Assembly: GCA_031292515.1 (NCBI GenBank)
Contig: JARLGZ010000081.1
Span: forward strand, 124,001 to 188,000
Direction: 5' to 3'
Length of the DNA: 64,000 bases
Source of the DNA: Puia sp.
Lineage (GTDB): Bacteria > Bacteroidota > Bacteroidia > Chitinophagales > Chitinophagaceae
Shown here in pieces: positions 1 through 64,000 of the stretch. Position numbers and translations under genes: made by a program. Positions within the stretch are counted from its first letter, which is position 1. Every line of letters begins with the position of its first letter. The notes under the pieces were generated by a model. The model saw only the letters and a program-made list of their open reading frames with translations, did not search any database and was not told the DNA's origin.

Positions 1-76
1 TTCGTTTTCGATACAGCAGAGGTTGATTTTGTATCACACGTTACAATTCCGACACCCCAGAGATCTCTTTCCACAG

Positions 77-107
77 AAAAAACGATTGACTAGTAAACCG
101 TTTTTTT
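77..107 (-). terminator. Possible terminator hairpin of the GH92 gene
   Basis: An A-tract ending in CG (77-84) is mirrored by CG and a T-tract (99-107). The 14-base loop itself carries an imperfect palindrome centred on ACTAGT. Read on the minus strand, the stem is followed by a T-run, as expected 65-100 bases downstream of the GH92 stop codon. The stem is mostly A/T, so support is moderate. The rest of bases 1-173 holds no gene that I can see. Confidence 0.4.
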
Positions 108-173
108 CAGAAAAAAAGACACCCCACCCCGGGAACTCATCAACCTCTTTTACCATACCACTCAGCCGCGACC

Positions 174-2606
174 TCATTTGAACCCGTAGTTCGGCTTCGG
201 CCCCATCTGGAAAACCAACAGCTTGCCATTCACCAGGTCTTCATGACTGATAAAAGGATGTTCGACCGGCTTGCCATCCAGCGTGACGCTTTGCACATAT
301 TTGTTCGCCGCGGAGAGATTTTTCGCCACGATCTCCAACGAGACGGCTGCGCCGGTGGCCGTCTTGTAATGAATCGTCAGTTTGGGGAATTGTGGTGCGC
401 CGATCGCGTAAATGCCGGAAGCGGGTGTCACCGGATAAAAGCCCATGACGCCAAACAGATACCAGGCCGACATCTGGCCGCAATCGTCATTACCATTGAT
501 GCCCAGGGGTTTGTTGCGGTAGTTGATCGTGGTATGCGTCCTCGCCAGTTCCTGCGTCTTCCAGGGCTGCCCGCAGTAGTCATACAGATAGATATAATGA
601 TGACCCGGCTCGTTGTCGTGGTGATAGTGGTTCCCGTTGAAATTGGAATCCAGTTTGGTCGCGAATTTCTCGTTGCCGCCCATCAGTGCTATCAGGCCGG
701 GCACATCCTGCATGGCGCCAAAAAGATAGGTCCATTGATCGCCTTCCGTGAACCCATCCTGTCTGCCCAGTTTATCTTTTGGGTTGAAATAGAGAAAATC
801 GCCGTTTGCCTTTTTAGGGATGAAAAAGCCCGCGCTTGGATCGTATAGGTTCCGGTAATTTTTGCTCCATTGCAACAGCCTGGTATAATCGTCCGTTTTA
901 CCCATTGCCTTCGCCATTTGCGCGATGGTATAATCGTCCGAAGAATATTCGATGGTGCGCGACACCGACTCCGCCGTTTTGCCAAAAGGCACATACCCGA
1001 TGCTGTTAAAAGCAGTCAGGCCGGCCCTGGCTTCATACCCCGTCCATTTATCCCGGTCTCCATAGGGCAGCAAGGTATCGTCAACAGGTGGCACCAGGGC
1101 ATCTTTCATCAACGCTTCATAGGCCAGGTTGGTATCATACCCGCGATAACCTTTGATATAGGCATCGGCGACGACGGCGTCCGCATGGGTGCTGATCATG
1201 ATATTTGTCTCCGCGGGATTGGGCCACATCGGCAGACGCCCTCCTTCCTGGTACATCTGCAGCAAAGCGTTGACCAGTCCATTTACCCGGTCCGGTTGTG
1301 TAAATAACAGCAGAGGATGGAGGGCCCGATAAGTGTCCCAAAGTGAATAGTCGGTATAAGAGACGCCGTTGTGAATTTTATCGTCGAAGGCGCTATAATA
1401 TTTTCCATATTCGGAAAATTCCCGCGGAAACAGCATCGTATGGAACAGGGCCGTATAGAAGATGGCTTTCTGATCTTCGGTGATCCCCGCAGGCTGCACG
1501 CGGCTCAGGTTCTCCTGCCATTTGGCCCGGGTCGCAGCCACCGTTTTCTCAAAATCCCAGTCCGGCATCTCGTGCAAGAGATTCTCCCTCGCCTGGTCGA
1601 GGCTGATAAAGGAAGTGGCAATACGCACTTTGACGACCTCATTCTTCTTCGTCTTGAAACTGATATAAGCCCCCATCATCGTGCCGTACTGCTCGACACC
1701 GGCGGCCTTCACATCGGATCCGCTCCAGGTGCCAAAGGATTCAAAGGGCTTGTCGAACTGGATGATAAAATATCCCTTGAAGTTGGGCAACTCCGGACCT
1801 AACTGCGCAGATTGACGGTCGGGGTTATAGCCGGTGATCTCTTTATTAGCGGCATCAACTTTTACATACCCTTTCAGTGTCGCGATCCGGTGCCCCAGGT
1901 CGTTGTTGTCGTCCTGCAACGCCGGGTTCAGGTTGATGCCGTGGATGATGATATGCGACTGGTCGGATTGGGGAAAAGTGAACCGGAACATCCCGCAGCG
2001 GCTGGCGGCGGCTATCTCCCCCTTGATTATCTCTTTTTTCCCGGCCTCTTTTCCGGCTTGCAGCTGAACCGAATAGTAATACGGTTTTGAAACTTCGGTC
2101 TTGTGGCTAAAAGGCAGCGCGCGGTCGGCTGGCAACACTTTTAACTCGCCTATCTGCGGCATCACGGAGACATACCCATAATCCCCCATCCAGACAGTGG
2201 GCTGATGGGTGGCGATGAAGCCGATCACCGAGCTATCCTCATAGATATACGGCATCCGGCTCATCTTGTTTTCATGGGTCTGCAGGACAAAATTGGTCAT
2301 CGCATAGGGGCTGCCCACGATAGGCGTGGTTCCGCCGCCTTCCAGCCCCTCGGCAAAACCGGCGAATGGAGACCCGATCAACGGGTTGACATAGTCCACC
2401 GCCTCTTTTTGAGCCACCTTCTGCTGGGCCCGGACGGGCGATCCCACCAGACAGGCTGCCGTCATACAGACGGTAACCAGACAGGCTGCGCCAAGTACCC
2501 GGACCCGCAGTCTTATTTTTCTCTGTGCAGTATCTTTTTTTTGCGGACCCTCAATGCGCTGGTGGTCCTCAGTGCCATGCTGATTCTCAATGTTCGTCTT
2601 TCTCAT
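174..2606 (-). CDS. GH92 family alpha-mannosidase, secreted
   Basis: Predicted calcium-dependent exo-alpha-mannosidase of glycoside hydrolase family 92, which trims terminal mannose from alpha-mannans or N-glycans. The mature protein opens with YVNPLIGS and a GGTTPIVGSPYAMTNF segment typical of the family. The family acid is the Glu of TEGDQW near residue 621, and the family base lies in GNDDCGQMSAWY near 705-715. A hydrophobic signal (ACLVTVCMTAACLVG) precedes an AQQ cleavage site, so the enzyme is exported to the periplasm or surface. I use the ATG at 2606. The frame is open to 2696, but that extension would put a very long basic tail before the signal. Even from 2606 the n-region is long, because it contains three 18-bp repeats. 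A second GH92 lies at the other end of the window. Confidence 0.9.
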   Translation of the reverse strand: MRKTNIENQHGTEDHQRIEGPQKKDTAQRKIRLRVRVLGAACLVTVCMTAACLVGSPVRAQQKVAQKEAVDYVNPLIGSPFAGFAEGLEGGGTTPIVGSPYAMTNFVLQTHENKMSRMPYIYEDSSVIGFIATHQPTVWMGDYGYVSVMPQIGELKVLPADRALPFSHKTEVSKPYYYSVQLQAGKEAGKKEIIKGEIAAASRCGMFRFTFPQSDQSHIIIHGINLNPALQDDNNDLGHRIATLKGYVKVDAANKEITGYNPDRQSAQLGPELPNFKGYFIIQFDKPFESFGTWSGSDVKAAGVEQYGTMMGAYISFKTKKNEVVKVRIATSFISLDQARENLLHEMPDWDFEKTVAATRAKWQENLSRVQPAGITEDQKAIFYTALFHTMLFPREFSEYGKYYSAFDDKIHNGVSYTDYSLWDTYRALHPLLLFTQPDRVNGLVNALLQMYQEGGRLPMWPNPAETNIMISTHADAVVADAYIKGYRGYDTNLAYEALMKDALVPPVDDTLLPYGDRDKWTGYEARAGLTAFNSIGYVPFGKTAESVSRTIEYSSDDYTIAQMAKAMGKTDDYTRLLQWSKNYRNLYDPSAGFFIPKKANGDFLYFNPKDKLGRQDGFTEGDQWTYLFGAMQDVPGLIALMGGNEKFATKLDSNFNGNHYHHDNEPGHHYIYLYDYCGQPWKTQELARTHTTINYRNKPLGINGNDDCGQMSAWYLFGVMGFYPVTPASGIYAIGAPQFPKLTIHYKTATGAAVSLEIVAKNLSAANKYVQSVTLDGKPVEHPFISHEDLVNGKLLVFQMGPKPNYGFK
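2539..2592 (-). repeat. Three in-frame 18-bp repeats at the 5' end of the GH92 gene
   Basis: On the coding strand three 18-base units (2575-2592, 2557-2574, 2539-2556) each begin CATTGAG or CACTGAG. They encode hexapeptides of the form (I/T)-E-(N/D/G)-(Q/H/P)-(H/Q)-(G/R/K). They lie between the chosen start codon and the signal peptide core. This is one of several genes here whose 5' end carries short in-frame duplications. Confidence 0.65.
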
Positions 2607-2800
2607 ATGAATCGTCGTTTTATGATGGATTATTCTCTTCATCTCTTCATGAACGCTCCCGGAGCTAGCTGTCCGGGGACTTTTCCGAGACGCCAATTTA
2701 CCGGATTTTTTGTTAAGATGATGTTTATCAGCCCTCCCGTTCGGCAGCTAACTACCGCTTTACCCTATCTTTATCCAAACTGGCTTAACAAATCAATCGT

Positions 2801-4171
2801 TTGCCCCCTTTGCTCCGCTTTCTGGTATCCAAAGTATCTATTCCTTTGTCTGTCTTTCTTTGCCTGTCACTCCTCAAAAGCGACTGGCTCCTGGCTCAAA
2901 CCGACACCCTGCCGGCAGGGAAAATCCCTTTGGAGATACCACTTCGGACATATAGACCGCCGCGGGCGGTCTCCCAAAAACCAGCCTTCCAGGATACGAC
3001 CTATAGAAACCGGCGCGCGCAGGGCGACACTCTTCGCGATACCCTTAAAAACCCCGGCGTTCCCCAAAAAGACCTCTCGGATGTATTAAGGCGGATATTC
3101 AAAAAAAGACGACCCGCACTGACAAAAGACACCGCTACAAACGTCCGAAAGCCAACCTTCTCGGGTCTCCCGGCAGTGGGATATACGCTTACCACCAAGA
3201 CGGCGGTCACCCTCAGCGGCAACGCCGCCTTCCGGACCAGCGACGAATCCAGGCTCTCCACCATTGTCGCCAGCGCCGCCTATACCCAGAATAAGCAGTT
3301 TACGGTCCCGTTGGAAACCAGCATCTGGACCCGCGGCGACAAATACAATTTTGTGGGCGATATCCACTTCATGAAATACCCGCAGAGTACCTTTGGACTA
3401 GGTTCCAACAGTCCTATCGAAAACGAGGACCCGATGGACTACCGTTATATCCGCTTCTATGAGATCGTCTACCGGAAGATCAGCTCGGATTTCTTCCTCG
3501 GTGGGGGATACATCATCGACTGGCATTACGATATCACCGAACAGGGCCTGCCTGGCGGCGGCGTCTCGGATTATGCAAAATACGGAGCAGCCTCCAACAC
3601 GCTGTCCACAGGCTTCACCCTCAATGGCCTCTACGACACACGCGATAACTCCATCAACCCGTATAAAGGGTTCTATACCGAGCTCACCTACCGGAACTAC
3701 CAGCGATTTATGGGCAGCAATTCCGACTGGCAGTCTGCGATCATCGATGTCCGTAAATACGTCCGCTTCCCCGCATCGTCGAAAAATATCCTGGCCTTCT
3801 GGAGCTATGACTGGCTCACGCTAAACGGCCACCCACCCTATCTCGACCTGCCAAGCACGAACTGGGATCGTTTTTCCAGCACAGGTCGCGGCTATATCCA
3901 GGGCAGATTCCGTGGCAAGGAGATGGTCTACCTGGAATCGGAATACAGGTTCCCGCTAACGGCAAACGGTTTCCTCGGAGGTGTCGCCTTTGTCAACGCC
4001 GAATCGCTCTCCGGCCTCGAAAACAACCGCCTCCAATCCGTCCAGCCCGGCTTTGGCGCCGGCCTGCGGATCAAACTCAACAAGGCCTCCCGCACAAACG
4101 TCGACATCGACTATGGCTTCGGGGCCCAGGGCTCTCATGGCCTGTTCGTAAACGTGGGGGAACTATTTTAG
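2801..4171 (+). CDS. BamA/TamA-type (Omp85) outer membrane beta-barrel protein
   Basis: Outer membrane protein with a C-terminal surface-antigen (bacterial D15-type) beta-barrel. An N-terminal hydrophobic stretch followed by LLAQTD is a signal peptide. From about residue 110 to the end the chain alternates polar and aromatic residues like a barrel. It contains the GxxxDTRDNSxNPYKGFYTE signature of the Omp85 barrel and ends in a terminal strand (GLFVNVGELF). At 456 residues it is short and has no obvious row of POTRA domains, so it resembles the POTRA-poor members found in Bacteroidota, not the essential BamA. The only in-frame starter after the preceding stop at 2786 is the TTG at 2801. It diverges from the GH92 gene. 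Its substrate is unknown. Confidence 0.85.
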   Translation: MPPLLRFLVSKVSIPLSVFLCLSLLKSDWLLAQTDTLPAGKIPLEIPLRTYRPPRAVSQKPAFQDTTYRNRRAQGDTLRDTLKNPGVPQKDLSDVLRRIFKKRRPALTKDTATNVRKPTFSGLPAVGYTLTTKTAVTLSGNAAFRTSDESRLSTIVASAAYTQNKQFTVPLETSIWTRGDKYNFVGDIHFMKYPQSTFGLGSNSPIENEDPMDYRYIRFYEIVYRKISSDFFLGGGYIIDWHYDITEQGLPGGGVSDYAKYGAASNTLSTGFTLNGLYDTRDNSINPYKGFYTELTYRNYQRFMGSNSDWQSAIIDVRKYVRFPASSKNILAFWSYDWLTLNGHPPYLDLPSTNWDRFSSTGRGYIQGRFRGKEMVYLESEYRFPLTANGFLGGVAFVNAESLSGLENNRLQSVQPGFGAGLRIKLNKASRTNVDIDYGFGAQGSHGLFVNVGELF

Positions 4172-4275
4172 GAAAATCGCTTGAAGTCTAACAAGACACC
4201 AGCATTGTTTTGAAGATAGCATTGGGAGACACAAATACCACTCATTTATCTATGAATCGCGATTATTGATCCCAA

Positions 4276-4533
4276 TTATCTCATCTCCTGTATCGCCCGA
4301 ACATCCGTGGGAAACAACAACACCGTTTCTCCCTTATACGAGACGGGGTCTCTCCGATAAGCCGCCAAATCCCGGATATGCGTGAAGCTGACCGCGAGCG
4401 GATCCGAATCGGCCGGATACCCGGGCAAATCCGAAATCACGCCCACCCATTCGGTACCGTCGGCATGAGTAATAACGATTAATTGGTCATGATACCGGGC
4501 ATAGAGCCCGCTGGCGATTTGAATATTCATCAT
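4276..4533 (-). CDS. Small hypothetical protein
   Basis: A protein of about 85 residues that I do not recognise. Two consecutive ATGs (4533 and 4530) precede NIQIASGLYARYHDQLI; the frame is open up to 4593, but that part looks like untranslated leader. It is predicted soluble and mixed alpha/beta, with no signal peptide. It includes the segment HADGTEWVGVISDLPGYPADSD. The gene follows the GHL6-like glycosidase in the same direction after about 110 bases and could share its transcript. The A-rich spacer 4594-4644 carries nothing else. Confidence 0.55.
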   Translation of the reverse strand: MMNIQIASGLYARYHDQLIVITHADGTEWVGVISDLPGYPADSDPLAVSFTHIRDLAAYRRDPVSYKGETVLLFPTDVRAIQEMR

Positions 4534-4644
4534 AGTCTTCGGTTTAGGGGACCAATAATAAGGAGCAAGTTTAATAAAAATAATCAACTCCACACTATCC
4601 CGGCAAATAGCAATCGTTAAAAAAAAGACAAGACCGCCAATCCC

Positions 4645-7062
4645 TCACTCAATCACCACCACCTCGTGATCCACGATCTTCCCCACCTCGAAATAGCTCC
4701 ATCCACCTGATACCGCGCCCGGGAAAGAATCACCCGACACAAGCCCCAGCAGGTCCTTGCCCCCAATCCCCTCCGGCAGCCTGACCCCGATCTTCAAAGG
4801 GCCGATGGCAATAAACTCATCCAGCGGCTGTCGCCAGGTAGCCGTGCTGGTGAGGTTCACCAGGTGCAATACCAGCCGGTCCGTCTGCCGGTATAAATGA
4901 CAATCCACCAATCCCGCTCCTTCCACCGTCACCGGCATCTCCTCCCCGGCAGCCCAGCGCACTATATTCTTTAACAGATTCCCGTGATCCGGAAGATTGG
5001 AACGGCCAAACTGCCTGTCGATATCCGCCGGAAGAAAAACGACACTTCCCCGTTCACCTGTTTTTTTGACAGCTCGGTCCGATCCGGCCCTTCTTTGCCT
5101 TTGAGAGGTCTCCCGACCTCCCGGGTTCAGCACGAGAGCCGGGATATCCGTCTTCGGCTCCCGCATCCAGGCCTTCTCCGGGGGATACACCGGGAACTGC
5201 GGGATAAAAGTCAGCAATACTTCCGCGCCCTCCCCGATCTGCAATGGCCTCAGCATCCCACCAAAAGGCAGGATATCCGTCTCCTCAAATCCGCTCAGGA
5301 TCGGGTGGCGCGTTGCCAACCTTCCTCCTGCATCGACCACGGCCGGTTCATCGGCCTTATGCGGGCCGTCGACGCGCGCACGCAGCTCCGGCGACAGCCT
5401 GAGATAAGTATGATAGACATCGCCGGCCATTTTTTCCGGCTCCTTCCCCCTGCTCCTGGCGAACCTTCCGGCAGCCACCCCGGCGCCCGTACCTGCGTCA
5501 TGCGCACCCGCATCCTGTCCCACCGCATCATGAGATCCCGCATCGTGAGTCCCTGCATCACGCCCGCCGGCAATATGCGCGCCGAAAAGATCCCCCAACG
5601 CATAATCCACACGCCGGTCGCCCCACTCGTCGAACAGGCTCGTCTCCCCGGTCGCCACCAGGTTCCCGCCCCCCTCTACAAAACGCCTGACGGCAGCAAC
5701 CTGGTCGTCGGTCATCGCAGCCAGGTTTGGCAACACCAGCACACTCAATTCCGCCGCCATCCGGTCTATATGATCCGCATGTACCGGCAGGTAAGGGATC
5801 CTCCCCCGGATCATCGCCTGCGCCATACCCCGCCAGGGAAGCTCCACCAACTCATCGGCATGATCCCGCCCATAGAAGTCCATATTCGTCTGCGACCATA
5901 CGATGCCCACCCTCGCTACCGGCTGCCGGTCGACCAGGAAGGGTTCGTGTTCCCGGTGCCATCGAAAGATCTTTTCCGGGTTGTGATACATCCGCCTGTC
6001 TTCATGATAAGCCGCCACCATATGCCACCACGGTTGGATACCGCCGGCGATACCCTCAATCATCCACATTCGCGCTTCGGGTTCGGGTTTGCAGGCCAGC
6101 CGGAACCAGGGATCATGCGCCTGGTACATCGCCATACTCTCCGGCACCAGCTTGTCCCAGCCCAATATACCATGAATCAGCTTTCCGATCTCGCCGTTAT
6201 GCTGAAAGCCACCCGCGTCGGAACGCGCCTGGTCGTCGAGCATGATGATCTCCGCCCGCTGGCAGATTTTATTGAAATCGCGAAAACTCCTCCCCTGCTC
6301 GCCGATAGAACCGCTGTTCATACCGGACCAGATGCAATGCTCTCCTCCCGCGGACTTCGTGACGCGGTTGTTCTGATCCCATAGTTCCAGGCGTCGTTCA
6401 TAGCTCCAGCCAATCCACGCCCTGTAAGCGGGGTCATCCCAGTTTTTTACACGGGGGATAGCATGACCGGTCTTGTTATGGAAGCTGCGGCTGCAGTTTA
6501 TGCAATAGCAGATCGAATCGCGGCCCAGCCCGCTCCAGCTGTTGTCGGTGAACCCTTCCGGGTGATAGAGACCGGCAATCTCCCGCAGGACGGCCGGGAT
6601 ATGTTCGTTGTAATAAGGACCATTAATACAGGAGACATAGAGATCCCCTGCCTTGTAAGGCTTGCCGTTGACATCGATAGCGAACCAATCGGGATGAGCC
6701 CTGTAAAAATCCTCATGCGCGCGGTTCGAATCCATACGGGCAAATACGGCCAGCCCGTCGTCATGCGCCGCGCGACACAGATCGCCAAACAAATCTCTTC
6801 CGTTTAAATACGCCGCCTTTCGATGAAGCGGAATCCTGGTGGGATAATAGGCAACGATACCGCCCGCATTGACGATGACGCCACGCGTCTCCGTTCGTTT
6901 CCAGTAACTGCGCCACCAGGAGATATCATATTGCGCAGGATCTTTTTCCGTGATATTCACCTGGCCCCAGCGGGTGACGCCTCTGTACCATGGATTATTC
7001 GATGAATTTCCCGACGAAATGCCCGACGAAATGCCTGATGAATTGCCCGATGAATTTCCCAT
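4645..7062 (-). CDS. Putative glycoside hydrolase, GHL6-like with beta-galactosidase trimerisation-like domain
   Basis: A large glycosidase-like protein. Residues about 25-400 resemble the hypothetical glycosyl hydrolase 6 (alpha-L-fucosidase-like TIM barrel) family, with the segments FARMDSNRAHEDFYRAHPDW and TDNSWSGLGRDSICYC. Residues about 405-680 resemble the flavodoxin-like trimerisation domain of GH42 beta-galactosidases (VGIVWSQTNMDFYGRD, then VLPNLAAMTDDQVAAVRRFV). The C-terminus is a beta-sandwich. No signal peptide is visible, so it may be cytoplasmic, unlike most hydrolases here. Two low-complexity tracts stand out: an N-terminal run of NSSG-like units and an internal run of (T/S/A)HDAG pentapeptides inside the flavodoxin-like domain. 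The substrate cannot be told from sequence. Confidence 0.75.
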   Translation of the reverse strand: MGNSSGNSSGISSGISSGNSSNNPWYRGVTRWGQVNITEKDPAQYDISWWRSYWKRTETRGVIVNAGGIVAYYPTRIPLHRKAAYLNGRDLFGDLCRAAHDDGLAVFARMDSNRAHEDFYRAHPDWFAIDVNGKPYKAGDLYVSCINGPYYNEHIPAVLREIAGLYHPEGFTDNSWSGLGRDSICYCINCSRSFHNKTGHAIPRVKNWDDPAYRAWIGWSYERRLELWDQNNRVTKSAGGEHCIWSGMNSGSIGEQGRSFRDFNKICQRAEIIMLDDQARSDAGGFQHNGEIGKLIHGILGWDKLVPESMAMYQAHDPWFRLACKPEPEARMWMIEGIAGGIQPWWHMVAAYHEDRRMYHNPEKIFRWHREHEPFLVDRQPVARVGIVWSQTNMDFYGRDHADELVELPWRGMAQAMIRGRIPYLPVHADHIDRMAAELSVLVLPNLAAMTDDQVAAVRRFVEGGGNLVATGETSLFDEWGDRRVDYALGDLFGAHIAGGRDAGTHDAGSHDAVGQDAGAHDAGTGAGVAAGRFARSRGKEPEKMAGDVYHTYLRLSPELRARVDGPHKADEPAVVDAGGRLATRHPILSGFEETDILPFGGMLRPLQIGEGAEVLLTFIPQFPVYPPEKAWMREPKTDIPALVLNPGGRETSQRQRRAGSDRAVKKTGERGSVVFLPADIDRQFGRSNLPDHGNLLKNIVRWAAGEEMPVTVEGAGLVDCHLYRQTDRLVLHLVNLTSTATWRQPLDEFIAIGPLKIGVRLPEGIGGKDLLGLVSGDSFPGAVSGGWSYFEVGKIVDHEVVVIE
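5494..5561 (-). repeat. 15-bp coding repeat (HDAG-type pentapeptides)
   Basis: Within the GHL6-like gene, 15-base units encode successive pentapeptides RDAG, THDAG, SHDAV, GQDAG and AHDAG, followed by TGAG. The tract sits in what should be a loop of the trimerisation-like domain and is unlike the surrounding sequence. It looks like an expanded loop, not a functional motif. Confidence 0.7.
7001..7060 (-). repeat. Five 12-bp tandem repeats at the start of the GHL6-like gene
   Basis: Exactly five 12-base units fill 7001-7060 and merge with the start codon (CAT at 7060-7062 on the + strand). On the coding strand a typical unit is GGCAATTCATCA. They translate as Asn/Ile-Ser-Ser-Gly repeats immediately after Met-Gly. 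Because the repeat is a multiple of three, copy-number change would alter the N-terminus without breaking the frame. Confidence 0.9.
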
Positions 7063-7067
7063 ATGTT

Positions 7068-7102
7068 AATTTATAAGACCCCGGCCGGGGCACTTATAAA
7101 TT
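7068..7102. promoter_or_regulatory. Long perfect inverted repeat with GC core upstream of the GHL6-like gene
   Basis: AATTTATAAG (7068-7077) and its exact reverse complement CTTATAAATT (7093-7102) flank a self-complementary core CCCCGGCCGGGG (7079-7090). The element is 6 bases from the start codon of the GHL6-like gene, so it lies in that gene's leader or promoter. No T-run follows on either strand, which argues against a simple terminator. An operator or a leader hairpin is more likely. Confidence 0.6.
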
Positions 7103-7152
7103 TCAGCAATTCTAACGGTTGTCGCCGGAAAATTTTATAGAAGGCAAGGGCC

Positions 7153-7175
7153 CCGGTATTAGAAGCCCATACCGG
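7153..7175 (-). terminator. Hairpin downstream of the small membrane protein gene
   Basis: CCGGTAT (7153-7159) pairs with ATACCGG (7169-7175) around a 9-base loop, 20 bases beyond the stop codon of the membrane protein gene. No T-run follows, so this may be a 3' stabilising hairpin instead of an intrinsic terminator. Confidence 0.4.
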
Positions 7176-7195
7176 CCGATACCCTTCACAAAACC

Positions 7196-7630
7196 CTAGA
7201 ATAAAAACTCCTCGAACTTCTTGTAGTGAAATAAAAAAGGCATCAGCAGCGCGGAACAGATCCCCATGATCACAATGACTCCCGACAACAGACCCCGGAA
7301 CTGCTCGCTGACTTCATAGTCGGCCGAACGATGCACCCCTGCCGCCTGCCACAAACAGAATAGCGTGATCAGCACAAATACGGTCACAAAAATCAAGGTG
7401 CTCATTTTAAAGAATCGCTGCAAGACAGAATAGATCAGGCCGATCACCAGGAAGACGATATTGACGCCGAAAATAAGGGATGAAACATTGATAATCTCGG
7501 ACAAGGTGAAACCCGTGGCGTCCCGGTAGAGGATGTTATAGAACAGGCAAATAACAGTAGCTACGATTCCCGCAAAGACCCCCGTCAGAAGGGTCTTGCC
7601 AAAGGGATAAATTTGTTCATCTGTATGCAT
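7196..7630 (-). CDS. Small integral membrane protein, four predicted TM helices
   Basis: A protein of 144 residues with four hydrophobic segments (about 13-33, 45-65, 75-95 and 112-132) and short charged ends. It resembles the conserved small membrane proteins of Bacteroidota annotated only as hypothetical. It follows the ClC gene by 10 bases in the same direction, so the two are probably cotranscribed. That suggests, but does not show, a role connected with ion transport. Confidence 0.6.
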   Translation of the reverse strand: MHTDEQIYPFGKTLLTGVFAGIVATVICLFYNILYRDATGFTLSEIINVSSLIFGVNIVFLVIGLIYSVLQRFFKMSTLIFVTVFVLITLFCLWQAAGVHRSADYEVSEQFRGLLSGVIVIMGICSALLMPFLFHYKKFEEFLF

Positions 7631-7640
7631 AAAATAGATT

Positions 7641-9344
7641 TTATAATTTAAAAAGCCTTCTCCCCTGCACCAACATCCGCCGCGTTCTTCCCGGTGAATG
7701 ATACATATGCTCCTTTTGCTTCTGCCGGCTGTAGTATTCTAAAATATCGGCAGAGGTGATGATACCCTGCACACGCCTGGCGCCACCCGGATCGACCGCA
7801 AGTTCGGCAGGATCGATCACCAGCAAGGTATCCACATTGTATTTCCCCATCATCTCCGCAGCAAGCCCGGCATCGTCCGTCGGATAGATAGCAGGAAAGT
7901 TCTCCTTTTTCTCCAGCTCCACCCTGGTAAACAATTCCTGCACACGGATGCCCCGCAGGATATCCGGCTCATAGGAATCGGGGGTATGTACGCCCCGCCG
8001 TTTGATCTTCTCCGTCATGATACTCCCTTCCATAAAAAAGAACGACACGAAATAAGCCGACACGCACCCGCCAAGCAACGGCAGGAGCCCGTTCACCTGG
8101 CCGGTAGTCTCCAGCGCGAAGACGATAGACGTCAGCAGGGCCCTCGAAGCACCCGCAAACATCGCGGCCATGCCCACCAGCGCGGCCGTCGCCAGGTTGA
8201 TGCCAATCCCGGGAAAATAATGTACGGCCGTCACGCCCAGCAAGGCGCCCAACGCACCGCCGATCGTGAACAACGGCGCCAGCGTACCTCCCGAAGTGCC
8301 GCTTCCCAAAGAAACAGACCAGGACAGATATTTCAGCAGGCAGAGGGACAACAGCATCCCCATAGACCAGGATCCGCTCAGGAGATATTTTATATTGTCA
8401 TACCCTACCCCCATCGTATGGGGCGCAAAATATCCGACGACGCCGATGGCGACCGCACCCAACGCGGGCCACCACATCCAGTGTACCGGCAGCTTCTCAA
8501 AAAGGTCTTCTATCGCGTAGACGGACCTGGACACCAACGAAGCGACTACCCCGATGAGCAGACCGAAGAGTACATACACGACCAGCTCCCCGTTCGTGGG
8601 AACCGGGATCGATGGCATCATAAATACCGGCTGTCTGCCAAATAGTAAAATATGCATCCCGGCTCCGGTGATACAGGCCAGCGCGACAGGGATGATCGAA
8701 CGCGGCGAAAACTCGAACAGCAGCAATTCCACAGCCAGCAACACCGCCGCCAGCGGACTCCCGAAGATGGCCGACATGCCCGCACAGGCGCCTGCGGCCA
8801 ACACAATCTTGCGCTCACCCGATGAGATATGTATCCACTGCCCCGTCAAAGAACCGAATGCGCCACCCGTCGCGATAATGGGGCCCTCCGCGCCAAAAGG
8901 TCCGCCCGTACCGATGGAAATAGCAGCAGACAGAGGCTTGAGGAAGGTGATCGCCGGAGGAATCTTGCTGTCTGCGAGGATGATCTTCTCCATCGCCTCC
9001 GGAATACCATGACCGCCGATCGCCTTGGATCCAAATCTCGCCATCAATCCAACCAGGATGGCCCCTACAATCGGAATCAGCACGACCCACCAACCCAGGT
9101 GGTTGCCGGCCGGCGACGCTTCTTCCACCGAAAACTTACCGTAAAAAGATAAATTCGTGATCAGGTCGATCAGGTACACCAGCACCTTGGCAATCACACC
9201 GATAATCATCGCATTGACAATCACCTGCACGCTCAGGTAAAACACCCGCTTGTTCACGGGCTCCCTGCGACCGACCGTCTTTCTTTTCCGATACCAGCCG
9301 CTTAAAGAAACGGACACCGGAATACTTTCCCCTTTCTTGTTCAT
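7641..9344 (-). CDS. ClC family chloride channel/transporter
   Basis: Inner membrane anion channel or anion/proton exchanger. From the ATG at 9344 the chain has about ten to twelve TM segments. Anion-path motifs are GGHGIPEAM (residues 110-118), GTGGPFGAEGP (145-155, gating Glu at about 153) and GSGTSGGTLAPLF. A C-terminal domain of about 100 residues looks CBS-like (PAIYPTDDAGLAAEMMGKYNVDTLLVIDP). Compared with the E. coli exchanger, the central Ser position is His, and the inner proton Glu is Leu (LAAVLLAVELL). That makes uncoupled channel activity possible, though related Bacteroidota sequences share GHG. The frame extends to 9368, but MNKKGES is the more usual start. It is divergent from the FNR-like regulator. 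Confidence 0.9.
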   Translation of the reverse strand: MNKKGESIPVSVSLSGWYRKRKTVGRREPVNKRVFYLSVQVIVNAMIIGVIAKVLVYLIDLITNLSFYGKFSVEEASPAGNHLGWWVVLIPIVGAILVGLMARFGSKAIGGHGIPEAMEKIILADSKIPPAITFLKPLSAAISIGTGGPFGAEGPIIATGGAFGSLTGQWIHISSGERKIVLAAGACAGMSAIFGSPLAAVLLAVELLLFEFSPRSIIPVALACITGAGMHILLFGRQPVFMMPSIPVPTNGELVVYVLFGLLIGVVASLVSRSVYAIEDLFEKLPVHWMWWPALGAVAIGVVGYFAPHTMGVGYDNIKYLLSGSWSMGMLLSLCLLKYLSWSVSLGSGTSGGTLAPLFTIGGALGALLGVTAVHYFPGIGINLATAALVGMAAMFAGASRALLTSIVFALETTGQVNGLLPLLGGCVSAYFVSFFFMEGSIMTEKIKRRGVHTPDSYEPDILRGIRVQELFTRVELEKKENFPAIYPTDDAGLAAEMMGKYNVDTLLVIDPAELAVDPGGARRVQGIITSADILEYYSRQKQKEHMYHSPGRTRRMLVQGRRLFKL

Positions 9345-9390
9345 ATTGCAAATATATTGCACAAACAATACTTTTATATAATAAAACTAC

Positions 9391-9398
9391 TATTTTTG
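9391..9398 (+). promoter_or_regulatory. Candidate -7 box (TATTTTTG) for the FNR-like regulator
   Basis: An exact match to the Bacteroidota -7 consensus TAnnTTTG, in the AT-rich spacer between the divergent ClC and regulator genes and 131 bases before the regulator ATG. No good -33 TTG sits 19 bases upstream. A leader of about 125 bases would include the heptad array. Confidence 0.4.
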
Positions 9399-9500
9399 CA
9401 TTATAATATTATATGTACAATATTTTACAGTATACAGCGATCCCATCTCAGGGACCACCCTAAACCCCATTCTCCCATAATCCAACTTATCAAACTGTAG

Positions 9501-9528
9501 CGACCACTCACCACTCACTACTCACTAC
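9501..9528 (+). repeat. Heptanucleotide array (TCACTAC type) abutting the FNR-like start codon
   Basis: Four heptads in phase, CGACCAC, TCACCAC, TCACTAC and TCACTAC, occupy 9501-9528. One base (A) then separates them from the ATG at 9530. The same heptad recurs at the 3' ends of the GH30, GH116, TOBE and XRE genes. Here it occupies the position of the ribosome binding site and contains no purine-rich Shine-Dalgarno sequence. Confidence 0.85.
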
Positions 9529-9529
9529 A

Positions 9530-10237
9530 ATGCCCGAAATTCCCTGCGATCTCTCCCGTTGCTTTCTCTGCAGTTCCTGTATTCCCGAATGGCGCGAAGC
9601 CGTCGGCATCAAGAAAAAAACCTTGCTGATAAAAAAAGGCAAACACCTCTTCCGGGAGAACGACCCGGTCGAAGGAATCTTCTTCATCTATGCCGGATCG
9701 GTCAAAGTACACAAACAGTGGGTCGACCAGAAAGAGCTGATCCTGCGTTTCGCAAAGACCGGGGACATCGTCGGCCACCGGGGACTCATCAGCAACGAAG
9801 GATACCCCGTGTCTGCTACGGCGCTCGAAGACACGACCGTGTGCTGGGTCAGCCCGGAATTCCTCGAAGCATCCCTGAAGACCAATCCCTCCCTGACCTA
9901 TCGCCTGATGCAGCTCTACGCCTCGGAATTGCAAAAATCGGATCAGCGCATGCGGGACCTGGCGCATATGGATGTCAAAGGCCGGATTGCAGCCGCCTTA
10001 TTGGAGATAGCAGACTGTCTTGGCTCGAAGAACAGCAACCCGAAGGACAACAAATTTATATCGATAACCATCACACGCCAGGACATCGCCTCCTATGCGG
10101 GAACTACCTATGAAACGGTCTTCAAATTTTTCACCGAGCTGACAGACGAGAGGATCATCACCACTTCGGGGAAAACCATCCGGATCAACAAAAAAGAACG
10201 GCTGCTCGCCATCGCACACCCGGTGTACAGGAAATGA
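9530..10237 (+). CDS. Crp/Fnr family regulator with FNR-like cysteines
   Basis: Transcription factor with a cyclic-nucleotide-binding-like beta-barrel (about 30-120), a long dimerisation helix, and a winged HTH (about 150-225, recognition region ITRQDIASYAGTTYETVFKFF). The N-terminus carries C6, C11, C14 and C17 (C-x4-C-x2-C-x2-C), and C105 lies in LEDTTVCWVSPEFL. By my alignment C105 matches Cys122 of E. coli FNR (LETSMVCEIPFETL). Three N-terminal cysteines plus that internal one is the ligand set of an oxygen-labile [4Fe-4S] cluster. I infer oxygen or redox sensing, which homologues with a similar N-terminus may share. No FNR box was found nearby, and its targets are unknown. Confidence 0.85.
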   Translation: MPEIPCDLSRCFLCSSCIPEWREAVGIKKKTLLIKKGKHLFRENDPVEGIFFIYAGSVKVHKQWVDQKELILRFAKTGDIVGHRGLISNEGYPVSATALEDTTVCWVSPEFLEASLKTNPSLTYRLMQLYASELQKSDQRMRDLAHMDVKGRIAAALLEIADCLGSKNSNPKDNKFISITITRQDIASYAGTTYETVFKFFTELTDERIITTSGKTIRINKKERLLAIAHPVYRK

Positions 10238-10313
10238 ATCGTTCATTCCGTCAATTATTCCTGTCCATTCGTCAATCCGGCTCCCCAATCCATCGCCTCT
10301 GCCCTGGTTTTAT

Positions 10314-10334
10314 CCACCACTCCCTACTCCGCCG
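10314..10334. repeat. Short heptad array overlapping the GH30 stop codon
   Basis: The heptads CCACCAC, TCCCTAC and TCCGCCG run in phase on the + strand. The TAG stop of the GH30-like gene (10324-10326) is inside TCCCTAC. This is a degenerate copy of the array class seen at 9501, 36991, 47926 and 55755. The spacer to its left (10238-10313) is itself made of partial repeats of CATTC and GTCAATC. Confidence 0.5.
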
Positions 10335-12279
10335 TCACCAACGTCGTAAAGCTCCCGGCCCCCAGGATAAAATGAGCTTCTCCCTCCGTAACAACCACCG
10401 GCGCCCCTTCCTTCATCGCCGACTCCTTATCCGTCACAAAAATCCGAAGGCTCTTCAACTTCTTCGGAAGCCCCTTCAACGTCGTCTCCCGCTCAGCGCC
10501 CGTATTCACGAGGTGTATAGCAAACTGTCTCTTCCCGTTATTGCCCAGGGCCGCACAAGTGATATCGGGCCTGTCAATGGTGATGGGCATCGCCGCCAGC
10601 CCCTTCGGGGTCGACGCCAGCTGTTTTAAATTCCAGAACCTTTGTGTAGGCGCCAGCGGAGCATTGTTACCAAAGAGGCCTCCGCCGACAAGCGGCGAGT
10701 AATCCGAAGTCAACTGCCACTGAAGGATCGACAAGGGCTGACAAATCGATAGGAGCCGGATATACAGGTTGATCTCATCCATCGCGTACGTCGGCTCGAG
10801 AAATATCGCCGGATAATTCCAGGCGGCTGCGTCGATACTTCCCTCCGCGACGATCAGGGGCAGGTCCAGCCGGGTGGCAGCAGCCGCCCATTTCTGCAGG
10901 GTCTCTTTTTCCCACCCTCTCCAGGAATGAAAGGATATGGCGCCGATATAAGGACGCGCTTCCGCATCCGACAGGGCTGCATCGATAAAAGAATAGGAAT
11001 TGGCATCGGAGTTATCTCCCAGCAGCATCTTTGTCTTTATACCCCGCCCGGCCAGGTAGGCGCCCAGCCCCTTGATCAGGGCATCATGTTCTTCTGCAGT
11101 CTGCCGGACATTGATCCCCAGATCCGACTCGTTGAAAGAGAAATATTTCACCTCTACCCCATAGTGCGAGTGCAGGTAATCGATATAATCCGCAATCGAT
11201 TTATAGATCTCGCTCATATTGTCTTTGTTGAGCGGATTTCCCCAGACACCATCCGCCCGCGGACGAAAGGCGGGAGAACCGACGATCGCCCAACGGGGCG
11301 GGAACCAGGCCGACAGGATGATGGGGATCCCCATCTTACCCAGGCGTTGCGCCATCTCCATCGCCTTGACGACACGTGGATTCAGCTTACCCGCTTTGGC
11401 GGAATCGATCGGATCGCTGATCTTGTCGGGCTGCCAGAGCGCCCAGGGCATCTCCACCCTTCCCCAGGCCACACGCATATTCTTGAGACAATAATCGATG
11501 ACCTGCGGATCCATCGCCGGGTTCTGCAGGCGGAAATTGCCTCCGAACCCGTCAAAAGAACGCCCGCTGAGAGCGGGGTTCAGGACCAGCGTGACAGGCT
11601 CTTTGTCGATCTCGCCGGAGGCCTTTATCGTAAATCGCCGGTTGGCGCCATCACCACTATGGAGACCGCCGCTCTGGACAGGCATATACAACACCATCCG
11701 ATCGCCGCGCTTATCCGTCTCTTTCCGGACGATGACCAGACCCGGCTCTTCAAAACCCAATTCGAACTGGCGATGCGCGGCGACGAGCCTGACACCTGAC
11801 GCCGTAGAACGGCCCAGTTCACTCGCCGCAGGCTGACTGCCCGCTCCGGCCGCCGGCTTTGCGTCTACCAATTGGATCGAGCTTTCCGTAAATTCGCTCG
11901 CCGGCAGATCCACACAGAAATAAGCCCCGTTCATATCGATGTCTGCCTTTGCCGTAAGTACCACCTGCACGGCTGCCGAGCCCTTCTCCCTGTCCTCTAC
12001 CCTTTCCACAAAATACAGGCTGTCGAGATGACTCGTCACAATCTGTGCGTTCCCTTCCCGTGCAAATAGTGGCCGCTGCCGCTCCTTCGCGCTGGCGTTG
12101 ATGGAAGACCAATCCTTTCCGACCAGCCGGATACCCGTCTCGATCGCCATCAGTTGCCCATCGATCCGTATCCCCCGGAGATTGCCCCATGGCTCCAGCT
12201 CGGCCTGGCAGGTTGCGTCATTCGCAAAAGCCGCCGCCATGGCGACCGCCAAAATCGCTGCCCTGTATCCTTTTTTCAT
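10324..12279 (-). CDS. GH30-like secreted O-glycosyl hydrolase
   Basis: Clan GH-A retaining glycosidase resembling family 30. A signal peptide (AAILAVAMAAAFANDATCQA) is followed by an unassigned beta-rich N-terminal domain to about residue 235. The (beta/alpha)8 barrel begins with SFDGFGGNFR. E384 in FNES is the probable acid/base and E479 in VAEGS the probable nucleophile. A C-terminal beta-sandwich (about 560-651) is usual for the family. A short Pro/Ala-rich insert (AKPAAGAGSQPAAS, about 140-153) interrupts the first domain. It is the last gene of the minus-strand polysaccharide locus. Possible substrates are beta-glycans; the sequence does not allow a narrower call. Confidence 0.8.
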   Translation of the reverse strand: MKKGYRAAILAVAMAAAFANDATCQAELEPWGNLRGIRIDGQLMAIETGIRLVGKDWSSINASAKERQRPLFAREGNAQIVTSHLDSLYFVERVEDREKGSAAVQVVLTAKADIDMNGAYFCVDLPASEFTESSIQLVDAKPAAGAGSQPAASELGRSTASGVRLVAAHRQFELGFEEPGLVIVRKETDKRGDRMVLYMPVQSGGLHSGDGANRRFTIKASGEIDKEPVTLVLNPALSGRSFDGFGGNFRLQNPAMDPQVIDYCLKNMRVAWGRVEMPWALWQPDKISDPIDSAKAGKLNPRVVKAMEMAQRLGKMGIPIILSAWFPPRWAIVGSPAFRPRADGVWGNPLNKDNMSEIYKSIADYIDYLHSHYGVEVKYFSFNESDLGINVRQTAEEHDALIKGLGAYLAGRGIKTKMLLGDNSDANSYSFIDAALSDAEARPYIGAISFHSWRGWEKETLQKWAAAATRLDLPLIVAEGSIDAAAWNYPAIFLEPTYAMDEINLYIRLLSICQPLSILQWQLTSDYSPLVGGGLFGNNAPLAPTQRFWNLKQLASTPKGLAAMPITIDRPDITCAALGNNGKRQFAIHLVNTGAERETTLKGLPKKLKSLRIFVTDKESAMKEGAPVVVTEGEAHFILGAGSFTTLVTAE

Positions 12280-12410
12280 ATTCCTGTTTCGTTTTGTGAT
12301 TATTTAGTCCGGCCATGATCAGGGCCCTGGCCGTCCCGATGACCGATAATCCCAGCCGTCTCAGTGACCGCCCGCCCCGCGCCGGGACACTGAGTCCATT
12401 CCCTCCGTCC

Positions 12411-13790
12411 TCAGTCGGGACGCTTCAACCCAAATTTCTCCACGATCTGCTGACCGATCTGCTGCCCCATCAACTCCCCGTTCTCCACAGCCTCCCTGAA
12501 ATGGATGCCACCATACAGACGGCTCATGGCAGCTTCCCTGGCAGCTTCAACAAAAGAATGAAAAGATCGGTTGGGTAACCCAAAAGATTTTTCGACACTA
12601 TCGGTATATTGAAAATGATCCCCATACAGCCCGGTGAGCACCATCGCCGAAGCCATCGAGATCACGCTGTGGGCGCTGGGATATTCCGGGAAAGGAGGCG
12701 TCTGCAGAAGAGGTTCCCAGGTCGGCGCATATAACTGCTGGATCGCCGTAATTGGCCGGACATAATTGCTCCTGTATTTCTCATCCCAAGCGCTGATAAA
12801 CCCGTCGAAGACAGCCACGGACACGAGACTGTAGGCATAGAGAGCCTCCACAAGCCCTTGTCTCTGCTGGTTGATGGCGTTGGAAGTGATCCCCATCCAG
12901 TGGCCGCCGGGAGAGATCTTCTTGATGCTATACATCAGGTGACCGACCGTCTGAACGGCATAGGGATTACAATCCCAGAACAAAGCAAAGGCGCGCTGGT
13001 CTTTTGTCATCGTCTGGCTGAGATGATAGACCTCCATGTATTCCTTTGTAAACGCTTCGGTTTTAAACGCGGCAGGTTCCGGCACCGCGAACTGGTGTGC
13101 CTTTGTGAGCGTCATCGGCCGGATCTGGTCCCAATGCGGCTCCACGGCCTCCATATACTCCGGGCCCGTCTGCTGCCAGGTCCCCGAATCCTTAGAAGGC
13201 GTAAAACGCGGCAGGGTCCGGGTATACCCATACTGGTCCTGCTTCGTCCACCGCAGGATGACCGACGCCACTTCTTCCCCGAATTTCACCGATCGGGCAT
13301 ATACATCCGCGGGGATCTTGCGGGTCCGGATCTCACCGCCCGCGGAATCATAGAGATGCTGAAACAGGTCTTTGGAGAAGACGAGCGCATAAGCCGTCTT
13401 GTGGAACGCCGCCGCCCCGGCCACCAGCCAGTTGTAAGCCAGCCCCGGATCGGGAGAAGGCAGCACCGCGGAATCCCCTTCCCTCGTGGCAAGCCCGTTC
13501 AGCTTTCCCGCAAACGTCTTATAGCCCGGCTTCCCCGGGCGGGCCGCCTCATAGAAGGCGATCATCGAATAGACATAGTCCCTGCTGGCTACCGGCGGCG
13601 CCGTGATATCCCGTATCATGGTCTCTGTCAGGGCCCCCAGCATCTTCTGAGCCAGCCTCGTGTCCCGGAACGACAGCCCGGCGTCCTGCGAGAGCGCGTT
13701 CTGCGAGACACACAAAGCAACCAGTGCCAGGAGAACCCTACACACCCCTATCGTTCCTGTCATTCCGGCCACCCTGGTCATTCCCGCCAT
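12411..13790 (-). CDS. Vanadium-dependent haloperoxidase/PAP2-like secreted protein
   Basis: Member of the PAP2/vanadium haloperoxidase superfamily. Its oxyanion pocket motifs are K-x6-RP (KYRSNYVRP), PSAHS in place of PSGH, and SR-x5-H (SRLYGGIHFREA). The Asp three residues after the last His, present in PAP2 phosphatases, is Ala here. A signal peptide ends at about ALSQ. Candidate starts are the ATGs at 13790, 13781 and 13763; the frame is open to 13862, which would overlap the upstream gene by 32 bases. The N-terminus is repetitive (MAGMTRVAGMTG). In Bacteroidota such genes commonly sit beside FG-GAP/ASPIC proteins and SusCD pairs, as here. I do not know whether it is a phosphatase or a peroxidase. 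Confidence 0.8.
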   Translation of the reverse strand: MAGMTRVAGMTGTIGVCRVLLALVALCVSQNALSQDAGLSFRDTRLAQKMLGALTETMIRDITAPPVASRDYVYSMIAFYEAARPGKPGYKTFAGKLNGLATREGDSAVLPSPDPGLAYNWLVAGAAAFHKTAYALVFSKDLFQHLYDSAGGEIRTRKIPADVYARSVKFGEEVASVILRWTKQDQYGYTRTLPRFTPSKDSGTWQQTGPEYMEAVEPHWDQIRPMTLTKAHQFAVPEPAAFKTEAFTKEYMEVYHLSQTMTKDQRAFALFWDCNPYAVQTVGHLMYSIKKISPGGHWMGITSNAINQQRQGLVEALYAYSLVSVAVFDGFISAWDEKYRSNYVRPITAIQQLYAPTWEPLLQTPPFPEYPSAHSVISMASAMVLTGLYGDHFQYTDSVEKSFGLPNRSFHSFVEAAREAAMSRLYGGIHFREAVENGELMGQQIGQQIVEKFGLKRPD

Positions 13791-13830
13791 TCGGGCCACC
13801 CCAGGCGCCTCTTGAAATTTACCGGTCCGG

Positions 13831-16800
13831 TTAACGGATCCGGAATATTTGCATTTTATCATTGTTATTCGCTACGATTATAAGATTACCGATCTGCACC
13901 ATCTTACGGGCATCCTTATCCGCATGGAATCCTCCCGCCCCGGGAACCACCCGGAAAACCGGATCTGCCCCCGCCCCGGCATTCGCCGCGCCTCCGCCAT
14001 TCCCGCTGCTACCAGCATTCGCCCCGCTTCCGCTGTGTTCCCCCCCAGTCTTCTCCTGTGCCAGCAGCAGCCCTTTCCCCGCGTCCTGTCTCCCCCATTC
14101 CGCCCTCGTCGCATAGTCATTACCCACGAGCAGGATATCCTTCCGCCGGCCTGCAGCAGGACCGCCCGTCGTGGAAACGCCGCCTGTAAAATAGCCGGTG
14201 AGAAGATCCCTGACGGGAAAAGCCTGCGCCTCCCGCGGGAACGCCTTAAAATGAAATTGCCCTCCCTCGTTTGCAAAGACCCCCGAACGGAATTCTACCG
14301 CAGACAGGTGCAAGGCCGACGCCCACTGCTCCTTCGTAAAAATATCCTGCACGGTAGCATCACAATACGACTGGTAGGTCGGAAACTTCGCCTTAAAAGA
14401 AGGCACCTGGTCGAATAAATCATCCCGTGTCGCCACCGGGTAACTCTTGCCCTGTACATAATAACTCAGGATCGCATCCATCGTGCCGTTATTGTCGAGA
14501 TCCGTCGCATCGACGGTGACCGGCTCAGTGACCGAAGGCTTGATCTGCCCGTTTAATCCCTCGTTGCCCGCCAGTATGTCCAGGTCACCGTCATTATCAA
14601 TGTCCTCTATCTTCAGGCAGTTCCACCAACCCGAAGAGTTGGGGATCACCATCTTTCTGTCCTCGCTGAAATAGGGCGGGTTCTTCTGTCCAAACAAAAT
14701 CGTCACAGGCATAAACTCGCCCGCCAGCACCAGGTCATCCACGCCATCCTTGTTGATATCGGCTACCTGCACCGCGCAGACCATGCCGATATGCTGCAGG
14801 AAATCCGGGGTGACATCTTTCAATACGCCCTTTTCATTCTTGAAAAGGTAGCTGCGTGGCGCCGCCGGGTACGCACCCGTCTTTACCTGGCCGCCCCGGA
14901 AGATCTCGGGGTATCCATCCCCGTCGATATCAAAGGCGACGACAGCTCCCCCGGACGACTCCGTTGTCGGCAATACATTTGCCCGCGTGCTGAAATTCCC
15001 TCTCCCGTCATTCCAATAAATATGATCCTGGAAATTCGATTCGTTCCCGCCGCTGACGACATAGAGATCCAGGTCGCCATCGTGATCCAGGTCGGAGAAA
15101 ACGGCTTCGACACCCTCCGACAGGAAGTCCTTATCCAATATCTTGTCCCCCTCCTCCTCAAATTTTCCATCCCCGAAATTGACGAGGATGGCGCCTGCCT
15201 GTCCCTTGCCGCCGCTGACAAAAAGGTCGGGACGTCCATCCCCATCCACGTCCCCCACCGCCAGGGCCGGACCCTTTCGCGAGTACTGCCTGGGAAGGAG
15301 CGGCTCTTTCTTAAAATCGTTATATTCATCCTCGGAATGCGTAAACGGAATACCGGCGTTGCTGATCTCCGTAAATATTTTGGCATCTTTGGTATCTGCA
15401 AGATTCACGTCCTTCGTGTCTCCCCGATTCGCGTCCATTCGTATCTCTTCCTTTGCGTCCTTCTCGTTTAACACGATCGTTTGGTTCACTGCCTGTCCCT
15501 TCAGCGTCTGCATCTTCCCGTTCTTCCAGATCACCTTTACCTCCACCAGCTGTCGTTTACCCAGCCCGAAGATCAGACAGGGTTCGGAGGAAGACTCGAA
15601 CCCGTGGTTCAGCTCCAGCTCCTGCAGCTGCTGAAATCCATCGGATGCCGACACCCAAACCCGGGCCCCGATGCCAAAAGGGTTTTTCGCATCCCCGGCA
15701 AACCGTATCTTCAGATAGCTATTCTTCAGGTCCTCCGCATGATTCTGCCAGATGAAAGCCGGCTGGTTGATATTATTCACGACGAGATCCCAGTCCCCGT
15801 CATTGTCAAAGTCCCCGTACGCGGCTCCGTTCGATAAAGACGCCTGGTCCATCCCCCACAACTTGCTGACATTCTCGAAGCCCAGATCGCCGGTATTTTT
15901 AAACAGGTAACTCTTCACCTGCGAGGAAGGCATCTTCTTCACCAAGTCGTAGAGATCCGGCTTATGCCCCGCCTCGATGGCCTTTCGAACCTCTTCCGGC
16001 GTCGTATACTTCAGGAAATCCATATTCGTATAATCCCGCATATACCCGTTCGTGATGAACAGATCCTGCCGCCCGTCCAGGTCCCAATCTCCAAACAAAG
16101 CCGACCAGCTCCAATCGGTATTGGAGACACCCGCAAGCTGTCCGACTTCGCTAAACCGGACATCTTTTCCATACCGGCCGGCAAGGTGCAACATGTTGCG
16201 CATATATTGGTAATAGTAGCCGTGCTGCACCAGGCTTTGAAAGTGGTCATAGCCATCGGGGCCTTTCAGCAGCTTCTGCCGCCGGTTGCTTTCCGGCAGC
16301 ATGTCCAGCGTAAGCAGATCGGTCAACCCGTCGTTATTGACGTCCGCCACGTCGCATCCCATCGAAAATTTCGAAGTATGTCCCATATAAGAACGAACGG
16401 ACTCCTTAAAAGTGCCGTCATGCTGGTTGATATACAGATAGTCGTCTTCATCATAGTCATTAGAAACATACAGGTCGCTCCACCCGTCCCCGTTAAAATC
16501 TGCGACGACGGCGCCCAATCCGAAACACAGCGGGTTGGAGATGATTCCAGCCTGGTCGGTGACATTCGTAAAATGATTGTTCCCGTCATTGCGGTACAAC
16601 CGGTCGCCCGCGAGGGAATCGTGGGCCGATTTCATATATCCGATGTCAAAATTCTTCATCCGCTTGATCGAATGCCTCAGCAGGAACAGGTCCAGGTCCC
16701 CGTCATTATCATAATCAAAAAAGATCGCCTGCGTCGAGTTCCCCTGGTCATCCACCCCATAGTCGGCGGCCATCTCCTTAAAAGTCCCGTCGTGCTGGTT

Positions 16801-17235
16801 GATGAACAAGAGGTTGCGCCGCTCCGAGAGGTCGCCATTACCCGACCGGCAGATATAGATGTCCAGCCATCCGTCGGCATTGACATCGGCCAGGGTGACA
16901 CCCGTCTTCCAGCCATCCGCCCGAACCTTCGATTTCTTTGAGATGTCTTCGAATACAAAATGCCCCTTGTTCAGGTATACCTTTGGCTGGTCCATGTTCG
17001 CGGTAAATACGATGTCTGGTAGCCCGTCATTGTTCAGGTCGCCCACCGCGACTCCTCCGCCATTGTAAAAATATTCATAGGCCAGCACGTTGTGTTCGGC
17101 CGACTCCACGATGTTATTTTGAAAGCCCACGCCTGATTGTTTGGGCGGCACTAAAGTGAAAAGATTCTGTGCATTGGCCCGGAAGCTGAAAAGGCAGGCG
17201 GATACCAGTAGATATAGGTGGCAGGCGGATTTCAT
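13831..17235 (-). CDS. FG-GAP/VCBS repeat protein with ASPIC/UnbV domain (CRTAC1-like)
   Basis: A large secreted beta-propeller protein. A signal peptide (LLVSACLFSFRANAQ) is followed by many DxDxDGxxD calcium-binding FG-GAP/VCBS units such as GVAVGDLNNDGLPDIVF and FFDYDNDGDLDLFLL. The ASPIC/UnbV module lies near residues 505-590. A second propeller follows a spacer rich in DTKDxxLADTKDA repeats. Near the C-terminus a Gly/Ser/Ala tract interrupts a strand. The role is probably binding or adhesion at the cell surface, next to SusCD. No T9SS tail is evident. It starts 76 bases after the susD stop, with a strong hairpin between, so it may be transcribed at a lower level than susCD. Confidence 0.85.
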   Translation of the reverse strand: MKSACHLYLLVSACLFSFRANAQNLFTLVPPKQSGVGFQNNIVESAEHNVLAYEYFYNGGGVAVGDLNNDGLPDIVFTANMDQPKVYLNKGHFVFEDISKKSKVRADGWKTGVTLADVNADGWLDIYICRSGNGDLSERRNLLFINQHDGTFKEMAADYGVDDQGNSTQAIFFDYDNDGDLDLFLLRHSIKRMKNFDIGYMKSAHDSLAGDRLYRNDGNNHFTNVTDQAGIISNPLCFGLGAVVADFNGDGWSDLYVSNDYDEDDYLYINQHDGTFKESVRSYMGHTSKFSMGCDVADVNNDGLTDLLTLDMLPESNRRQKLLKGPDGYDHFQSLVQHGYYYQYMRNMLHLAGRYGKDVRFSEVGQLAGVSNTDWSWSALFGDWDLDGRQDLFITNGYMRDYTNMDFLKYTTPEEVRKAIEAGHKPDLYDLVKKMPSSQVKSYLFKNTGDLGFENVSKLWGMDQASLSNGAAYGDFDNDGDWDLVVNNINQPAFIWQNHAEDLKNSYLKIRFAGDAKNPFGIGARVWVSASDGFQQLQELELNHGFESSSEPCLIFGLGKRQLVEVKVIWKNGKMQTLKGQAVNQTIVLNEKDAKEEIRMDANRGDTKDVNLADTKDAKIFTEISNAGIPFTHSEDEYNDFKKEPLLPRQYSRKGPALAVGDVDGDGRPDLFVSGGKGQAGAILVNFGDGKFEEEGDKILDKDFLSEGVEAVFSDLDHDGDLDLYVVSGGNESNFQDHIYWNDGRGNFSTRANVLPTTESSGGAVVAFDIDGDGYPEIFRGGQVKTGAYPAAPRSYLFKNEKGVLKDVTPDFLQHIGMVCAVQVADINKDGVDDLVLAGEFMPVTILFGQKNPPYFSEDRKMVIPNSSGWWNCLKIEDIDNDGDLDILAGNEGLNGQIKPSVTEPVTVDATDLDNNGTMDAILSYYVQGKSYPVATRDDLFDQVPSFKAKFPTYQSYCDATVQDIFTKEQWASALHLSAVEFRSGVFANEGGQFHFKAFPREAQAFPVRDLLTGYFTGGVSTTGGPAAGRRKDILLVGNDYATRAEWGRQDAGKGLLLAQEKTGGEHSGSGANAGSSGNGGGAANAGAGADPVFRVVPGAGGFHADKDARKMVQIGNLIIVANNNDKMQIFRIR

Positions 17236-17255
17236 ACAGACGATATATATGAATA

Positions 17256-17290
17256 AAAGGAAAGATAATAATAAAAATTATCTTTCCTTT
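17256..17290 (-). terminator. Intrinsic terminator-like hairpin after susD
   Basis: AAAGGAAAGATAA (17256-17268) pairs perfectly with TTATCTTTCCTTT (17278-17290) around a 9-base A/T loop, 20 bases downstream of the susD stop codon. Thirteen perfect pairs make it a convincing RNA hairpin. It probably ends or attenuates the susCD transcript before the FG-GAP gene. Confidence 0.75.
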
Positions 17291-17310
17291 CAAACAAAGC
17301 GTTTACAAGA

Positions 17311-18939
17311 CTATTGCGCTACATCCCAGTATACACGGGTCGTGAACAAGTCCTTACCCTGGTTGGCGATAGCGGCCTGATAATTGGCTGCATTCAGGGT
17401 AGCCTCCTCTGTCGGATAAGCCAGCCTGCGTGGAATAGTACCACCCGTAGCATTTCCGGGATAATTGACCGGGTTCAGACCAGGGTAGCCGGTCCTGCGC
17501 CAGTAGGCCCATTCTTCGATAAAATTCAAACAAACTGCCTGTAACGTATACATCTCGTTACCGATCGCACTCATCTTATCATCGATGGAGGTAGCAGGAT
17601 AGGGATTTGTCGCCTGGTAGGCAGAGATGGCGCCCGGGGTAATCACAAAAGGCGAACCATTGGTCGAATTATTATAGGCCAGGATCGTTTGGAGAGAGGC
17701 GGCCTGCGCAGTCTGGAATTCCGTCTGAGCGTTTCCGGATGCCCATCCCCTTTCGATGGCTTCCGTTTTCAGGAATTCGGATTCGGCGTAAGTGAGCAGC
17801 AGTTGCGGGCTGTTGTCCTGGTAGATATAAGGATTCGGCACGGAGAAACAGCATCCGGCAGCACTCGAAAAACCGGTGGTATCCATCAGGGTCTGCCCCG
17901 ATAGGAAGCCATTTGGCAGACCATATTGATGAGCGGCGACGGTATCGCCGAGATAGACGCCCGCAAAAGGCTGAGGCCCCGACGAGGTCGGTATCGTGGC
18001 AATCATCCCCAACCGCGGGTCGTTTTGCTTCTTCATCAGATTGATCAGCGTCCTGCCCCATTGAATATCGCCCAGGGCCACTTCACCGCGATGGGAGTTA
18101 TTGGACGCCCCGAGATTATAGGAATTGGGATTGATACTCTGGGAAGGTCCTCCCGGCCAGTTGATCAGGAAGCTCTCTGCATTGCTGGCGATCAGACCAC
18201 CGGCAATGGCCTTGGCCGCCCAGGTCTGTGCGGTAGTCGGATCCACCTTCTGCAGACGCATGGCCAAGCGAAGCATCAGTGAATTGGCAAAATGCTGCCA
18301 GGCGGTGAGATTCCCATTGTAGGCGAAATCTGCCCCTGAAGGTATATATGCGCTTGCATTGAGGGCCGCGCCAGCCACGGCCAGTTCATTCAACATATCC
18401 GCATAGATATCCTTTTGTCTATCGAAGGGAGGAGTATATGTTTGCGAGATATAGCCGAGACCCGCTTGAAAATACGGAACGTCTCCATATATATCCGTCA
18501 TTTCCTGGAACAGGAAGACTTTCAAAATGCGTGTCATGGACAATATGTTGACATTCGTAACCGAATCCTGTCTGGCGGACGCAATCAGTTGCACCATATT
18601 CTTGATCGCATTGAGATAGTGACCTTCCCCGCTGCTGCTGAACCCAAACCACGCACCGGAAGGCTCGTCGCTGTAAAGGTATTTATCTCCCGGATACTGT
18701 CCACCGTTTATAGAGGCCATCTCCTGGATCAGCGTGCCGCTGTACATGAGATCCGTACGCCATTGGGTATATCCCGGGTCATTCTGCGACCCGGCCATCA
18801 TCAATTGCGACTCGGCAAAAGTATAGTCCAGGGGCACGCTGGTGGGCTTCGTAGGGTCTACATTGATACTACTGAAATTTTTCGTACACGAAAAGAGCGT
18901 GAGCGCCAGACCTGATATTATAATTATTTTACGAATCAT
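17311..18939 (-). CDS. SusD/RagB family outer membrane lipoprotein
   Basis: Cell-surface glycan-binding lipoprotein partner of the SusC transporter. A lipobox LALTLFSC (Cys at about 18) follows MIRKIIIISG, giving a lipid-anchored outer membrane protein. The helical TPR-like core is typical (FAESQLMMAG, the helix VFLFQEMTDIYGDVPY, then LTAWQHFANSLMLRLAMRLQ), as is the C-terminal segment LNFIEEWAYWRRTGYPGLNP. The layout fits the SusD-like_2 subfamily. It follows susC by 27 bases, so the two are cotranscribed. Confidence 0.93.
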   Translation of the reverse strand: MIRKIIIISGLALTLFSCTKNFSSINVDPTKPTSVPLDYTFAESQLMMAGSQNDPGYTQWRTDLMYSGTLIQEMASINGGQYPGDKYLYSDEPSGAWFGFSSSGEGHYLNAIKNMVQLIASARQDSVTNVNILSMTRILKVFLFQEMTDIYGDVPYFQAGLGYISQTYTPPFDRQKDIYADMLNELAVAGAALNASAYIPSGADFAYNGNLTAWQHFANSLMLRLAMRLQKVDPTTAQTWAAKAIAGGLIASNAESFLINWPGGPSQSINPNSYNLGASNNSHRGEVALGDIQWGRTLINLMKKQNDPRLGMIATIPTSSGPQPFAGVYLGDTVAAHQYGLPNGFLSGQTLMDTTGFSSAAGCCFSVPNPYIYQDNSPQLLLTYAESEFLKTEAIERGWASGNAQTEFQTAQAASLQTILAYNNSTNGSPFVITPGAISAYQATNPYPATSIDDKMSAIGNEMYTLQAVCLNFIEEWAYWRRTGYPGLNPVNYPGNATGGTIPRRLAYPTEEATLNAANYQAAIANQGKDLFTTRVYWDVAQ

Positions 18940-18966
18940 ACTGATTTTTTTAAGAATTTAAAGAAA

Positions 18967-21900
18967 TTAGAATTTCAAGTTTACGTTGACGCCCATCGTT
19001 CTGGTAATGGGCATACCGGTGAATTCTAAGCCTTGTGCATTGCCATTATTATAAGTAGATTCCGGATCGATATTGGGCGTCTTCTTCATGATCGTCCACA
19101 GATTTCTTCCAACCACCGATACCGTGGCAGCCTTGAAAGGTGTCTTACCCCATGATTTTACCGGGAGCGCGTAGTCGAGGGTCAAAGACCGCAGCTTGAT
19201 AAAATTAGAGGAATACACAAAGGGCTCGCCAAAATTATACAGGTTCTGATAATAAGTCGTCGCATTGACATTGACGGTATTGGGTGTTTGCCCGTCTTCC
19301 GTGACGCCTTTTCCAACTACACCTCCTTCGCGGCCGGGCAGCGTTGCCTTAGCCAACCCATAGCGGAAAGCCAGGGCATTCGTGCCGGAATAGATATACC
19401 CGCCGAACTTGCCGTCTACGAGAATGTCCAGCGTGAACCTCTTATACCGGAAGGAGTTGGTGACACCCCCGACCCATGGCGATACGCCTGAACCCATGTC
19501 CTTGTAGGTGACAGTCGCGTCCGGTAAACCCGTGGCGTTAAAAATGATCTGGCCGGCTGGATTCCGGTTAAAAGCCTGCGCCTGGATCTCCGCGTAGGGC
19601 TTGCCGATCTGGTCGACGATATTCACAGTTTGTGAACGGGGATTGGCGACCGTTAATTGATTTATATTTCCATAAAGCGCAATGATTTTGCTCGTGTTAT
19701 AAGAGAAGTTCACGCCCGGTGTCCAGGTGAAGTTCTTGCCATCTATGACTTTATAGTTGATGGCTACTTCCACCCCTTTATTGGTAATCTTACCGACATT
19801 GAATAATGCCGATGAATAACCCGACACAGGAGGGATCGTCGCATTGACGATATCATTTGAATTATCGTGATTATAATAGGTCAGATCCAGACTAAGCCTG
19901 TTATTGAACAAATGAGATTCGATACCGATTTCATCGCTGATTGACCGGTATGGCTGTAAATGGGTGTTGGGAACCTGGCTCCCGTTGATCTGCGCCAGCG
20001 GAGCGGTACCATTTGCACCCGACAAGCTATAATTCAGCGCTAACTGATAAGGATCGAGGTCTCCACCCACCTGGGCCCAGGAAGCGCGAATCTTTGCATA
20101 ATTGACGTAAGCCGGCATTTTAACGGCGTCAGACAATACAAAGCTTACGCCCACCGAAGGATAGAAAATGTGATTCTTTACAGGTCCCAGCGTTCCCTGC
20201 GGCGGTGTCAAAGCCGAAAACCAATCCTCCCTGCCCGTTACGTTCAAAAACAGGAAGTTGCTGTAGGAGAGATCGGCAGAGGCATAGGTCGAATTGATCC
20301 TCTTTTCGATGTCGCCATGAGAGACCCCGATACCGGCAGCATTGATATTGCTCACCTGGTAGAAGAAGGGAATATTGAAAGCAGTATTATTCCCATTGAT
20401 ATTATCCTGTATGATGGTGCGGCTCATCTTATTGACCCCTAAAAGAGCTGTCAACGAGAATTTATTAGACAGCTTCTTGTCCAGGTTCAGACTGGCGCCT
20501 ACGTTCGACTCATCAAAGTTGGCCAGGTTATGTACGTAGTTCCCGCCGATCTGATAACCCGTTCCGGTAGGTGTGATATTGGTATTGGTAAAACTGAACC
20601 GGTCAAACCCCAACTGCGCCTGGACATTCAGCCAATCGGTGATATTGAACCGGGGATTGGCTGACGCAATGATCCGGTCCTTTTGATCGTCCTGTATGAA
20701 CTTGTTGGTAGCGAACCAGGGATTGGTCACATACTGGTTATTCGTATATACCCACTCGTACCCATTCGGAAGGGTCTCATGTGTCTTCAGCGTATTCACG
20801 TCCAATGATGTCGGTAAGGTATTCATCGAGTAATTCGCATTACCCGGCGAATCCGACAGTACCGGACGGTCATGATTCTTTTCCCGGATATATTTCGCAT
20901 TGGCTACGATCGAAAGTCTGTCTGTGATCTTGGAATTGATATTAAAAGCGAAATTGTCGCGGCGCAGCGTGTTATTCGGCAACACACCATGATAGTTCAG
21001 ATCGCTCATCGAAAACCGGTAGGAGGTTTTTTCGGAAGCACCCGTGAGCGCCACCGAATTGGTAAACGAATTGCCGGTATTGTAAAATTTCGAAAGGTTG
21101 TCTTTCTGGGCCACATATGGCCTGCTGACACCATCATATTGCGGTACGAGCGTGCCATCCAGCTTGGCGCCATAACTATCGGTCTGGCTGGCCGCGACTC
21201 CGGTCGTCGGCTTTACACCCAGATCCCCGATCCCATACTCATATTGGTAGTCCTTGAATTTCTTGTAATAAATGTCCTCCAGCACAAAGTTGCTGCCGAC
21301 CTCGACACCCATTCCCGAACCCAGTTTGCCCCCGCCCTTGGTGGTGACCAGGATAGCGCCGTTGGAAGCACGGGAACCGTAGAGGGCCGCCGCGGTACCC
21401 CCCTTTAACACGCTGATGCTTTCGATCTCGTCCGGGTTTAGACTGGAGATCCCGTCGCCCTGGTCCGTACCCGCCCACATACCGACCGAACTCACCGCAC
21501 TGTTGTTGGTCCCGGTTGTAAAGTTCATCTGGTCGTTATCGATGGGAATTCCGTCCACGACGATAAGCGGCTGGTTATTGCCACTGATCGAACCATTCCC
21601 ACGCAAGGTAATACGGGAAGCGCCGGAAGGCCCTGTAGCCGTACTTACGATATTCAAACCCGCCACCTTGCCTTCCAGGGAGTTCGCGATATTCGGCGTC
21701 CTGGCCTCCGTAAGCTCCGACCCTTTTATCTCGGTAAGCGCGGAACTGACCGCCTTTTTCTCCTTCTTGATACCCAGGGCCGTCACGACGATTTCGTCGA
21801 GTTCCTTGTTCTGCCTGGTTATGGAGACATTTAGCGAAGTGCCGGTAACCGACAGTTCCTGAGTCTTGTAGCCGACATAGCTGACGACCACCGTAGCCCC

Positions 21901-22110
21901 CTGCCGGACGCTAAGGGTATAATTACCCTGTGCATCCGTGACGGCCGCCTGTTTGCCGCCCTTTATCGCGACGACGGCTCCCGCGACCGGAGCGCCGCTC
22001 TCATCGGTGATCTTCCCCGTTAGATTGATATTCTGGGCGAATGTGAGAGTGGATAGAAGCAGGATAAAGACCTGCACAAGCAAAAGTTTTTTTCTCATAA
22101 GCTTAAGCAA
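18967..22110 (-). CDS. SusC/RagA family TonB-linked outer membrane transporter
   Basis: TonB-dependent outer membrane channel for oligosaccharides. The order is signal peptide (to about residue 25), carboxypeptidase-regulatory-like domain (NLTGKITDESGAPVAGAVVAIKG, about 28-105), plug (VTALGIKKEKKAVSSALTEI, then GNNQPLIVVDGIPID) and a 22-strand barrel ending in MGVNVNLKF. The length of 1047 residues is usual. No N-terminal STN or anti-sigma signalling domain is visible, so an extracytoplasmic sigma factor is not indicated. With SusD and the GH130 gene it defines a polysaccharide utilisation locus. The susC leader is 144 bases long. Confidence 0.95.
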   Translation of the reverse strand: MLKLMRKKLLLVQVFILLLSTLTFAQNINLTGKITDESGAPVAGAVVAIKGGKQAAVTDAQGNYTLSVRQGATVVVSYVGYKTQELSVTGTSLNVSITRQNKELDEIVVTALGIKKEKKAVSSALTEIKGSELTEARTPNIANSLEGKVAGLNIVSTATGPSGASRITLRGNGSISGNNQPLIVVDGIPIDNDQMNFTTGTNNSAVSSVGMWAGTDQGDGISSLNPDEIESISVLKGGTAAALYGSRASNGAILVTTKGGGKLGSGMGVEVGSNFVLEDIYYKKFKDYQYEYGIGDLGVKPTTGVAASQTDSYGAKLDGTLVPQYDGVSRPYVAQKDNLSKFYNTGNSFTNSVALTGASEKTSYRFSMSDLNYHGVLPNNTLRRDNFAFNINSKITDRLSIVANAKYIREKNHDRPVLSDSPGNANYSMNTLPTSLDVNTLKTHETLPNGYEWVYTNNQYVTNPWFATNKFIQDDQKDRIIASANPRFNITDWLNVQAQLGFDRFSFTNTNITPTGTGYQIGGNYVHNLANFDESNVGASLNLDKKLSNKFSLTALLGVNKMSRTIIQDNINGNNTAFNIPFFYQVSNINAAGIGVSHGDIEKRINSTYASADLSYSNFLFLNVTGREDWFSALTPPQGTLGPVKNHIFYPSVGVSFVLSDAVKMPAYVNYAKIRASWAQVGGDLDPYQLALNYSLSGANGTAPLAQINGSQVPNTHLQPYRSISDEIGIESHLFNNRLSLDLTYYNHDNSNDIVNATIPPVSGYSSALFNVGKITNKGVEVAINYKVIDGKNFTWTPGVNFSYNTSKIIALYGNINQLTVANPRSQTVNIVDQIGKPYAEIQAQAFNRNPAGQIIFNATGLPDATVTYKDMGSGVSPWVGGVTNSFRYKRFTLDILVDGKFGGYIYSGTNALAFRYGLAKATLPGREGGVVGKGVTEDGQTPNTVNVNATTYYQNLYNFGEPFVYSSNFIKLRSLTLDYALPVKSWGKTPFKAATVSVVGRNLWTIMKKTPNIDPESTYNNGNAQGLEFTGMPITRTMGVNVNLKF

Positions 22111-22147
22111 TTTTTTGGATCATCTGAAATGTGGAGAATTTAATAAT

Positions 22148-22155
22148 TAAAAGTA
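22148..22155 (-). promoter_or_regulatory. Possible -7 box upstream of susC
   Basis: On the minus strand TACTTTTA matches seven of eight positions of TAnnTTTG, 38 bases before the susC ATG. No -33 TTG is present at the expected spacing. SusC may instead be read from the GH130 promoter. Confidence 0.25.
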
Positions 22156-22254
22156 AATGAATATGGAATCGTCGACTAGTGATATTTTAACATTTCATGA
22201 TATGAATACGCTCTCTGCTGGTCCTTGCTGATCCCCCATCGTTTCCCTGTTTTG

Positions 22255-23457
22255 CTATCGTTTTGTTTCCGCGACTCTCGCCGCCTCATAACTCTTATTC
22301 TTCTTAATGATAGCCGTTAACGTATTCAATGACTGCGCGGAACTGAATCCATCCGCGGGATTGTTCATCACGTAATCGATCAGCCTGTCTATCGAAGAAA
22401 CGGCCACATGCATCCGGGTGTCCGAGGACGCATAATAGAGATAGACCGTACCGTCATCATCGGCGATCCAGCCATTGCTGAACACGACGTTCGAGACGTC
22501 GCCGATCCGTTCCTCACCCTCCGGCGCCAGGAAATAGCCGCCGGGTTTATAGATCACCCGTGTCAGGTCCTCCAGGTCCGTCATAAAAAGATATAGCACA
22601 TAACGCAGGCCGGCAGCCGTATTCCGGACCCCGTGCGCCAGGTGGAGCCATCCGTGTTTGGTCTTGAGGGGCGCCGGGCCCAGCCCGTTTTTTAATTCAT
22701 AGACCGTATGATAGGCCTTCTCATCTACGATCCATTCCTTGCCGACGACCGCATGCTCGATGGAAGAAGAGAGACCGAAACCGATCCCGCCGCCCTTGCC
22801 GGCTTCGAGGAAGCTATCCTGCGGCCTCGTATAAAAAGCATACTGTCCCTTTACAAATTCGGGATGCAGGACCACATTGCGCTGCTGCGGGGAAGGGGTC
22901 TTCAGATCGTCGAGACGCTCCCAATGCAGCAAGTCCTTCGTCCGCGCAATCCCGCACTGGGCAATGGCGGAGGTCTGATCTCCCAATGGCGCGTCGGGAT
23001 CCTTTCTCTCCGTACAGAACAAGCCGTAGAGCCAACCATCCTCGTGCTGGATAATACGCATGTCATATATATTCGTATCGGGCTCGTCGGTCTCCGGCAT
23101 CACCACCGGGTAATCCCAGAACCTGAAATGATCGACCCCGTTAGGGCTCTCGGCCACCGCAAAAAAGGATTTCCGGTCGATCCCCTCCACCCTTACGATC
23201 AGGATATATTTTCCCCGCCACTTAATAGCGCCTGCATTAAAAGCCGCGTTGATACCAAAACGCTCTATCAAAAAGGGGTTCGTTTTCTCATTCAGATCAT
23301 ATCTCCAGAAAAGGGGCGTATGCTGGGCGGTAAGGATCGGGTACTGGTAACGGGTATACACTCCGTTATTAGCCGCAACCGGTTCATTTTCACTCTGTAA
23401 GAGATCCGTATACTGTTTTTTGAGGCTTTCCAACCGCTCAAAAAAATAAGTGTTCAT
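22255..23457 (-). CDS. GH130 subfamily 1, 4-O-beta-D-mannosyl-D-glucose phosphorylase-like
   Basis: Cytoplasmic inverting phosphorylase that converts mannosyl-beta-1,4-glucose and phosphate to mannose 1-phosphate and glucose, used in beta-mannan breakdown. No signal peptide is present. From memory it closely follows the Bacteroides enzyme through TAQHTPLFWRYDLN, NPFLIERFGINAAFNAGAIKW, RVEGIDRKSFFAVAESPNG, NVVLHPEFV, HGVRNTAAGLRYVLY and GDVSNVVFSNGWIADDDG. The Asp of the motif TNIYDMR is the likely proton donor. At 400 residues it has the usual length. It is the first gene of the minus-strand locus. A GC-rich stem (23461-23495) lies directly before its ATG. Confidence 0.92.
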   Translation of the reverse strand: MNTYFFERLESLKKQYTDLLQSENEPVAANNGVYTRYQYPILTAQHTPLFWRYDLNEKTNPFLIERFGINAAFNAGAIKWRGKYILIVRVEGIDRKSFFAVAESPNGVDHFRFWDYPVVMPETDEPDTNIYDMRIIQHEDGWLYGLFCTERKDPDAPLGDQTSAIAQCGIARTKDLLHWERLDDLKTPSPQQRNVVLHPEFVKGQYAFYTRPQDSFLEAGKGGGIGFGLSSSIEHAVVGKEWIVDEKAYHTVYELKNGLGPAPLKTKHGWLHLAHGVRNTAAGLRYVLYLFMTDLEDLTRVIYKPGGYFLAPEGEERIGDVSNVVFSNGWIADDDGTVYLYYASSDTRMHVAVSSIDRLIDYVMNNPADGFSSAQSLNTLTAIIKKNKSYEAARVAETKR

Positions 23458-23460
23458 ATT

Positions 23461-23495
23461 GGAGGGGAAAATTTATTAAAATTAATCCCCCCTCC
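23461..23495 (-). promoter_or_regulatory. Stem-loop adjacent to the GH130 start codon
   Basis: GGAGGGG (23461-23467) and CCCCTCC (23489-23495) on the + strand are complementary and flank an A/T-rich loop. In the mRNA the 3' arm ends three bases before the AUG, so the stem could influence initiation. It may also simply be part of the divergent promoter region. Confidence 0.4.
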
Positions 23496-23610
23496 CGCAG
23501 TATAATAATACTATCTTATCAAATAGTGTTTATTTTCACCTATATTAATTATTAATAGCCATAACTTTAGTAGCAGCAGGCGATCTTCCCCTCATCTCCG
23601 ATTTGATTTT

Positions 23611-25800
23611 ATGACGAAACAATGCATATCATCCGCGCTTATTATATACCTTATACATCCGCTCACACTCCCCCTACGGCGCTTTTGTTTTTGCTCTTCC
23701 GTCATCTTCCTGTTCCTGTCGGCAGTTCTTGCTTCTTCCGGAACGATGGCTCAATCTTCGCCGGGAAAAAAGATACCCCCCGCACCGGATTCCTCTCCGG
23801 TATGGCGGACATCGGATGAATTAAAAACGCTCTGCGATATAGCCGGCCTGCCCTGCTATCGCACCGATACCCGTTGCCTCCAGGTATCCACCTATGACCC
23901 GACAGGCGGCAACGAAGACGGATTCAGCGGCGATCATTCATTCATCCGGCGGAACCCGGACAGCAGCCTCGTCATCTTCGAATCGGCAGGCCCCGGCGTG
24001 ATCGAGCGGATATGGACGCCGACACCCACGGACGACACGCTGGATTTCTTTATCGACGATACAAGCCGCGCCACCCTGTCCATCTGCTATAAAGACCTGT
24101 TCTCCGGCAAGATCCCACCCTTTGGTCCACCCCTTTGCGGGAGTGCATTGGGAGGCAATTACTGTTACTACCCCATTCTCTTTAACCGCCTGTGCAGGAT
24201 CGTCTGTCGCGGAAAGAAAATGCAATTCCACCAGATCCAATACAGGCTGTTCCCAAAGACCGCAGACATCCGGAGCTTTTCGGCCACCCTTTCCCCGGAG
24301 GACCGGCGCCGGCTCGAAGAAATAAAATCGTCCTGGAACAATCCCGGCAGGTTGCCTCTGCATGAAAACGGCTCCTTACCCCGCAGAGACAATACCTCTC
24401 CGCAGATCCATTCATCCTTCCTGCTCCGTCCCGGCGAAACCCGGCAGATAGCCGATATCCGGCAAGGCGGCAGGATCACGGGAATCGAAATGACGCCTGC
24501 TTCCTGCTTCGAAGGGCCACAGCACGATGTCTTTCTCCGCATCTACTGGGATGAAGAACGACTGCCGGCTGTCGATTGCCCCGTCGCGGATTTCTTCGGC
24601 TATGCCTTCGGCAAGCGTTCGATGAACAGCCTGCTGCTGGGCTCGCAGGATGACAAAGACTACTGCTACTTCCCGATGCCCTTCGATCGCGCGGCCAGGA
24701 TAGAACTGGTCTATAAAACCCCGACAGATCCTTCCTCAAATCCCCGGTCGCCAGGTCCGCCCTCATCAAATCAGCCCTCCCATTCTAAAAGTCGCCGCCC
24801 TCTTTCCCCCACCCTCCGTCTCGCGGTCAATATAGATTATACCTTACAGAAAAGAGATCCGCTGCGTGAAGGGAAGTTTTACGCCGACTGGAAGGCCGGC
24901 AGCCCTGCCGCCGGTCAGCCACATGTATTTTTGAATACCCGCGGAAAAGGTCATTATGTGGCCACCATATTGCAGGCACAGGGACTGCAACCCGGCATGA
25001 CCGTTTTCTTCGAAGGTGATGACTCCACCGTCGTCGACGGGAGCCTCCGTCTGCACGGAACCGGCTCGGAGGATTATTTCAACGGTGGCTGGTATGCCTT
25101 CCAGGACTGCTGGGACAAAAAAATGAGCCTGCCCACCCATGGCGCGCTCGACTATTCCCTTCCCTATTGCAGAACGGGGGGATACCGGTTATATCTATCC
25201 GATAAAATATCCTTTGAAAGATCGATCTTCCATTCGATCGAACACGGACCCGCCCACAATGAGGTGCCCGTCATCTATACTTCCCTGGCATTTTATTATT
25301 GCGATACCCCGCCATCCGCCACATCGGCCCGCAGGTCAAATCAAACACCAAATCCGGTATCCACGCGGGTCTACTATCCGGATACACTGATCCTGTTTCC
25401 CCAGTTACTCGAATATGGCCTGTGGAACGATATCGCCGTGCACCCGGAATGGGCCTACCCCACCGGGGGAGAAAGCTACGATCTCACAGTCACGGATGCC
25501 AGCCGCCTCAGGATTTCGCTGAAAGATATCCGGCCGGGCCGATACAGCCTGTTTGCAGATTATGAATCCAACGACCGGGGAGCTGAATTCTCCGTATGGC
25601 AGGGACAAACACCCCTCTCCGGCTGGCGATCCACCTGGTCCCGCGATAAGATCCGTTCTCCCCTGGTCAGCCTCGGAGACCTCTCCCTGGATGAGTTCGC
25701 CAATACGCTGACCCTCCGTTTTCTGACGCAGGAACACCAGGACCACTTGTTCCTGAACAGGCTGATCCTCGTGGAAAAACCGGCCCTTACCCATCAGTAA
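23611..25800 (+). CDS. DUF2961 (GH172) family secreted glycosidase
   Basis: A member of the DUF2961 family, now GH172, whose characterised members act on alpha-fructofuranosides and alpha-arabinofuranosides. It has an N-terminal signal segment. The family jelly-roll tandem is seen in ESAGPGVIERIWTPTPTDD and in FYADWKAGSP, then GKGHYVATILQAQGLQPGM, FFEGDD and LHGTGSEDYFNGGWYAF. The EDYFNGGWY stretch is the most conserved part of the family. A Pro/Ser-rich linker (about 373-400) sits between two strands and looks inserted. It is divergent from the GH130-susCD operon and probably coregulated. The exact sugar is uncertain. Confidence 0.85.
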   Translation: MTKQCISSALIIYLIHPLTLPLRRFCFCSSVIFLFLSAVLASSGTMAQSSPGKKIPPAPDSSPVWRTSDELKTLCDIAGLPCYRTDTRCLQVSTYDPTGGNEDGFSGDHSFIRRNPDSSLVIFESAGPGVIERIWTPTPTDDTLDFFIDDTSRATLSICYKDLFSGKIPPFGPPLCGSALGGNYCYYPILFNRLCRIVCRGKKMQFHQIQYRLFPKTADIRSFSATLSPEDRRRLEEIKSSWNNPGRLPLHENGSLPRRDNTSPQIHSSFLLRPGETRQIADIRQGGRITGIEMTPASCFEGPQHDVFLRIYWDEERLPAVDCPVADFFGYAFGKRSMNSLLLGSQDDKDYCYFPMPFDRAARIELVYKTPTDPSSNPRSPGPPSSNQPSHSKSRRPLSPTLRLAVNIDYTLQKRDPLREGKFYADWKAGSPAAGQPHVFLNTRGKGHYVATILQAQGLQPGMTVFFEGDDSTVVDGSLRLHGTGSEDYFNGGWYAFQDCWDKKMSLPTHGALDYSLPYCRTGGYRLYLSDKISFERSIFHSIEHGPAHNEVPVIYTSLAFYYCDTPPSATSARRSNQTPNPVSTRVYYPDTLILFPQLLEYGLWNDIAVHPEWAYPTGGESYDLTVTDASRLRISLKDIRPGRYSLFADYESNDRGAEFSVWQGQTPLSGWRSTWSRDKIRSPLVSLGDLSLDEFANTLTLRFLTQEHQDHLFLNRLILVEKPALTHQ

Positions 25801-25817
25801 AGCCGGCCGTTGCCATA

Positions 25818-26231
25818 TCAACGCATCAGCGTATCCACGACAGGACCGCCCGGAGGATCCGGCTGGCTGAGAACCAGCAAATGGCTGTTGAGAGTCCTGA
25901 TATACACCGTGTCAAACGAGATCCCGTCCCCGACCAGAAGGGTGGTATCATTTTGCAGAAAATAAATCCCTGAACCGGCCGTACTCTGATAGTAAGTATA
26001 GATACTGTCGTTGACGAGGAAATTGAAATAGTCGGAATCCGTCCCCTCGTAACGGAGCGAATCGACGCCAGTGCCGGAGAATTCGTTGATAGATACAAGG
26101 TTCCATTTATACTGCAATACCTTTTCGATCGAAGACAGCGAAGGCTGCTCGTGGGAGACCTCCTTTCCGCAGGAATAAATACCAGCCATCCCGGCAAAAA
26201 CCACAAACAGGATCAATGACTTCTTCGACAT
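25818..26231 (-). CDS. Small lipoprotein of unknown function
   Basis: Predicted lipoprotein of about 137 residues. From the ATG at 26231 it reads MSKKSLILFVVFAG and then a lipobox GIYSC. The mature part (VLQYKWNLVSINEFSG, then DYFNFLVNDSIYTYY) has alternating strands that suggest a small lipocalin-like barrel, but I cannot assign a family. An upstream in-frame ATG at 26261 would add a partial duplicate of the start. It is convergent with the DUF2961 gene, 17 bases apart. Confidence 0.65.
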   Translation of the reverse strand: MSKKSLILFVVFAGMAGIYSCGKEVSHEQPSLSSIEKVLQYKWNLVSINEFSGTGVDSLRYEGTDSDYFNFLVNDSIYTYYQSTAGSGIYFLQNDTTLLVGDGISFDTVYIRTLNSHLLVLSQPDPPGGPVVDTLMR

Positions 26232-26256
26232 GTTACACAGGTTCAATGACTTCTTC
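26214..26256. repeat. 13-bp direct repeat 30 bp apart at the lipoprotein start
   Basis: CAATGACTTCTTC occurs at 26214-26226 and 26244-26256, exactly 30 bases apart. The duplication therefore stays in frame (LKKSLNL then SKKSLIL in the protein). It leaves two alternative start codons for the lipoprotein. Confidence 0.75.
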
Positions 26257-26370
26257 AGCATATAACAATGATATAATGATCCGTTTTCTAAAGAGACCTT
26301 TACGTCCGTAAATGTAAGAACCTTAATAGTTATCAGATAGTTATCGGTAAGGAAAATAAATATTTATAAA

Positions 26371-26388
26371 TAAGTGAATAATCACTTA
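26371..26388. promoter_or_regulatory. TetR operator, perfect inverted repeat
   Basis: TAAGTGA (26371-26377) and TCACTTA (26382-26388) are exact reverse complements with a 4-base spacer. The site ends on the first bases of the -7 box and 28 bases before the TetR start codon. That is where an autorepressing TetR protein would bind. It is an inference from symmetry and position. Confidence 0.8.
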
Positions 26389-26394
26389 CTTTTG
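26387..26394 (+). promoter_or_regulatory. -7 box (TACTTTTG) of the tetR operon
   Basis: An exact TAnnTTTG match 22 bases before the tetR ATG, overlapping the right arm of the operator by two bases. Repressor and sigma factor could not occupy it together. Confidence 0.65.
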
Positions 26395-26416
26395 TAAAAA
26401 GAGAGACAAAAACAGC

Positions 26417-27007
26417 ATGCGCACGAGAAACGCGGACAAAGAATTACTGGTCAAACAAAAGGCGATCGAAATGCTGGTCAGGGATGGCTTCGAAGGCTTC
26501 AGCATGAACAAGCTTGCGAAAGCCTGCGGCATCTCGGTGGCGACCCTGTATATCTATTATAAAGACAAGGACGACCTGATCGTAGAGATTGCCCTCGAAG
26601 AAGCCAAACACATGAGCACGGCCATTCTGAAAAATTTCGACCCCGAAGCACCCTTTGAGGAAGGCCTCAGGCAACAGTGGAAGAACCGCTCGAAATATAT
26701 GCTGGACAACCCCACCAACTCCCTGCTCTTCGAACAGCTTCGCAGTTCTTCGTATCATGACCGTGTCTTTAAGACCCTCACCGATGAATTCAAGGATACC
26801 ATGGGCCGGTTCATGAAGAATGCTATTGACAGGGGAGAAATAGAGACATTGCCGATAGAGGCATATTGGTCGGTGGCTTTTGCCCCGCTATACAGCCTCA
26901 TCCGCTTTCATTCCGAAGGCAGGAGTATTGGCGGCAAACCGTTCACGTTGAGCAACAAGATCCTCTGGCAGACATTCGACCTGGTCGTAAAGGGATTGAA
27001 AAAATAA
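26417..27007 (+). CDS. TetR/AcrR family transcriptional regulator
   Basis: A repressor of 196 residues. The N-terminal three-helix DNA-binding domain covers residues 8-55, with the HTH in GFSMNKLAKACGISVATLYIYYKDKDDL. The rest is a helical ligand-binding and dimer domain. It begins a three-gene plus-strand operon with a small HMA-like protein and an MFS exporter, which suggests control of drug or metabolite efflux. The inverted repeat at 26371 overlaps its own -7 box, so it is probably autoregulated. The inducer is unknown. Confidence 0.92.
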   Translation: MRTRNADKELLVKQKAIEMLVRDGFEGFSMNKLAKACGISVATLYIYYKDKDDLIVEIALEEAKHMSTAILKNFDPEAPFEEGLRQQWKNRSKYMLDNPTNSLLFEQLRSSSYHDRVFKTLTDEFKDTMGRFMKNAIDRGEIETLPIEAYWSVAFAPLYSLIRFHSEGRSIGGKPFTLSNKILWQTFDLVVKGLKK

Positions 27008-27017
27008 TTTTTATAAA

Positions 27018-27254
27018 ATGAGGTCTATGAGTACCGAAACGAACCACATCCTGATTTTCAGGACCAACATCCTGACACCTGCCGATAAGCTGGCCGTTCA
27101 ACATGCGCTTGACGGCCATCCGCAGATCGAAAAATGGACCGTCGACCTGGACGATATAGACCGGGTGCTCCGCATCGTATCGCGTACGCTCTGCTGCGAA
27201 GAGATCGTCCGGCTCGTCAGCGGGCATGGTTATCAATGCACGGAACTGGAATAG
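27018..27254 (+). CDS. Small HMA-like ferredoxin-fold protein
   Basis: A protein of 78 residues (possible second start at 27027) with a beta-alpha-beta-beta-alpha-beta pattern: HILIFRTNI, ADKLAVQHALDGH, IEKWTVDLDD, RVLRIVS, EEIVRLVSGHGYQCTEL. This resembles a heavy-metal-associated domain, but the CxxC metal site is absent; the only adjacent cysteines are in TLCCEE. The function is unknown. It lies 10 bases after tetR, so it is in the same operon. Confidence 0.65.
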   Translation: MRSMSTETNHILIFRTNILTPADKLAVQHALDGHPQIEKWTVDLDDIDRVLRIVSRTLCCEEIVRLVSGHGYQCTELE

Positions 27255-27416
27255 AAGATACCCGATAAAAAGATATCCCGTTCGATAAAATATTTAATCC
27301 GGCAAAACGTCTCATCCGGTAAAGCAATAGTTCTTCAAATAAAGCCATTCAAATAATGTCATTCAAGTAATGTCATTCAAACCAAGTAAAATCATTCAAA
27401 TCAAATCATTCAGCGG
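27255..27416. repeat. Mosaic of short tandem repeats in the MFS leader
   Basis: Nearly the whole spacer between the HMA-like gene and the MFS gene is short local duplications. First come two units ending GATAT or AATAT, then two units beginning ATCCGG. Then five units begin CATTCA: 27346-27359 and 27360-27373 at 14 bp, 27374-27392 at 19 bp, 27393-27406, and a partial unit. No inverted repeat or obvious promoter was found inside. It may be non-functional sequence or a leader under slippage. Confidence 0.75.
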
Positions 27417-27448
27417 AATTCTTTAAACGGATTATAAAACCTGTTACA

Positions 27449-28735
27449 ATGGAAAAACAAACCACGCTCGTCCCTTTCACCGGCTACCAGAAATTCCTGG
27501 TCGTCATCCTGACCCTCTTGTCCTTTACGGTGGTATTGGACTTCATGGTACTTTCGCCCCTGGGCGATATGCTCATGAAATCCATGAATATCACGCCCGC
27601 CCGTTTCGGCCTGGTGGTATCCTGCTATGCATTCAGCGCTGGCATCTCCGGCATCCTCGCGGCAGGCTTCGCCGATAAATTCGACCGGAAAAAACTATTG
27701 CTGTTTTTCTACACGGGGTTTATAGCCGGCACCTTTTGCTGTGCCCTCGCAAATACCTATTACCTGCTGCTGGCAGCGAGAGTTGTTACCGGCCTCTTCG
27801 GCGGTGTGATCAGTTCCATCTCTATGGCCATCATCACCGACCTGTTTGCCGTCCACCAGCGGGGCCGCGTCATGGGTTTTGTACAGATGGGATTCGCCGC
27901 CAGCCAGGTCCTGGGCATCCCGATCGGACTGTCCCTGGCCAATGCCTGGGGTTGGCATTCCGCCTTCGCAATGATTGTCATCCTGGCGCTGCTGATCGGT
28001 CTGACCGTCCTGTTTAAAATGAAACCCATAGACAAGCATCTCGCCCTCCAGTCCGACAAAAACCCGTTACTGCATCTCTGGCACACCCTGTCCAACACCA
28101 CCTATCAGACGGGGTTCCTCGCCATCGCATTCATGTCCGTCGGGGGCTTCATGCTCATGCCGTTCGGGAGCGCCTTTCTGATCAACAATATTCATATTAC
28201 GCAGCAGCAACTGACACCGGTCTATATGCTCACCGGCATCGCCTCGATCTTCATCATGCCGCTGATCGGAAAGCTAAGTGACAAAATAGACAAGTTTGTG
28301 CTCTTTACCGCCGGCTCCTCGCTGGCCATCATCATGATCGTTATTTACACCCACCTGGGCCCCACCCCACTCTGGGAGGTGATCGTCATCAATATGATCC
28401 TCTTCATGGGCATCATGAGCCGGATGATACCCGCCACCACGCTCAACACCAGCATACCCGAAATGAAAGACCGCGGCGCCTATATGAGCATCACCTCATC
28501 CTGCCAGCAGGTCGCGGGCGGCATCGCTGCGCTCTGCGCCGGGTTGATCGTCACCCAGCCGGCCACAGGAGCCCCGCTCGAACACTATACCACGCTAGGC
28601 TATACCGTATCCATCGTGATCCTCTGCTGCGTCGGCCTGCTGTATCGCGTAGATGTATTGGTGAAAAAGAAGGCAGCCATCCTAAAAGACAAGGGCATGA
28701 AAAGCGAACCGGTGCCGGTCGCGGTCATGGAATGA
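27449..28735 (+). CDS. MFS transporter, drug-efflux type
   Basis: Inner membrane permease of 428 residues with about twelve hydrophobic segments. Helix 1 carries VVLDFMVLSPLGDML, as in the DHA1 family of proton antiporters. The loop between helices 2 and 3 has the MFS A-motif variant GFADKFDRKK. Helix 5 has GFAASQVLGIPIGLSLAN, similar to motif C. The Lys/Met-rich C-terminus is cytoplasmic. It is the last gene of the TetR operon after a repetitive 194-base leader. Its probable role is export of a compound sensed by the TetR regulator. Confidence 0.9.
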   Translation: MEKQTTLVPFTGYQKFLVVILTLLSFTVVLDFMVLSPLGDMLMKSMNITPARFGLVVSCYAFSAGISGILAAGFADKFDRKKLLLFFYTGFIAGTFCCALANTYYLLLAARVVTGLFGGVISSISMAIITDLFAVHQRGRVMGFVQMGFAASQVLGIPIGLSLANAWGWHSAFAMIVILALLIGLTVLFKMKPIDKHLALQSDKNPLLHLWHTLSNTTYQTGFLAIAFMSVGGFMLMPFGSAFLINNIHITQQQLTPVYMLTGIASIFIMPLIGKLSDKIDKFVLFTAGSSLAIIMIVIYTHLGPTPLWEVIVINMILFMGIMSRMIPATTLNTSIPEMKDRGAYMSITSSCQQVAGGIAALCAGLIVTQPATGAPLEHYTTLGYTVSIVILCCVGLLYRVDVLVKKKAAILKDKGMKSEPVPVAVME

Positions 28736-28746
28736 GAAAGAGGCCG

Positions 28747-31194
28747 CTACCTCACCAGCACCATGACCCCCTTGCGGAAGATCGTCTTGCCGGTATAGTC
28801 GACGCCTTCAGCCATCCACACATAGCTGCCGGTGGGCTGTATGCTCCCGCTGACCATGCCGTTCCAGCCCTGGCCCATCTGCTCGGTGCCATACATCATC
28901 TGGCCCCAGCGGTTGTAGACTTTGAAATACCGCAGCTTGGCGATGCCCACGGCGATCGGCCGGAAGACATTATTGGTAGGACCGCCCGGGGTAAAGGCAT
29001 TGGGAACAAAGATATCAGGCAAGGTCTTGAACACCCGCACCAGGACCGTGTCTTCGCCGAAACATCCGTCCGAAGCCGTCGCCCTGACCACGTACCTGAC
29101 AGAGTCCGTTCCCGCCGCATAGATACCCACCGGGTCGTAAATATCGGGATTGTTCAGATCCGTCGCCGGTGTCCAAAGGAAGGTATCCCCCGTGTCGCTG
29201 GAAGTAGCGTTCCACTGCAATGGCTCATTAAAGACCACAGCCGTGTCATTGCCTGCATTGACGACGATGCGGGGAGTGACATTCACCAGGGAGGTATCGA
29301 GCCGGGCATTGGGGCAACCCGCATTCAGCACAGACAGCACATACCGGGTCGAATGGAGCGGAGAAGCGACAGGATGAATAAAATACGGCGTAGAAGAGAC
29401 CGTTCCGTCACCGGCATTGGTCAGCGTAGCAAGGTTTGTCCAGCTGTAGCTGGTGCCGATATCGATCTGCGCATTCAGCGGCGCTTTGTCTCCATAACAG
29501 ATTAACGTATCCGCCGGTTCTATCTCCGCTTTTGGAAAAGGCACGTCGATATAAGATACGACCGCAACAGAACTGGTATCCGCCGGACATACGCCATTTT
29601 TCACGACCACCCGGTAATCCGTTGGCACCGTGATGTTGTTTACCCCATAGATCGAATCCGTCAACACGGGATTGAAATAGGTCCAGTTGACGCCATCCTC
29701 GGATAACTGCCAATTGACGACCGTCCCGGTTTCCCCGACCACCGCCAGGTTCGCCTCCTTGTCCTGGTTTTTGCAGATCGTATAGGTGGAAGGCGCCAGC
29801 GCCCCGCCCACCGATTTCTGGTACACGAGAATGGTGACACCCGAACTGCTGTCAATGGCGCAGGTAGGGCCGTTTTGTACGAGCGCCTTAAAGGTCGTGG
29901 TCTCGGTCAGGTTGCTGGCCGTATACGCCAACCCGGTATTCGGGATCTCCTGGTAGTTGAATCCATCGGTTGTCGAGATCCAGTTCAGCACATTCCCCTG
30001 GTTGCCGCTCAACACCAGCTTGTTGGTATTTTCCCCGGCACAGACAGGCTCCCCGCCGCTCAATGCTCCGGGGATCGTCGGAGGAGAAGTCGTGACAACC
30101 AGCGTATCCGTGAGGTTGGCACAACCATTCACCTCATGGGCGATGATATTGCCGCCCAGCGTACCCGGGATTACATTGATGATATTGTTGTCCGTCTGAT
30201 TGGTGAGAACCTGCCAGCCAGCCGGAAAACTCCAGGAATAATTGCCACCGCCTAACGCCGGGATCGAATAGGTCAGGGTGCTGTTGATACAGGCTACCGT
30301 ATCGCCGCTGATGACCAACCCGGCGCAACTGTTCCGCAACGCGATATAGGCATAGGCAAAATGCCCCCCCGGTATACAGTTGTCGGCCTCGAACGTGAGG
30401 CTGACCTGTTGACCGCGATAAGGCGAAAGATCGAAGGTGACTTCCCGCCAACCCTTCGTCCAGACATCCAGCAGATGGCCACCCCCGCCATTCGGGTTCT
30501 CATTGGGGGAAGGAGTGCTGCTCTGTTTAAAACCTTCCGCTTCGGCCTCCTGGACATTCAGCGTCGCCCCGGTTCCCCGGTTATCCGCATTGTTCGAGGT
30601 GGGAAGATAATAACTCGGCGAAGCACACGTGATGATGCTGTCCTTTGTCTTGAGGGTCGCCGAAAACAACGGCTGCTGGTTTGAGTTATGGGTGCCGTTC
30701 TCCAGTACCATGGCGTAGGCATAAGTCATCGTATAAGGCAACTTTGCCGGCCCGGGAGGCACATTGATCAGGTAGCTGATTCCCCTGGTATACCCCCCGG
30801 GAGCGCCACTGTTATGCGAAATGGAAGTAGAACCCAGCAATAAGGAATAATTATACGCATATCCGTTTATGACGGGAATGGTGGCAAACCCGCCAAAAGG
30901 ATCCACACCGGACGAGGTGATGACCTGTATACCGGGAACACCGGATAATTGATATTCATAGATGGTCTTCGCGCCGATCGTACCGACGGGAGCCGCATTC
31001 GTCGAATCATAGATATCCCGGATAGAAGCCGTCCCGTTGCCGTTTTTGTTATTACCCGTATAGGCCCACCAATGCGTGAGCGTGCCGAAAGAGAAATTGC
31101 TGTTCACCGGACAGGTCTGCGATTGTGCAAATCCGCCGGAAAAAAGAAGCTGGCAAAAACCGAATAAGAAGAATTTCAGCAGATGACCCGGCAT
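28747..31194 (-). CDS. Secreted Ig-like repeat protein with CHU_C (type B) T9SS sorting domain
   Basis: Large exported protein whose last 90 residues are a gliding-motility-associated C-terminal domain: IFVPNAFTPGGPTNN, LRYFKVYNRWGQMMY and GQGWNGMVSGSIQPTGSYVW. This is the type B signal of the type IX secretion system. A signal peptide (FFLFGFCQLLFSGGFAQ) starts the chain. Residues about 25-270 form a jelly-roll-like domain. Several PKD/Ig-like modules follow, with paired cysteines (SGDTVACINSTLTYSIP, SGGEPVCAGENTNKL, PADTLICYGDKAPL). It is probably a surface adhesin or matrix protein. It is convergent with the MFS gene. Confidence 0.88.
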   Translation of the reverse strand: MPGHLLKFFLFGFCQLLFSGGFAQSQTCPVNSNFSFGTLTHWWAYTGNNKNGNGTASIRDIYDSTNAAPVGTIGAKTIYEYQLSGVPGIQVITSSGVDPFGGFATIPVINGYAYNYSLLLGSTSISHNSGAPGGYTRGISYLINVPPGPAKLPYTMTYAYAMVLENGTHNSNQQPLFSATLKTKDSIITCASPSYYLPTSNNADNRGTGATLNVQEAEAEGFKQSSTPSPNENPNGGGGHLLDVWTKGWREVTFDLSPYRGQQVSLTFEADNCIPGGHFAYAYIALRNSCAGLVISGDTVACINSTLTYSIPALGGGNYSWSFPAGWQVLTNQTDNNIINVIPGTLGGNIIAHEVNGCANLTDTLVVTTSPPTIPGALSGGEPVCAGENTNKLVLSGNQGNVLNWISTTDGFNYQEIPNTGLAYTASNLTETTTFKALVQNGPTCAIDSSSGVTILVYQKSVGGALAPSTYTICKNQDKEANLAVVGETGTVVNWQLSEDGVNWTYFNPVLTDSIYGVNNITVPTDYRVVVKNGVCPADTSSVAVVSYIDVPFPKAEIEPADTLICYGDKAPLNAQIDIGTSYSWTNLATLTNAGDGTVSSTPYFIHPVASPLHSTRYVLSVLNAGCPNARLDTSLVNVTPRIVVNAGNDTAVVFNEPLQWNATSSDTGDTFLWTPATDLNNPDIYDPVGIYAAGTDSVRYVVRATASDGCFGEDTVLVRVFKTLPDIFVPNAFTPGGPTNNVFRPIAVGIAKLRYFKVYNRWGQMMYGTEQMGQGWNGMVSGSIQPTGSYVWMAEGVDYTGKTIFRKGVMVLVR

Positions 31195-31196
31195 GT

Positions 31197-31242
31197 TGAA
31201 AATTTTACGCCCACTTCAGTGAAAATTTTACACTTACTTCAG
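31197..31242. repeat. Two tandem 23-bp repeats upstream of the CHU_C gene
   Basis: Bases 31197-31219 and 31220-31242 are tandem copies differing at a few positions. Each starts TGAAAATTTTAC and ends CTTCAG. The first ends two bases before the CHU_C start codon, so the pair occupies the leader of that gene. They could be a duplicated leader or a paired binding site. Confidence 0.85.
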
Positions 31243-31330
31243 ATATATTATTTTCATAATACATCTTCCGCTCCTCTGGCTCCTCCCCATTCCCAGGCAT
31301 CCTAACAATACGCTGGAATCCGGGAGAAGG

Positions 31331-31364
31331 TTTGCTCAAACTAATAGTTATTTAATTATATTTA
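31331..31364 (+). promoter_or_regulatory. Candidate promoter of the Pr6Pr-AsmA operon
   Basis: TTTG (31331-31334) and TATATTTA (31357-31364, seven of eight matches to TAnnTTTG) are 22 bases apart, within the Bacteroidota range. The box lies 46 bases before the Pr6Pr start codon. Confidence 0.4.
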
Positions 31365-31410
31365 TACGTCCTCCTGAACTTATAAAGGCCGCTAACAATA
31401 ATTCCAAAAA

Positions 31411-32058
31411 ATGGAAAAAAACCAGTCCCTGTCGCAGCAGATTTTCCAGGTTACCGGGGCTATTCTGGGGTGGCTGGCCGTGCTCGGACAACTTTATCTC
31501 ATTATACTCAACAGAACGGAATCCGTTGGAGAAACGATCATCCGGTTTTTCAGCTTTTTTACGATCCTTACAAATATACTGGTTGCGTTGTGTTTTACAG
31601 CCTGTTTGGTAAATAAAGACGCTGGTTTTTTTGCTGCTTTTGCCAGGCCATCAAACATTGCCGCCATAACCGTTTATATTACCGTAGTCGGACTGATATA
31701 CAACCTCATACTCAGATCCTTATGGGATCCCACAGGTTTGCAGCTGATTGTTAACGAACTGCTGCATTCCGTCATCCCCGTCCTGTTTGTCGTTTTCTGG
31801 CTGATATTCATCCCCAAAACAGGATTGACAATCAAAAAGATCGTACCGTGGCTTGTCTTCCCTCTTATTTATATGCTGTTCGTCATCTTCCGGGGCGCAT
31901 TGTCCGGATTCTATCCCTACCCTTTTATCGATGTCAGGCTGCTCGGGTATCCCCGGTCTTTTTTCAACGCCGCCTTATGTCTCTGTCTGTTCCTGGTTCT
32001 TTCCCTGTTGATACTGGCGCTCGGCAACCTGCTGAATAAAAGAAAAAGCCCGCTATGA
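31411..32058 (+). CDS. Pr6Pr family membrane protein
   Basis: A polytopic membrane protein of 215 residues with six hydrophobic segments. Its conserved blocks are FFSFFTILTNILVALCF, IYNLILRSLWDPTGLQLIVNELLHSVIPVLFVVFW and a DVRLLGYPRSF loop, which identify the Pr6Pr (FAR-17a/AIG1-like) group. The function of bacterial members is unknown; eukaryotic relatives include lipid hydrolases. The stop overlaps the start of the AsmA-like gene by four bases (ATGA), indicating translational coupling. Confidence 0.82.
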   Translation: MEKNQSLSQQIFQVTGAILGWLAVLGQLYLIILNRTESVGETIIRFFSFFTILTNILVALCFTACLVNKDAGFFAAFARPSNIAAITVYITVVGLIYNLILRSLWDPTGLQLIVNELLHSVIPVLFVVFWLIFIPKTGLTIKKIVPWLVFPLIYMLFVIFRGALSGFYPYPFIDVRLLGYPRSFFNAALCLCLFLVLSLLILALGNLLNKRKSPL

Positions 32059-35000
32059 CTCCCTCGCAGGAAAACACCCCGCCACCAAAAGACGAATCAC
32101 CAAAAGATGAATCACTGAAAGGGAGATTACCGACAACCCGCAAACTATCCCCGAAACAACGGAAATGGATACGGCGGCTGCTCATACTCCTGCTCATACG
32201 CTTTGTCATCGGCGGTGTCCTCTATTACATCGTCGTCTATCGTTTTAAGGACCTCGCACAGATCGCCGTCAAAAAGGAATCCCGCGGCCTCTACTCTTTT
32301 GATGCCTCCGACGTCGAATTCTCCCTGTGGAAAAAGAGCCTGATCGTGGAAGATGCGGTGCTGCATTGCAACGATACGGTGAACACCCGCCTTCATCATG
32401 ACCTGCAGGTTCCCCGTATCTACCTATCCATCCTCTCCTGGACCGACCTGGTGTTCCACAAAAAAATAGAGATCGACAGCATGGATATCCAACTGCCCGC
32501 CCTCAGGTCTCATGAACATGGGGACCGGCCAGCCGGCCGATCACCACTCAGCCACGGCGCCGACACCACTGCATCCGGCAATTTACCCATAGCTGCCGGC
32601 GATAGCACCGGCTTCCAGGCTTCCCGCGTACTCGGAATGCTGCAGAACCTGCTGACCCATCTCCAGGTCAGGGCCCTCGATGTGCGCAACGGCTCGTTTG
32701 CCTATAGTAACACAAAAACAAACACCCCCTTCCTCAGCAATAAGATCAATTTCCTCATCAGAAATTTTAAAAGCAGGGCCAATCGCCGGGATCACCTCCT
32801 TTCCTCCGACGATATCGACCTCTCCATCGAAGATCAGCAATGGAACCTGCCCGACGGCATCCATTCCCTCGCATTCAAAAGACTGCACTTCTCCGGTAAA
32901 GACCAGTTCTTCGAAATAGACTCCTGCCATTTCCACGCCGCCGCCGCCGGAGACCGGAACGAGATCCTCTTCAGTGCAGACAAACTGTTTTTTAACTCCC
33001 GTGAATTATCCGCGATCTACGAGAAAGGTGAGCTGCTGATCGATACCCTGATCTGCTTTCACCCCGTGCTGCATCTGCCCAATCCCGGTAAACAGCCGAA
33101 GAGAGACAGCTTGGCAGCGCCCGGCCAGACGATACGCCATGTTTTTAAAGACATCAGCTTCAGATATATCGATGTGCGGGAAGGACAGTTGATACTAGGT
33201 GCCGGCCCCCGCCCATCGGCCGATAACCAGGCCGGCAATCGGTCCGCTTACGGCACCCAAAAAACAGATCTGCGGATCTATAACCTCGGCCTCCATCCCG
33301 ACCAGGAACCCTCCATCACCTCCGATAGCATCCAGCTCAGTCTCCGGAAAACCCAATTCCTCACACGCGACAGCCTCTTCGAGCTTAGCATCGACGAACT
33401 CGTCCTTCACAACAACGACGTGGTCTTTAAAAATGCCTCCTTCGGCCCTACCGACCGCAACCATGCCGATAAGTCGATCCACTTCACCACCCCCTTGCTC
33501 AGGTTGAAAGACATCAGCCTCCAGGACCTCGTAAACAAGAAGCTGAAGGCATCGCGCGCGGAACTGATCGAACCGTCTATAACCCTCGCCGACAACGGCT
33601 CAGGTCAGGGATTCGACAAAGACCGCTCCTACAGGGCCGGTCAGTCGAAGCACACAGCCCAACCCGCATCTCTTGACTCCCTGGCGGCGGCGGAAAAAGC
33701 CAACCGGGAGATCAGTCACTTTTATACGAACCTCCATGCACTCGGCGAATTGATAGACGTTCCGGACTTCCGCATCGTAGACGGCCAGGTCGACTACCGG
33801 TCCACCGGTCGCATACCGGTGTCGATGAAAATGAATAAGCTGAATGCCCAAATCTATCTCGACCACTTCCTCACCAGCGATTCCCTCATCGATATCAAAC
33901 GCTCTATGCCGGCCCTCACCGTCAAAGACATCGCCGTGGAATCCAAAACCGTAAAACTTCATATCGAAGACTACCACTTCCAGGGATCCAACCGGCACAA
34001 TGGCGCCGGTCATATCAAGCTCTCCCTGGCAAACGGAACCACACTCGACGGAAAAGATCTCTACTGGGAGATATTGGACTGGGATCAGTATCAACGATAC
34101 AGGATCATCATGATTGAGACTCTGAAAGCAGGAGAACTGATCGTCAACCTAAAAAAAACCAGCGCTGCCCCCGCCGCCAACGCCTCAACCGCGTCATCAC
34201 CTGGCTTATCCTCCGACTCGTCGGCCAATTCATCACCCAACTTATTACCCAACTTGTCACCCAATCGATCAGCCAATCGATCAGCCAACTCTTCACCCAA
34301 CAGATCCCGCAGGAATCTCCCTGCCGTCCATATCGGAAGGATCGACATCGGCCGGCTGGCCTTTTCCACCAGTTCGCCCGACCAGGACATCCGCCTGGGC
34401 GCACGGGAGATCTGCCTGGACGAGGTCAATACAAACCGGAGATTCTTCACCTGGAACAATATAGAGGGGCAGTTCGATTTTGTCTCCCTGCGTAGCGGAA
34501 ATACCAAAGCATCTATCGGAAAAATCTTCTTCGACAACGCATCGGAAAGCATTTTGCAAGACCTGAACGGGGAGATAAAAATCCGTTCCCGGGCGGCAAC
34601 CCGTTCACCGGAGTCCGAAGGATCCGTTCATATACAGATACCCCGGCTCCGCCTCAACCTGCCCATACGGTCCACCGACCCCACCCAATGGCAGCTCCTC
34701 TCCCTGACCATGGATCAGCCCGTTATCGAGGTTCATAAAAATCAGCCCTCAGCAAATAATTTGGAAGCGCAAAAGAAATCGCCGCCATTCAGCCTGCCAG
34801 TAGCCATCCACACAAACAAAATCGACATCAATAAAGCACATATCCGTTATATCTCCGGGAGTCCGAAAGACACGCTGTCATTGTTAGCAGACCTGGACCT
34901 TCATCTCAAAGACCTGCAGACATCTAAAGACGGGAACAGCTGGTTTCAATTCCAGTTGGCGGACGTGGACATCGCCGCCCTCCACCTCGACAAAGACCGG

Positions 35001-36356
35001 CTGGCACTCGACCTCCCGCACGCCACCCTGCGTTTGCAGAACGGCAGCGCACAAAAAGTCGACAAAGGCAAAACCGCCTTCAACGCCGACCTCTTGCTCA
35101 AATGGTATGACTCTCGTCTGAAAATCGCAAAACCGGGTAAGATGGAACTTTTTTTGGAAAACCTATCCGGAAGCTTCCACACCGAGGGATTCTCCTCCAA
35201 CGCGGCAAATCCCTTATACGCCGGGAATCCGGAAAACATGGGGAATACCGGAAATAAGGGACGGGTCTGGGCTGCTCTCGCCGAAAAGCTCACCCTCCAC
35301 AGCGGAAAGCTCTTTTATAAATCGAAAAACACGACCCTGCAGGCCGCTTCGCTGAAATGGCAGCCGGAAGAACGGATCTTCTCGCTGGGATCCTTTAGCG
35401 TGAATCCCAACCTGAGCATGGACGAGACTTTTAAGAAAGAAGGAGCCTGGCAATCCGACTACATGCTCGTCTCCGGAGACCTCATCAACATCCACGGCAT
35501 GTATTGGAACCGGCGCCCCGGCGACACCACCCTCTCTGTCCGGAAAATCGAAGTCGAAGGCGTCAGCCTCGCCACTTTCCGGGATAAACGCATGCCCTTT
35601 AAACATGGTGAAGAAAAACCGATGCCTACCAAACTGATCAACACCATCCCCTACCCGCTACGCATCGACACGGTGACCATCAGCCGGAGCAACGTCACCG
35701 TCAACGAGATCGCGCTGATCACAAAAAAACAAGGCACCGTCCCCTTACAGGATATCAACGCGACCATCACCCATATCAGCAATTATGACCACGGGGACGA
35801 TAGCCTCACCATCATCGCCAGTATGAAAATGCTGAACAACAATATCCGCCATTTTTATTACCGGGAATCCTATGCCGACACCCTCTCGGCCTATCGCCTG
35901 AGCCTGAACGCTTCTCCGATGGAACTGCCCAGTTTTAACAAGGCCACCGTCCCGCTGGCATCCGTCGATGTGGAGCAGGGCCGGTCCGACACCCTCTTTG
36001 CACAGTGGGCAGGCAACAAATATGCTTCCTTCGGCAGCATGAACTTCCATTACAAAGACCTAAAAGTAAAACTGCTCGACCCGTCCGATGCGGAGAGGAA
36101 GACTTTCCTCCTGGCCCTGGAGAATGCCCTGGCCAACAGCATCGTGCTGCATAAAAACAATTCGAAAGAATCCTATGTATTTTTTGAAAGGGATCGCGAG
36201 AAGTTCGTATTCAACTACTGGGTGAAATCCGCGCTGAAGGGCACGCTCTCCAGCATCGGGCTGAAAAGCAACAGGAAATACCTGAGACAATATAAAACAC
36301 TCCGGAAGACCTATCCCCTGCCCGAAGCAGGCAAAGATAAAATTCAAAAAAAATAA
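32055..36356 (+). CDS. AsmA-like giant periplasmic protein
   Basis: A protein of 1433 residues with one N-terminal TM helix (about 41-62) after a Lys/Pro-rich cytoplasmic tail. The rest is periplasmic and made of repeated amphipathic beta-strands, with segments such as VEFSLWKKSLIVEDAVLHC and LSILSWTDLVFHKKIEIDSMDIQLP. That arrangement is typical of AsmA/TamB-like or DUF748-like proteins thought to bridge the envelope for lipid traffic. I assign the superfamily, not a named family. There are two repeat tracts: a KDESP duplication at residues 11-20, and a Ser-Pro-Asn tract at about 714-753 encoded by ten 12-bp units. It is cotranscribed with Pr6Pr. Confidence 0.7.
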   Translation: MTPSQENTPPPKDESPKDESLKGRLPTTRKLSPKQRKWIRRLLILLLIRFVIGGVLYYIVVYRFKDLAQIAVKKESRGLYSFDASDVEFSLWKKSLIVEDAVLHCNDTVNTRLHHDLQVPRIYLSILSWTDLVFHKKIEIDSMDIQLPALRSHEHGDRPAGRSPLSHGADTTASGNLPIAAGDSTGFQASRVLGMLQNLLTHLQVRALDVRNGSFAYSNTKTNTPFLSNKINFLIRNFKSRANRRDHLLSSDDIDLSIEDQQWNLPDGIHSLAFKRLHFSGKDQFFEIDSCHFHAAAAGDRNEILFSADKLFFNSRELSAIYEKGELLIDTLICFHPVLHLPNPGKQPKRDSLAAPGQTIRHVFKDISFRYIDVREGQLILGAGPRPSADNQAGNRSAYGTQKTDLRIYNLGLHPDQEPSITSDSIQLSLRKTQFLTRDSLFELSIDELVLHNNDVVFKNASFGPTDRNHADKSIHFTTPLLRLKDISLQDLVNKKLKASRAELIEPSITLADNGSGQGFDKDRSYRAGQSKHTAQPASLDSLAAAEKANREISHFYTNLHALGELIDVPDFRIVDGQVDYRSTGRIPVSMKMNKLNAQIYLDHFLTSDSLIDIKRSMPALTVKDIAVESKTVKLHIEDYHFQGSNRHNGAGHIKLSLANGTTLDGKDLYWEILDWDQYQRYRIIMIETLKAGELIVNLKKTSAAPAANASTASSPGLSSDSSANSSPNLLPNLSPNRSANRSANSSPNRSRRNLPAVHIGRIDIGRLAFSTSSPDQDIRLGAREICLDEVNTNRRFFTWNNIEGQFDFVSLRSGNTKASIGKIFFDNASESILQDLNGEIKIRSRAATRSPESEGSVHIQIPRLRLNLPIRSTDPTQWQLLSLTMDQPVIEVHKNQPSANNLEAQKKSPPFSLPVAIHTNKIDINKAHIRYISGSPKDTLSLLADLDLHLKDLQTSKDGNSWFQFQLADVDIAALHLDKDRLALDLPHATLRLQNGSAQKVDKGKTAFNADLLLKWYDSRLKIAKPGKMELFLENLSGSFHTEGFSSNAANPLYAGNPENMGNTGNKGRVWAALAEKLTLHSGKLFYKSKNTTLQAASLKWQPEERIFSLGSFSVNPNLSMDETFKKEGAWQSDYMLVSGDLINIHGMYWNRRPGDTTLSVRKIEVEGVSLATFRDKRMPFKHGEEKPMPTKLINTIPYPLRIDTVTISRSNVTVNEIALITKKQGTVPLQDINATITHISNYDHGDDSLTIIASMKMLNNNIRHFYYRESYADTLSAYRLSLNASPMELPSFNKATVPLASVDVEQGRSDTLFAQWAGNKYASFGSMNFHYKDLKVKLLDPSDAERKTFLLALENALANSIVLHKNNSKESYVFFERDREKFVFNYWVKSALKGTLSSIGLKSNRKYLRQYKTLRKTYPLPEAGKDKIQKK
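32085..32114 (+). repeat. 15-bp in-frame tandem repeat at the AsmA-like 5' end
   Basis: CCAAAAGACGAATCA (32085-32099) is followed by the same unit with one change (32100-32114), encoding PKDES twice. It is among the 12-30 bp in-frame duplications found near several start codons in this window. Confidence 0.8.
34194..34313 (+). repeat. Ten 12-bp units in the AsmA-like gene
   Basis: Ten consecutive 12-base units, consensus TCATCACCCAAC, encode a Ser/Pro/Asn/Arg tract. Neighbouring units differ by one to four bases. The coding strand shares the string CAATTCATCA with the 12-mers that start the GHL6-like gene 27 kb away. The tract interrupts otherwise regular beta-structure and is probably an extended loop. 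Confidence 0.85.
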
Positions 36357-36367
36357 TCCAGTCCCCC

Positions 36368-36976
36368 TCAACACCACTCGCACCCGGGGCCGCAGACCAC
36401 AGCCCCGCCTTCTCCGTCCGCCCTTCTCCCCGGCGACACCGCACCCGCCCGCGCCATCTCTTCTTCCGTCATCGCCCGCCCCATCCATAGCTCACGGCCA
36501 CCGGGAGCCCTCACCTCCAGGACACGGACCCGTATAGATAGCGTCTTCCCCGCCCAGGGATTATTTCCATCCAATATGATATAGTCCGCGCCGATCTCCT
36601 GCACTACCCACTCCCTTCCCTCCCTGTCGTCGGGCGCCACCCCTTCGACGCCTTCCTCATCATCAAGCATTACCGTCTCGCCTATCTGCAACGGAATCTC
36701 CGATTCCGCAAAGAGGGCTGGAGAAACCCTCCGCTTCATTGTCTCATCCCGGTATCCGAAAGCGCGCCCCGGTTCCAATACCAGATCGATCTCGTCGCCC
36801 GCCTCCCTGCCTTCCAGCGCCTCCTCCACAGCCGGTAAGAGAAAGCCCGTTCCATGCAGGTATAACAGCGAATGCCGGCCTCCTTCCCCTTCTTCCTCCG
36901 TCGACTCAAGAACCTTTCCCTCCTCATCCCTGATGAGCAGGCTGATCCTGACAACCCTATTCCAGGATATTTTCAT
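36368..36976 (-). CDS. SlyD-like FKBP-type peptidyl-prolyl isomerase
   Basis: A two-domain FKBP of about 202 residues that isomerises Xaa-Pro bonds and acts as a chaperone. FKBP halves flank an insert-in-flap domain: LLYLHGTGFLLPAVEEALEG, GDEIDLVLEPGRAFGYRDE, VSPALFAES and IILDGNNPWAGKTLSIRVRVLEVR. These follow E. coli SlyD closely. The tail lacks the His-rich metal site of E. coli SlyD but ends VVCGPGCEWC, with three cysteines that could bind metal. I take the ATG at 36976. A GTG at 36994 is in frame, but it lies inside the heptad array. It is downstream of GH116, 39 bases away. Confidence 0.85.
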   Translation of the reverse strand: MKISWNRVVRISLLIRDEEGKVLESTEEEGEGGRHSLLYLHGTGFLLPAVEEALEGREAGDEIDLVLEPGRAFGYRDETMKRRVSPALFAESEIPLQIGETVMLDDEEGVEGVAPDDREGREWVVQEIGADYIILDGNNPWAGKTLSIRVRVLEVRAPGGRELWMGRAMTEEEMARAGAVSPGRRADGEGGAVVCGPGCEWC

Positions 36977-36990
36977 ACTATATTCATTGC

Positions 36991-37018
36991 TCACTACTCA
37001 CCACTCCCCGCTCCCTCA
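36991..37018. repeat. Heptanucleotide array between the GH116 stop and the SlyD start
   Basis: Four in-phase heptads (TCACTAC, TCACCAC, TCCCCGC, TCCCTCA) fill 36991-37018 on the + strand. The last contains the TGA stop of GH116 (TCA at 37016-37018). The other end lies about 15 bases from the SlyD ATG. In the transcript the array reads as GTAGTGA-type units. Confidence 0.8.
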
Positions 37019-39928
37019 TCCGTTAAAGCGGATCTCCAGCGCCTGCCCCTCTCCGATCCGAATCCCTTCGTCCCCGCCGGCAGCGGTACCGCCAGGCGCA
37101 ATGCTACCACCAGCCTTAGCGCTCGCGGCCGCAGCACCGGCAACCCCGCCGCTCACCCGAAACACCCACTCTCCACCCGTCATCTGATGCGAATTCCTGA
37201 CGGCCTTACCATCCAGGGTAATGACCACCCCATCCGGTTTCATCCCTGCCGGCACTGCCACGGCGACGGATCTCAGCGACAGCGAACCGTGCTTCACCTC
37301 GATCCGGTGTAGATTCTTCCCGGCCTTCCGCTCCTGCCGGTAAGAACCCCAGCCTTCGGCAGCCGTAAACGGCGCCTTGAAAAAATCCGACCCCAGACGC
37401 GGCGCAAACCCGATATGCCCGCGCGGCCCGTGATAGGTGAACCCGCAGGCGGAAATAAAGGTCCCATAGCTGGCCATCGCCCGCGCATAGTGATCGCTGC
37501 ATTCGATCTCGTTGAAAGGGTTCCGCTTATAGGCATGGTAGCGGTCATGGATACTCTTTGTAAGGATCAGCGCCTCCTCCGTCATCCCCTCCGCCATCAT
37601 ATGCGCCGCCACCTGGTGCTCGAAACCGCTCATACACTCGCTGAAATAGCCCAGCTGCCAGGCCTTGGCATCTTCCCCATACGGCTTCTCCTCTTTTAGC
37701 GGGTTTGTATTCATCACCATGCCCCCGTCCCCCGCAAGAGCATAGAACCTTCCCCCCGGGTGGTCTTTGATATAAGGACCCACATCGGGTTTGTAATTGT
37801 ATTTCCAAAGTGCCCGTAGCGCGCTCACAGTCTTGTCCTTGTCGAGCACCCTCCCCAAACCGACCTGCCAGGCCCAGGACTGTCCATATACCTGGTCGAT
37901 ATGACAGGTGTTGTAGGATCCGATACTCTTCCTGCCCGCCACGGGATCAGGCCGGTGGATAAAATATTCTCCGTTGAACAGGTATTGTTCCATGTTCCTC
38001 CTGCCTTTTTCGACATACTCCCGGCATGTCCTGGCGAATTCCACATCCTTCATCTCTGCGGCCATCTCCTCACCCGCCCGGGCAGCCGCAATACACAAGC
38101 CCACGATCCAGGAGATCTCCCCCTTCCAGACGGCATCCAGCGTATTTTCCAATGGCGTGTCTTCCATACCGTCCTTATTCTTATCCTGCGCCAACAGGAA
38201 TACGACAGTCTTCTTTATATTGTCCCAGTTATTCTTTAGGAAACCGTCATTCGCGCTCATCTGGTGCTCCCGGTAAAACCGAAGGATCGTCCCGGCCTGC
38301 CCGTCGATAGCCGGATGCATATTCGCTTCGCCCCGGAAACCCATGCCTCCGTCGGGAAGTAGCGAGATACCGAGATCCACCCGTTGACGAGTGTCCCTCT
38401 CCAGCGCGGGGAAAACCCGCCCCGCCGCCTGTGCATACTGCCAGACATGCGTACAGGTCCCTTCGCAACAACCGACCCCTTCCCATGCATAAAACCTCCC
38501 CGACGACAGCCTGTGGGTCGTGGTGGTAGCCAGGATAGACGTGTTGGCGAAAGTCCGCTCGAGGAACCACCAGGGCAGCGTACTATCATACCAGGTAGTA
38601 TGCCAGAGCATCGTCTTCTGTCTCAGCCATGTATATTTCCCCGCGACATAGTTAGCCACGGCAGCCGCATCTTCAAAATGAACGGTATAATATCTCCCCC
38701 GGTCCGGAATTGCGCCCAATACCAGGTTCGGCATATGCCAGGCGATCGCAAAATCGCTGGTAATGCTTCCCGCAGCAGGCACTTTAAAAGAACGGGACAG
38801 TATCGCAATGGGTGCGTTTTCTTCTTCTTTCAGAAATCCGCTTAACAGACCGGGATCCGGACCCGATGGCAAAGACCCATCCTGCTTCGGGGCAGCTTTC
38901 CTGACATCCTCCAGCGAAGCATAACAACGGGTAGTCCCGGAAAGAGACACAAAGGCCAACGTCCCAAAATCGGCAGCCTGCCGGATCTCCGCATGATCTG
39001 AACTTGCCTGCAATGACAGGCCCTCATAGGAAGCCCTTTTGTAATGGGCTCCTGACAGACCGGCCTCACGGGGCCCATCGCCCCCCTTTGACCCTCCACC
39101 CGCTTTAGGCCATCCGGCCGGTTTCAGCGGCCCCAGGGGCTGATTGCTCCTGCTGAAATCCTTTTGCTTCTTCGCCGTCTCAGGCAAGATCCGGTTCTCG
39201 ACCCACCCAACGACGCTTGCCTCTATTTCTTTATCCGAAAGATTCTTTACCTCTATCGATTGCACCGTCACCGGCAAGCCGCTATTCAACTCGTCGCCGG
39301 GAATAAAGGGGGAAAAGGCCTTCACCTCGACAACCACCGGCAAGCCCTTCTGGGAATACCGGATCGTAGCCACCGGGTAGGTAGCCTCGAATTCGATCTC
39401 ATCCCAGTCTTCATGCTGCAAACGTTTCACGATCGTCTCCCCGGCTTTCCAATCCCCATTATGCTGCTTCCCGGCCGGCTGACGGAGAATCAGGGCAAAT
39501 CCCTGCTGGAACGGGCTCTCCTGAACCGCAGGCTCGAGGTACAGCGTCCCGCAGGTATTGCTGATCTCGTTTATGTTGAAACCCTCCAGTTTGATAGGTA
39601 GTATCTTGGGGATAGCGCCTGCCTGGTTCTTATTGAAAACATCCCAGAGCCACAACCGGCCGTCACCGCCGAGATACACATTGCCGCAACAGATCCCGCC
39701 CACCGGCATGCCGATATAACGCAGCTCCTGCCTGCTTTTACGATAGACGGTCGCCTGCCCCCTTTCATAAAGAGACCGCACCCACGCCGGATCGAACTTC
39801 TTATCATGAGGAACGCCATTTGGAGAGAAATCATTCGCCGTGAATGGACCCGCAACGGGAATAAACCTGGAGAACCCCGCACCCGCCGCCAATAATCCTG
39901 ACTGTTTTAAAAAGAATCGTCTTTGCAT
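37016..39928 (-). CDS. GH116 family glycosidase with Tat-like signal
   Basis: A protein of 970 residues resembling bacterial GBA2-type beta-glucosidases/glucosylceramidases. The N-terminus (MQRRFFLKQSGLLAAGAG) has twin arginines and suggests folded export. A beta-sandwich domain (about 40-400; RYIGMPVGGICCGNVYLGGDGRLWLWDVFN) precedes the alpha/alpha6 barrel (about 430-880). ENTLDAVWKGEISWIVGLCIAA and NTCHIDQVYGQSWAWQVG match the catalytic region, and the Asp of HIDQ corresponds to the family acid/base. A C-terminal Ala/Gly-rich tract (about 931-954) interrupts the last sandwich. It is divergent from the SGNH hydrolase. Confidence 0.85.
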   Translation of the reverse strand: MQRRFFLKQSGLLAAGAGFSRFIPVAGPFTANDFSPNGVPHDKKFDPAWVRSLYERGQATVYRKSRQELRYIGMPVGGICCGNVYLGGDGRLWLWDVFNKNQAGAIPKILPIKLEGFNINEISNTCGTLYLEPAVQESPFQQGFALILRQPAGKQHNGDWKAGETIVKRLQHEDWDEIEFEATYPVATIRYSQKGLPVVVEVKAFSPFIPGDELNSGLPVTVQSIEVKNLSDKEIEASVVGWVENRILPETAKKQKDFSRSNQPLGPLKPAGWPKAGGGSKGGDGPREAGLSGAHYKRASYEGLSLQASSDHAEIRQAADFGTLAFVSLSGTTRCYASLEDVRKAAPKQDGSLPSGPDPGLLSGFLKEEENAPIAILSRSFKVPAAGSITSDFAIAWHMPNLVLGAIPDRGRYYTVHFEDAAAVANYVAGKYTWLRQKTMLWHTTWYDSTLPWWFLERTFANTSILATTTTHRLSSGRFYAWEGVGCCEGTCTHVWQYAQAAGRVFPALERDTRQRVDLGISLLPDGGMGFRGEANMHPAIDGQAGTILRFYREHQMSANDGFLKNNWDNIKKTVVFLLAQDKNKDGMEDTPLENTLDAVWKGEISWIVGLCIAAARAGEEMAAEMKDVEFARTCREYVEKGRRNMEQYLFNGEYFIHRPDPVAGRKSIGSYNTCHIDQVYGQSWAWQVGLGRVLDKDKTVSALRALWKYNYKPDVGPYIKDHPGGRFYALAGDGGMVMNTNPLKEEKPYGEDAKAWQLGYFSECMSGFEHQVAAHMMAEGMTEEALILTKSIHDRYHAYKRNPFNEIECSDHYARAMASYGTFISACGFTYHGPRGHIGFAPRLGSDFFKAPFTAAEGWGSYRQERKAGKNLHRIEVKHGSLSLRSVAVAVPAGMKPDGVVITLDGKAVRNSHQMTGGEWVFRVSGGVAGAAAASAKAGGSIAPGGTAAGGDEGIRIGEGQALEIRFNG

Positions 39929-40054
39929 ATGCCTGTCTGATTAGATTCGCTGATTTAAATTTTTCAATCCTCAAAAACCTTCCCGGTTTCCCGGGATCCC
40001 ATACCCATTTTCCTGAATCCTAAATGTAATAAATGAGAGCCAAAATCCCCTCCT

Positions 40055-40062
40055 CAAACTTA
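40055..40062 (-). promoter_or_regulatory. Candidate -7 box (TAAGTTTG) of GH116
   Basis: An exact TAnnTTTG on the minus strand, 127 bases upstream of the GH116 start. No TTG is found at the -33 position. It lies back to back with the plus-strand box at 40087. Confidence 0.4.
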
Positions 40063-40086
40063 TTACACGGAAAATCCGGAAAAATG

Positions 40087-40094
40087 TACTTTTG
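40087..40094 (+). promoter_or_regulatory. Candidate -7 box (TACTTTTG) of the SGNH hydrolase
   Basis: An exact consensus match 24 bases before the ATG at 40118, giving a short leader. A -33 element is not recognisable. Confidence 0.5.
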
Positions 40095-40117
40095 ATCCCT
40101 ATAACTAATTGATACGC

Positions 40118-40735
40118 ATGATCTGGTATGAAGATGAAGTCAAAAGGGTCGAAAAAGAAAGAAGCAAGCTGAACTACGAACCCAGAACCCTTTTTTACGG
40201 AAGCTCCTCCATCAGGCTCTGGGAGACTTTATATGACGATTTTAAGGAATACCAACCGGTGAACCTCGGATTCGGCGGATCCACGCTGGCCGCCTGCGAC
40301 TGGTTCTTCGACCGCATCCTGTCCCCCTATAAACCCGAACGCATCCTCTTCTATGCGGGCGATAATGACCTGGGCGACGGCAGAAGTCCCGAAGAAGTTT
40401 TCATCTTCTTCCAGCAATTGACCGTTCACCTGGAGAAACGCTTCCCCGGCATTCCCTTTTCATTCCTTTCCATCAAACCCAGCCCCGCACGGTGGAGTAT
40501 CATCGACCAGATCAAATATGCAAATAGCCTCATAAAAGACGCCATCGACCAGGCAGGCCCTCCCTATCAGTACGTTGACCTCTTCGACAGCATGCTCGAC
40601 CCCGGCGGCCGGCCAATCCCCGATCTGTTCGAAACCGACAAACTCCACCTCAGCAAAAAAGGCTACGAGCTATGGCGCGGCATCCTCCAAAAACACCTCG
40701 TTCTAAATATTCAAAATTCCGTAACACCGATTTAA
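40118..40735 (+). CDS. SGNH/GDSL-type hydrolase
   Basis: An esterase of the SGNH fold, about 205 residues, without signal peptide and thus cytoplasmic. The four family blocks are present: FYGSSSIRLW (nucleophile Ser), NLGFGGST (oxyanion Gly), YAGDNDL (Asn) and DKLHLSKKGYELW (Asp and His). The start is the ATG at 40118; a TTG three codons earlier is less likely, and a -7 box lies 24 bases upstream. It is followed after 37 bases by an esterase gene, so they form an operon. The substrate is unknown. Confidence 0.88.
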   Translation: MIWYEDEVKRVEKERSKLNYEPRTLFYGSSSIRLWETLYDDFKEYQPVNLGFGGSTLAACDWFFDRILSPYKPERILFYAGDNDLGDGRSPEEVFIFFQQLTVHLEKRFPGIPFSFLSIKPSPARWSIIDQIKYANSLIKDAIDQAGPPYQYVDLFDSMLDPGGRPIPDLFETDKLHLSKKGYELWRGILQKHLVLNIQNSVTPI

Positions 40736-40771
40736 CAATCATCTCCGTTTTTTCCTTTCATTTGTAATGAA

Positions 40772-41581
40772 ATGAACAGGGAATATCAAAAATGGTTTAG
40801 CCCCGCGCTGGACAAAGACATGGAGTTGCTGGTATTTGGGCATGCCGGCCGCCAGGTCCTCTTCTTCCCAACCCGCACCGCCCATTTCTACGACTACGAA
40901 GACTGGAAGATCATCGACGCCCTGAAAGACAAAATAGAAGCGGGCCTTCTCCAGGTCTTCTGTGTCGACAGCATCGACGCGGAAAGTTTCTACGCCACGA
41001 TCCCGCCACCCGATAAAATCCGGCGCCATCTCCAATACGAACAATATATCATCCACGAAGTCCTGACTCTTATTTCCCGGAAATACGCTCCACCCCCTCC
41101 TTCCGGTGACGTGCCCCCGATCGCCCCTTCTTCGCATACCCATGCCCACATACACACCCACGCTCACACCCGCCGGACAGGTCTCACCGTTGCCGGCTGC
41201 AGCCTCGGCGGCTACCACGCCATGAATATCGCCCTCAAATACCCGCAATATTTTGACAGGGTGCTGGGCATGAGCGCACGCTACGACCTGAGCCTGTCCA
41301 CCGAATCCTTCCCCGATCTTTTCAACGGCTACTTCGACGAGAATATCTATTACAACATGCCCAGCATGTATCTCCCCAACCTCGCCGACGAATCCATGCT
41401 GGAGCCGATACGCAAACTGGACATCACCCTCGTCGTGGGCAGGGAAGATCCCTTCTATGAGAACAACCTGCACTTCAGCGCGGCCCTTACCGCCAAACAC
41501 ATCCCGCATCACCTGTACGTCTGGGAGGAAGAAGCACATCGCCCCAGGTATTGGAGAGCCATGGTACAGCAATACCTCTGA
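40772..41581 (+). CDS. Esterase-like alpha/beta hydrolase with His/Thr insert
   Basis: A cytoplasmic alpha/beta-hydrolase of 269 residues, of the esterase-D/PHB-depolymerase-like type. The nucleophile elbow is AGCSLGGYHA. A later Asp lies in VVGREDPF, and a His in EEEAHRPRYWRAM probably completes the triad. Between about residues 108 and 135 there is an unusual Pro-rich then His/Thr-rich insert (SHTHAHIHTHAHT) just before the elbow strand. It looks like an expansion, but it has metal-binding potential. It is in an operon with the SGNH hydrolase and ends at a strong bidirectional terminator. Confidence 0.8.
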   Translation: MNREYQKWFSPALDKDMELLVFGHAGRQVLFFPTRTAHFYDYEDWKIIDALKDKIEAGLLQVFCVDSIDAESFYATIPPPDKIRRHLQYEQYIIHEVLTLISRKYAPPPPSGDVPPIAPSSHTHAHIHTHAHTRRTGLTVAGCSLGGYHAMNIALKYPQYFDRVLGMSARYDLSLSTESFPDLFNGYFDENIYYNMPSMYLPNLADESMLEPIRKLDITLVVGREDPFYENNLHFSAALTAKHIPHHLYVWEEEAHRPRYWRAMVQQYL

Positions 41582-41596
41582 TAGGTCCCACAACAA

Positions 41597-41630
41597 AGAG
41601 GTCATCCCCCAAAACAAGGGAATGACCTCT
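41597..41630. terminator. Bidirectional terminator between esterase and OmpA genes
   Basis: AGAGGTCAT (41597-41605) pairs with ATGACCTCT (41622-41630), with further C/G pairs inside. It lies between two convergent genes and is followed by a T-run on the plus strand at 41643-41649. Confidence 0.75.
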
Positions 41631-41669
41631 GATCGAAAATCTCCTTTTTATTGCTTTGACGATTCTATC

Positions 41670-43910
41670 CTAATGACCAACCTTGATACTCCTCTGCTCG
41701 TCTTTTTGATTGACATTCCGGATCACCACCTCGACCCTCCTGTTACACTGCCTTCCCGCTTCCGTCTTGTTATCACAGATGGGATTGTCCTTTCCGAAAC
41801 CACGTGCTACCAGGCGGGACTTGTCGACCCCATGTGCGATCAACGCCTCTGCGACTGCCGTTGCACGGGCTTTTGAGAGACGTTTGTTGACGGCTACGCT
41901 GCCCTTGCTGTCCGTATATCCGTCGACATAGAAATTCGAATTGCTGATCTGTTCATTCATGACACCTGCCGCATGGGCAAGAATGGTATCGGACTGCGGA
42001 CGGATGGTAGATTTGCCATAGTCGAACAGGATGTTCTTGAAATCCGCGGTGATCTGTACGACGACTTTTTCCACCGGGCATCCTTTCGTCGACGCAGGAC
42101 CGGGATCGTTGGGACAAAGATCCTGGTCATCGGGGATTCCGTCACCATCGGTATCCGGAACGGGGCATCCCTGATATTTGGCGACACCGGGTACCGTCGG
42201 GCATTTATCGTCCTTGTCAGGGATACCATCCCCGTCTGTGTCGGGACAACCATTAAACTGTTTCAGACCCGGTACCGTTTTACACGAATCTTCTTCATCG
42301 TTGACGCCATCACCGTCCGTGTCGGGGATCGGACATCCATGATAACGCGCCAAACCCGGAACCGTCTTACAGGAATCCTCTTCGTCGTTGATGCCATCCC
42401 CATCCGTATCGGGAATCGGGCAGCCCTGGTATCTCGCCAGACCAGGAACCGTCGGGCATTTATCGGCATCGTCGTAGATGCCGTCTTTATCGGTGTCGGG
42501 TTTGTGCTTCTTCTTGTACTGCATACCGAAATGAAATCCCACATGAAGATCCGCCTGCTTAGAATCGTGTACGAGTGCAGAAAGTACGCTTCCGGAGCCC
42601 ACAAAGAACGGGCCGACCCGGAACGCCACACCTGCGTTGAATTTTGTCAGATCATTATAGCTCAGCGGCAGTTCTACGCTGAACATCTTATTTTCCCAGC
42701 GCGGGGTAAGACTATAGGCGTTATAATAATATAGCGACAGCGTACCCGTCCGGGTAGTCTTAAACTGGCCGGACGCATTCAACGCAAAACCTCCCGCAAA
42801 CAGATAATCTATATCGGTATGGATCGTCGTAGGGAGATTCACATTATAGGAATTGCTTTGCGGCGCCCCGCTGAAATAAGGACTCGCATCAAGAATGGAT
42901 TTATATTGGCTTACCGACTTCCCGGCAAATTGACTTAATCCAAAAGTGCCTGCGGGAGCGGCCGGAATGTCGACCGTATAATCGGCAGCCTGGTTGGAAC
43001 TCCTTCCAAAACTGATCCGCCCGACATCCAGCAGGGAAGCGGATATCTTCAGCCTGTATTTGTTGGCAAAACGATCTGTTTGATACATGGAATAATCCGC
43101 GGACGGCCGGTATTCATAAACGAACCCGATATCCCCCCCCGCGCCGTGCCCGTTGAACTTAAAAAAATCGCTGAATTTGTAGTCGCTGAAATTTGCAGCC
43201 GTCGCATTCAACGCCAGGCCACCGGTTGCCGATGTGAGATACGTATTTCCAGGCCCGGCTACCGTGCCCGAAAAGTTTGTCGTCGTCAGATAAGAATCCG
43301 CCGTGCCCGCAATATACTTCAAGGTAATACCACCCTTAAAAAAATGATGGCTGCCCTTATTGGTAAAGACCTGCCCGACAGATCCTCCTATTTCTGTCCA
43401 ACCTGTCGCATGGACCAGCATATTTGAATTAAAATTAAATGGGATCCCGGCCGTGGTCGTGCCTCCGTCTATCAATGTGCTGGCAAGGTTGCCGTTGATA
43501 TTATTCCCATTTGCAAAGACTCTTGAACGCGTGGTAAATGCCAGCGAGGTCTTCGGGCTCAGACTAAACATCACCGAAGGCCCCAGCACATCTACATAAG
43601 ACAGGCTGTTGACATTTCCATTTCCACGCAGTAATTTCGATTTCAGCGAATCGGCATTGAAAGACCGGGTGATATCACTAAACCGCAAGCCAGATTGGTT
43701 GGTCCCCACAAAGCCATTGATCGCAAAGACATTGACATCCCATTTATACCGGTTATCCGCAATGTTTGCAGGATTGAAAAATACGCCGTTCACGCCTGAA
43801 TAATTACTCGTACGATAGCCCGGAAAGCTCTGTGACTTTACGGCATGCGTACCTAATAATAACAAGGAGAGGCCACTCAAAAAAGATCTTAAAAAGTTAG
43901 CAATTCTCAT
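41670..43910 (-). CDS. OmpA-family outer membrane protein with barrel, TSP3 repeats and peptidoglycan-binding domain
   Basis: A protein of 746 residues. A signal peptide (LLLLGTHAVKSQ) leads into a large beta-barrel-like region of the DUF5723 type to about residue 470. Five calcium-binding thrombospondin type 3 repeats follow (DTDGDGxxDxxDxCxxVPG, ending GCP), then an OmpA C-terminal domain (ILFDYGKSTIRP, DGYTDSKG, NKRLSKARATAVAEALIAHGV, NRRVEVVI). It anchors the outer membrane to peptidoglycan. It is divergent from the Gfo/Idh/MocA gene with a 256-base spacer. Confidence 0.9.
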   Translation of the reverse strand: MRIANFLRSFLSGLSLLLLGTHAVKSQSFPGYRTSNYSGVNGVFFNPANIADNRYKWDVNVFAINGFVGTNQSGLRFSDITRSFNADSLKSKLLRGNGNVNSLSYVDVLGPSVMFSLSPKTSLAFTTRSRVFANGNNINGNLASTLIDGGTTTAGIPFNFNSNMLVHATGWTEIGGSVGQVFTNKGSHHFFKGGITLKYIAGTADSYLTTTNFSGTVAGPGNTYLTSATGGLALNATAANFSDYKFSDFFKFNGHGAGGDIGFVYEYRPSADYSMYQTDRFANKYRLKISASLLDVGRISFGRSSNQAADYTVDIPAAPAGTFGLSQFAGKSVSQYKSILDASPYFSGAPQSNSYNVNLPTTIHTDIDYLFAGGFALNASGQFKTTRTGTLSLYYYNAYSLTPRWENKMFSVELPLSYNDLTKFNAGVAFRVGPFFVGSGSVLSALVHDSKQADLHVGFHFGMQYKKKHKPDTDKDGIYDDADKCPTVPGLARYQGCPIPDTDGDGINDEEDSCKTVPGLARYHGCPIPDTDGDGVNDEEDSCKTVPGLKQFNGCPDTDGDGIPDKDDKCPTVPGVAKYQGCPVPDTDGDGIPDDQDLCPNDPGPASTKGCPVEKVVVQITADFKNILFDYGKSTIRPQSDTILAHAAGVMNEQISNSNFYVDGYTDSKGSVAVNKRLSKARATAVAEALIAHGVDKSRLVARGFGKDNPICDNKTEAGRQCNRRVEVVIRNVNQKDEQRSIKVGH

Positions 43911-43982
43911 GACATAAGTTTTGATGATAAAAAACGATAATACTCAATTATCATACCTTCAGTATTTTAAGCATCCGGAGAT

Positions 43983-43997
43983 CATTTTCTGAAAATG
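43983..43997. promoter_or_regulatory. Short inverted repeat upstream of the OmpA gene
   Basis: CATTTT and AAAATG flank a 3-base centre, 73 bases upstream of the OmpA start codon and within the divergent promoter region. It could be an operator, but sites this short occur by chance. The rest of 43911-44166 shows only a weak plus-strand -7 candidate, TACGTTTA at 44048. Confidence 0.3.
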
Positions 43998-44166
43998 TGG
44001 GGTATTGATTGCACAATCGCACCGTTAAGCATGCCACCCGCCGCACATACGTTTAAGGATTTTACCGAAGGAGCAGGTATTCGCTAAACACAGCTGCATC
44101 CCGGCAATTTTATTTATCCTATCTTCCACAAACGAACCCATCAACCTGAACAAGAATATCAGACAA

Positions 44167-45192
44167 ATGAACGCTCAACAAGAAAGCAAAAAGCGATTTC
44201 CACCCCTGGACCAGGTCAACTGGGGAATGATCGGCGTAGGCAATGTCACCGAAAAGAAAAGCGGCCCCGCCTTTAACAAGATCCCTCATTCGGCACTCGT
44301 GGCCGTCATGGGCAGAAACGCCGAAAAAGCCGCCGACTATGCCCATCGTCACGGTATCGCAAAATGGTATGACGACGCAGACGCGCTTATCGCAGACCCC
44401 GCCGTCAACGCCATCTACGTCGCCACGCCACCGGACTCGCACCTGGAATATGCCGCTAAGATCATGCGTGCAGGCAAGGCTGCCTATATAGAGAAACCCA
44501 TGGCCCGGAATGCCGCCGAATGCGAAGAGATGAACCGTATAAGCCGGGAGACTGGCTCCCCGCTTTTCGTAGCCTACTACCGGCGGGTGTTACCCTATTT
44601 CGTGAAGTTGAGAGAACTGATCGACAGCCGCGTGATCGGAGATCCCCGCTGTGTGAATATCCGCCTTCACTGGCAACCTTATGACGAAGAAATCGGCCCC
44701 AATCCTCAACCGCGCTGGCGCGTCTTTCCCGAACTATCCGGCGGCGGCCATTTTCACGACCTGGCCTCGCACCAGTTCGACTATCTCGAATATGCCTTCG
44801 GTCCTATCAAATACGCAGCCGGTATCGCCCGCAACCAGGCCGGCCTCTACAAAGCCGATGACATCGTCGTCGCAAACTTCGAATTCCAGTCCGGCATGCT
44901 GGGCACCGGAAGCTGGTGCTACACCGTGAACAAGGAGCAAAGAGTCGACGAAGCGGTGATAATAGGCTCCCTGGGGAGGATCATTTTCTCATTTTTCGAA
45001 AAATCCACGATCCGGGTGGAGACGGCAGACGGTGCCGAAGAGTATAATATCCCCTATCCCGAACACGTTCAGCAACCCCTCCTCGAAGAGATCGTAAAAG
45101 AACTAAGGGGACAGGGGAAAAGTCCCAGTAACGGAACAACCGGGGCGAGGGCCAGCGCGCTGCTGGACCGGATCACGGCGCGGATTGGATAG
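44167..45192 (+). CDS. Gfo/Idh/MocA family oxidoreductase
   Basis: An NAD(P)-dependent sugar or polyol dehydrogenase of 341 residues. The Rossmann start is WGMIGVGNVTEKKSGPAF. The catalytic Lys lies in the EKPM motif (about 119-122). GGGHFHDLASHQFDYLEYAFG carries the substrate/catalytic Asp and His residues. There is no Tat signal, so it is cytoplasmic, unlike many Bacteroidota relatives. The substrate is unknown. It is alone on the plus strand. The GC-rich downstream spacer (45193-45330) contains repeated CCGG strings and no gene that I can see. Confidence 0.9.
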   Translation: MNAQQESKKRFPPLDQVNWGMIGVGNVTEKKSGPAFNKIPHSALVAVMGRNAEKAADYAHRHGIAKWYDDADALIADPAVNAIYVATPPDSHLEYAAKIMRAGKAAYIEKPMARNAAECEEMNRISRETGSPLFVAYYRRVLPYFVKLRELIDSRVIGDPRCVNIRLHWQPYDEEIGPNPQPRWRVFPELSGGGHFHDLASHQFDYLEYAFGPIKYAAGIARNQAGLYKADDIVVANFEFQSGMLGTGSWCYTVNKEQRVDEAVIIGSLGRIIFSFFEKSTIRVETADGAEEYNIPYPEHVQQPLLEEIVKELRGQGKSPSNGTTGARASALLDRITARIG

Positions 45193-45332
45193 TGGCCAAA
45201 AGCAGCATCGCCGGCGGCCAGACCCGGGATTAACAGACCATCGGGGACCGGAACACCCGCTCCCCGGAAGAGCCGGGACGGGACCGGTGGAAACCGGGGC
45301 CGGAAAGCGGCGGATTGTGGCATGAAAATAGC

Positions 45333-45364
45333 TTGGTGTAACGGAAAATTATTTTCTACCTTTA
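45333..45364 (+). promoter_or_regulatory. Candidate promoter of the RRM protein gene
   Basis: TTGG (45333-45336), a 21-base spacer and TACCTTTA (45357-45364) match the Bacteroidota -33/-7 layout with one mismatch. This gives a leader of about 55 bases containing a hairpin. Confidence 0.45.
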
Positions 45365-45377
45365 GCAGATCAATGAA

Positions 45378-45399
45378 GACATTCCTGTTTTTGAATGTC
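45378..45399 (+). promoter_or_regulatory. Hairpin in the leader of the RRM gene
   Basis: GACATTC (45378-45384) pairs with GAATGTC (45393-45399) around an 8-base U-rich loop, and a U-rich stretch follows. It may be an attenuator, an mRNA-stability element, or the target of the RNA-binding protein itself. Confidence 0.5.
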
Positions 45400-45425
45400 A
45401 ACTTTTATTTTAAAAAATACTAACA

Positions 45426-45794
45426 ATGAATCTTTTTGTAGCAGGGCTTCCGTATGATGTCGATGACCAGGAATTACAGGCAATTTTTGCAGAGTTCGGT
45501 GCCGTGAATTCGGCAAAGGTGATCCTCGATAAAGAGACACGAAAAAGCAGGGGTTTCGGTTTTGTAGAAATGCCTGACAAAGCGGAAGCAGAAAAAGCTA
45601 TCCAGGGCCTCGACGGAGCACAACTGGAAGGCAAGACCCTCGCCGTAAAAGAAGCCGAAGAACGCAGAAGTGGCGGCGGTGGCGGTGGTTACAAAGGCGG
45701 CGGCGGTGGCGGCTACAAAGGTGGTGGCGGCGGTGGCTACAAGGGTGGCGGCGGTGGCGGCTATCGCGATGGCGACAGAGGAAAACGCTATTAA
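45426..45794 (+). CDS. RRM-domain RNA-binding protein, Gly-rich tail
   Basis: A small RNA-binding protein of 122 residues. One RRM (about 1-78) has RNP2 LFVAGLPY and RNP1 RGFGFVEM. The tail is four GGGGGGYK/R units, like plant and cyanobacterial glycine-rich RNA-binding proteins. Bacteroidota have such proteins in place of CspA-type regulators, and relatives influence mRNA stability. The leader hairpin at 45378 and the strong terminator at 45849 make it a self-contained transcript. The tail repeat units are near-identical in DNA, so copy number may vary between strains. Confidence 0.92.
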   Translation: MNLFVAGLPYDVDDQELQAIFAEFGAVNSAKVILDKETRKSRGFGFVEMPDKAEAEKAIQGLDGAQLEGKTLAVKEAEERRSGGGGGGYKGGGGGGYKGGGGGGYKGGGGGGYRDGDRGKRY

Positions 45795-45848
45795 GACCGG
45801 TTATTAAGAAAGCGCGAAAACGCTGACAAGATATTTCCGCATATTCCG

Positions 45849-45898
45849 GAGTATAAAGCCTTAGTCCGCGTGGGCAATGGCTTTATACTCTGTTTTTT
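45849..45898 (+). terminator. Strong intrinsic terminator of the RRM gene
   Basis: GAGTATAAAGCC (45849-45860) pairs over twelve bases with GGCTTTATACTC (45879-45890), followed by TG and seven T. It lies 55 bases after the stop codon. Confidence 0.92.
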
Positions 45899-45975
45899 TA
45901 CACCCCGGATGGGTTGATCGTACTGCCAGGCACAATTTGTCTTGCACAATGGGTTGCTATTGCATGCCCTGCCAC

Positions 45976-46899
45976 CTAGAGCATCTTTTCGATAAACGGG
46001 TTAAAGGCCTTCGAGACCACCCTGACCCTGGATCCCGGCCTCAGGGAGGCCGCTTCCTCAGCGGTGCACACGATCTTCACGAGGTCCCTGCCGATCAATA
46101 CATCGGCTACATAGACCACATCTTCCCGCCGAAGGCTCAATACCTCCCCCGTAAATTGGAAATGACCGCTGACCCGGCGATCGGAAAAAACGGCAAATGG
46201 CTTTCCCTCTTTTTTCACACGGCCATCTTCCAGCCATACTATATGATCGGATACACGCACGATCTCTGAGAGATCATGACTGACCAGCAACAGAGTCAGG
46301 GGATACCTCCGGTGGACGCTGAGGATATAGTCCTGCATCCTCACCCTCATATCGTGATCCAAGGCGGAGAAAGGCTCATCCAGCAGCAGCAGATCGGGAT
46401 CCCTGACCAATGCCCTCGCCAGCGCGACCCTTTGCTTTTCCCCACCCGACAAAGTACCTGGGCGACGGGACAAAAAGGACTGCAATTCCATCAACTCCGT
46501 CAATTCACCGATACGATCCGCGCGCTGCCCCTTCTCCAACGCATAGACCAGATTCTCTTTCACCGTCATGTTGGGGAACAGCGCCTGTTCCTGGAACACA
46601 TAGCCGATACGCCTCGCCTGCGGCGAAAGATCGACCCCGACATCTTTCTCCTTCCCCCCTCTCTCTTCTTCCTTCGCCGCCTGTTCGCTCCCTCCCCGAA
46701 ACCATACTTTCCCGTTCACTTCGATCGATCCCCCGTCCGGCTTCATAAACCCCGCCAGCATATTGAGCAGGCTAGTCTTCCCGACACCCGAACTGCCATA
46801 GATGGTGATCAGTTGACCCGCCGGGAGGTCGCAGTCGATCTCCAGCGACTTCCTGCCGCCGGGAGATTGAAGGCTCTTATGCAGATGGATCCGGATCAT
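45976..46899 (-). CDS. modC: Molybdate ABC transporter ATP-binding protein
   Basis: The ATPase that powers molybdate import, 307 residues. Walker A is GSSGVGKTS, the Q-loop lies in GYVFQEQALFPNMTV, the signature is LSGGEKQRVALARAL, Walker B is LLLLDEPFSALD and the switch His lies in LLVSHD. The C-terminal 75 residues form a TOBE-like oxyanion domain. A charged insert (EQAAKEEERGGKEKD, about 72-86) lengthens the loop before the Q-loop. It overlaps modB by four bases and is last in the mod operon. Specificity comes from the ModA neighbour; a tungstate transporter is the main alternative. Confidence 0.88.
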   Translation of the reverse strand: MIRIHLHKSLQSPGGRKSLEIDCDLPAGQLITIYGSSGVGKTSLLNMLAGFMKPDGGSIEVNGKVWFRGGSEQAAKEEERGGKEKDVGVDLSPQARRIGYVFQEQALFPNMTVKENLVYALEKGQRADRIGELTELMELQSFLSRRPGTLSGGEKQRVALARALVRDPDLLLLDEPFSALDHDMRVRMQDYILSVHRRYPLTLLLVSHDLSEIVRVSDHIVWLEDGRVKKEGKPFAVFSDRRVSGHFQFTGEVLSLRREDVVYVADVLIGRDLVKIVCTAEEAASLRPGSRVRVVSKAFNPFIEKML

Positions 46900-47570
46900 C
46901 GGGAAAGCGTGCCTTTGAATTTTTGGTTGACAAGATACACCGTCAGCACGATGCAGAAACTGAGCAGAAACAGCAAAATGGCCTCCTTACCCGCCGCACC
47001 ATATTGCATCATCTCCACATGGTCATAGATCGCAATGGACGCCAGCCGCGTCTGACCCGGGATATTGCCCCCGATCATCAGCACTACCCCAAATTCCCCG
47101 ATCGTATGCGCAAAACTCAATACGATACCCGTGACAAGTGAAGACCGGATATTCGGTAACAGGATCCTGAAAAGGGTGGTCCGCCCCGACTTGCCCAGGG
47201 AATAAGAGGCCTGGCGAAGCTCTGCCGGCAGCGATTGCAACCCTGCCTGGATCGGTCCCACCATAAAAGGCAGGCTATAAAGCACCGACGCGATCACCAG
47301 GCCGCCAAACGAAAATGCCAGCCGTATATCGAAATGATCCTGCAGGAACTTTCCAAACCCCGACAGGGGGCTGAAAGCCAGCAACAGGTAGAACCCCAGC
47401 ACCGATGGCGGCAACACCAGCGGCATCGTCACCAACGTACCCAGCAGGATCCTCAACCGGGACTTCGTATAGGCCAGCCAGTAAGCAATCGGGATCGCCG
47501 CAAGCAACAGGATACCCGTGACGATAAACGCCAGCTTGAAAGACAATATAAAAGGTTGGGGATCGATCAT
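46896..47570 (-). CDS. modB: Molybdate ABC transporter permease
   Basis: A membrane subunit of 224 residues with five or six TM helices. The ABC-contact EAA loop lies around ELRQASYSLGKSGRTTLFRILLPNIRSSLVTGIVLSF, and FAHTIGEFGVVLMIGGNIPGQT is characteristic of ModB. The gene overlaps modC (ATGA) but is separated from the upstream TOBE gene by about 360 bases of repetitive DNA. It may therefore need its own promoter or read-through. Confidence 0.92.
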   Translation of the reverse strand: MIDPQPFILSFKLAFIVTGILLLAAIPIAYWLAYTKSRLRILLGTLVTMPLVLPPSVLGFYLLLAFSPLSGFGKFLQDHFDIRLAFSFGGLVIASVLYSLPFMVGPIQAGLQSLPAELRQASYSLGKSGRTTLFRILLPNIRSSLVTGIVLSFAHTIGEFGVVLMIGGNIPGQTRLASIAIYDHVEMMQYGAAGKEAILLFLLSFCIVLTVYLVNQKFKGTLSR

Positions 47571-47953
47571 CTCTTCCGCCTCGGTTTTATTTTATTTTGG
47601 ACGCGACAACAGGATCTCATCCCTTTTCTCAAGTCTTTTTCCATTTGCGCTCCGTTTGCACCTCATCCGCCCCCTCTGCACCCCAATCACCACCCAATTC
47701 TCACTATCAGCCACTCACTATTCAATTCCCAATTCTCACCCCCCGCCACTCGCTACTCACTCCTCATCGGCCTCTACCCCCTCCCCGCTGACCATTCTCC
47801 GCCAACTGCTTCCCACTCATCATTCATTACCGATTATTCACTCCTAATCCTCTATTTACTACTCGCTCCTCTCCACTCACTATTCACCACCCGCCACTCA
47901 CTTTTCCCCACCTTCTATTCCCCACTCACTACTGACTACTCCCCTCTCCCACC
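47571..47953. repeat. Degenerate CACTCACTA array inside the mod operon
   Basis: The spacer between the TOBE gene and modB holds no gene. From about 47690 to 47953 it is made of pyrimidine-rich, CACTCACTA- and CAATTC-like units. They become regular at the right end, where heptads TCACTAC (47926-47932), TGACTAC, TCCCCTC and TCCCACC run in phase. The TAG stop of the TOBE gene is inside the first of these, so its last codons are array sequence. The left part (47571-47690) is T/C-rich without recognisable signals. Confidence 0.8.
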
Positions 47954-48339
47954 ATCACTTCATTGGTCTTCACCAGGGCCAGCACCTCATCCCCCGCTTT
48001 TAGCTGCAGCTCATCCACCGCACCCGCGGTAATGACCGACCCGATCTCCTGGTCCTTCCACCGCATTTTTATCAGGGACAGCAAGGCGCCTACCTCTACG
48101 GATTCTATACGGCAGGGAATCCTGTTGCGGATGCTCAGCCCCCCCTGCCAACCCTTTGCTATTATCGTCTCGGTCTCCTTAAAAAGGATCTGTACATTCT
48201 TGCCGGGAGCCAGCAGCGGATTGGCGTCCGGCGTATCGATCACAATGGCATGCAAGAGGAGACCGCCGGAGCCGACGGTTATCAGCGAGAGATTACCCTC
48301 CGTCCGGATCTCCGTTATCGTCCCGGTCAAAATATTCAT
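47929..48339 (-). CDS. TOBE-domain molybdate-binding (Mop-like) protein
   Basis: A protein of 136 residues made of two TOBE/Mop-type oligonucleotide-binding folds (ILTGTITEIRTEGNLSLITVGSGG, then IPCRIESVEVGALLSLIKMRWKDQEIGSVITAGAVDELQL). It lacks an HTH, so it is a molybdate storage or delivery protein, not a ModE regulator. The C-terminal residues SSQ and the stop codon are encoded by the heptad array. It lies four bases after the lipoprotein gene. Confidence 0.85.
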   Translation of the reverse strand: MNILTGTITEIRTEGNLSLITVGSGGLLLHAIVIDTPDANPLLAPGKNVQILFKETETIIAKGWQGGLSIRNRIPCRIESVEVGALLSLIKMRWKDQEIGSVITAGAVDELQLKAGDEVLALVKTNEVMVGEGSSQ

Positions 48340-48343
48340 ACGG

Positions 48344-48733
48344 TCAGGGCATTATTTCTATGGAAGAGATTTCGCTAAGCCGGATCGGGTGGATCTGCGC
48401 ATTGAAAAAATGCGTCTTGCTGCCCACCAGCGCGCTGTCCTTCAACAGGACCGTATTGGCGTAAAAAGACGTTCGGCTATTATCCGTCTTTGTAATACGG
48501 ATGCCGGTCCGGTAGGTCACAGGCAAGGTCTTTGTCGCACCCTTTTTATCGACGACCTGTAAAGTCTCAAGGTTGTTTCCTTTCACCGATTCCGGATTGC
48601 CGATATAAGCCTTCCCTTCGACGGAACTATTCCTGAGTTGGTCGGTCAGGCTTTGTGTGGAGATCTTATAGACCGCGCAACCGGATAAAAAAATCAGCAT
48701 TCCCCCAAGCAAAGGAAATATTTCTTTTCTCAT
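48344..48733 (-). CDS. Small lipoprotein in the mod operon
   Basis: From the ATG at 48733 it encodes about 129 residues with a lipobox (GGMLIFLSGC). The mature part is beta-rich (YKISTQSLTDQLRNSS, KTLPVTYRTGIRITKTDNSRTSFYANTVLLKDSALVG). I do not recognise a family. The frame continues to 48784, but that would overlap modA by 14 bases. Its position between modA and the TOBE gene suggests cotranscription only. Confidence 0.7.
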   Translation of the reverse strand: MRKEIFPLLGGMLIFLSGCAVYKISTQSLTDQLRNSSVEGKAYIGNPESVKGNNLETLQVVDKKGATKTLPVTYRTGIRITKTDNSRTSFYANTVLLKDSALVGSKTHFFNAQIHPIRLSEISSIEIMP

Positions 48734-48770
48734 ATATAAGTCTGGTTTAAAGATAGCTTGTGTCTCATGG

Positions 48771-49550
48771 CTACCAGGGAACAAGATACCCGTATTTGAG
48801 GAACAGCGCGCGCGCCTGCCGGGAATAAAGATAACGATAAAAAGCCTCGGCCGCCGCCGGGTGGTGATCCCTGCCGTAGGTAAGCAGCGCAGCCGACTGG
48901 GCGATCGGCGAATACAGCGTTGAGTCCAGCGGGATCCAGCTCCCCTTTCCTTTCATTTCATCCGCCAGCACGATCGACCTCGCCGTAAAACCGATATCGG
49001 CGCCTCCGGAGAGGATGAACTGGTTGACCTGGGAAATACTCTGACCGAAGACCAACTTGTCTTTTATTTGCTCATAAAGGCCCAACCGTTTCAGGAAAGC
49101 TACCGTAGCCGCTCCGTAGGGCGCCAGGGTGGGATCGGCGACGGCGATTTTTTTTATCTTATCTGACAGTAGCGCTTCCGGGCCGGAGGAGACATTCACA
49201 TCGCTGCGAAGGGTCCACAGCACCAGCCCTCCCGACGCATAGATGGCCGGCTTGCCCACGACAAATCCTTTTTTATACAGTTCGAGCGGATAGCTGGTAT
49301 CGGCGGATACAAAAACATCGAAGGGCGCGCCATTCTCTATCTGGGCCGTCAGCTTGCCCGAAGATTCGATGATCACCTCCGGGACGGCGCCCTGCTGCTT
49401 TCCAAAGTCGGTAGCCAGCTCCCGGATCACAAATTGCACATTGGCGGCGGCGGCGACCCGGATCGCCTGTGCGTGCGCCGAAGCCTGCCCGGCAACGACC
49501 AGGAACAGCAGGAATGCGGCAAACCGGGTGATTCGTTTTACAGTATTCAT
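48771..49550 (-). CDS. modA: Molybdate-binding periplasmic protein
   Basis: The substrate-binding protein of the molybdate importer, 259 residues. A signal peptide (FAAFLLFLVVAGQASAHAQA) is followed by IRVAAAANVQFVIRELATDF, IIESSGKLTAQIENGAPFDVFVSAD and ADPTLAPYGAATVAFL. These are the oxyanion-contacting segments of ModA. It is the first gene of the minus-strand mod operon and divergent from the GH27 gene with 112 bases between. Confidence 0.92.
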   Translation of the reverse strand: MNTVKRITRFAAFLLFLVVAGQASAHAQAIRVAAAANVQFVIRELATDFGKQQGAVPEVIIESSGKLTAQIENGAPFDVFVSADTSYPLELYKKGFVVGKPAIYASGGLVLWTLRSDVNVSSGPEALLSDKIKKIAVADPTLAPYGAATVAFLKRLGLYEQIKDKLVFGQSISQVNQFILSGGADIGFTARSIVLADEMKGKGSWIPLDSTLYSPIAQSAALLTYGRDHHPAAAEAFYRYLYSRQARALFLKYGYLVPW

Positions 49551-49606
49551 ACCGCGAATTTTGTTTTACTACCCAAAAATCAGGGCCCCCATTTGTCAAT
49601 CGGCGT

Positions 49607-49614
49607 TACATTTG
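49607..49614 (+). promoter_or_regulatory. Candidate -7 box (TACATTTG) of the GH27 gene
   Basis: An exact TAnnTTTG match 48 bases before the GH27 ATG. The -33 region is unclear. Confidence 0.45.
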
Positions 49615-49662
49615 ACGGAAAATACAAGTTCCCCTTACCGGCAAAACCAAGTCTAAAATAGA

Positions 49663-51603
49663 ATGAATTCCCGAACAAACAATATCCGGACAAACAATAG
49701 GATCTTCCTCATTTTTCTGCTGGCAGGTGTCTCCTGGAGGAGCCATGCACAGACCGGCCATAGCGTCAGGCTGGATGAATTGGATATCAGCAAGGTGTAC
49801 CAGGGCCGGGACCGCCCCCGGGAGATCGGCGCAAGGGCTGAAATTTCAATCGGCAGGGTGCCTTTTTCCGGCGGGCTCCACACCCGAACCGATAGCCGTC
49901 TGTATATATCATTGGACGGAAAAGCCTCCACCTTCACGGCCCGCGTGGGCATCGACGACAGATCGGCCAGGGATTCCAAAGCCGAATTTTTCGTGATCGG
50001 CGATGGCGCGATCCTATGGCGAAGTGGTATCCTGACCGCATCGCATTCCGCGAAGCCCTGCAGAGTGCCCATCGATGGCATCAGGCGCCTGCTCTTAAAA
50101 GTCGACGCCGCCCCCGGGGCTAATGCGCACGTCGATTGGGCCGATGGCCTCTTCTTTTACCGGGGCGCGAGGCCCCTGACCAATTGGTCGCCGGAAGACC
50201 TGGTCCTGGACAGACGCCCGTCCGGGCCGGCCCTTCCCCATATCAATGGCGCCATGGCAGTCGGAGTCCGTCCCGGAACACCCTTCGTCTACCCAGTGGC
50301 CGTTACCGGGCAAGATCCGGTAAGCATCACCGTGAAAGACTTACCGCCCGGTCTTGTTTTTGACGGCGCCACCGGCGTCATCAGCGGTACCCCGGAAAAA
50401 CGGGGAGACTACCGGGTGACCTTGCTGGCAAAGAACGGCGCCGGGATGACCCGGCGTACCCTCAGGATCGCCGTAGGCGACAGCCTGGCGCTGACGCCGC
50501 CGATGGGCTGGCTCTCCTGGAACGTTACAGAAGGCCTGGTGAGCGCCACCATCCTTGAAGAGATGGCAGACGCATTTGTAAAATACGGGTTAAGGGATGC
50601 CGGCTATCAATATATCATCATGGACGACTGTTGGGCCGCCGGAAGAGATCAGACGGGTCATATTTTCCCCGACACGGTAAGATTTCCCGCGGGATTAAAA
50701 ACGGTCGGTGACTATCTGCATGCGAGAGGCTTCCGGATGGGCATCTATTCCAGCCCGGCCGCCATGACCTGTGCAAGTTATCCCGGCACCGGCGGCCATG
50801 AGGCGACCGACGCAGCTACCTGGGCATCCTGGGGCGTAGACTATCTGAAATATGACCTTTGCTCCACACCCAGGGACAGCATCCGCGAGCGATATATCCG
50901 CATGGGGCGCCTGTTGGAAAACACGGGACGCTCGATCCTATACGCTCTGGGGGCCGGCGATGAAGGACCGGGCCTGCCCATAGACGCGCATGCGCAGGTG
51001 TGGAGGACCGGCGTAGACATCCGGGATCAATGGAAGATGGATGAAGAATGCGGCATCATCGACTGCTTCGACGACCAGGAGCGTCTCGCCCGATATCAGC
51101 ACCCCGGCATGTGGAATGATCCCGACATGCTGGTGACGGGAATCGATGGCAAAGGCGCCTCCGCAAATGACCTGGGTGCAAAGGGATGCAACGATACCGA
51201 ATACCGGAGCCAGATGAGCCTATGGGCCCTCCTCAGCGCACCTCTCTTCATCTCCGCCGATGTCCGCCATATCCGGCCTTCCGCACTGAAGATCCTGGCA
51301 AACCCGGAAGTCATCGCGGTAGACCAGGATCTCCTGGGTAATCCGCCTGTACGTTTTGGAACCAAAGGAGACCTGGAGGTCTGGGTCAAGGAAATGGAGG
51401 ACGGCTCCCGGACGATCGGGCTGCTGAACCGGCGGAACAAACCCGCGGCAATGACCGTCAGTTGGTCAGCTGTCGCTTTAAAAGGGCCTCAGCGTGTCAG
51501 GGACCTGTGGCTCCGCAAAGACCTCGGATCGCCGGCAACGGGTTATTCCACGACCGTTCCTCCGCATGGGGTAGTGTTGATCCGGGTTTATCCCAAAGAA
51601 TGA
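49663..51603 (+). CDS. GH27 alpha-galactosidase with NPCBM domain
   Basis: A secreted retaining alpha-galactosidase of 646 residues. The signal peptide (IFLIFLLAGVSWRSHAQ) is followed by an NPCBM-like carbohydrate module (about 32-170), a putative-Ig strand pair with PGLVFDGATGVISGTPEKRGDYRVTLLA (about 200-275), the GH27 barrel (about 280-560) and a C-terminal sandwich. By family alignment the nucleophile is D398 in KYDLC and the acid/base D455 in VDIRDQW. TPPMGWLSWN and MDDCW contact galactose. It could remove galactose side chains from galactomannan, which fits the GH130 locus. The first codons contain an in-frame 15-bp duplication. Confidence 0.93.
   Translation: MNSRTNNIRTNNRIFLIFLLAGVSWRSHAQTGHSVRLDELDISKVYQGRDRPREIGARAEISIGRVPFSGGLHTRTDSRLYISLDGKASTFTARVGIDDRSARDSKAEFFVIGDGAILWRSGILTASHSAKPCRVPIDGIRRLLLKVDAAPGANAHVDWADGLFFYRGARPLTNWSPEDLVLDRRPSGPALPHINGAMAVGVRPGTPFVYPVAVTGQDPVSITVKDLPPGLVFDGATGVISGTPEKRGDYRVTLLAKNGAGMTRRTLRIAVGDSLALTPPMGWLSWNVTEGLVSATILEEMADAFVKYGLRDAGYQYIIMDDCWAAGRDQTGHIFPDTVRFPAGLKTVGDYLHARGFRMGIYSSPAAMTCASYPGTGGHEATDAATWASWGVDYLKYDLCSTPRDSIRERYIRMGRLLENTGRSILYALGAGDEGPGLPIDAHAQVWRTGVDIRDQWKMDEECGIIDCFDDQERLARYQHPGMWNDPDMLVTGIDGKGASANDLGAKGCNDTEYRSQMSLWALLSAPLFISADVRHIRPSALKILANPEVIAVDQDLLGNPPVRFGTKGDLEVWVKEMEDGSRTIGLLNRRNKPAAMTVSWSAVALKGPQRVRDLWLRKDLGSPATGYSTTVPPHGVVLIRVYPKE
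49672..49701 (+). repeat. 15-bp in-frame duplication at the GH27 start
   Basis: Units at 49672-49686 and 49687-49701 share the core ACAAACAATA and encode RTNNI and RTNNR. They lie between the start codon and the signal peptide core. Confidence 0.75.
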
Positions 51604-51677
51604 CCGGATTACAGTTTGTGCTCCTTCATGTAGCAAATGAGCAGTTTCGTCCATGAGAGAAAGAATCTATGAAACGA

Positions 51678-51707
51678 AAAAACCTCCAAGTTTAGTCGGA
51701 GGTTTTT
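51678..51707. terminator. Bidirectional intrinsic terminator after GH27
   Basis: AACCTCC (51681-51687) and GGAGGTT (51698-51704) pair around a 10-base loop, with A-tract and T-tract on the flanks (51678-51707). It ends the GH27 transcript and, on the other strand, could end the small transcript starting near 51803. Confidence 0.9.
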
Positions 51708-51803
51708 CAGAGAAATTGAATTTTTAGCTTTTACAGGGCGGATCAGGACAATGGACGGTTTTGGGACATTGGTTTTTTCGACACGGTTTTCATTCGGTTT
51801 GGA
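51678..51803 (-). ncRNA. Candidate small RNA between promoter 51809-51838 and terminator 51678
   Basis: A near-ideal minus-strand promoter is followed about 100 bases later by a strong terminator, with no convincing reading frame between. The predicted RNA is about 125 bases. It contains a short internal hairpin (CAATG pairing with CATTG) before the terminator stem. I cannot match it to a known RNA family. It could regulate in trans, or pair with the GH27 3' UTR, with which it shares the terminator. Confidence 0.35.
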
Positions 51804-51808
51804 TATAT

Positions 51809-51838
51809 CAAAAGTAAGCCGCTTCCGCATACCAACAA
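51809..51838 (-). promoter_or_regulatory. Minus-strand promoter TTG-N19-TACTTTTG
   Basis: On the minus strand TTG (51836-51838) is 19 bases from TACTTTTG (51809-51816). Both elements and the spacing match the Bacteroidota consensus, better than any other promoter in this window. No annotated gene starts downstream of it on that strand. Confidence 0.6.
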
Positions 51839-52134
51839 TAATAGAAGTCGCGTATACTTTTAAATTAATACTAAGTACTTATCAGCAGGTAAAAAAATTC
51901 CCGGTTAGGACAGAAGACATATTAAAAAAGCATAATATCATTAGTGTAAATCTACGAAATCGCGGAAAATTTGTCGTTAGCCCATGGATCGATCTCCGAC
52001 CGTTTTTCCACTCTTCTGTCTTATTTTTTCTACACTTTTTTGCAGGACTTCCCGAAAGTCGCTCCGCTTTCGCCGAAATTCATCCATTACATGTTGGCAT
52101 GCTTATTCCTACCATTTGAGAAAAAAACACTATT
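51839..52134. other. AT-rich spacer without a recognised gene
   Basis: The stretch between the small-RNA candidate and the DUF892 gene is clearly more AT-rich than its neighbours. It has a short hairpin (CGAAAG at 52053-52058 with CTTTCG at 52067-52072) and a near -7 box (TACCATTTG, 52110-52118) 16 bases before the DUF892 ATG. An open frame of 122 codons (51751-52119) has no start context, no recognisable domain and poor codon use, so I do not call it. Confidence 0.5.
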
Positions 52135-52707
52135 ATGACTAATACGACGAACAAAACCCATCACGCCGCACCGGCGTCAAAAGCCAATGGCAACGGCAAA
52201 AATGCCAAAGCCAACGATTCGAGACTGGAAGAATTTTTCCACGAGGAGATCAAAGATATTTACTGGGCCGAAAAGAAGCTTGTCCAAACCCTGCCTAAAA
52301 TGGCAAAGGCCGCGACCGGCACAGACCTGAAAAATGCCTTCACCGGGCATCTGGAGCAAACAAAGGAGCACGTCGCCCGCCTGGAAAAAGTGTTTGATCT
52401 TCTCGGGCACAAGCCACAGGCAAAAAAATGCGATGCCATGGAGGGCATCACCGAAGAAGGCGCCAGCATCATTGAAGACACCGAAGACGGCACTTCTACC
52501 CGGGATGTGGCACTGATCCTTGCTGGCCAAAAAGCTGAACACTACGAAATCGCCACCTACGGGGGGCTCGCCCAGATCGCTGCGACACTGGGACATAACG
52601 ATGTAGCCAAAATTCTCGAGACAACACTCCAGGAAGAGAAGAAAACCGATGCGATGCTGACACAGCTCGCAGAAAGAAGAGTTAACCAGGACGCCAGCGA
52701 AGAATAA
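52135..52707 (+). CDS. DUF892 (YciF-like) ferritin-like protein
   Basis: A four-helix ferritin-like protein of 190 residues in the DUF892 family, which includes stress-induced YciF. A polar Lys/Asn/Ala-rich N-terminal tail (1-28) precedes the bundle. The di-iron ligand pattern is visible in EEFFHEEIKDIYWAEKKL, HLEQTKEHVARLEKVFDLL, GQKAEHYEIATYGGL and TTLQEEKKTDAMLTQLAE. It is probably a stress protein. It is alone, with its own promoter region and a strong terminator. Confidence 0.9.
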   Translation: MTNTTNKTHHAAPASKANGNGKNAKANDSRLEEFFHEEIKDIYWAEKKLVQTLPKMAKAATGTDLKNAFTGHLEQTKEHVARLEKVFDLLGHKPQAKKCDAMEGITEEGASIIEDTEDGTSTRDVALILAGQKAEHYEIATYGGLAQIAATLGHNDVAKILETTLQEEKKTDAMLTQLAERRVNQDASEE

Positions 52708-52740
52708 TAGGAGAATAATATACGCAGTCTATATAACGAG

Positions 52741-52778
52741 AGGGCCGTATTGCGCAATGAAGCGCTCCGGCCCTTTTT
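52741..52778 (+). terminator. Intrinsic terminator of the DUF892 gene
   Basis: AGGGCCG (52741-52747) pairs with CGGCCCT (52768-52774), with an additional inner GCGC pairing and a run of five T ending at 52778. It lies 34 bases after the stop codon. Confidence 0.85.
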
Positions 52779-52885
52779 GCCACATTCGAACATCACCCCA
52801 TATTCCCGGGATCCAAATGGGCGAAAAACTGTGTCCGCCAAAAAGGGTCATTCCATATTCTCTCTGCCCACCACCGACAGACCGC

Positions 52886-54016
52886 CTAAACACCCCGTTC
52901 CGCACAGACCTCCTCGGCCAGCCCAAAACTCAGCGTCATGCCCGCCCCACCCAATCCGTTGACGATCGTCACACCCGGCTCTGGGTCATAGATGAAGTCA
53001 TGCTCGCCGTTGGTCCGCTTCGGATAGATGCCATTCCAGCTCTGGAGAAGCGCCCAGTCCCTGAAACGGGCAAAGCTCTTCATATAGTCGAGTACCAACG
53101 CATTGATGAATTGTTTATCGAAGGGATCGAAGGCCAGCCCGTATTCATGACTGTCCCCGATCGTCAGCTCCCCTTCCGCATTCTGAGAGACCATCACATG
53201 GACACCCCATTTGATATACTCCGGCATCGTCTCCTCGTAATGTTTCTTCAACCGGGGGAGCGAGGGAGCCACCCCGAAAGCCTTATAATGTACAAGCGAG
53301 AGGCCGCCGCAGAGGGAAGGGCCGATACGCCAGTTTCCCGGCTGAGCCTTGAGCCGCATCATCTGCAGCTTGCATTTAGTGAAGAAGTTCTCCGCAAATA
53401 CCTCGGGGTACAGCGTTTCAAATTCGGCGCCGCTGCAGACAAAGATCTCATCGGCGCTCCAGCTCTCTTTGCCGGAGAAGACACGCGGATGCGTAATCGC
53501 CGAGATCGCCTTGTTGAAATGAAAGACCACGCCATATTTCGCGGTAAGATAGGCAGGCAATTTTTCGATAGCCACCCGGGACTCTACGATCATTTCGTCG
53601 GCGCTCCAGAACGCCCCTTTTAACCCCGTTGGGTTGACGGCTTCCGACCGGCGACAGGCTTCCGCGGCCCCGATGGCCGCAACGGGCCGCCTGCCTTCGT
53701 AGGCGGCGGCCAGTTCCTGCAGGATCTGCCACTCGAGATCGCTATACGCGAGGTGCAGGCTGCCCGCTTCTTCACACCAGAGACCCGATTCCCTGCATAC
53801 TTCCTTCCAGATGGAACGGGAGAGCAGGGCGCGCTCATAGAGACCTCCGCCGGGCTGCCCCACCGGCCATATCATGCCGAAATTGCGGATGGAAGCGCTG
53901 ACAGCCCTTTCATTACGCTCAAAGACGGTAACCCGGTAACCTCTCCTGGAAAGACTCAGGGACATGGCCAGGCCTGCGATGCCCGCGCCGATTACAATAG
54001 CAGATTTATGCTGCAT
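52886..54016 (-). CDS. TIGR03364-type FAD-dependent oxidoreductase (phosphonate-associated)
   Basis: A flavoprotein of the DAO/glycine-oxidase superfamily, about 376 residues. From the ATG at 54016 it opens IVIGAGIAGLAMSLSLSRRGYRVTVFERN (dinucleotide fold, GxGxxG), then ASIRNFGMIWPVGQP, and ends GVTIVNGLGGAGMTLSFGLAEEV, typical of TIGR03364. Members of that group neighbour phosphonatase-like genes and are thought to oxidise aminophosphonates; some act on N-methylated 2-aminoethylphosphonate. The start overlaps the DUF5690 stop by eleven bases, so the pair is translationally coupled. Its substrate is inferred from family and context only. Confidence 0.85.
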   Translation of the reverse strand: MQHKSAIVIGAGIAGLAMSLSLSRRGYRVTVFERNERAVSASIRNFGMIWPVGQPGGGLYERALLSRSIWKEVCRESGLWCEEAGSLHLAYSDLEWQILQELAAAYEGRRPVAAIGAAEACRRSEAVNPTGLKGAFWSADEMIVESRVAIEKLPAYLTAKYGVVFHFNKAISAITHPRVFSGKESWSADEIFVCSGAEFETLYPEVFAENFFTKCKLQMMRLKAQPGNWRIGPSLCGGLSLVHYKAFGVAPSLPRLKKHYEETMPEYIKWGVHVMVSQNAEGELTIGDSHEYGLAFDPFDKQFINALVLDYMKSFARFRDWALLQSWNGIYPKRTNGEHDFIYDPEPGVTIVNGLGGAGMTLSFGLAEEVCAERGV

Positions 54017-55349
54017 AACTCGCTTGAATATTTTTGGGAATGGAATAATATTTTCGCCGGAAATAGACGGCCGCGACGATCGTACCGGCAATGCCGAACA
54101 GGCTGATGCCGATCACGATATCGATGAAGAAACTCGTCCAGGACAATTTCAGACCGATAAATTGTTTTACGAACAAGACCACCACGCTGCCGAGGTAGCC
54201 GAAGGCATCCGCTATATAGATGATAAAGCCCACATTCCCGGTGATCTTATAGCTGGCGATCATCCGCTCGAAATACAGACAGTTGAATGGCACATAGCTT
54301 AGGTACAGACCCGTTCCCACCAGCGTCATCCATGCCACGGGGCCGATCCAATGATAGGCGAAAAACAAGGTCGACACAAACGCGATGACATAACCGCCGA
54401 TGATGATATAGTGGTTGATCATGAACGCCTTGATATTGCTCTTTACAAGGACCAGCAGGCTCATGCAAAGCAGCACGACCAGGGAGACGGGGACCTCCGT
54501 CTGCGTGAAGATGGCGGCATTCTGGCCGAAACCCATCTCCGTCCAGAGTTCGTTGGCGAAATTATCCCTGAAATCCCGGAGCACCGTCAGCAACACATAG
54601 GTGGCGACGATGATGATGATCCCGGGCAAAAACGTGGCGACAAAGGTCTTGCGATCGGCAGCCGTCATCGGCTTGCGCACACTCCTCAGCTTTATATCCT
54701 CGGCCGTCGGCGGAGGGACCTGGTTCAGCAGCCAGGTCAGCACCAGCATGGGTAAAACAAACAAAGCGCCCGCGACAAAAGGCATCCACATCTCGCTGAT
54801 ATGCCAGTCCACGACGACCGCCTTCCCGACGCTCTTCACCACGCCCGAGGAGAAACTGAAAGTGGTACACAACACAGCTCCCATAAACTCCGTCGCCTTG
54901 CGGCCCTCGAGATAGCCGAACACCAGGCCCCAGACCATACCCAACGGGAAACCGTTGATCAGCAGAAACACGATACTGTAGGGGACCGGAGTGATTGCGA
55001 AAAACAGCAGGGCCACCCAGGCCACCAGGATCAGCCGGACGATCATCGAGGCCCTCTTTTCCGGTTGCATGCCGGCAATCAGCCTGATGCCATAGAATTT
55101 GCTGAGCATATAGCCGATCACCTGCGCCGTCACCAGCCAGACCTTATAATCGATGCCCAGGAAATGATACCCCGCGAATCCCGCGGAAGTGAAAGGCTTC
55201 CGGAAGGCATACATACAGAAATAGACCCCAAAGGAACACAGGGCGGCATAGATGGAAATGAACCAGGATGGCATCCTGCTCAGTTTTTGCTGAAAAACGG
55301 GAGAAACAAACATCCTTGATTTATTTTTTTTAGCGATTATCACTTCCAT
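54006..55349 (-). CDS. DUF5690 family MFS-like transporter
   Basis: An integral membrane protein of 447 residues with about twelve TM helices. It resembles the DUF5690 family, an MFS branch of Bacteroidota with a first helix like glycerol-phosphate antiporters (AALCSFGVYFCMYAFRKPFT). Other family segments are GFPLGMVWGLVFGYLEGRKATEF and NCLYFERMIASYKITGNVGFIIYIADAFGYLGSV. A second start at 55313 is possible. Coupled to the FAD oxidoreductase, it is probably the uptake route for that enzyme's phosphonate substrate. This is inference. Confidence 0.82.
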   Translation of the reverse strand: MEVIIAKKNKSRMFVSPVFQQKLSRMPSWFISIYAALCSFGVYFCMYAFRKPFTSAGFAGYHFLGIDYKVWLVTAQVIGYMLSKFYGIRLIAGMQPEKRASMIVRLILVAWVALLFFAITPVPYSIVFLLINGFPLGMVWGLVFGYLEGRKATEFMGAVLCTTFSFSSGVVKSVGKAVVVDWHISEMWMPFVAGALFVLPMLVLTWLLNQVPPPTAEDIKLRSVRKPMTAADRKTFVATFLPGIIIIVATYVLLTVLRDFRDNFANELWTEMGFGQNAAIFTQTEVPVSLVVLLCMSLLVLVKSNIKAFMINHYIIIGGYVIAFVSTLFFAYHWIGPVAWMTLVGTGLYLSYVPFNCLYFERMIASYKITGNVGFIIYIADAFGYLGSVVVLFVKQFIGLKLSWTSFFIDIVIGISLFGIAGTIVAAVYFRRKYYSIPKNIQASYAA

Positions 55350-55804
55350 GCCACTGAATACCTGCCGAGACGACCGAACATTTGCGATACAAACAGCCTG
55401 TAACTAAATACGTCGATCTAACCGAGATCTGACCGAACCCGAAACCACCGGACATCCACCGGACATCCGGCACCAAAGTACGTGCTATTTGATTAACGAA
55501 TGCCCCGACTTCCCGGTCTTCCCTATTATATTATCATTAATATATCTGTCACCGCCCCCGACCACTCACTATTCCTCGTTTATTCCCAATCGCCATCCGC
55601 TATTTCCCTCTCTGCTTCCGATCCCGCATCTGTCTGACCGCGACCGACCACTCCCTGACCACCCACTACTGCCCCCTCACCACTGACTACCGACCACCCG
55701 CTACTCACTTCTCACTACTCCTCACTCACTGCTCGCCGCCAACCACTCACCACCTCACTACTGACTATTCACTACTCACTACTCACTACTGACTACTCAC
55801 TACC
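55350..55804. repeat. Gene-free spacer with heptanucleotide TCACTAC array
   Basis: No gene is present. Seven in-phase heptads (TCACTAC/TGACTAC/TCACTAT) run from 55755 to 55803, one base from the TGA stop of the XRE gene (TCA at 55805-55807). To the left, 55550-55754 is a degenerate version rich in CCACTCAC and GACTACC. The remaining part (55350-55540) has a doubled CCGGACATCC and a minus-strand near -7 box TACTTTG, and it probably contains the DUF5690 promoter. Confidence 0.85.
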
Positions 55805-56377
55805 TCATCCGTTCTCAAAGAAATAGATAACCAGCATCGTATAAGCGTCCTCGCTCAGACATTCCGAGAGATGCGGCTTGCTGGCATCGAAATAGAATGA
55901 GTCGCCTTTCTCCAGCACATACCGGGTCTCCCCGATGGTATATTGAGCCCGGCCCTCCAGCATGTAATTGAATTCCTGGGCATTCGTAGAGACAAACCCA
56001 CGCTCGGCGCCCCTTTCCTGCCGGTACAACACGACATCGATCAGCTTGCCGTTCTGCCTGAAGGACAGGATCCTGTTATAATAGGAGCCCTGCTTGTATT
56101 CCTTTTCGACAGGCTCATGCTGGCCCGCCCGGATCAGGATGGCATCCTCTTCGCCGCGAAGGTACAGCTGGTCAAAAAATTCATTGAGGTCGATCCCCAA
56201 TCCCCTGATGATGCTGAACAATACCGGCAAAGACGGCACCGTCCGGTTGTTCTCGATCTGCGAGATCAACCCCTTGGTCACGCCGATCTCGTCAGCCAGC
56301 TTCTCCAGCGTGATCCGCTTGCCCGTCCTCTTCTCCTTGATCCGGTTGCCGATCTGGAGTATGATATCTTTCTGCAT
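55805..56377 (-). CDS. XRE-family regulator with cupin domain
   Basis: A transcription factor of 190 residues. The HTH_3 domain (about 8-62, with ITLEKLADEIGVTKGLISQIENNRTVPSL) is followed by a cupin sensor (about 115-187, FNYMLEGRAQYTIGETRYVLEKGDSFYFDASKPH). Such proteins bind a small metabolite in the cupin and control nearby catabolic genes. It heads the minus-strand FAD/DUF5690 group and is divergent from the phosphatase-family gene. A perfect palindrome at 56551 lies between. Confidence 0.92.
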   Translation of the reverse strand: MQKDIILQIGNRIKEKRTGKRITLEKLADEIGVTKGLISQIENNRTVPSLPVLFSIIRGLGIDLNEFFDQLYLRGEEDAILIRAGQHEPVEKEYKQGSYYNRILSFRQNGKLIDVVLYRQERGAERGFVSTNAQEFNYMLEGRAQYTIGETRYVLEKGDSFYFDASKPHLSECLSEDAYTMLVIYFFENG

Positions 56378-56550
56378 GCCTCTATAATCTGATTATCTGC
56401 TCTATTATCTAATTGTAAAATGAGATCCGGTCGCTAAAGCAAACGATTTTTGATGATATCTTTCAAAAACATTTCCCCGGGGCTCCATCAGACCCTCTCT
56501 ACTCAAAAAAACGGCAGAAAAAACAGTCGTTTGATTTGCAAAATAGTTTA

Positions 56551-56562
56551 ATTTAGCTAAAT
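56551..56562. promoter_or_regulatory. 12-bp palindrome, likely XRE operator
   Basis: ATTTAGCTAAAT is fully self-complementary. It is positioned over the -33 region of the divergent phosphatase gene and upstream of the XRE gene, with further TTTA half-sites nearby (56547 and 56567). It is the best candidate for control of both arms of the locus. Confidence 0.6.
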
Positions 56563-56578
56563 AATGTTTAGTATTTAT

Positions 56579-56586
56579 TAACTTTA
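56579..56586 (+). promoter_or_regulatory. Candidate -7 box (TAACTTTA) of the phosphatase-family gene
   Basis: Seven of eight matches to TAnnTTTG, 65 bases before the ATG. Its -33 position falls inside the 56551 palindrome. Confidence 0.35.
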
Positions 56587-56651
56587 TCATTTTAAAATTC
56601 AGCCTGCTTTACCCGATAATTTACTCAAAAATTCCAAGCAATCATCGATTT

Positions 56652-58355
56652 ATGAGACTTCACATCGCCTTCTTTCCCCGCCTGACTTTCGTTCTCCCCG
56701 CTGCCTTCCTGCTGGTGTTCGCAACGATCCCGGCACTGGCCCAGGAACCCGCTCCCCGTTATCCGGAAGGTATAAAGCACGTGATCGTGGTCGGCTGCGA
56801 CGGAATGAGCCCCAATGGTATCCGCATGGCCTCCTCGCCCGTTATGCACCGCCTGATCGCCGGTGGCGCCGTCAAATGGAACGTACGCACGGTATACCCC
56901 TCGGTCAGCAGCCCCAACTGGGCCTCCATGATCATGGGTGCCGGCGTAGAGCAGCACGGGATCATCGACAACGACTGGGAAAGAGGAGAATATTCCCTTC
57001 CCTCCATCGTACGCGGCCAGGAAGGGATCTTTCCTACCATCTTCGGGCAGGTCCGTAAAAACTACCCCCACGCCGAAATCGGCGCCGCCTACCAATGGGA
57101 AGGCTTCGGCCGTCTCTTTGAAAAATCGGCGGTGAACTTCGATAAGAACTTTCCAAACGAAGACGAAACGACAAAAGGATTTATCGGTTATATAGAACAG
57201 AAAAAACCGCTCTTTGGGTTCATGCACCTCGACCTGGTCGACGATGCCGGACATGAGTTCGGGCATGGGTCCGCCGAATATTACCAGGCCGTCCACAAAG
57301 CCGATTCCCTGATCGGCGAAGTCCTGACCGGCATCAAAAAAGCCGGTATCGAAGAGAGCACCCTGTTTATCGTCACCGCCGACCACGGCGGCATCGGCTA
57401 CGGTCACGGCGGAGCCACCATCGAAGAAATGGAGATCGCGACCATCTATTATGGCAAGGGTGTCAAAAAAGGTTACAAAATCAAACAGCCCGTCGTGACC
57501 TTTGACCTGGCCGCAACCATCGCCTTCGCCCTGAAGATCGTCCCGCCCTATGTCTGGACCGGCCGCCCGGTAAAAAGCGCCTTCCAGGGTTTCAGCGAGC
57601 CTGCCAATCAATATATCGGCAAAGAGCTGATCCCTTCCCCCGAGATCCTGCCCGGCCGACATCTCTACCAGCAGGCCGGCGGTCTGTATGTCAACAAGAC
57701 AGCCACCGTCAGTATCAATACCATCGCCGACAATGCCGTCACCCGTTACACCGTGGACGGCTCCGAACCGGATAGCACCAGCCCTGTCTATACGACGCCG
57801 TTCTCCGTGGACCACACGACGGTGGTGAGAGCCGTCTCCTTCGACAAAACGGGCAACGCGAGCCCCCTTTCCGTTGCCTACTACCGCCTCGTGGATTCTG
57901 CCAAAGGCAATGGACTGCACGTGAAGTTCTATCGCGGCCATGACTGGAAATACCTGCCGCTATTCAACGCGCTAACGCCGGTAAACGAATGGACCAGCTA
58001 CGAATTCGCCATCGACCGCTCGCAGATATTATCCCTGCTCGGTACCGGCGACCCGACGTTTGGTGCTGTGTTCTCCGGCTGGCTCCAGGTAGACCGCGAC
58101 GGCGACTACACTTTTTATAATAGCTCCGACGACGGCAGCAAACTCTATGTGGATGACAAGCTGGTTGTCAACAACGATGGCGACCACGGCGTGATCGAAA
58201 GATCCGGCTCCGTCCACCTCTCCCCCGGAAAACACCCGATCAAAGTCGAGTTCTACAACGGGTTCGGCGGATTCTGGCTGGACGCCTATTACAAAGGACC
58301 CGGCGTATTTAAGCAATTGATACCGGCAGACAAGTTGTTCCTGGAGAACAAATAA
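56652..58355 (+). CDS. Secreted alkaline-phosphatase-superfamily enzyme (NPP/phosphonoacetate-hydrolase-like) with CHB_HEX_C and PA14 domains
   Basis: An exported metal-dependent phosphohydrolase of 567 residues. After a signal peptide (to about 31), the catalytic domain (40-330) shows D50 (VGCDG), a Ser nucleophile at S86 (YPSVSSPNW, where NPP enzymes usually have Thr), DDAGHEFG, TADHGG and a late His (GHGGATIEE). Together these are the two-zinc site. A chitobiase/hexosaminidase C-terminal-type module (about 350-420) and a PA14 module (about 425-565) follow, suggesting attachment to glycans. It is in the phosphonate locus, divergent from the XRE regulator and in line with the HD oxygenase. 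A nucleotide pyrophosphatase is the alternative. Confidence 0.85.
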   Translation: MRLHIAFFPRLTFVLPAAFLLVFATIPALAQEPAPRYPEGIKHVIVVGCDGMSPNGIRMASSPVMHRLIAGGAVKWNVRTVYPSVSSPNWASMIMGAGVEQHGIIDNDWERGEYSLPSIVRGQEGIFPTIFGQVRKNYPHAEIGAAYQWEGFGRLFEKSAVNFDKNFPNEDETTKGFIGYIEQKKPLFGFMHLDLVDDAGHEFGHGSAEYYQAVHKADSLIGEVLTGIKKAGIEESTLFIVTADHGGIGYGHGGATIEEMEIATIYYGKGVKKGYKIKQPVVTFDLAATIAFALKIVPPYVWTGRPVKSAFQGFSEPANQYIGKELIPSPEILPGRHLYQQAGGLYVNKTATVSINTIADNAVTRYTVDGSEPDSTSPVYTTPFSVDHTTVVRAVSFDKTGNASPLSVAYYRLVDSAKGNGLHVKFYRGHDWKYLPLFNALTPVNEWTSYEFAIDRSQILSLLGTGDPTFGAVFSGWLQVDRDGDYTFYNSSDDGSKLYVDDKLVVNNDGDHGVIERSGSVHLSPGKHPIKVEFYNGFGGFWLDAYYKGPGVFKQLIPADKLFLENK

Positions 58356-58429
58356 ATTAAATTTATAGCAGGGAAGCTGCACAAAAACCGCGGTCTCGCC
58401 CTTTCCAACAATACACAAAACGAAGCAAT

Positions 58430-59014
58430 ATGACGACACAAACCAAATCCGTCGAAGAAAGAGTAAACGAGATCTTTCACCTCTACGACCTGTACGGCGA
58501 TAAAGAATACGGCGAAGGCGTGACCCAGCTCATGCACATGGTACAGGCCGCCAAGATCGCACAAAAAGAAGGCTATGATGAAGAGATGATACTCGCCGCC
58601 TTCTACCATGACATCGGCCACTTCCTGGAATTTGGCGAAGACATGGGCATCTACGGCAAACATGACCACGATCGCATGGGATACGAATACCTGCTCGACA
58701 ATGGCTTCTCTGAAAAAGTAGCCAAGCTCGTCGCCAGTCACGTAGCCACGAAAAGATATCTCACCTACACCCAAAAAGATTATTACGATCAGCTCTCGGA
58801 CGCCAGCAAGAAGACACTGGAATACCAGGGCGGCCCCATGACCGCAGCCGAAGCAGCCGATTACGAGAAAGATCCGATGCTGGGCGCCTATATCAAAATA
58901 CGCCTCTGGGACGACCTTGGCAAGGAGACGGATATCCCCGTAGACCCCGCCGACGTGGCCATGCTGAAGGACATGACGATCCGGTACCTGAGACGGCTTG
59001 AGTCAAAATCCTAA
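58430..59014 (+). CDS. PhnZ-like HD-domain mixed-valent di-iron oxygenase
   Basis: An oxygenase of 194 residues that cleaves the C-P bond of a 1-hydroxyphosphonate in its characterised relatives (PhnZ: 2-amino-1-hydroxyethylphosphonate to glycine and phosphate). By alignment from memory the whole ligand set is present: H36, H60, D61, H80, H104 and D161, with K108. VATKRYLTY and LSDASKKTLEYQGGPM match PhnZ closely. The substrate-gating Tyr-Glu pair (Y27, E29) is one residue closer than in PhnZ, so the substrate may differ. It lies 74 bases after the phosphatase gene. No PhnY-type hydroxylase is in the window. Confidence 0.88.
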   Translation: MTTQTKSVEERVNEIFHLYDLYGDKEYGEGVTQLMHMVQAAKIAQKEGYDEEMILAAFYHDIGHFLEFGEDMGIYGKHDHDRMGYEYLLDNGFSEKVAKLVASHVATKRYLTYTQKDYYDQLSDASKKTLEYQGGPMTAAEAADYEKDPMLGAYIKIRLWDDLGKETDIPVDPADVAMLKDMTIRYLRRLESKS

Positions 59015-59154
59015 AGCCCCGATATCGTTGGCTCAAATCCGTTAATCCCGATACCCGAAAACCCGGTTTCACTCTTACTTTGTTCAAAGTATTTGAAATC
59101 GTTGCCGGAAAGTAGCGCTGCAAATTCTAACATGGAAAATTCTAAATCTGCAAA

Positions 59155-59838
59155 ATGCTTCATTGGCAGGAGTTAATACTTAGACTGGTCCTCGCCGCCA
59201 TACTGGGCGGCCTGGTAGGCATCGAAAGACAAAGACTCGATTGGGCCGCCGGTCTGCGCACCCACATGCTCGTATGTCTGGGATCGGCCCTGACCATGAT
59301 CGTATCTTCGTTTGGCTTCTCCGACATCCTGGGCACCCCGAACGTCAGCCTCGACCCTTCCCGCGTGGCAGCACAAGTCATCAGCGGCATCGGCTTCCTC
59401 GGCGCGGGCACCATCCTCTTCATGAAACACCAGGAGATCCGGGGTCTCACAACAGCCGCCGGCCTGTGGACCGTCGCAGCCATCGGGCTGGCAGTAGGCG
59501 GAGGTCTCTACATCGCCGCGGCAACAACCACACTGCTCGTCCTCCTGATCCTTGTGGTAGCAAAACCATATAAGAACAGGATCAGCCGCCGCCATCAGCA
59601 GAATGAGATCCACCTGCTCGTACAGGCTGGCTCCGAAACCCTGACCTTGATCGGCAAGACTCTGGAGGACAACCATCTCCCTTTTCTCCACATAAATATC
59701 CGCCAGTCCGACAAACCCGGCATGAACCATGTCGATATCAGGCTCAACCGCCAAATCGAACAGGCATCCCTGCTGAATACCCTCAACGCCATACAGCAAC
59801 TGCCCGGCGTAAAAAGCGCAAGCCTGAAAAGTCTGTAA
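59155..59838 (+). CDS. MgtC/SapB family membrane protein
   Basis: A protein of 227 residues with five TM helices (LVLAAILGGLVGIERQ, GLRTHMLVCLGSALTMIVS, GIGFLGAGTIL, GLTTAAGLWTVAAIGLAVGGG, AATTTLLVLLILVV) and a C-terminal ACT-like domain (about 145-227). GGLVGIERQ, RTH and GFLGAGTI are MgtC signatures. Relatives modulate ATP synthase and magnesium or acid stress. It follows the HD oxygenase by 140 bases and is probably independent. The leader contains a doubled AATTCTAA. Confidence 0.93.
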   Translation: MLHWQELILRLVLAAILGGLVGIERQRLDWAAGLRTHMLVCLGSALTMIVSSFGFSDILGTPNVSLDPSRVAAQVISGIGFLGAGTILFMKHQEIRGLTTAAGLWTVAAIGLAVGGGLYIAAATTTLLVLLILVVAKPYKNRISRRHQQNEIHLLVQAGSETLTLIGKTLEDNHLPFLHINIRQSDKPGMNHVDIRLNRQIEQASLLNTLNAIQQLPGVKSASLKSL

Positions 59839-59910
59839 AAAGTCTCATCCGTCCGGCAATCCTCATTCCTGTTTTTTTGCTAATTTACTCCTCCACGAAA
59901 TCTTTTCGAT

Positions 59911-60477
59911 ATGGCGGTTCGCGTAAAAATTGACTTTAATAAGGTATATGAATTCGATGATATTTCCCCGGACTTCAATTTGAGCAGCTTTAACAGCCGG
60001 CTGGACGATGGAAAAGAAATCCCTTTGAAGGTGAAGATCAGCAACCAGGCGCATGACCTGTTGCCAAATGTCTATAACCTCGCTTTTGGCCCTCTTAATA
60101 AACAGGGGAAGATTGACGACCGGGCAGAACTCGCACACAACGACTACTCAAAAGTCTTTTCGACGATCCTGTTTTCCGCCTATGCCTATCTTCGACGCAA
60201 TCCGGGGCATGTCCTGGGAGTGGATGGGTCCGACAACACACGGGCCTATTTTTATTATCGCGCACTAAAAAGGAATTTTTCCTATCTCACCCAACATTTT
60301 GATATGTTCGGCGTAAAATATTTTGTGAGAATTACCCGTTTTGGCAAAACGCAGTACGATAACCCATTTGATTTTCAGGAAATTATGCCTTATCCCTATA
60401 AAATAGGACCGGATGACGATATTTCGCAGAACAATATGTACAATTACTTCCTGTTTACCCTAAAACAAGAACACTAA
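59911..60477 (+). CDS. DUF6934-like hypothetical protein
   Basis: A soluble protein of 188 residues that I place with the DUF6934 family of Bacteroidota, function unknown. It has an N-terminal beta-rich half (VKIDFNKVYEFDDISPDFNLSSF) and a C-terminal half with AYFYYRALKRNFSYLTQHFDMFGVKYFVRITRFGKTQYDNPFDF. DUF6934 genes are often followed by a very small gene, as here at 60519, and the pair resembles a two-gene module such as toxin-antitoxin. There is no direct evidence for toxicity. Confidence 0.7.
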   Translation: MAVRVKIDFNKVYEFDDISPDFNLSSFNSRLDDGKEIPLKVKISNQAHDLLPNVYNLAFGPLNKQGKIDDRAELAHNDYSKVFSTILFSAYAYLRRNPGHVLGVDGSDNTRAYFYYRALKRNFSYLTQHFDMFGVKYFVRITRFGKTQYDNPFDFQEIMPYPYKIGPDDDISQNNMYNYFLFTLKQEH

Positions 60478-60518
60478 AAAGGCATTTCAGAGTTAAAAAA
60501 CATTTGTAAATTTACCCT

Positions 60519-60680
60519 ATGAATGAAAAGTTAACCAGCCGGATCGAGAAGCTCGCCGTAAAAGCAGCTGCCACGAAAGTAAAGGTGGACGTAAAATCCT
60601 CAGGCAGTTCTTCGCTTCATAAGATTATAAAAACCAAGAAGCAGGCAGACCTGTTCATGAAACTGTTGAAAGAAGCTTAG
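60519..60680 (+). CDS. 53-residue partner of the DUF6934 gene
   Basis: An ATG at 60519 opens a frame to TAG at 60678. It encodes a very basic 53-residue protein beginning MNEKLTSRIEKLAVKAAATK and ending DLFMKLLKEA. It is two helices with a Ser/Gly-rich centre and 13 lysines. It lies 41 bases after the DUF6934 stop. I do not know its function; it could be a nucleic-acid binding or antidote-like partner. Confidence 0.65.
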   Translation: MNEKLTSRIEKLAVKAAATKVKVDVKSSGSSSLHKIIKTKKQADLFMKLLKEA

Positions 60681-60702
60681 ACCTGTTCAAACAAACCAGG
60701 GC

Positions 60703-63700
60703 CTACTCAAATCTATTCATTCCTTCCTGGTATATCCCCGCCACCTCTTCTTTTGACAGCGGCTCCGCAAAAACCTTCACCTGGTCCATATACCCTTCGA
60801 ATATCCTTTCGCCGGGGAACTCCGCATTCCGCCCGATCGTCCACCTGCTGGCCACCGACAGGTTTACCCCCGCCTCGATAACCGACTCTCCCTTTAACAC
60901 GCCGTCTATATACAGATACAGTTTTTTCCCATCGCATACCCCGGCAATATGATGCCAGTGACGAAGCCAGTCGGCGGGAAGCGATACCGTACAGTCACCC
61001 CTTCCCCATCCTCCCGCAAAAAAAGTCAACTCTCTGCCACCCGAGACCTGCAACACATGATTATCCCCCTTGGAGAAGACATCCACCAGCCCCCTCCCCC
61101 TCTCTTCGGGATAGATCCAGGCCATCATCGTAATAGTAGTGCCCATATGATCCAGGCTGGGCGAATTGGGGATCTCTATATAGCAATCCCGTCCCAGTCT
61201 CAACAGCCCCTTCGTTTCATCCGCTGGATCCTTTTCATCCCCTCTCTCCTTCTCATTGCTCCCACTCTTTTCATTTTTCTCACCCGTCGCGTTCTTTCCA
61301 CCCACGCCACTCGTTTCATTCTTCCCGGCCGCCTCATTTTTCTCTTTCCTCATTGCAGTATCGCCCTTTCCGTCCATCTTCTTCCCAAACTGCCGCCCAC
61401 TCGCGGCGCCGCTCCTCATGATCACCCCATTATTCGATAGTCCCGATCCATCGGCAACCAGGCTGTCGCCGATCCATTTGTCCATCGCGATATTCAACAG
61501 GACCGAACCGGTATCCCGGTCGTAGGCCCGGAAATGCGTCTTGAAGGTCTGGACCCGGACCGCATATTCCTTTGCTTCGCGAATATCTATTTCGTGAGAC
61601 AACTCCTTCTCCTCCCCCGGAGCAAGCGATAGACTGTCTGTCGCAACCAACGAATCGTCGACCCTCACGGGGATATAAAAAACATGCCGATATCCTCCGA
61701 TATTCCGCGCCGAAAAATGGATCGTCTGCGGGTCCCCGACCTTCATCAACGCCTTCACCGCCACCCCGCTGACGCCAAGTACCTCGTTGGCAGGCTCGGA
61801 TCCACCGGGAACCACGACGGTTACCCCCACATCCTTCAACCCGTCGATATGAAGCCCTATCCGCCCTACGCCATAGAGCCTGCTCTGCATGGAATCGATA
61901 CGGACTGCCCCACCTTTCACAAGGATATTCTTTTGCCCTGTCTCGACACCATTTGCATACAGCCTCACGATTTTTGTCCCCGTCGCCCCACGATTGAAGA
62001 GCCTGAAGCGCACCCAAAAATCTTCATTTGGCCGAAGCCTCGTCTCCGACACAGACAGGTCCGAAACGGTTACCGACATCTCCTGTTGGGTCTCATCGGG
62101 GTAGGGCTTCGCACCCCTGTCGACCCAGCTCTCAGCCGGCGAAAGCCCCATCCTGAACACCATCTCACCCCCGGCCATCAATAACGAATGAGGGATCCAC
62201 AACCGCCCATACGGCCGGTGATTGACTTCCAGGGAACTTATAAAAATACTCCTGCCACCGCCTCTGCCACCGACACCGCTTCCAGGTTCCGCGCCCACAC
62301 CGCCTCCGGGCCCCGCACCAGCTCCGGCCGCCGGCAATCCTGTCGGTATAGACTGCTCCCGCCCCTCATCGACCCTGCTGATAACCCAGTTCTTCCCTCC
62401 CGCCACCCGGAAACTTAGCCGCTCAAAAACCGGCGCGCCGATCGCATAGTAGGGTCTCCCCGGACAGGCGGGGAAAATACCCATCGCGCTGAGAACATAC
62501 CAGGCCGACATCGATCCGAGATCGTCGTTGCCCGGCAGGCCGCCGGGTGTGGCGGAATAGCGGGTGTCCATAATCGTGGTGACCCATTCCTGGGTCTTAT
62601 CGGGACGCCCCGCATCGTTGAAAAGGTAGGGGATGTGAAAGATCGTCTCATTGTCGAAAAGGATCTGGCCGCCTGCCAACGCGCTGTCCAGCCTCGCCGT
62701 AAAAACGGGCGCCCCGCCCATCAGGTTGACGAGACCCCGTCCATCCTGCGGCACGAAATAGGAATAGACCCATTTGTCCCCTTCCTTGTATCCGGTCGTA
62801 CCCGGTTCTCTCGTGAAACCGGCGCCCGGATCTTCTTCGGCATCAACCGCGACTGGTTCATCTTTTCCCCCCGCTATCGCCGCCTTTTCCGTCATTTCCG
62901 GCCTGCGTGGCAGCATGAACAACTCCTCCGGGTCAAACAGGTTTCGATAATAACGGCCCCTCGCCGCCAACAGGACCGAATCCTTTTGGCTATGCATAAC
63001 CGCAGATGCGAATCGGGACAACACCCAGTCGTCATACGCATATTCGACCGTACGGGTCACGGATTCCGGGTGATCGGACGGAACATAGCCCTCCTCCAGG
63101 TAGACCTTCCGGTCCGTCTTGCTGAAAGGAGTATCCACGACGCCCTTGCGCATCGCCGCATAAACCAGCAGGCTGTCGTCGTCCCGGATCCCTTTGAACC
63201 AGGAGTCCACCAGGATCGGGATGGAATGGTCTCCCGTCATCGTCTCCGTAGGTAGACGTCCCCGCTCCCGGTAAACGTCCAGCATCGAACCGATCATTTC
63301 TCGTTGCACCCCGGGATACAGCAGGCATAACAAGGGATGCAGGGAACGAAAAGTATCCCACGGAGAGAATTCGCCAAATTCCCTGCGACCCTTAACCCGG
63401 TGGACCTGCCGGTCCGCCCCCCTGTAATCGCCGTCCGCGTCGGAGACGATCCAAGGCAATAAAAGAGAATGATAAAGTGCCGTATAAAATATTTCTCTTC
63501 GATCGCCGTCTTGTATCCGCTGCTTGCCTCCTTGTATCCGTTGCACTCCGCCTGGTGCGCGGGTATCTCCGATCTCGACCGCAGAAAGCAGCTTTGCCCA
63601 TTTCTCACGGGTTGTGGTCCGGATCCGGTCAAAGAAGTCGCCGCCACTCCCGACACCGCCGGCGTTCTCGGCGGTAATATTGTTTTCAGCACTTTCTATG

Positions 63701-64000
63701 CTTACCGTCGATACCCCCATGCTTAATTCAATAAACCCCGCAACACCGCGATCCCCACGCCGCGGAGCAAACTCCAACAGGATCCCTCCATCCACTTCCC
63801 GCCGACCCGTCACCTCCTCGCTAAATTGCATAGACGTATAGACCATCCCGCTGCCCTCAAAAACACGGTTATTCTTTCCCGATAGCTTCCCCATCCCGCC
63901 GATAAAGATCCGTGGCGTGACACCCATCGGATAATGGAATCGGAATGCACCGGTTCTCTCGGAAGCGGCAGTTTCCACCTCCGTGCCGTCATCGGAGAAC
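60703..64000 (-). CDS. GH92 alpha-mannosidase fused to LamG domain, 5' end cut by window edge
   Basis: The frame is open to base 64000, so the N-terminus and signal peptide are missing. The first visible residues are FSDDGTEV. The GH92 domain runs to about 620. The acid Glu lies in YKEGDKW (about 406) and the base in GNDDLGSMSAWY (about 493). It is followed by a NEW3/CARDB-like strand region (about 655-835) and a LamG/concanavalin-type module (from about 843). A Gly/Pro tract (about 553-577) and a Lys/Asn/Glu/Gly tract (about 878-932) interrupt domains; the latter splits the LamG fold. It would act on alpha-mannosides with LamG giving glycan binding. A GTG at 63978 is not the real start. Confidence 0.88.
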   Translation of the reverse strand, partial: FSDDGTEVETAASERTGAFRFHYPMGVTPRIFIGGMGKLSGKNNRVFEGSGMVYTSMQFSEEVTGRREVDGGILLEFAPRRGDRGVAGFIELSMGVSTVSIESAENNITAENAGGVGSGGDFFDRIRTTTREKWAKLLSAVEIGDTRAPGGVQRIQGGKQRIQDGDRREIFYTALYHSLLLPWIVSDADGDYRGADRQVHRVKGRREFGEFSPWDTFRSLHPLLCLLYPGVQREMIGSMLDVYRERGRLPTETMTGDHSIPILVDSWFKGIRDDDSLLVYAAMRKGVVDTPFSKTDRKVYLEEGYVPSDHPESVTRTVEYAYDDWVLSRFASAVMHSQKDSVLLAARGRYYRNLFDPEELFMLPRRPEMTEKAAIAGGKDEPVAVDAEEDPGAGFTREPGTTGYKEGDKWVYSYFVPQDGRGLVNLMGGAPVFTARLDSALAGGQILFDNETIFHIPYLFNDAGRPDKTQEWVTTIMDTRYSATPGGLPGNDDLGSMSAWYVLSAMGIFPACPGRPYYAIGAPVFERLSFRVAGGKNWVISRVDEGREQSIPTGLPAAGAGAGPGGGVGAEPGSGVGGRGGGRSIFISSLEVNHRPYGRLWIPHSLLMAGGEMVFRMGLSPAESWVDRGAKPYPDETQQEMSVTVSDLSVSETRLRPNEDFWVRFRLFNRGATGTKIVRLYANGVETGQKNILVKGGAVRIDSMQSRLYGVGRIGLHIDGLKDVGVTVVVPGGSEPANEVLGVSGVAVKALMKVGDPQTIHFSARNIGGYRHVFYIPVRVDDSLVATDSLSLAPGEEKELSHEIDIREAKEYAVRVQTFKTHFRAYDRDTGSVLLNIAMDKWIGDSLVADGSGLSNNGVIMRSGAASGRQFGKKMDGKGDTAMRKEKNEAAGKNETSGVGGKNATGEKNEKSGSNEKERGDEKDPADETKGLLRLGRDCYIEIPNSPSLDHMGTTITMMAWIYPEERGRGLVDVFSKGDNHVLQVSGGRELTFFAGGWGRGDCTVSLPADWLRHWHHIAGVCDGKKLYLYIDGVLKGESVIEAGVNLSVASRWTIGRNAEFPGERIFEGYMDQVKVFAEPLSKEEVAGIYQEGMNRFE

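Follow-up and report, generated by a model that had tools for sequence, protein, structure and literature searches.

Heptanucleotide arrays anchored at native stop codons in a Puia genome

The STRR heptads of cyanobacteria are short tandemly repeated heptanucleotides in intergenic DNA, and REP elements, with their RAYT transposases, are palindromes in 3' regions. The over-representation of heptamers in bacteria has been noted before, and no settled cause is given for it (PMC4692102, PMC4679880). The GGGAATC and GGGGA(C/T)T repeats of Xanthomonas and Nostoc are reported to lie on average 28 nt from the upstream ORF and 160 nt from the downstream ORF (Rehm et al. 2015, PMC4692102). Direct repeats of TAACTGA are reported from Beggiatoaceae, Cyanobacteria and some Bacteroidetes; in the Microcystis sample, eight sets lay between stop codons and shared a single chromosomal orientation (MacGregor 2015, PMC4679880).

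Here, a 64,000-nucleotide stretch of a Puia sp. genome (the window) was analysed, in which a reading of the letters and open reading frames (the sequence-only reading) had reported arrays of TCACTAC. Their presence at the reported places, all on the + strand, was confirmed. Read on the gene strand, most units fit T[A/G]GT[G/C]AG, with variation mainly at two positions. Matches to TCACTACTCACTAC with ≤ 3 mismatches numbered 24 in the window, all on the + strand, against 2.15 expected, and 24 was reached in 0 of 100 shuffles. A heptad profile scan identified arrays at 9503–9528 (score 42), 10311–10329 (21), 36981–37016 (37), 47683–47948 (174), 55555–55574 (21) and 55643–55803 (173). The control was random sequence with matching dinucleotide composition (Markov, 731,950 bases), which gave four hits of at least 18 and none of at least 22; reversed sequence was unusable because reversed arrays still score (79 hits). 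By this control, the array at 10.3 kb has a marginal score; two of the other arrays were longer than reported. The features of the window loci are as follows.

9501–9528, + strand: TCACTAC array, ending 1 base ahead of the FNR/CRP-like start codon
9530–10237, + strand: FNR/CRP-like regulator gene (cNMP_binding, HTH_Crp_2), ATG at 9530
10311–10334, + strand: short, weak heptad array (score 21, marginal) overlapping the stop of the 10324–12279 gene
10324–12279, − strand: gene labelled GH30 by the sequence-only reading; seven genus homologs end ≤ 1 residue from its stop
36981–37018, + strand: heptad array at the TGA stop codon of the GH116 gene
37016–39892, − strand: GH116 family glycosidase gene
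47683–47953, + strand: long array, its first units encoding the TAG stop and part of the C terminus of the TOBE gene
47929–48339, − strand: TOBE-domain gene, its last residues array-encoded; two homologs end 3 residues earlier
55555–55803, + strand: long array with its main block at 55643–55803, cleanest beside the XRE stop, one base off
55805–56377, − strand: XRE HTH and cupin regulator gene

The contact with gene ends described by the sequence-only reading held for stop codons: those of the 10324–12279, 37016–39892 and 47929–48339 genes are in, or in contact with, the edge of the array, and that of the 55805–56377 gene is one base off. The ATG at 9530 does follow its array by one base, but start contact was generally at chance (4 observed vs. 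4.8 expected among the arrays of the sample described below), so the FNR-like case is no evidence. The 9501–9528 array was absent from the equivalent place in the relative G008, where the 10311–10334 array also had no counterpart; a search of G008 with the TOBE region matched only 692 of 2655 bases, in a neighbouring part. The 10324–12279 gene matched no Pfam family at E ≤ 0.001.

Heptad arrays are present throughout the 7.3 Mb genome. They were counted in a 1.25 Mb sample of large contigs known beforehand to contain heptad matches, using a home-made gene caller, so that gene starts are approximate. In one count, intergenic gaps held 80 of 89 arrays, and 48 of 958 genes (approximately 5%, or one in twenty) had a stop-associated array. 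Among longer tandem arrays of periods 4–12, period 7 was the commonest here and in most congener samples; the sample from this genome contained 40 period-7 arrays, with period 10 as the runner-up (summed), and the sample from congener G022 contained none of period 7.

The anchoring of the arrays was one-sided. Of 83 intergenic arrays in the 1.25 Mb sample, 56 touched a stop codon in the gene sense (means under three null models: 13.9, 18.5 and 16.0; maximum 30), only three touched one in the opposite sense, and 27 were not stop-anchored. Thus, of the contacts that the earlier reading held to be beyond chance, those with stop codons proved to be so and those with start codons did not; likewise, its repeat family with a preferred gene-boundary site stood with the boundary specified as the native stop, in the gene sense, and its alternative, a post-transcriptional element, is hypothetical. 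A lack of codon-boundary enrichment in a wider scan, which would have spoken against that proposed site, did not occur in the 1.25 Mb sample. Within 20 nt of the stop, 1239 genes, including array-selected stretches, had 166 units in the sense orientation and six in the opposite one. Taking array starts between positions −60 and +30 relative to the stop gave 58 ends, one of which (26 nt away) is probably due to chance.

Array-ended proteins ended within 5 aa of their homologs in 13 of 15 comparisons and at exactly the same residue in 10 of 15. These 15, of 81 array-ended proteins, had a homolog over 60% of their length, and three subject places served two queries each; without the two homologs that carry arrays too, 11 of 13 ended within 5 aa. 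The GH116 homolog in genome G020, which ends 28 residues apart, was one of the two outliers; for the XRE gene, the ends of 16 array-less genus homologs lie no more than about 3 residues from its stop. That homologs end at the same residue indicates that the arrays are anchored at the native stop and rules out genes merely running into stop-rich array DNA. Our results show that the features are stop-anchored heptad arrays, mostly starting in register with the native stop and reading in the gene sense. Selection for backup stop codons was also rejected: variation falls on the two positions whose change abolishes TAG and TGA, and TGGTCAG, the unit free of stops, accounted for 24 of 232 units, close to the approximately 29 under independence.

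Arrays also favoured leading-strand genes, whose coding strand is the G-rich one (leading 29/372, neutral 15/329, lagging 4/257; Fisher p = 4e-4), in a comparison of five contigs with GC skew as a stand-in for replication direction. By contig, leading vs. lagging counts were 13/133 vs. 0/72 (C148), 4/63 vs. 0/56 (C211) and 7/90 vs. 0/63 (C28), and C33 was without bias in count (2/93 vs. 2/57). In 20 separate validation stretches, picked because they contained repeats, arrays scoring at least 25 at |skew| > 0.03 were leading in 27 cases and lagging in seven. This preference fits the location of all window arrays on the + strand, where GC skew ranges from −0.05 to −0.21. The common orientation noted earlier is thus real in the window but is a property of the contig and not of the genome, in which perfect heptad doublets numbered 35 forward and 47 reverse (overlapping registers counted); it is best explained by the replication strand.

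The arrays share the period-7 excess and the location near gene ends of the intergenic heptameric SSR arrays of the Mrazek, Rehm and MacGregor kind. As described for the Xanthomonas and Nostoc heptads, they are intergenic, include inverted ("convergent") pairs and accompany genes of mixed function (PMC4692102). Whereas the Xanthomonas heptad is described as a G-quadruplex former without leading or lagging preference (Rehm et al. 2015, PMC4692102), the unit here, T[A/G]GT[G/C]AG, never has three consecutive G and shows a leading-strand bias; anchoring at the native stop in the gene sense is a further difference from the Xanthomonas and Nostoc repeats. The TAACTGA repeats are similarly reported as direct heptad arrays of scattered phylogeny, strain-specific and mixed with other heptads, but they lie mostly just upstream of start codons in the Guaymas genome (PMC4679880), whereas the unit here differs and its start contact is at chance. 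STRR heptads are likewise intergenic tandem heptanucleotides, with units different from those of this genome. Intergenic heptameric arrays near gene ends are therefore already known (Xanthomonas, Nostoc, Beggiatoaceae), and native-stop anchoring and leading-strand bias are new; in the titles and abstract openings of the literature matches listed, which covered few subscription journals, native-stop anchoring of heptad arrays was not described.

Arrays were densest beside the stop and thinned out within about 70 nt, although single arrays reached about 270 nt. The stop-proximal half held 94 units and the other half 46; per array (27 arrays), 18 favoured the stop side and four the far side (sign test p = 0.004). 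These findings suggest that repeats are made or kept by a process linked to the places where ribosomes come off transcripts. As such a process, we tentatively favour, as unproven, R-loop-based growth of the repeats, coupled to transcription, at the point of ribosome exit, a reading drawn from sequence patterns. Ribosome departure at the stop codon would leave the nascent RNA naked, and the G-rich, C-poor transcript might then re-anneal to the C-rich template as a putative R-loop. Local single-strandedness could seed, expand and keep heptad repeats from the stop outward. Head-on R-loops are reported to be toxic. Co-directional (leading-strand) genes would tolerate array R-loops, and in head-on genes the R-loops would collide with forks, so that arrays would be lost. 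Homologous exchange among arrays might spread one unit genome-wide, with lineages drifting to different heptads. Array presence showed no clear dependence on the orientation of the next gene at equal gap length, which is what a cause residing in the transcript of the upstream gene itself would predict.

An alternative origin would be plain slippage of heptads during replication that is tolerated solely in untranslated 3' DNA, with the TAG and TGA of the unit ending any gene that runs in. The unit indeed has stops in all frames on one strand, period 7 predominates as described above, and a 14-base higher-order period is visible in the arrays. However, the shared end residues of homologs indicate that the gene ends are not array-made, and neither sense orientation nor leading-strand bias is predicted by slippage. 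Moreover, adjacent units were less alike than shuffled ones (90 vs. 111 expected) and similarity returned at two units, with which one-unit slippage alone does not fit. We therefore regard this explanation as unlikely.

An inverted partner array sometimes lies downstream, mainly where skew is low, and with it the array could form a stem-loop. Inverted pairs had the (−,+) order in 21 of 21 cases (12/12 in the sample and 9/9 in further stretches). Among 102 diverse arrays, a partner arm was found downstream of 33, upstream of none and in no shuffled case at score 12; the counts at score 10 were 39, 1 and 0, respectively. Inverted partners are not a prediction of the R-loop idea. This arrangement would suit a selected RNA element, in which GUAGUGA repeats in the 3' UTR might bind a protein, or a stem with the partner arm might insulate or protect the mRNA end. 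The restriction of unit variation mainly to two positions is also in its favour, as are the structures just after stop codons that are reported to be widespread (PMC7518266). Against it, a partner was present at only 1 of 35 array ends of leading-strand genes, congeners have different units, arrays are limited to about 5% of genes, and Rfam at gathering thresholds returned nothing in four C137 stretches, by which a known RNA family was also rejected for them. Such an element thus appears of low probability. The involvement of RbpB (an RRM protein) was dropped, as the literature passages seen offered no usable binding motif. The G/C choice at unit position 5 is unaccounted for by the R-loop idea.

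Small mobile elements (REP/RAYT-like or MITE-like palindromes) inserting at stop codons, with single arrays as their remnants, are improbable. The loop of the inverted pairs does recur, with 45 bases, some of them outside the repeats, common to two C137 gaps, and one Roseiflexaceae array has a different gene at its stop with the downstream side kept. The GTAG-like foot of REP elements also resembles the heptad unit. Nevertheless, the repeats here are tandem heptads, and among 80 arrays only six pairs share ≥ 36 exact bases, at most 48. The single Y1_Tnp match in the genome is accompanied by palindromes of its own (read by eye), the surrounding 17.7 kb is free of tandem units, and a REP/RAYT system was rejected on this basis.

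Antisense Rho-dependent termination, in which C-rich, G-poor antisense array RNA would load Rho and stop antisense or head-on transcription entering the gene, seems very doubtful: array orientation does place C-rich RNA on head-on transcripts, and of 654 genes with a gap of at least 80 only 54 have an intrinsic-terminator-like site after them, but convergent gene pairs were not enriched at equal gap length and, in hairpin cases, the partner arm would mask the C-rich arm. The arrays are not themselves intrinsic terminators, as terminator-like sites occurred at 2 of 70 array ends vs. 52 of 584 other ends.

Returning to repeat growth at ribosome exit, the same geometry was found beyond this genome, for TCACTAC at loci of many phyla and for a second heptad. 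In congeners, all 16 arrays ≤ 20 nt from a stop in co-directional gaps had G > C in the sense strand (13 from one genome, many at paralogs); overall, 11 of 43 arrays in co-directional gaps had G < C. At TCACTAC loci of other phyla, 46 of 96 arrays were at a sense stop, with 25 arrays near locus edges left out and the sense stop considered first; the distance table gave an opposite-strand stop within 20 nt at two arrays. Of the 96 arrays, 25 were called inside an opposite-strand ORF; since stops are lacking on the C-rich strand, these ORFs are probably spurious. The presence of stop codons on only one strand of the unit means that some of the sense asymmetry seen in other genomes is inherent. 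A general bacterial process that appends heptad arrays to native stops in the gene sense, with outward growth limited by replication direction and the heptad free to change between lineages, is conceivable though doubtful; the arrays would then be a mutational footprint of ribosome exit. A rule of position that combines native stop, gene sense, leading strand and an exclusively downstream partner connects the repeats with the end of translation and the direction of replication, and yields testable hypotheses on R-loops, on how repeats arise and on rearrangement of the genome at gene ends. Of 296 genomes sampled from the phylum, 19 contained the TAGTGAG doublet and about 21 (by eye) its backwards control, indicating that this heptad is not special as such. 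For another heptad, GATGAGT, 27 loci yielded 11 distinct arrays (one locus per array), three of which were too close to contig starts, and the sense-stop geometry was found at 8 of 8 loci with enough upstream sequence.

The heptad runs named in the sequence-only reading were all present on the + strand, and a two-unit pattern allowing ≤ 3 mismatches matched the window 24 times, always on +, against 2.15 matches expected. The arrays were re-delimited with a heptad profile learned from the host genome, which gave four hits at a score of ≥ 18 and none at ≥ 22 in 0.73 Mb of random sequence. The extents first proposed stood only in part: two arrays were far longer and the one at 10.3 kb was weak (score 21). 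The profile scan delimited the following features:

47683–47948, + strand, long heptad array
55643–55803, + strand, long heptad array
55555–55574, + strand, additional weak heptad block

The window also holds an 87-base tandem repeat at 42267–42482, which is apparently coding. The gene at 10324–12279, first called GH30, matched no Pfam family at E ≤ 0.001 and has a homolog in seven other genomes of the genus.

In the host genome (7.34 Mb, 285 contigs; the window lies within contig C211), the perfect doublet TCACTACTCACTAC occurred 35 times forward and 47 times in reverse, with overlapping registers counted, whereas its backwards control occurred 0 and 1 times, respectively. Two different units accounted for 51 of 137 perfect heptad doublets, and 7 was the commonest period among longer tandem arrays when periods 4–12 were compared. 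Contigs C143 and C198 both start inside long arrays; therefore, the assembly breaks at these arrays. A profile scan of five contigs (1.25 Mb) found 89 arrays with the consensus T[C/G]AC[T/C]AC, or T[A/G]GT[G/C]AG on the gene strand, and at least two canonical units lay at the stop of 48 of 958 genes (ca. 5%).

The arrays follow a position rule relative to stop codons. In the 1.25-Mb sample, ‘--’ gaps held 22 arrays on + and three on −, and ‘++’ gaps held 20 on − and five on +. Contact with a stop in gene sense was found for 56 of 83 intergenic arrays, against means of 13.9, 18.5 and 16.0 (maxima 24, 30 and 30) under three random-placement nulls; contact in the opposite sense was found for 3 of 83. 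At 58 gene ends, in gene sense, an array began between −60 and +30 relative to the stop, in all but a few between −20 and +13, and unit offsets from the stop were mostly 0, 7, 14 and 21 or 4, 11 and 18. Stop codons at these 58 ends (TAG 33, TGA 20, TAA 5) were enriched in TAG relative to all 954 genes (TAG 289, TGA 296, TAA 369; Fisher p = 2e-5). Contact with start codons, first proposed from the FNR ATG, was at chance level (four in the C-rich sense vs. 4.8 under the null; one in the other sense vs. 4.9), and the FNR contact therefore needs no explanation.

Since the unit holds TAG and TGA, it is conceivable that genes end merely on meeting an array. This was ruled out, because homologs end at matching positions. 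A homolog was found in congener contigs for 15 of 81 array-ended proteins; 13 of the 15 ended ≤ 5 residues from it and 10 exactly with it, compared with 27 of 45 array-less genes ending within ≤ 5 residues. Two of the 15 homologs also bear arrays, and 11 of 13 agree when these are left out. In the two outliers, the ends lie 8 and 28 residues apart; the larger shift belongs to the GH116 gene of the window. The ends of 16 XRE homologs fell within ca. 3 residues and those of seven GH30-like homologs within 1 residue; both TOBE homologs are 3 residues shorter at the end, and in the TOBE protein of the window the array itself encodes the final residues. The relative G008 keeps the gene order of the FNR–GH30 region without arrays (79% identity for the GH30-like protein). 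The arrays sit at the old, native gene stop.

Canonical unit density peaked in the first 20 nt past the stop and was nearly zero by 70. Among 27 longer anchored arrays, 94 units lay in the stop-proximal half versus 46 in the distal half, with a proximal excess in 18 arrays and a distal excess in four. Adjacent units were of equal type 90 times versus 111 in within-array shuffles (1 of 1000 shuffles as low), whereas units two apart were more alike (103 vs. 88). One-unit slippage is therefore not the main process; two-unit blocks or exchange between arrays fit this pattern better. Exact matches of 36–48 bases linked six pairs of loci among 80 arrays.

Array orientation tracked GC skew, used here as a proxy for replication direction, in most of the sampled contigs:

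C148, positive skew, 18 of 19 arrays on −
C211, negative skew, 10 of 10 arrays on +
C28, negative skew, 9 of 10 arrays on +
C33, negative skew, 5 and 3 arrays by orientation (less clear)
C137, skew near zero, 24 and 18 arrays by orientation

Arrays ended 29 of 372 leading, 15 of 329 neutral and 4 of 257 lagging genes. No lagging-sense gene in C148, C211 or C28 carried one; in C33, they were found on 2 of 57 lagging-sense versus 2 of 93 leading-sense genes. Twenty further stretches of the host genome, picked for holding repeats and counted at a score of ≥ 25, contained 49 arrays, 32 of them stop-anchored. The G-rich unit lay on the G-rich strand in 27 cases and on the opposite strand in seven where |skew| exceeded 0.03, and in six and nine cases, respectively, at lower |skew|. 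The type of the next gene had no clear effect on arrays when gap lengths were equal. Across the 1.25-Mb sample and these 20 stretches, 654 genes had a gap of ≥ 80, and intrinsic-terminator-like sites followed only 54 of them.

Where neighbouring arrays of opposite orientation lay ≤ 400 nt apart, GTAGTGA always preceded TCACTAC (12/12 in the sample, 9/9 in the further stretches), and long stems were predicted in 11 such gaps of C137. A complementary arm lay beyond the gene end in 9 of 18 neutral, 2 of 5 lagging and 1 of 35 leading cases (neutral vs. leading, p = 9e-5). Among the cross-phylum arrays listed, such an arm was downstream in 33 of 102 and upstream in none of 102. Two C137 gaps, 178095–178280 (L039) and 214580–214675 (L041), have 45 bases in common, mostly the loop between inverted heptad arms. 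The congener G024 carries inverted array pairs of other heptads (GTAGGGT, GCGTTCA) on contig C24 at 19433–19555 and 34601–34736 (L229, L230).

The data show native-stop anchoring, gene sense, polarity, strand bias and partner order. A possible mechanism is that the nascent transcript, naked past the stop, forms R-loops where it is G-rich; on co-directional genes these would seed repeats and maintain them, and head-on genes would lose them. This proposal would cover the anchoring and gene sense of the arrays, their polarity and strand bias, and the lack of a clear effect of the next gene; it leaves the G/C choice at position 5 and the inverted partners unaccounted for. The arrays share their broad kind with the heptad arrays described by Rehm et al. 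and MacGregor (2015; PMC4679880), and the position rule here is sharper than in those descriptions; in the latter's account of a Guaymas genome, TAACTGA arrays lie mostly ahead of start codons.

The species collection contained at least 118 stretches with the triple heptad unit; hosts among the matches listed include Bacteroidota, rhizobia, cyanobacteria, Chloroflexi, Paenibacillus and Wallbacteria. At the listed loci, leaving out arrays near locus edges, 46 of 96 arrays had a sense stop at −30 to +20 and 2 of 96 an opposite-strand stop within ≤ 20 nt, an asymmetry that is partly built into the unit. Several of these ends have TAA, or TGA outside the unit, followed by the array a few bases on. 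The G-rich unit lay on the G-rich strand in 39, on the C-rich strand in 21 and in neutral sequence in 36 of the 96 arrays listed. Two Roseiflexaceae contigs (L113, L158) have an array and 4.6 kb downstream in common at 91%, and the genes ending at the array differ; the explanation is either recombination at this array or a chimeric assembly.

Within the genus, the perfect doublet was found in one other genome of 33, and congeners carry heptads other than that of the host. In co-directional gaps, G exceeded C in the gene sense in 16 of 16 congener arrays ≤ 20 nt from a stop, 13 of which come from one genome and many from paralogous permease-like genes, and in 31 of 43 congener arrays overall. 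For the heptad GATGAGT, which was sampled from two further families within the phylum, a long reading frame in sense ended at the array start at 8 of 8 loci, namely those with enough upstream sequence among 11 distinct arrays; terminator-like sequence, read by eye, followed the array at two of the eight. In the congener G020 (contig C8, ca. 371–457 kb; L104–L108), a paralog family of ca. 800 aa ends in ...NPVKSLRSE*, mostly encoded as AGTGAGTAG or near it. This conserved C terminus nearly spells the heptad and may act as a seed. Two of these paralogs, ca. 35% alike, have 63 identical bases past the stop.
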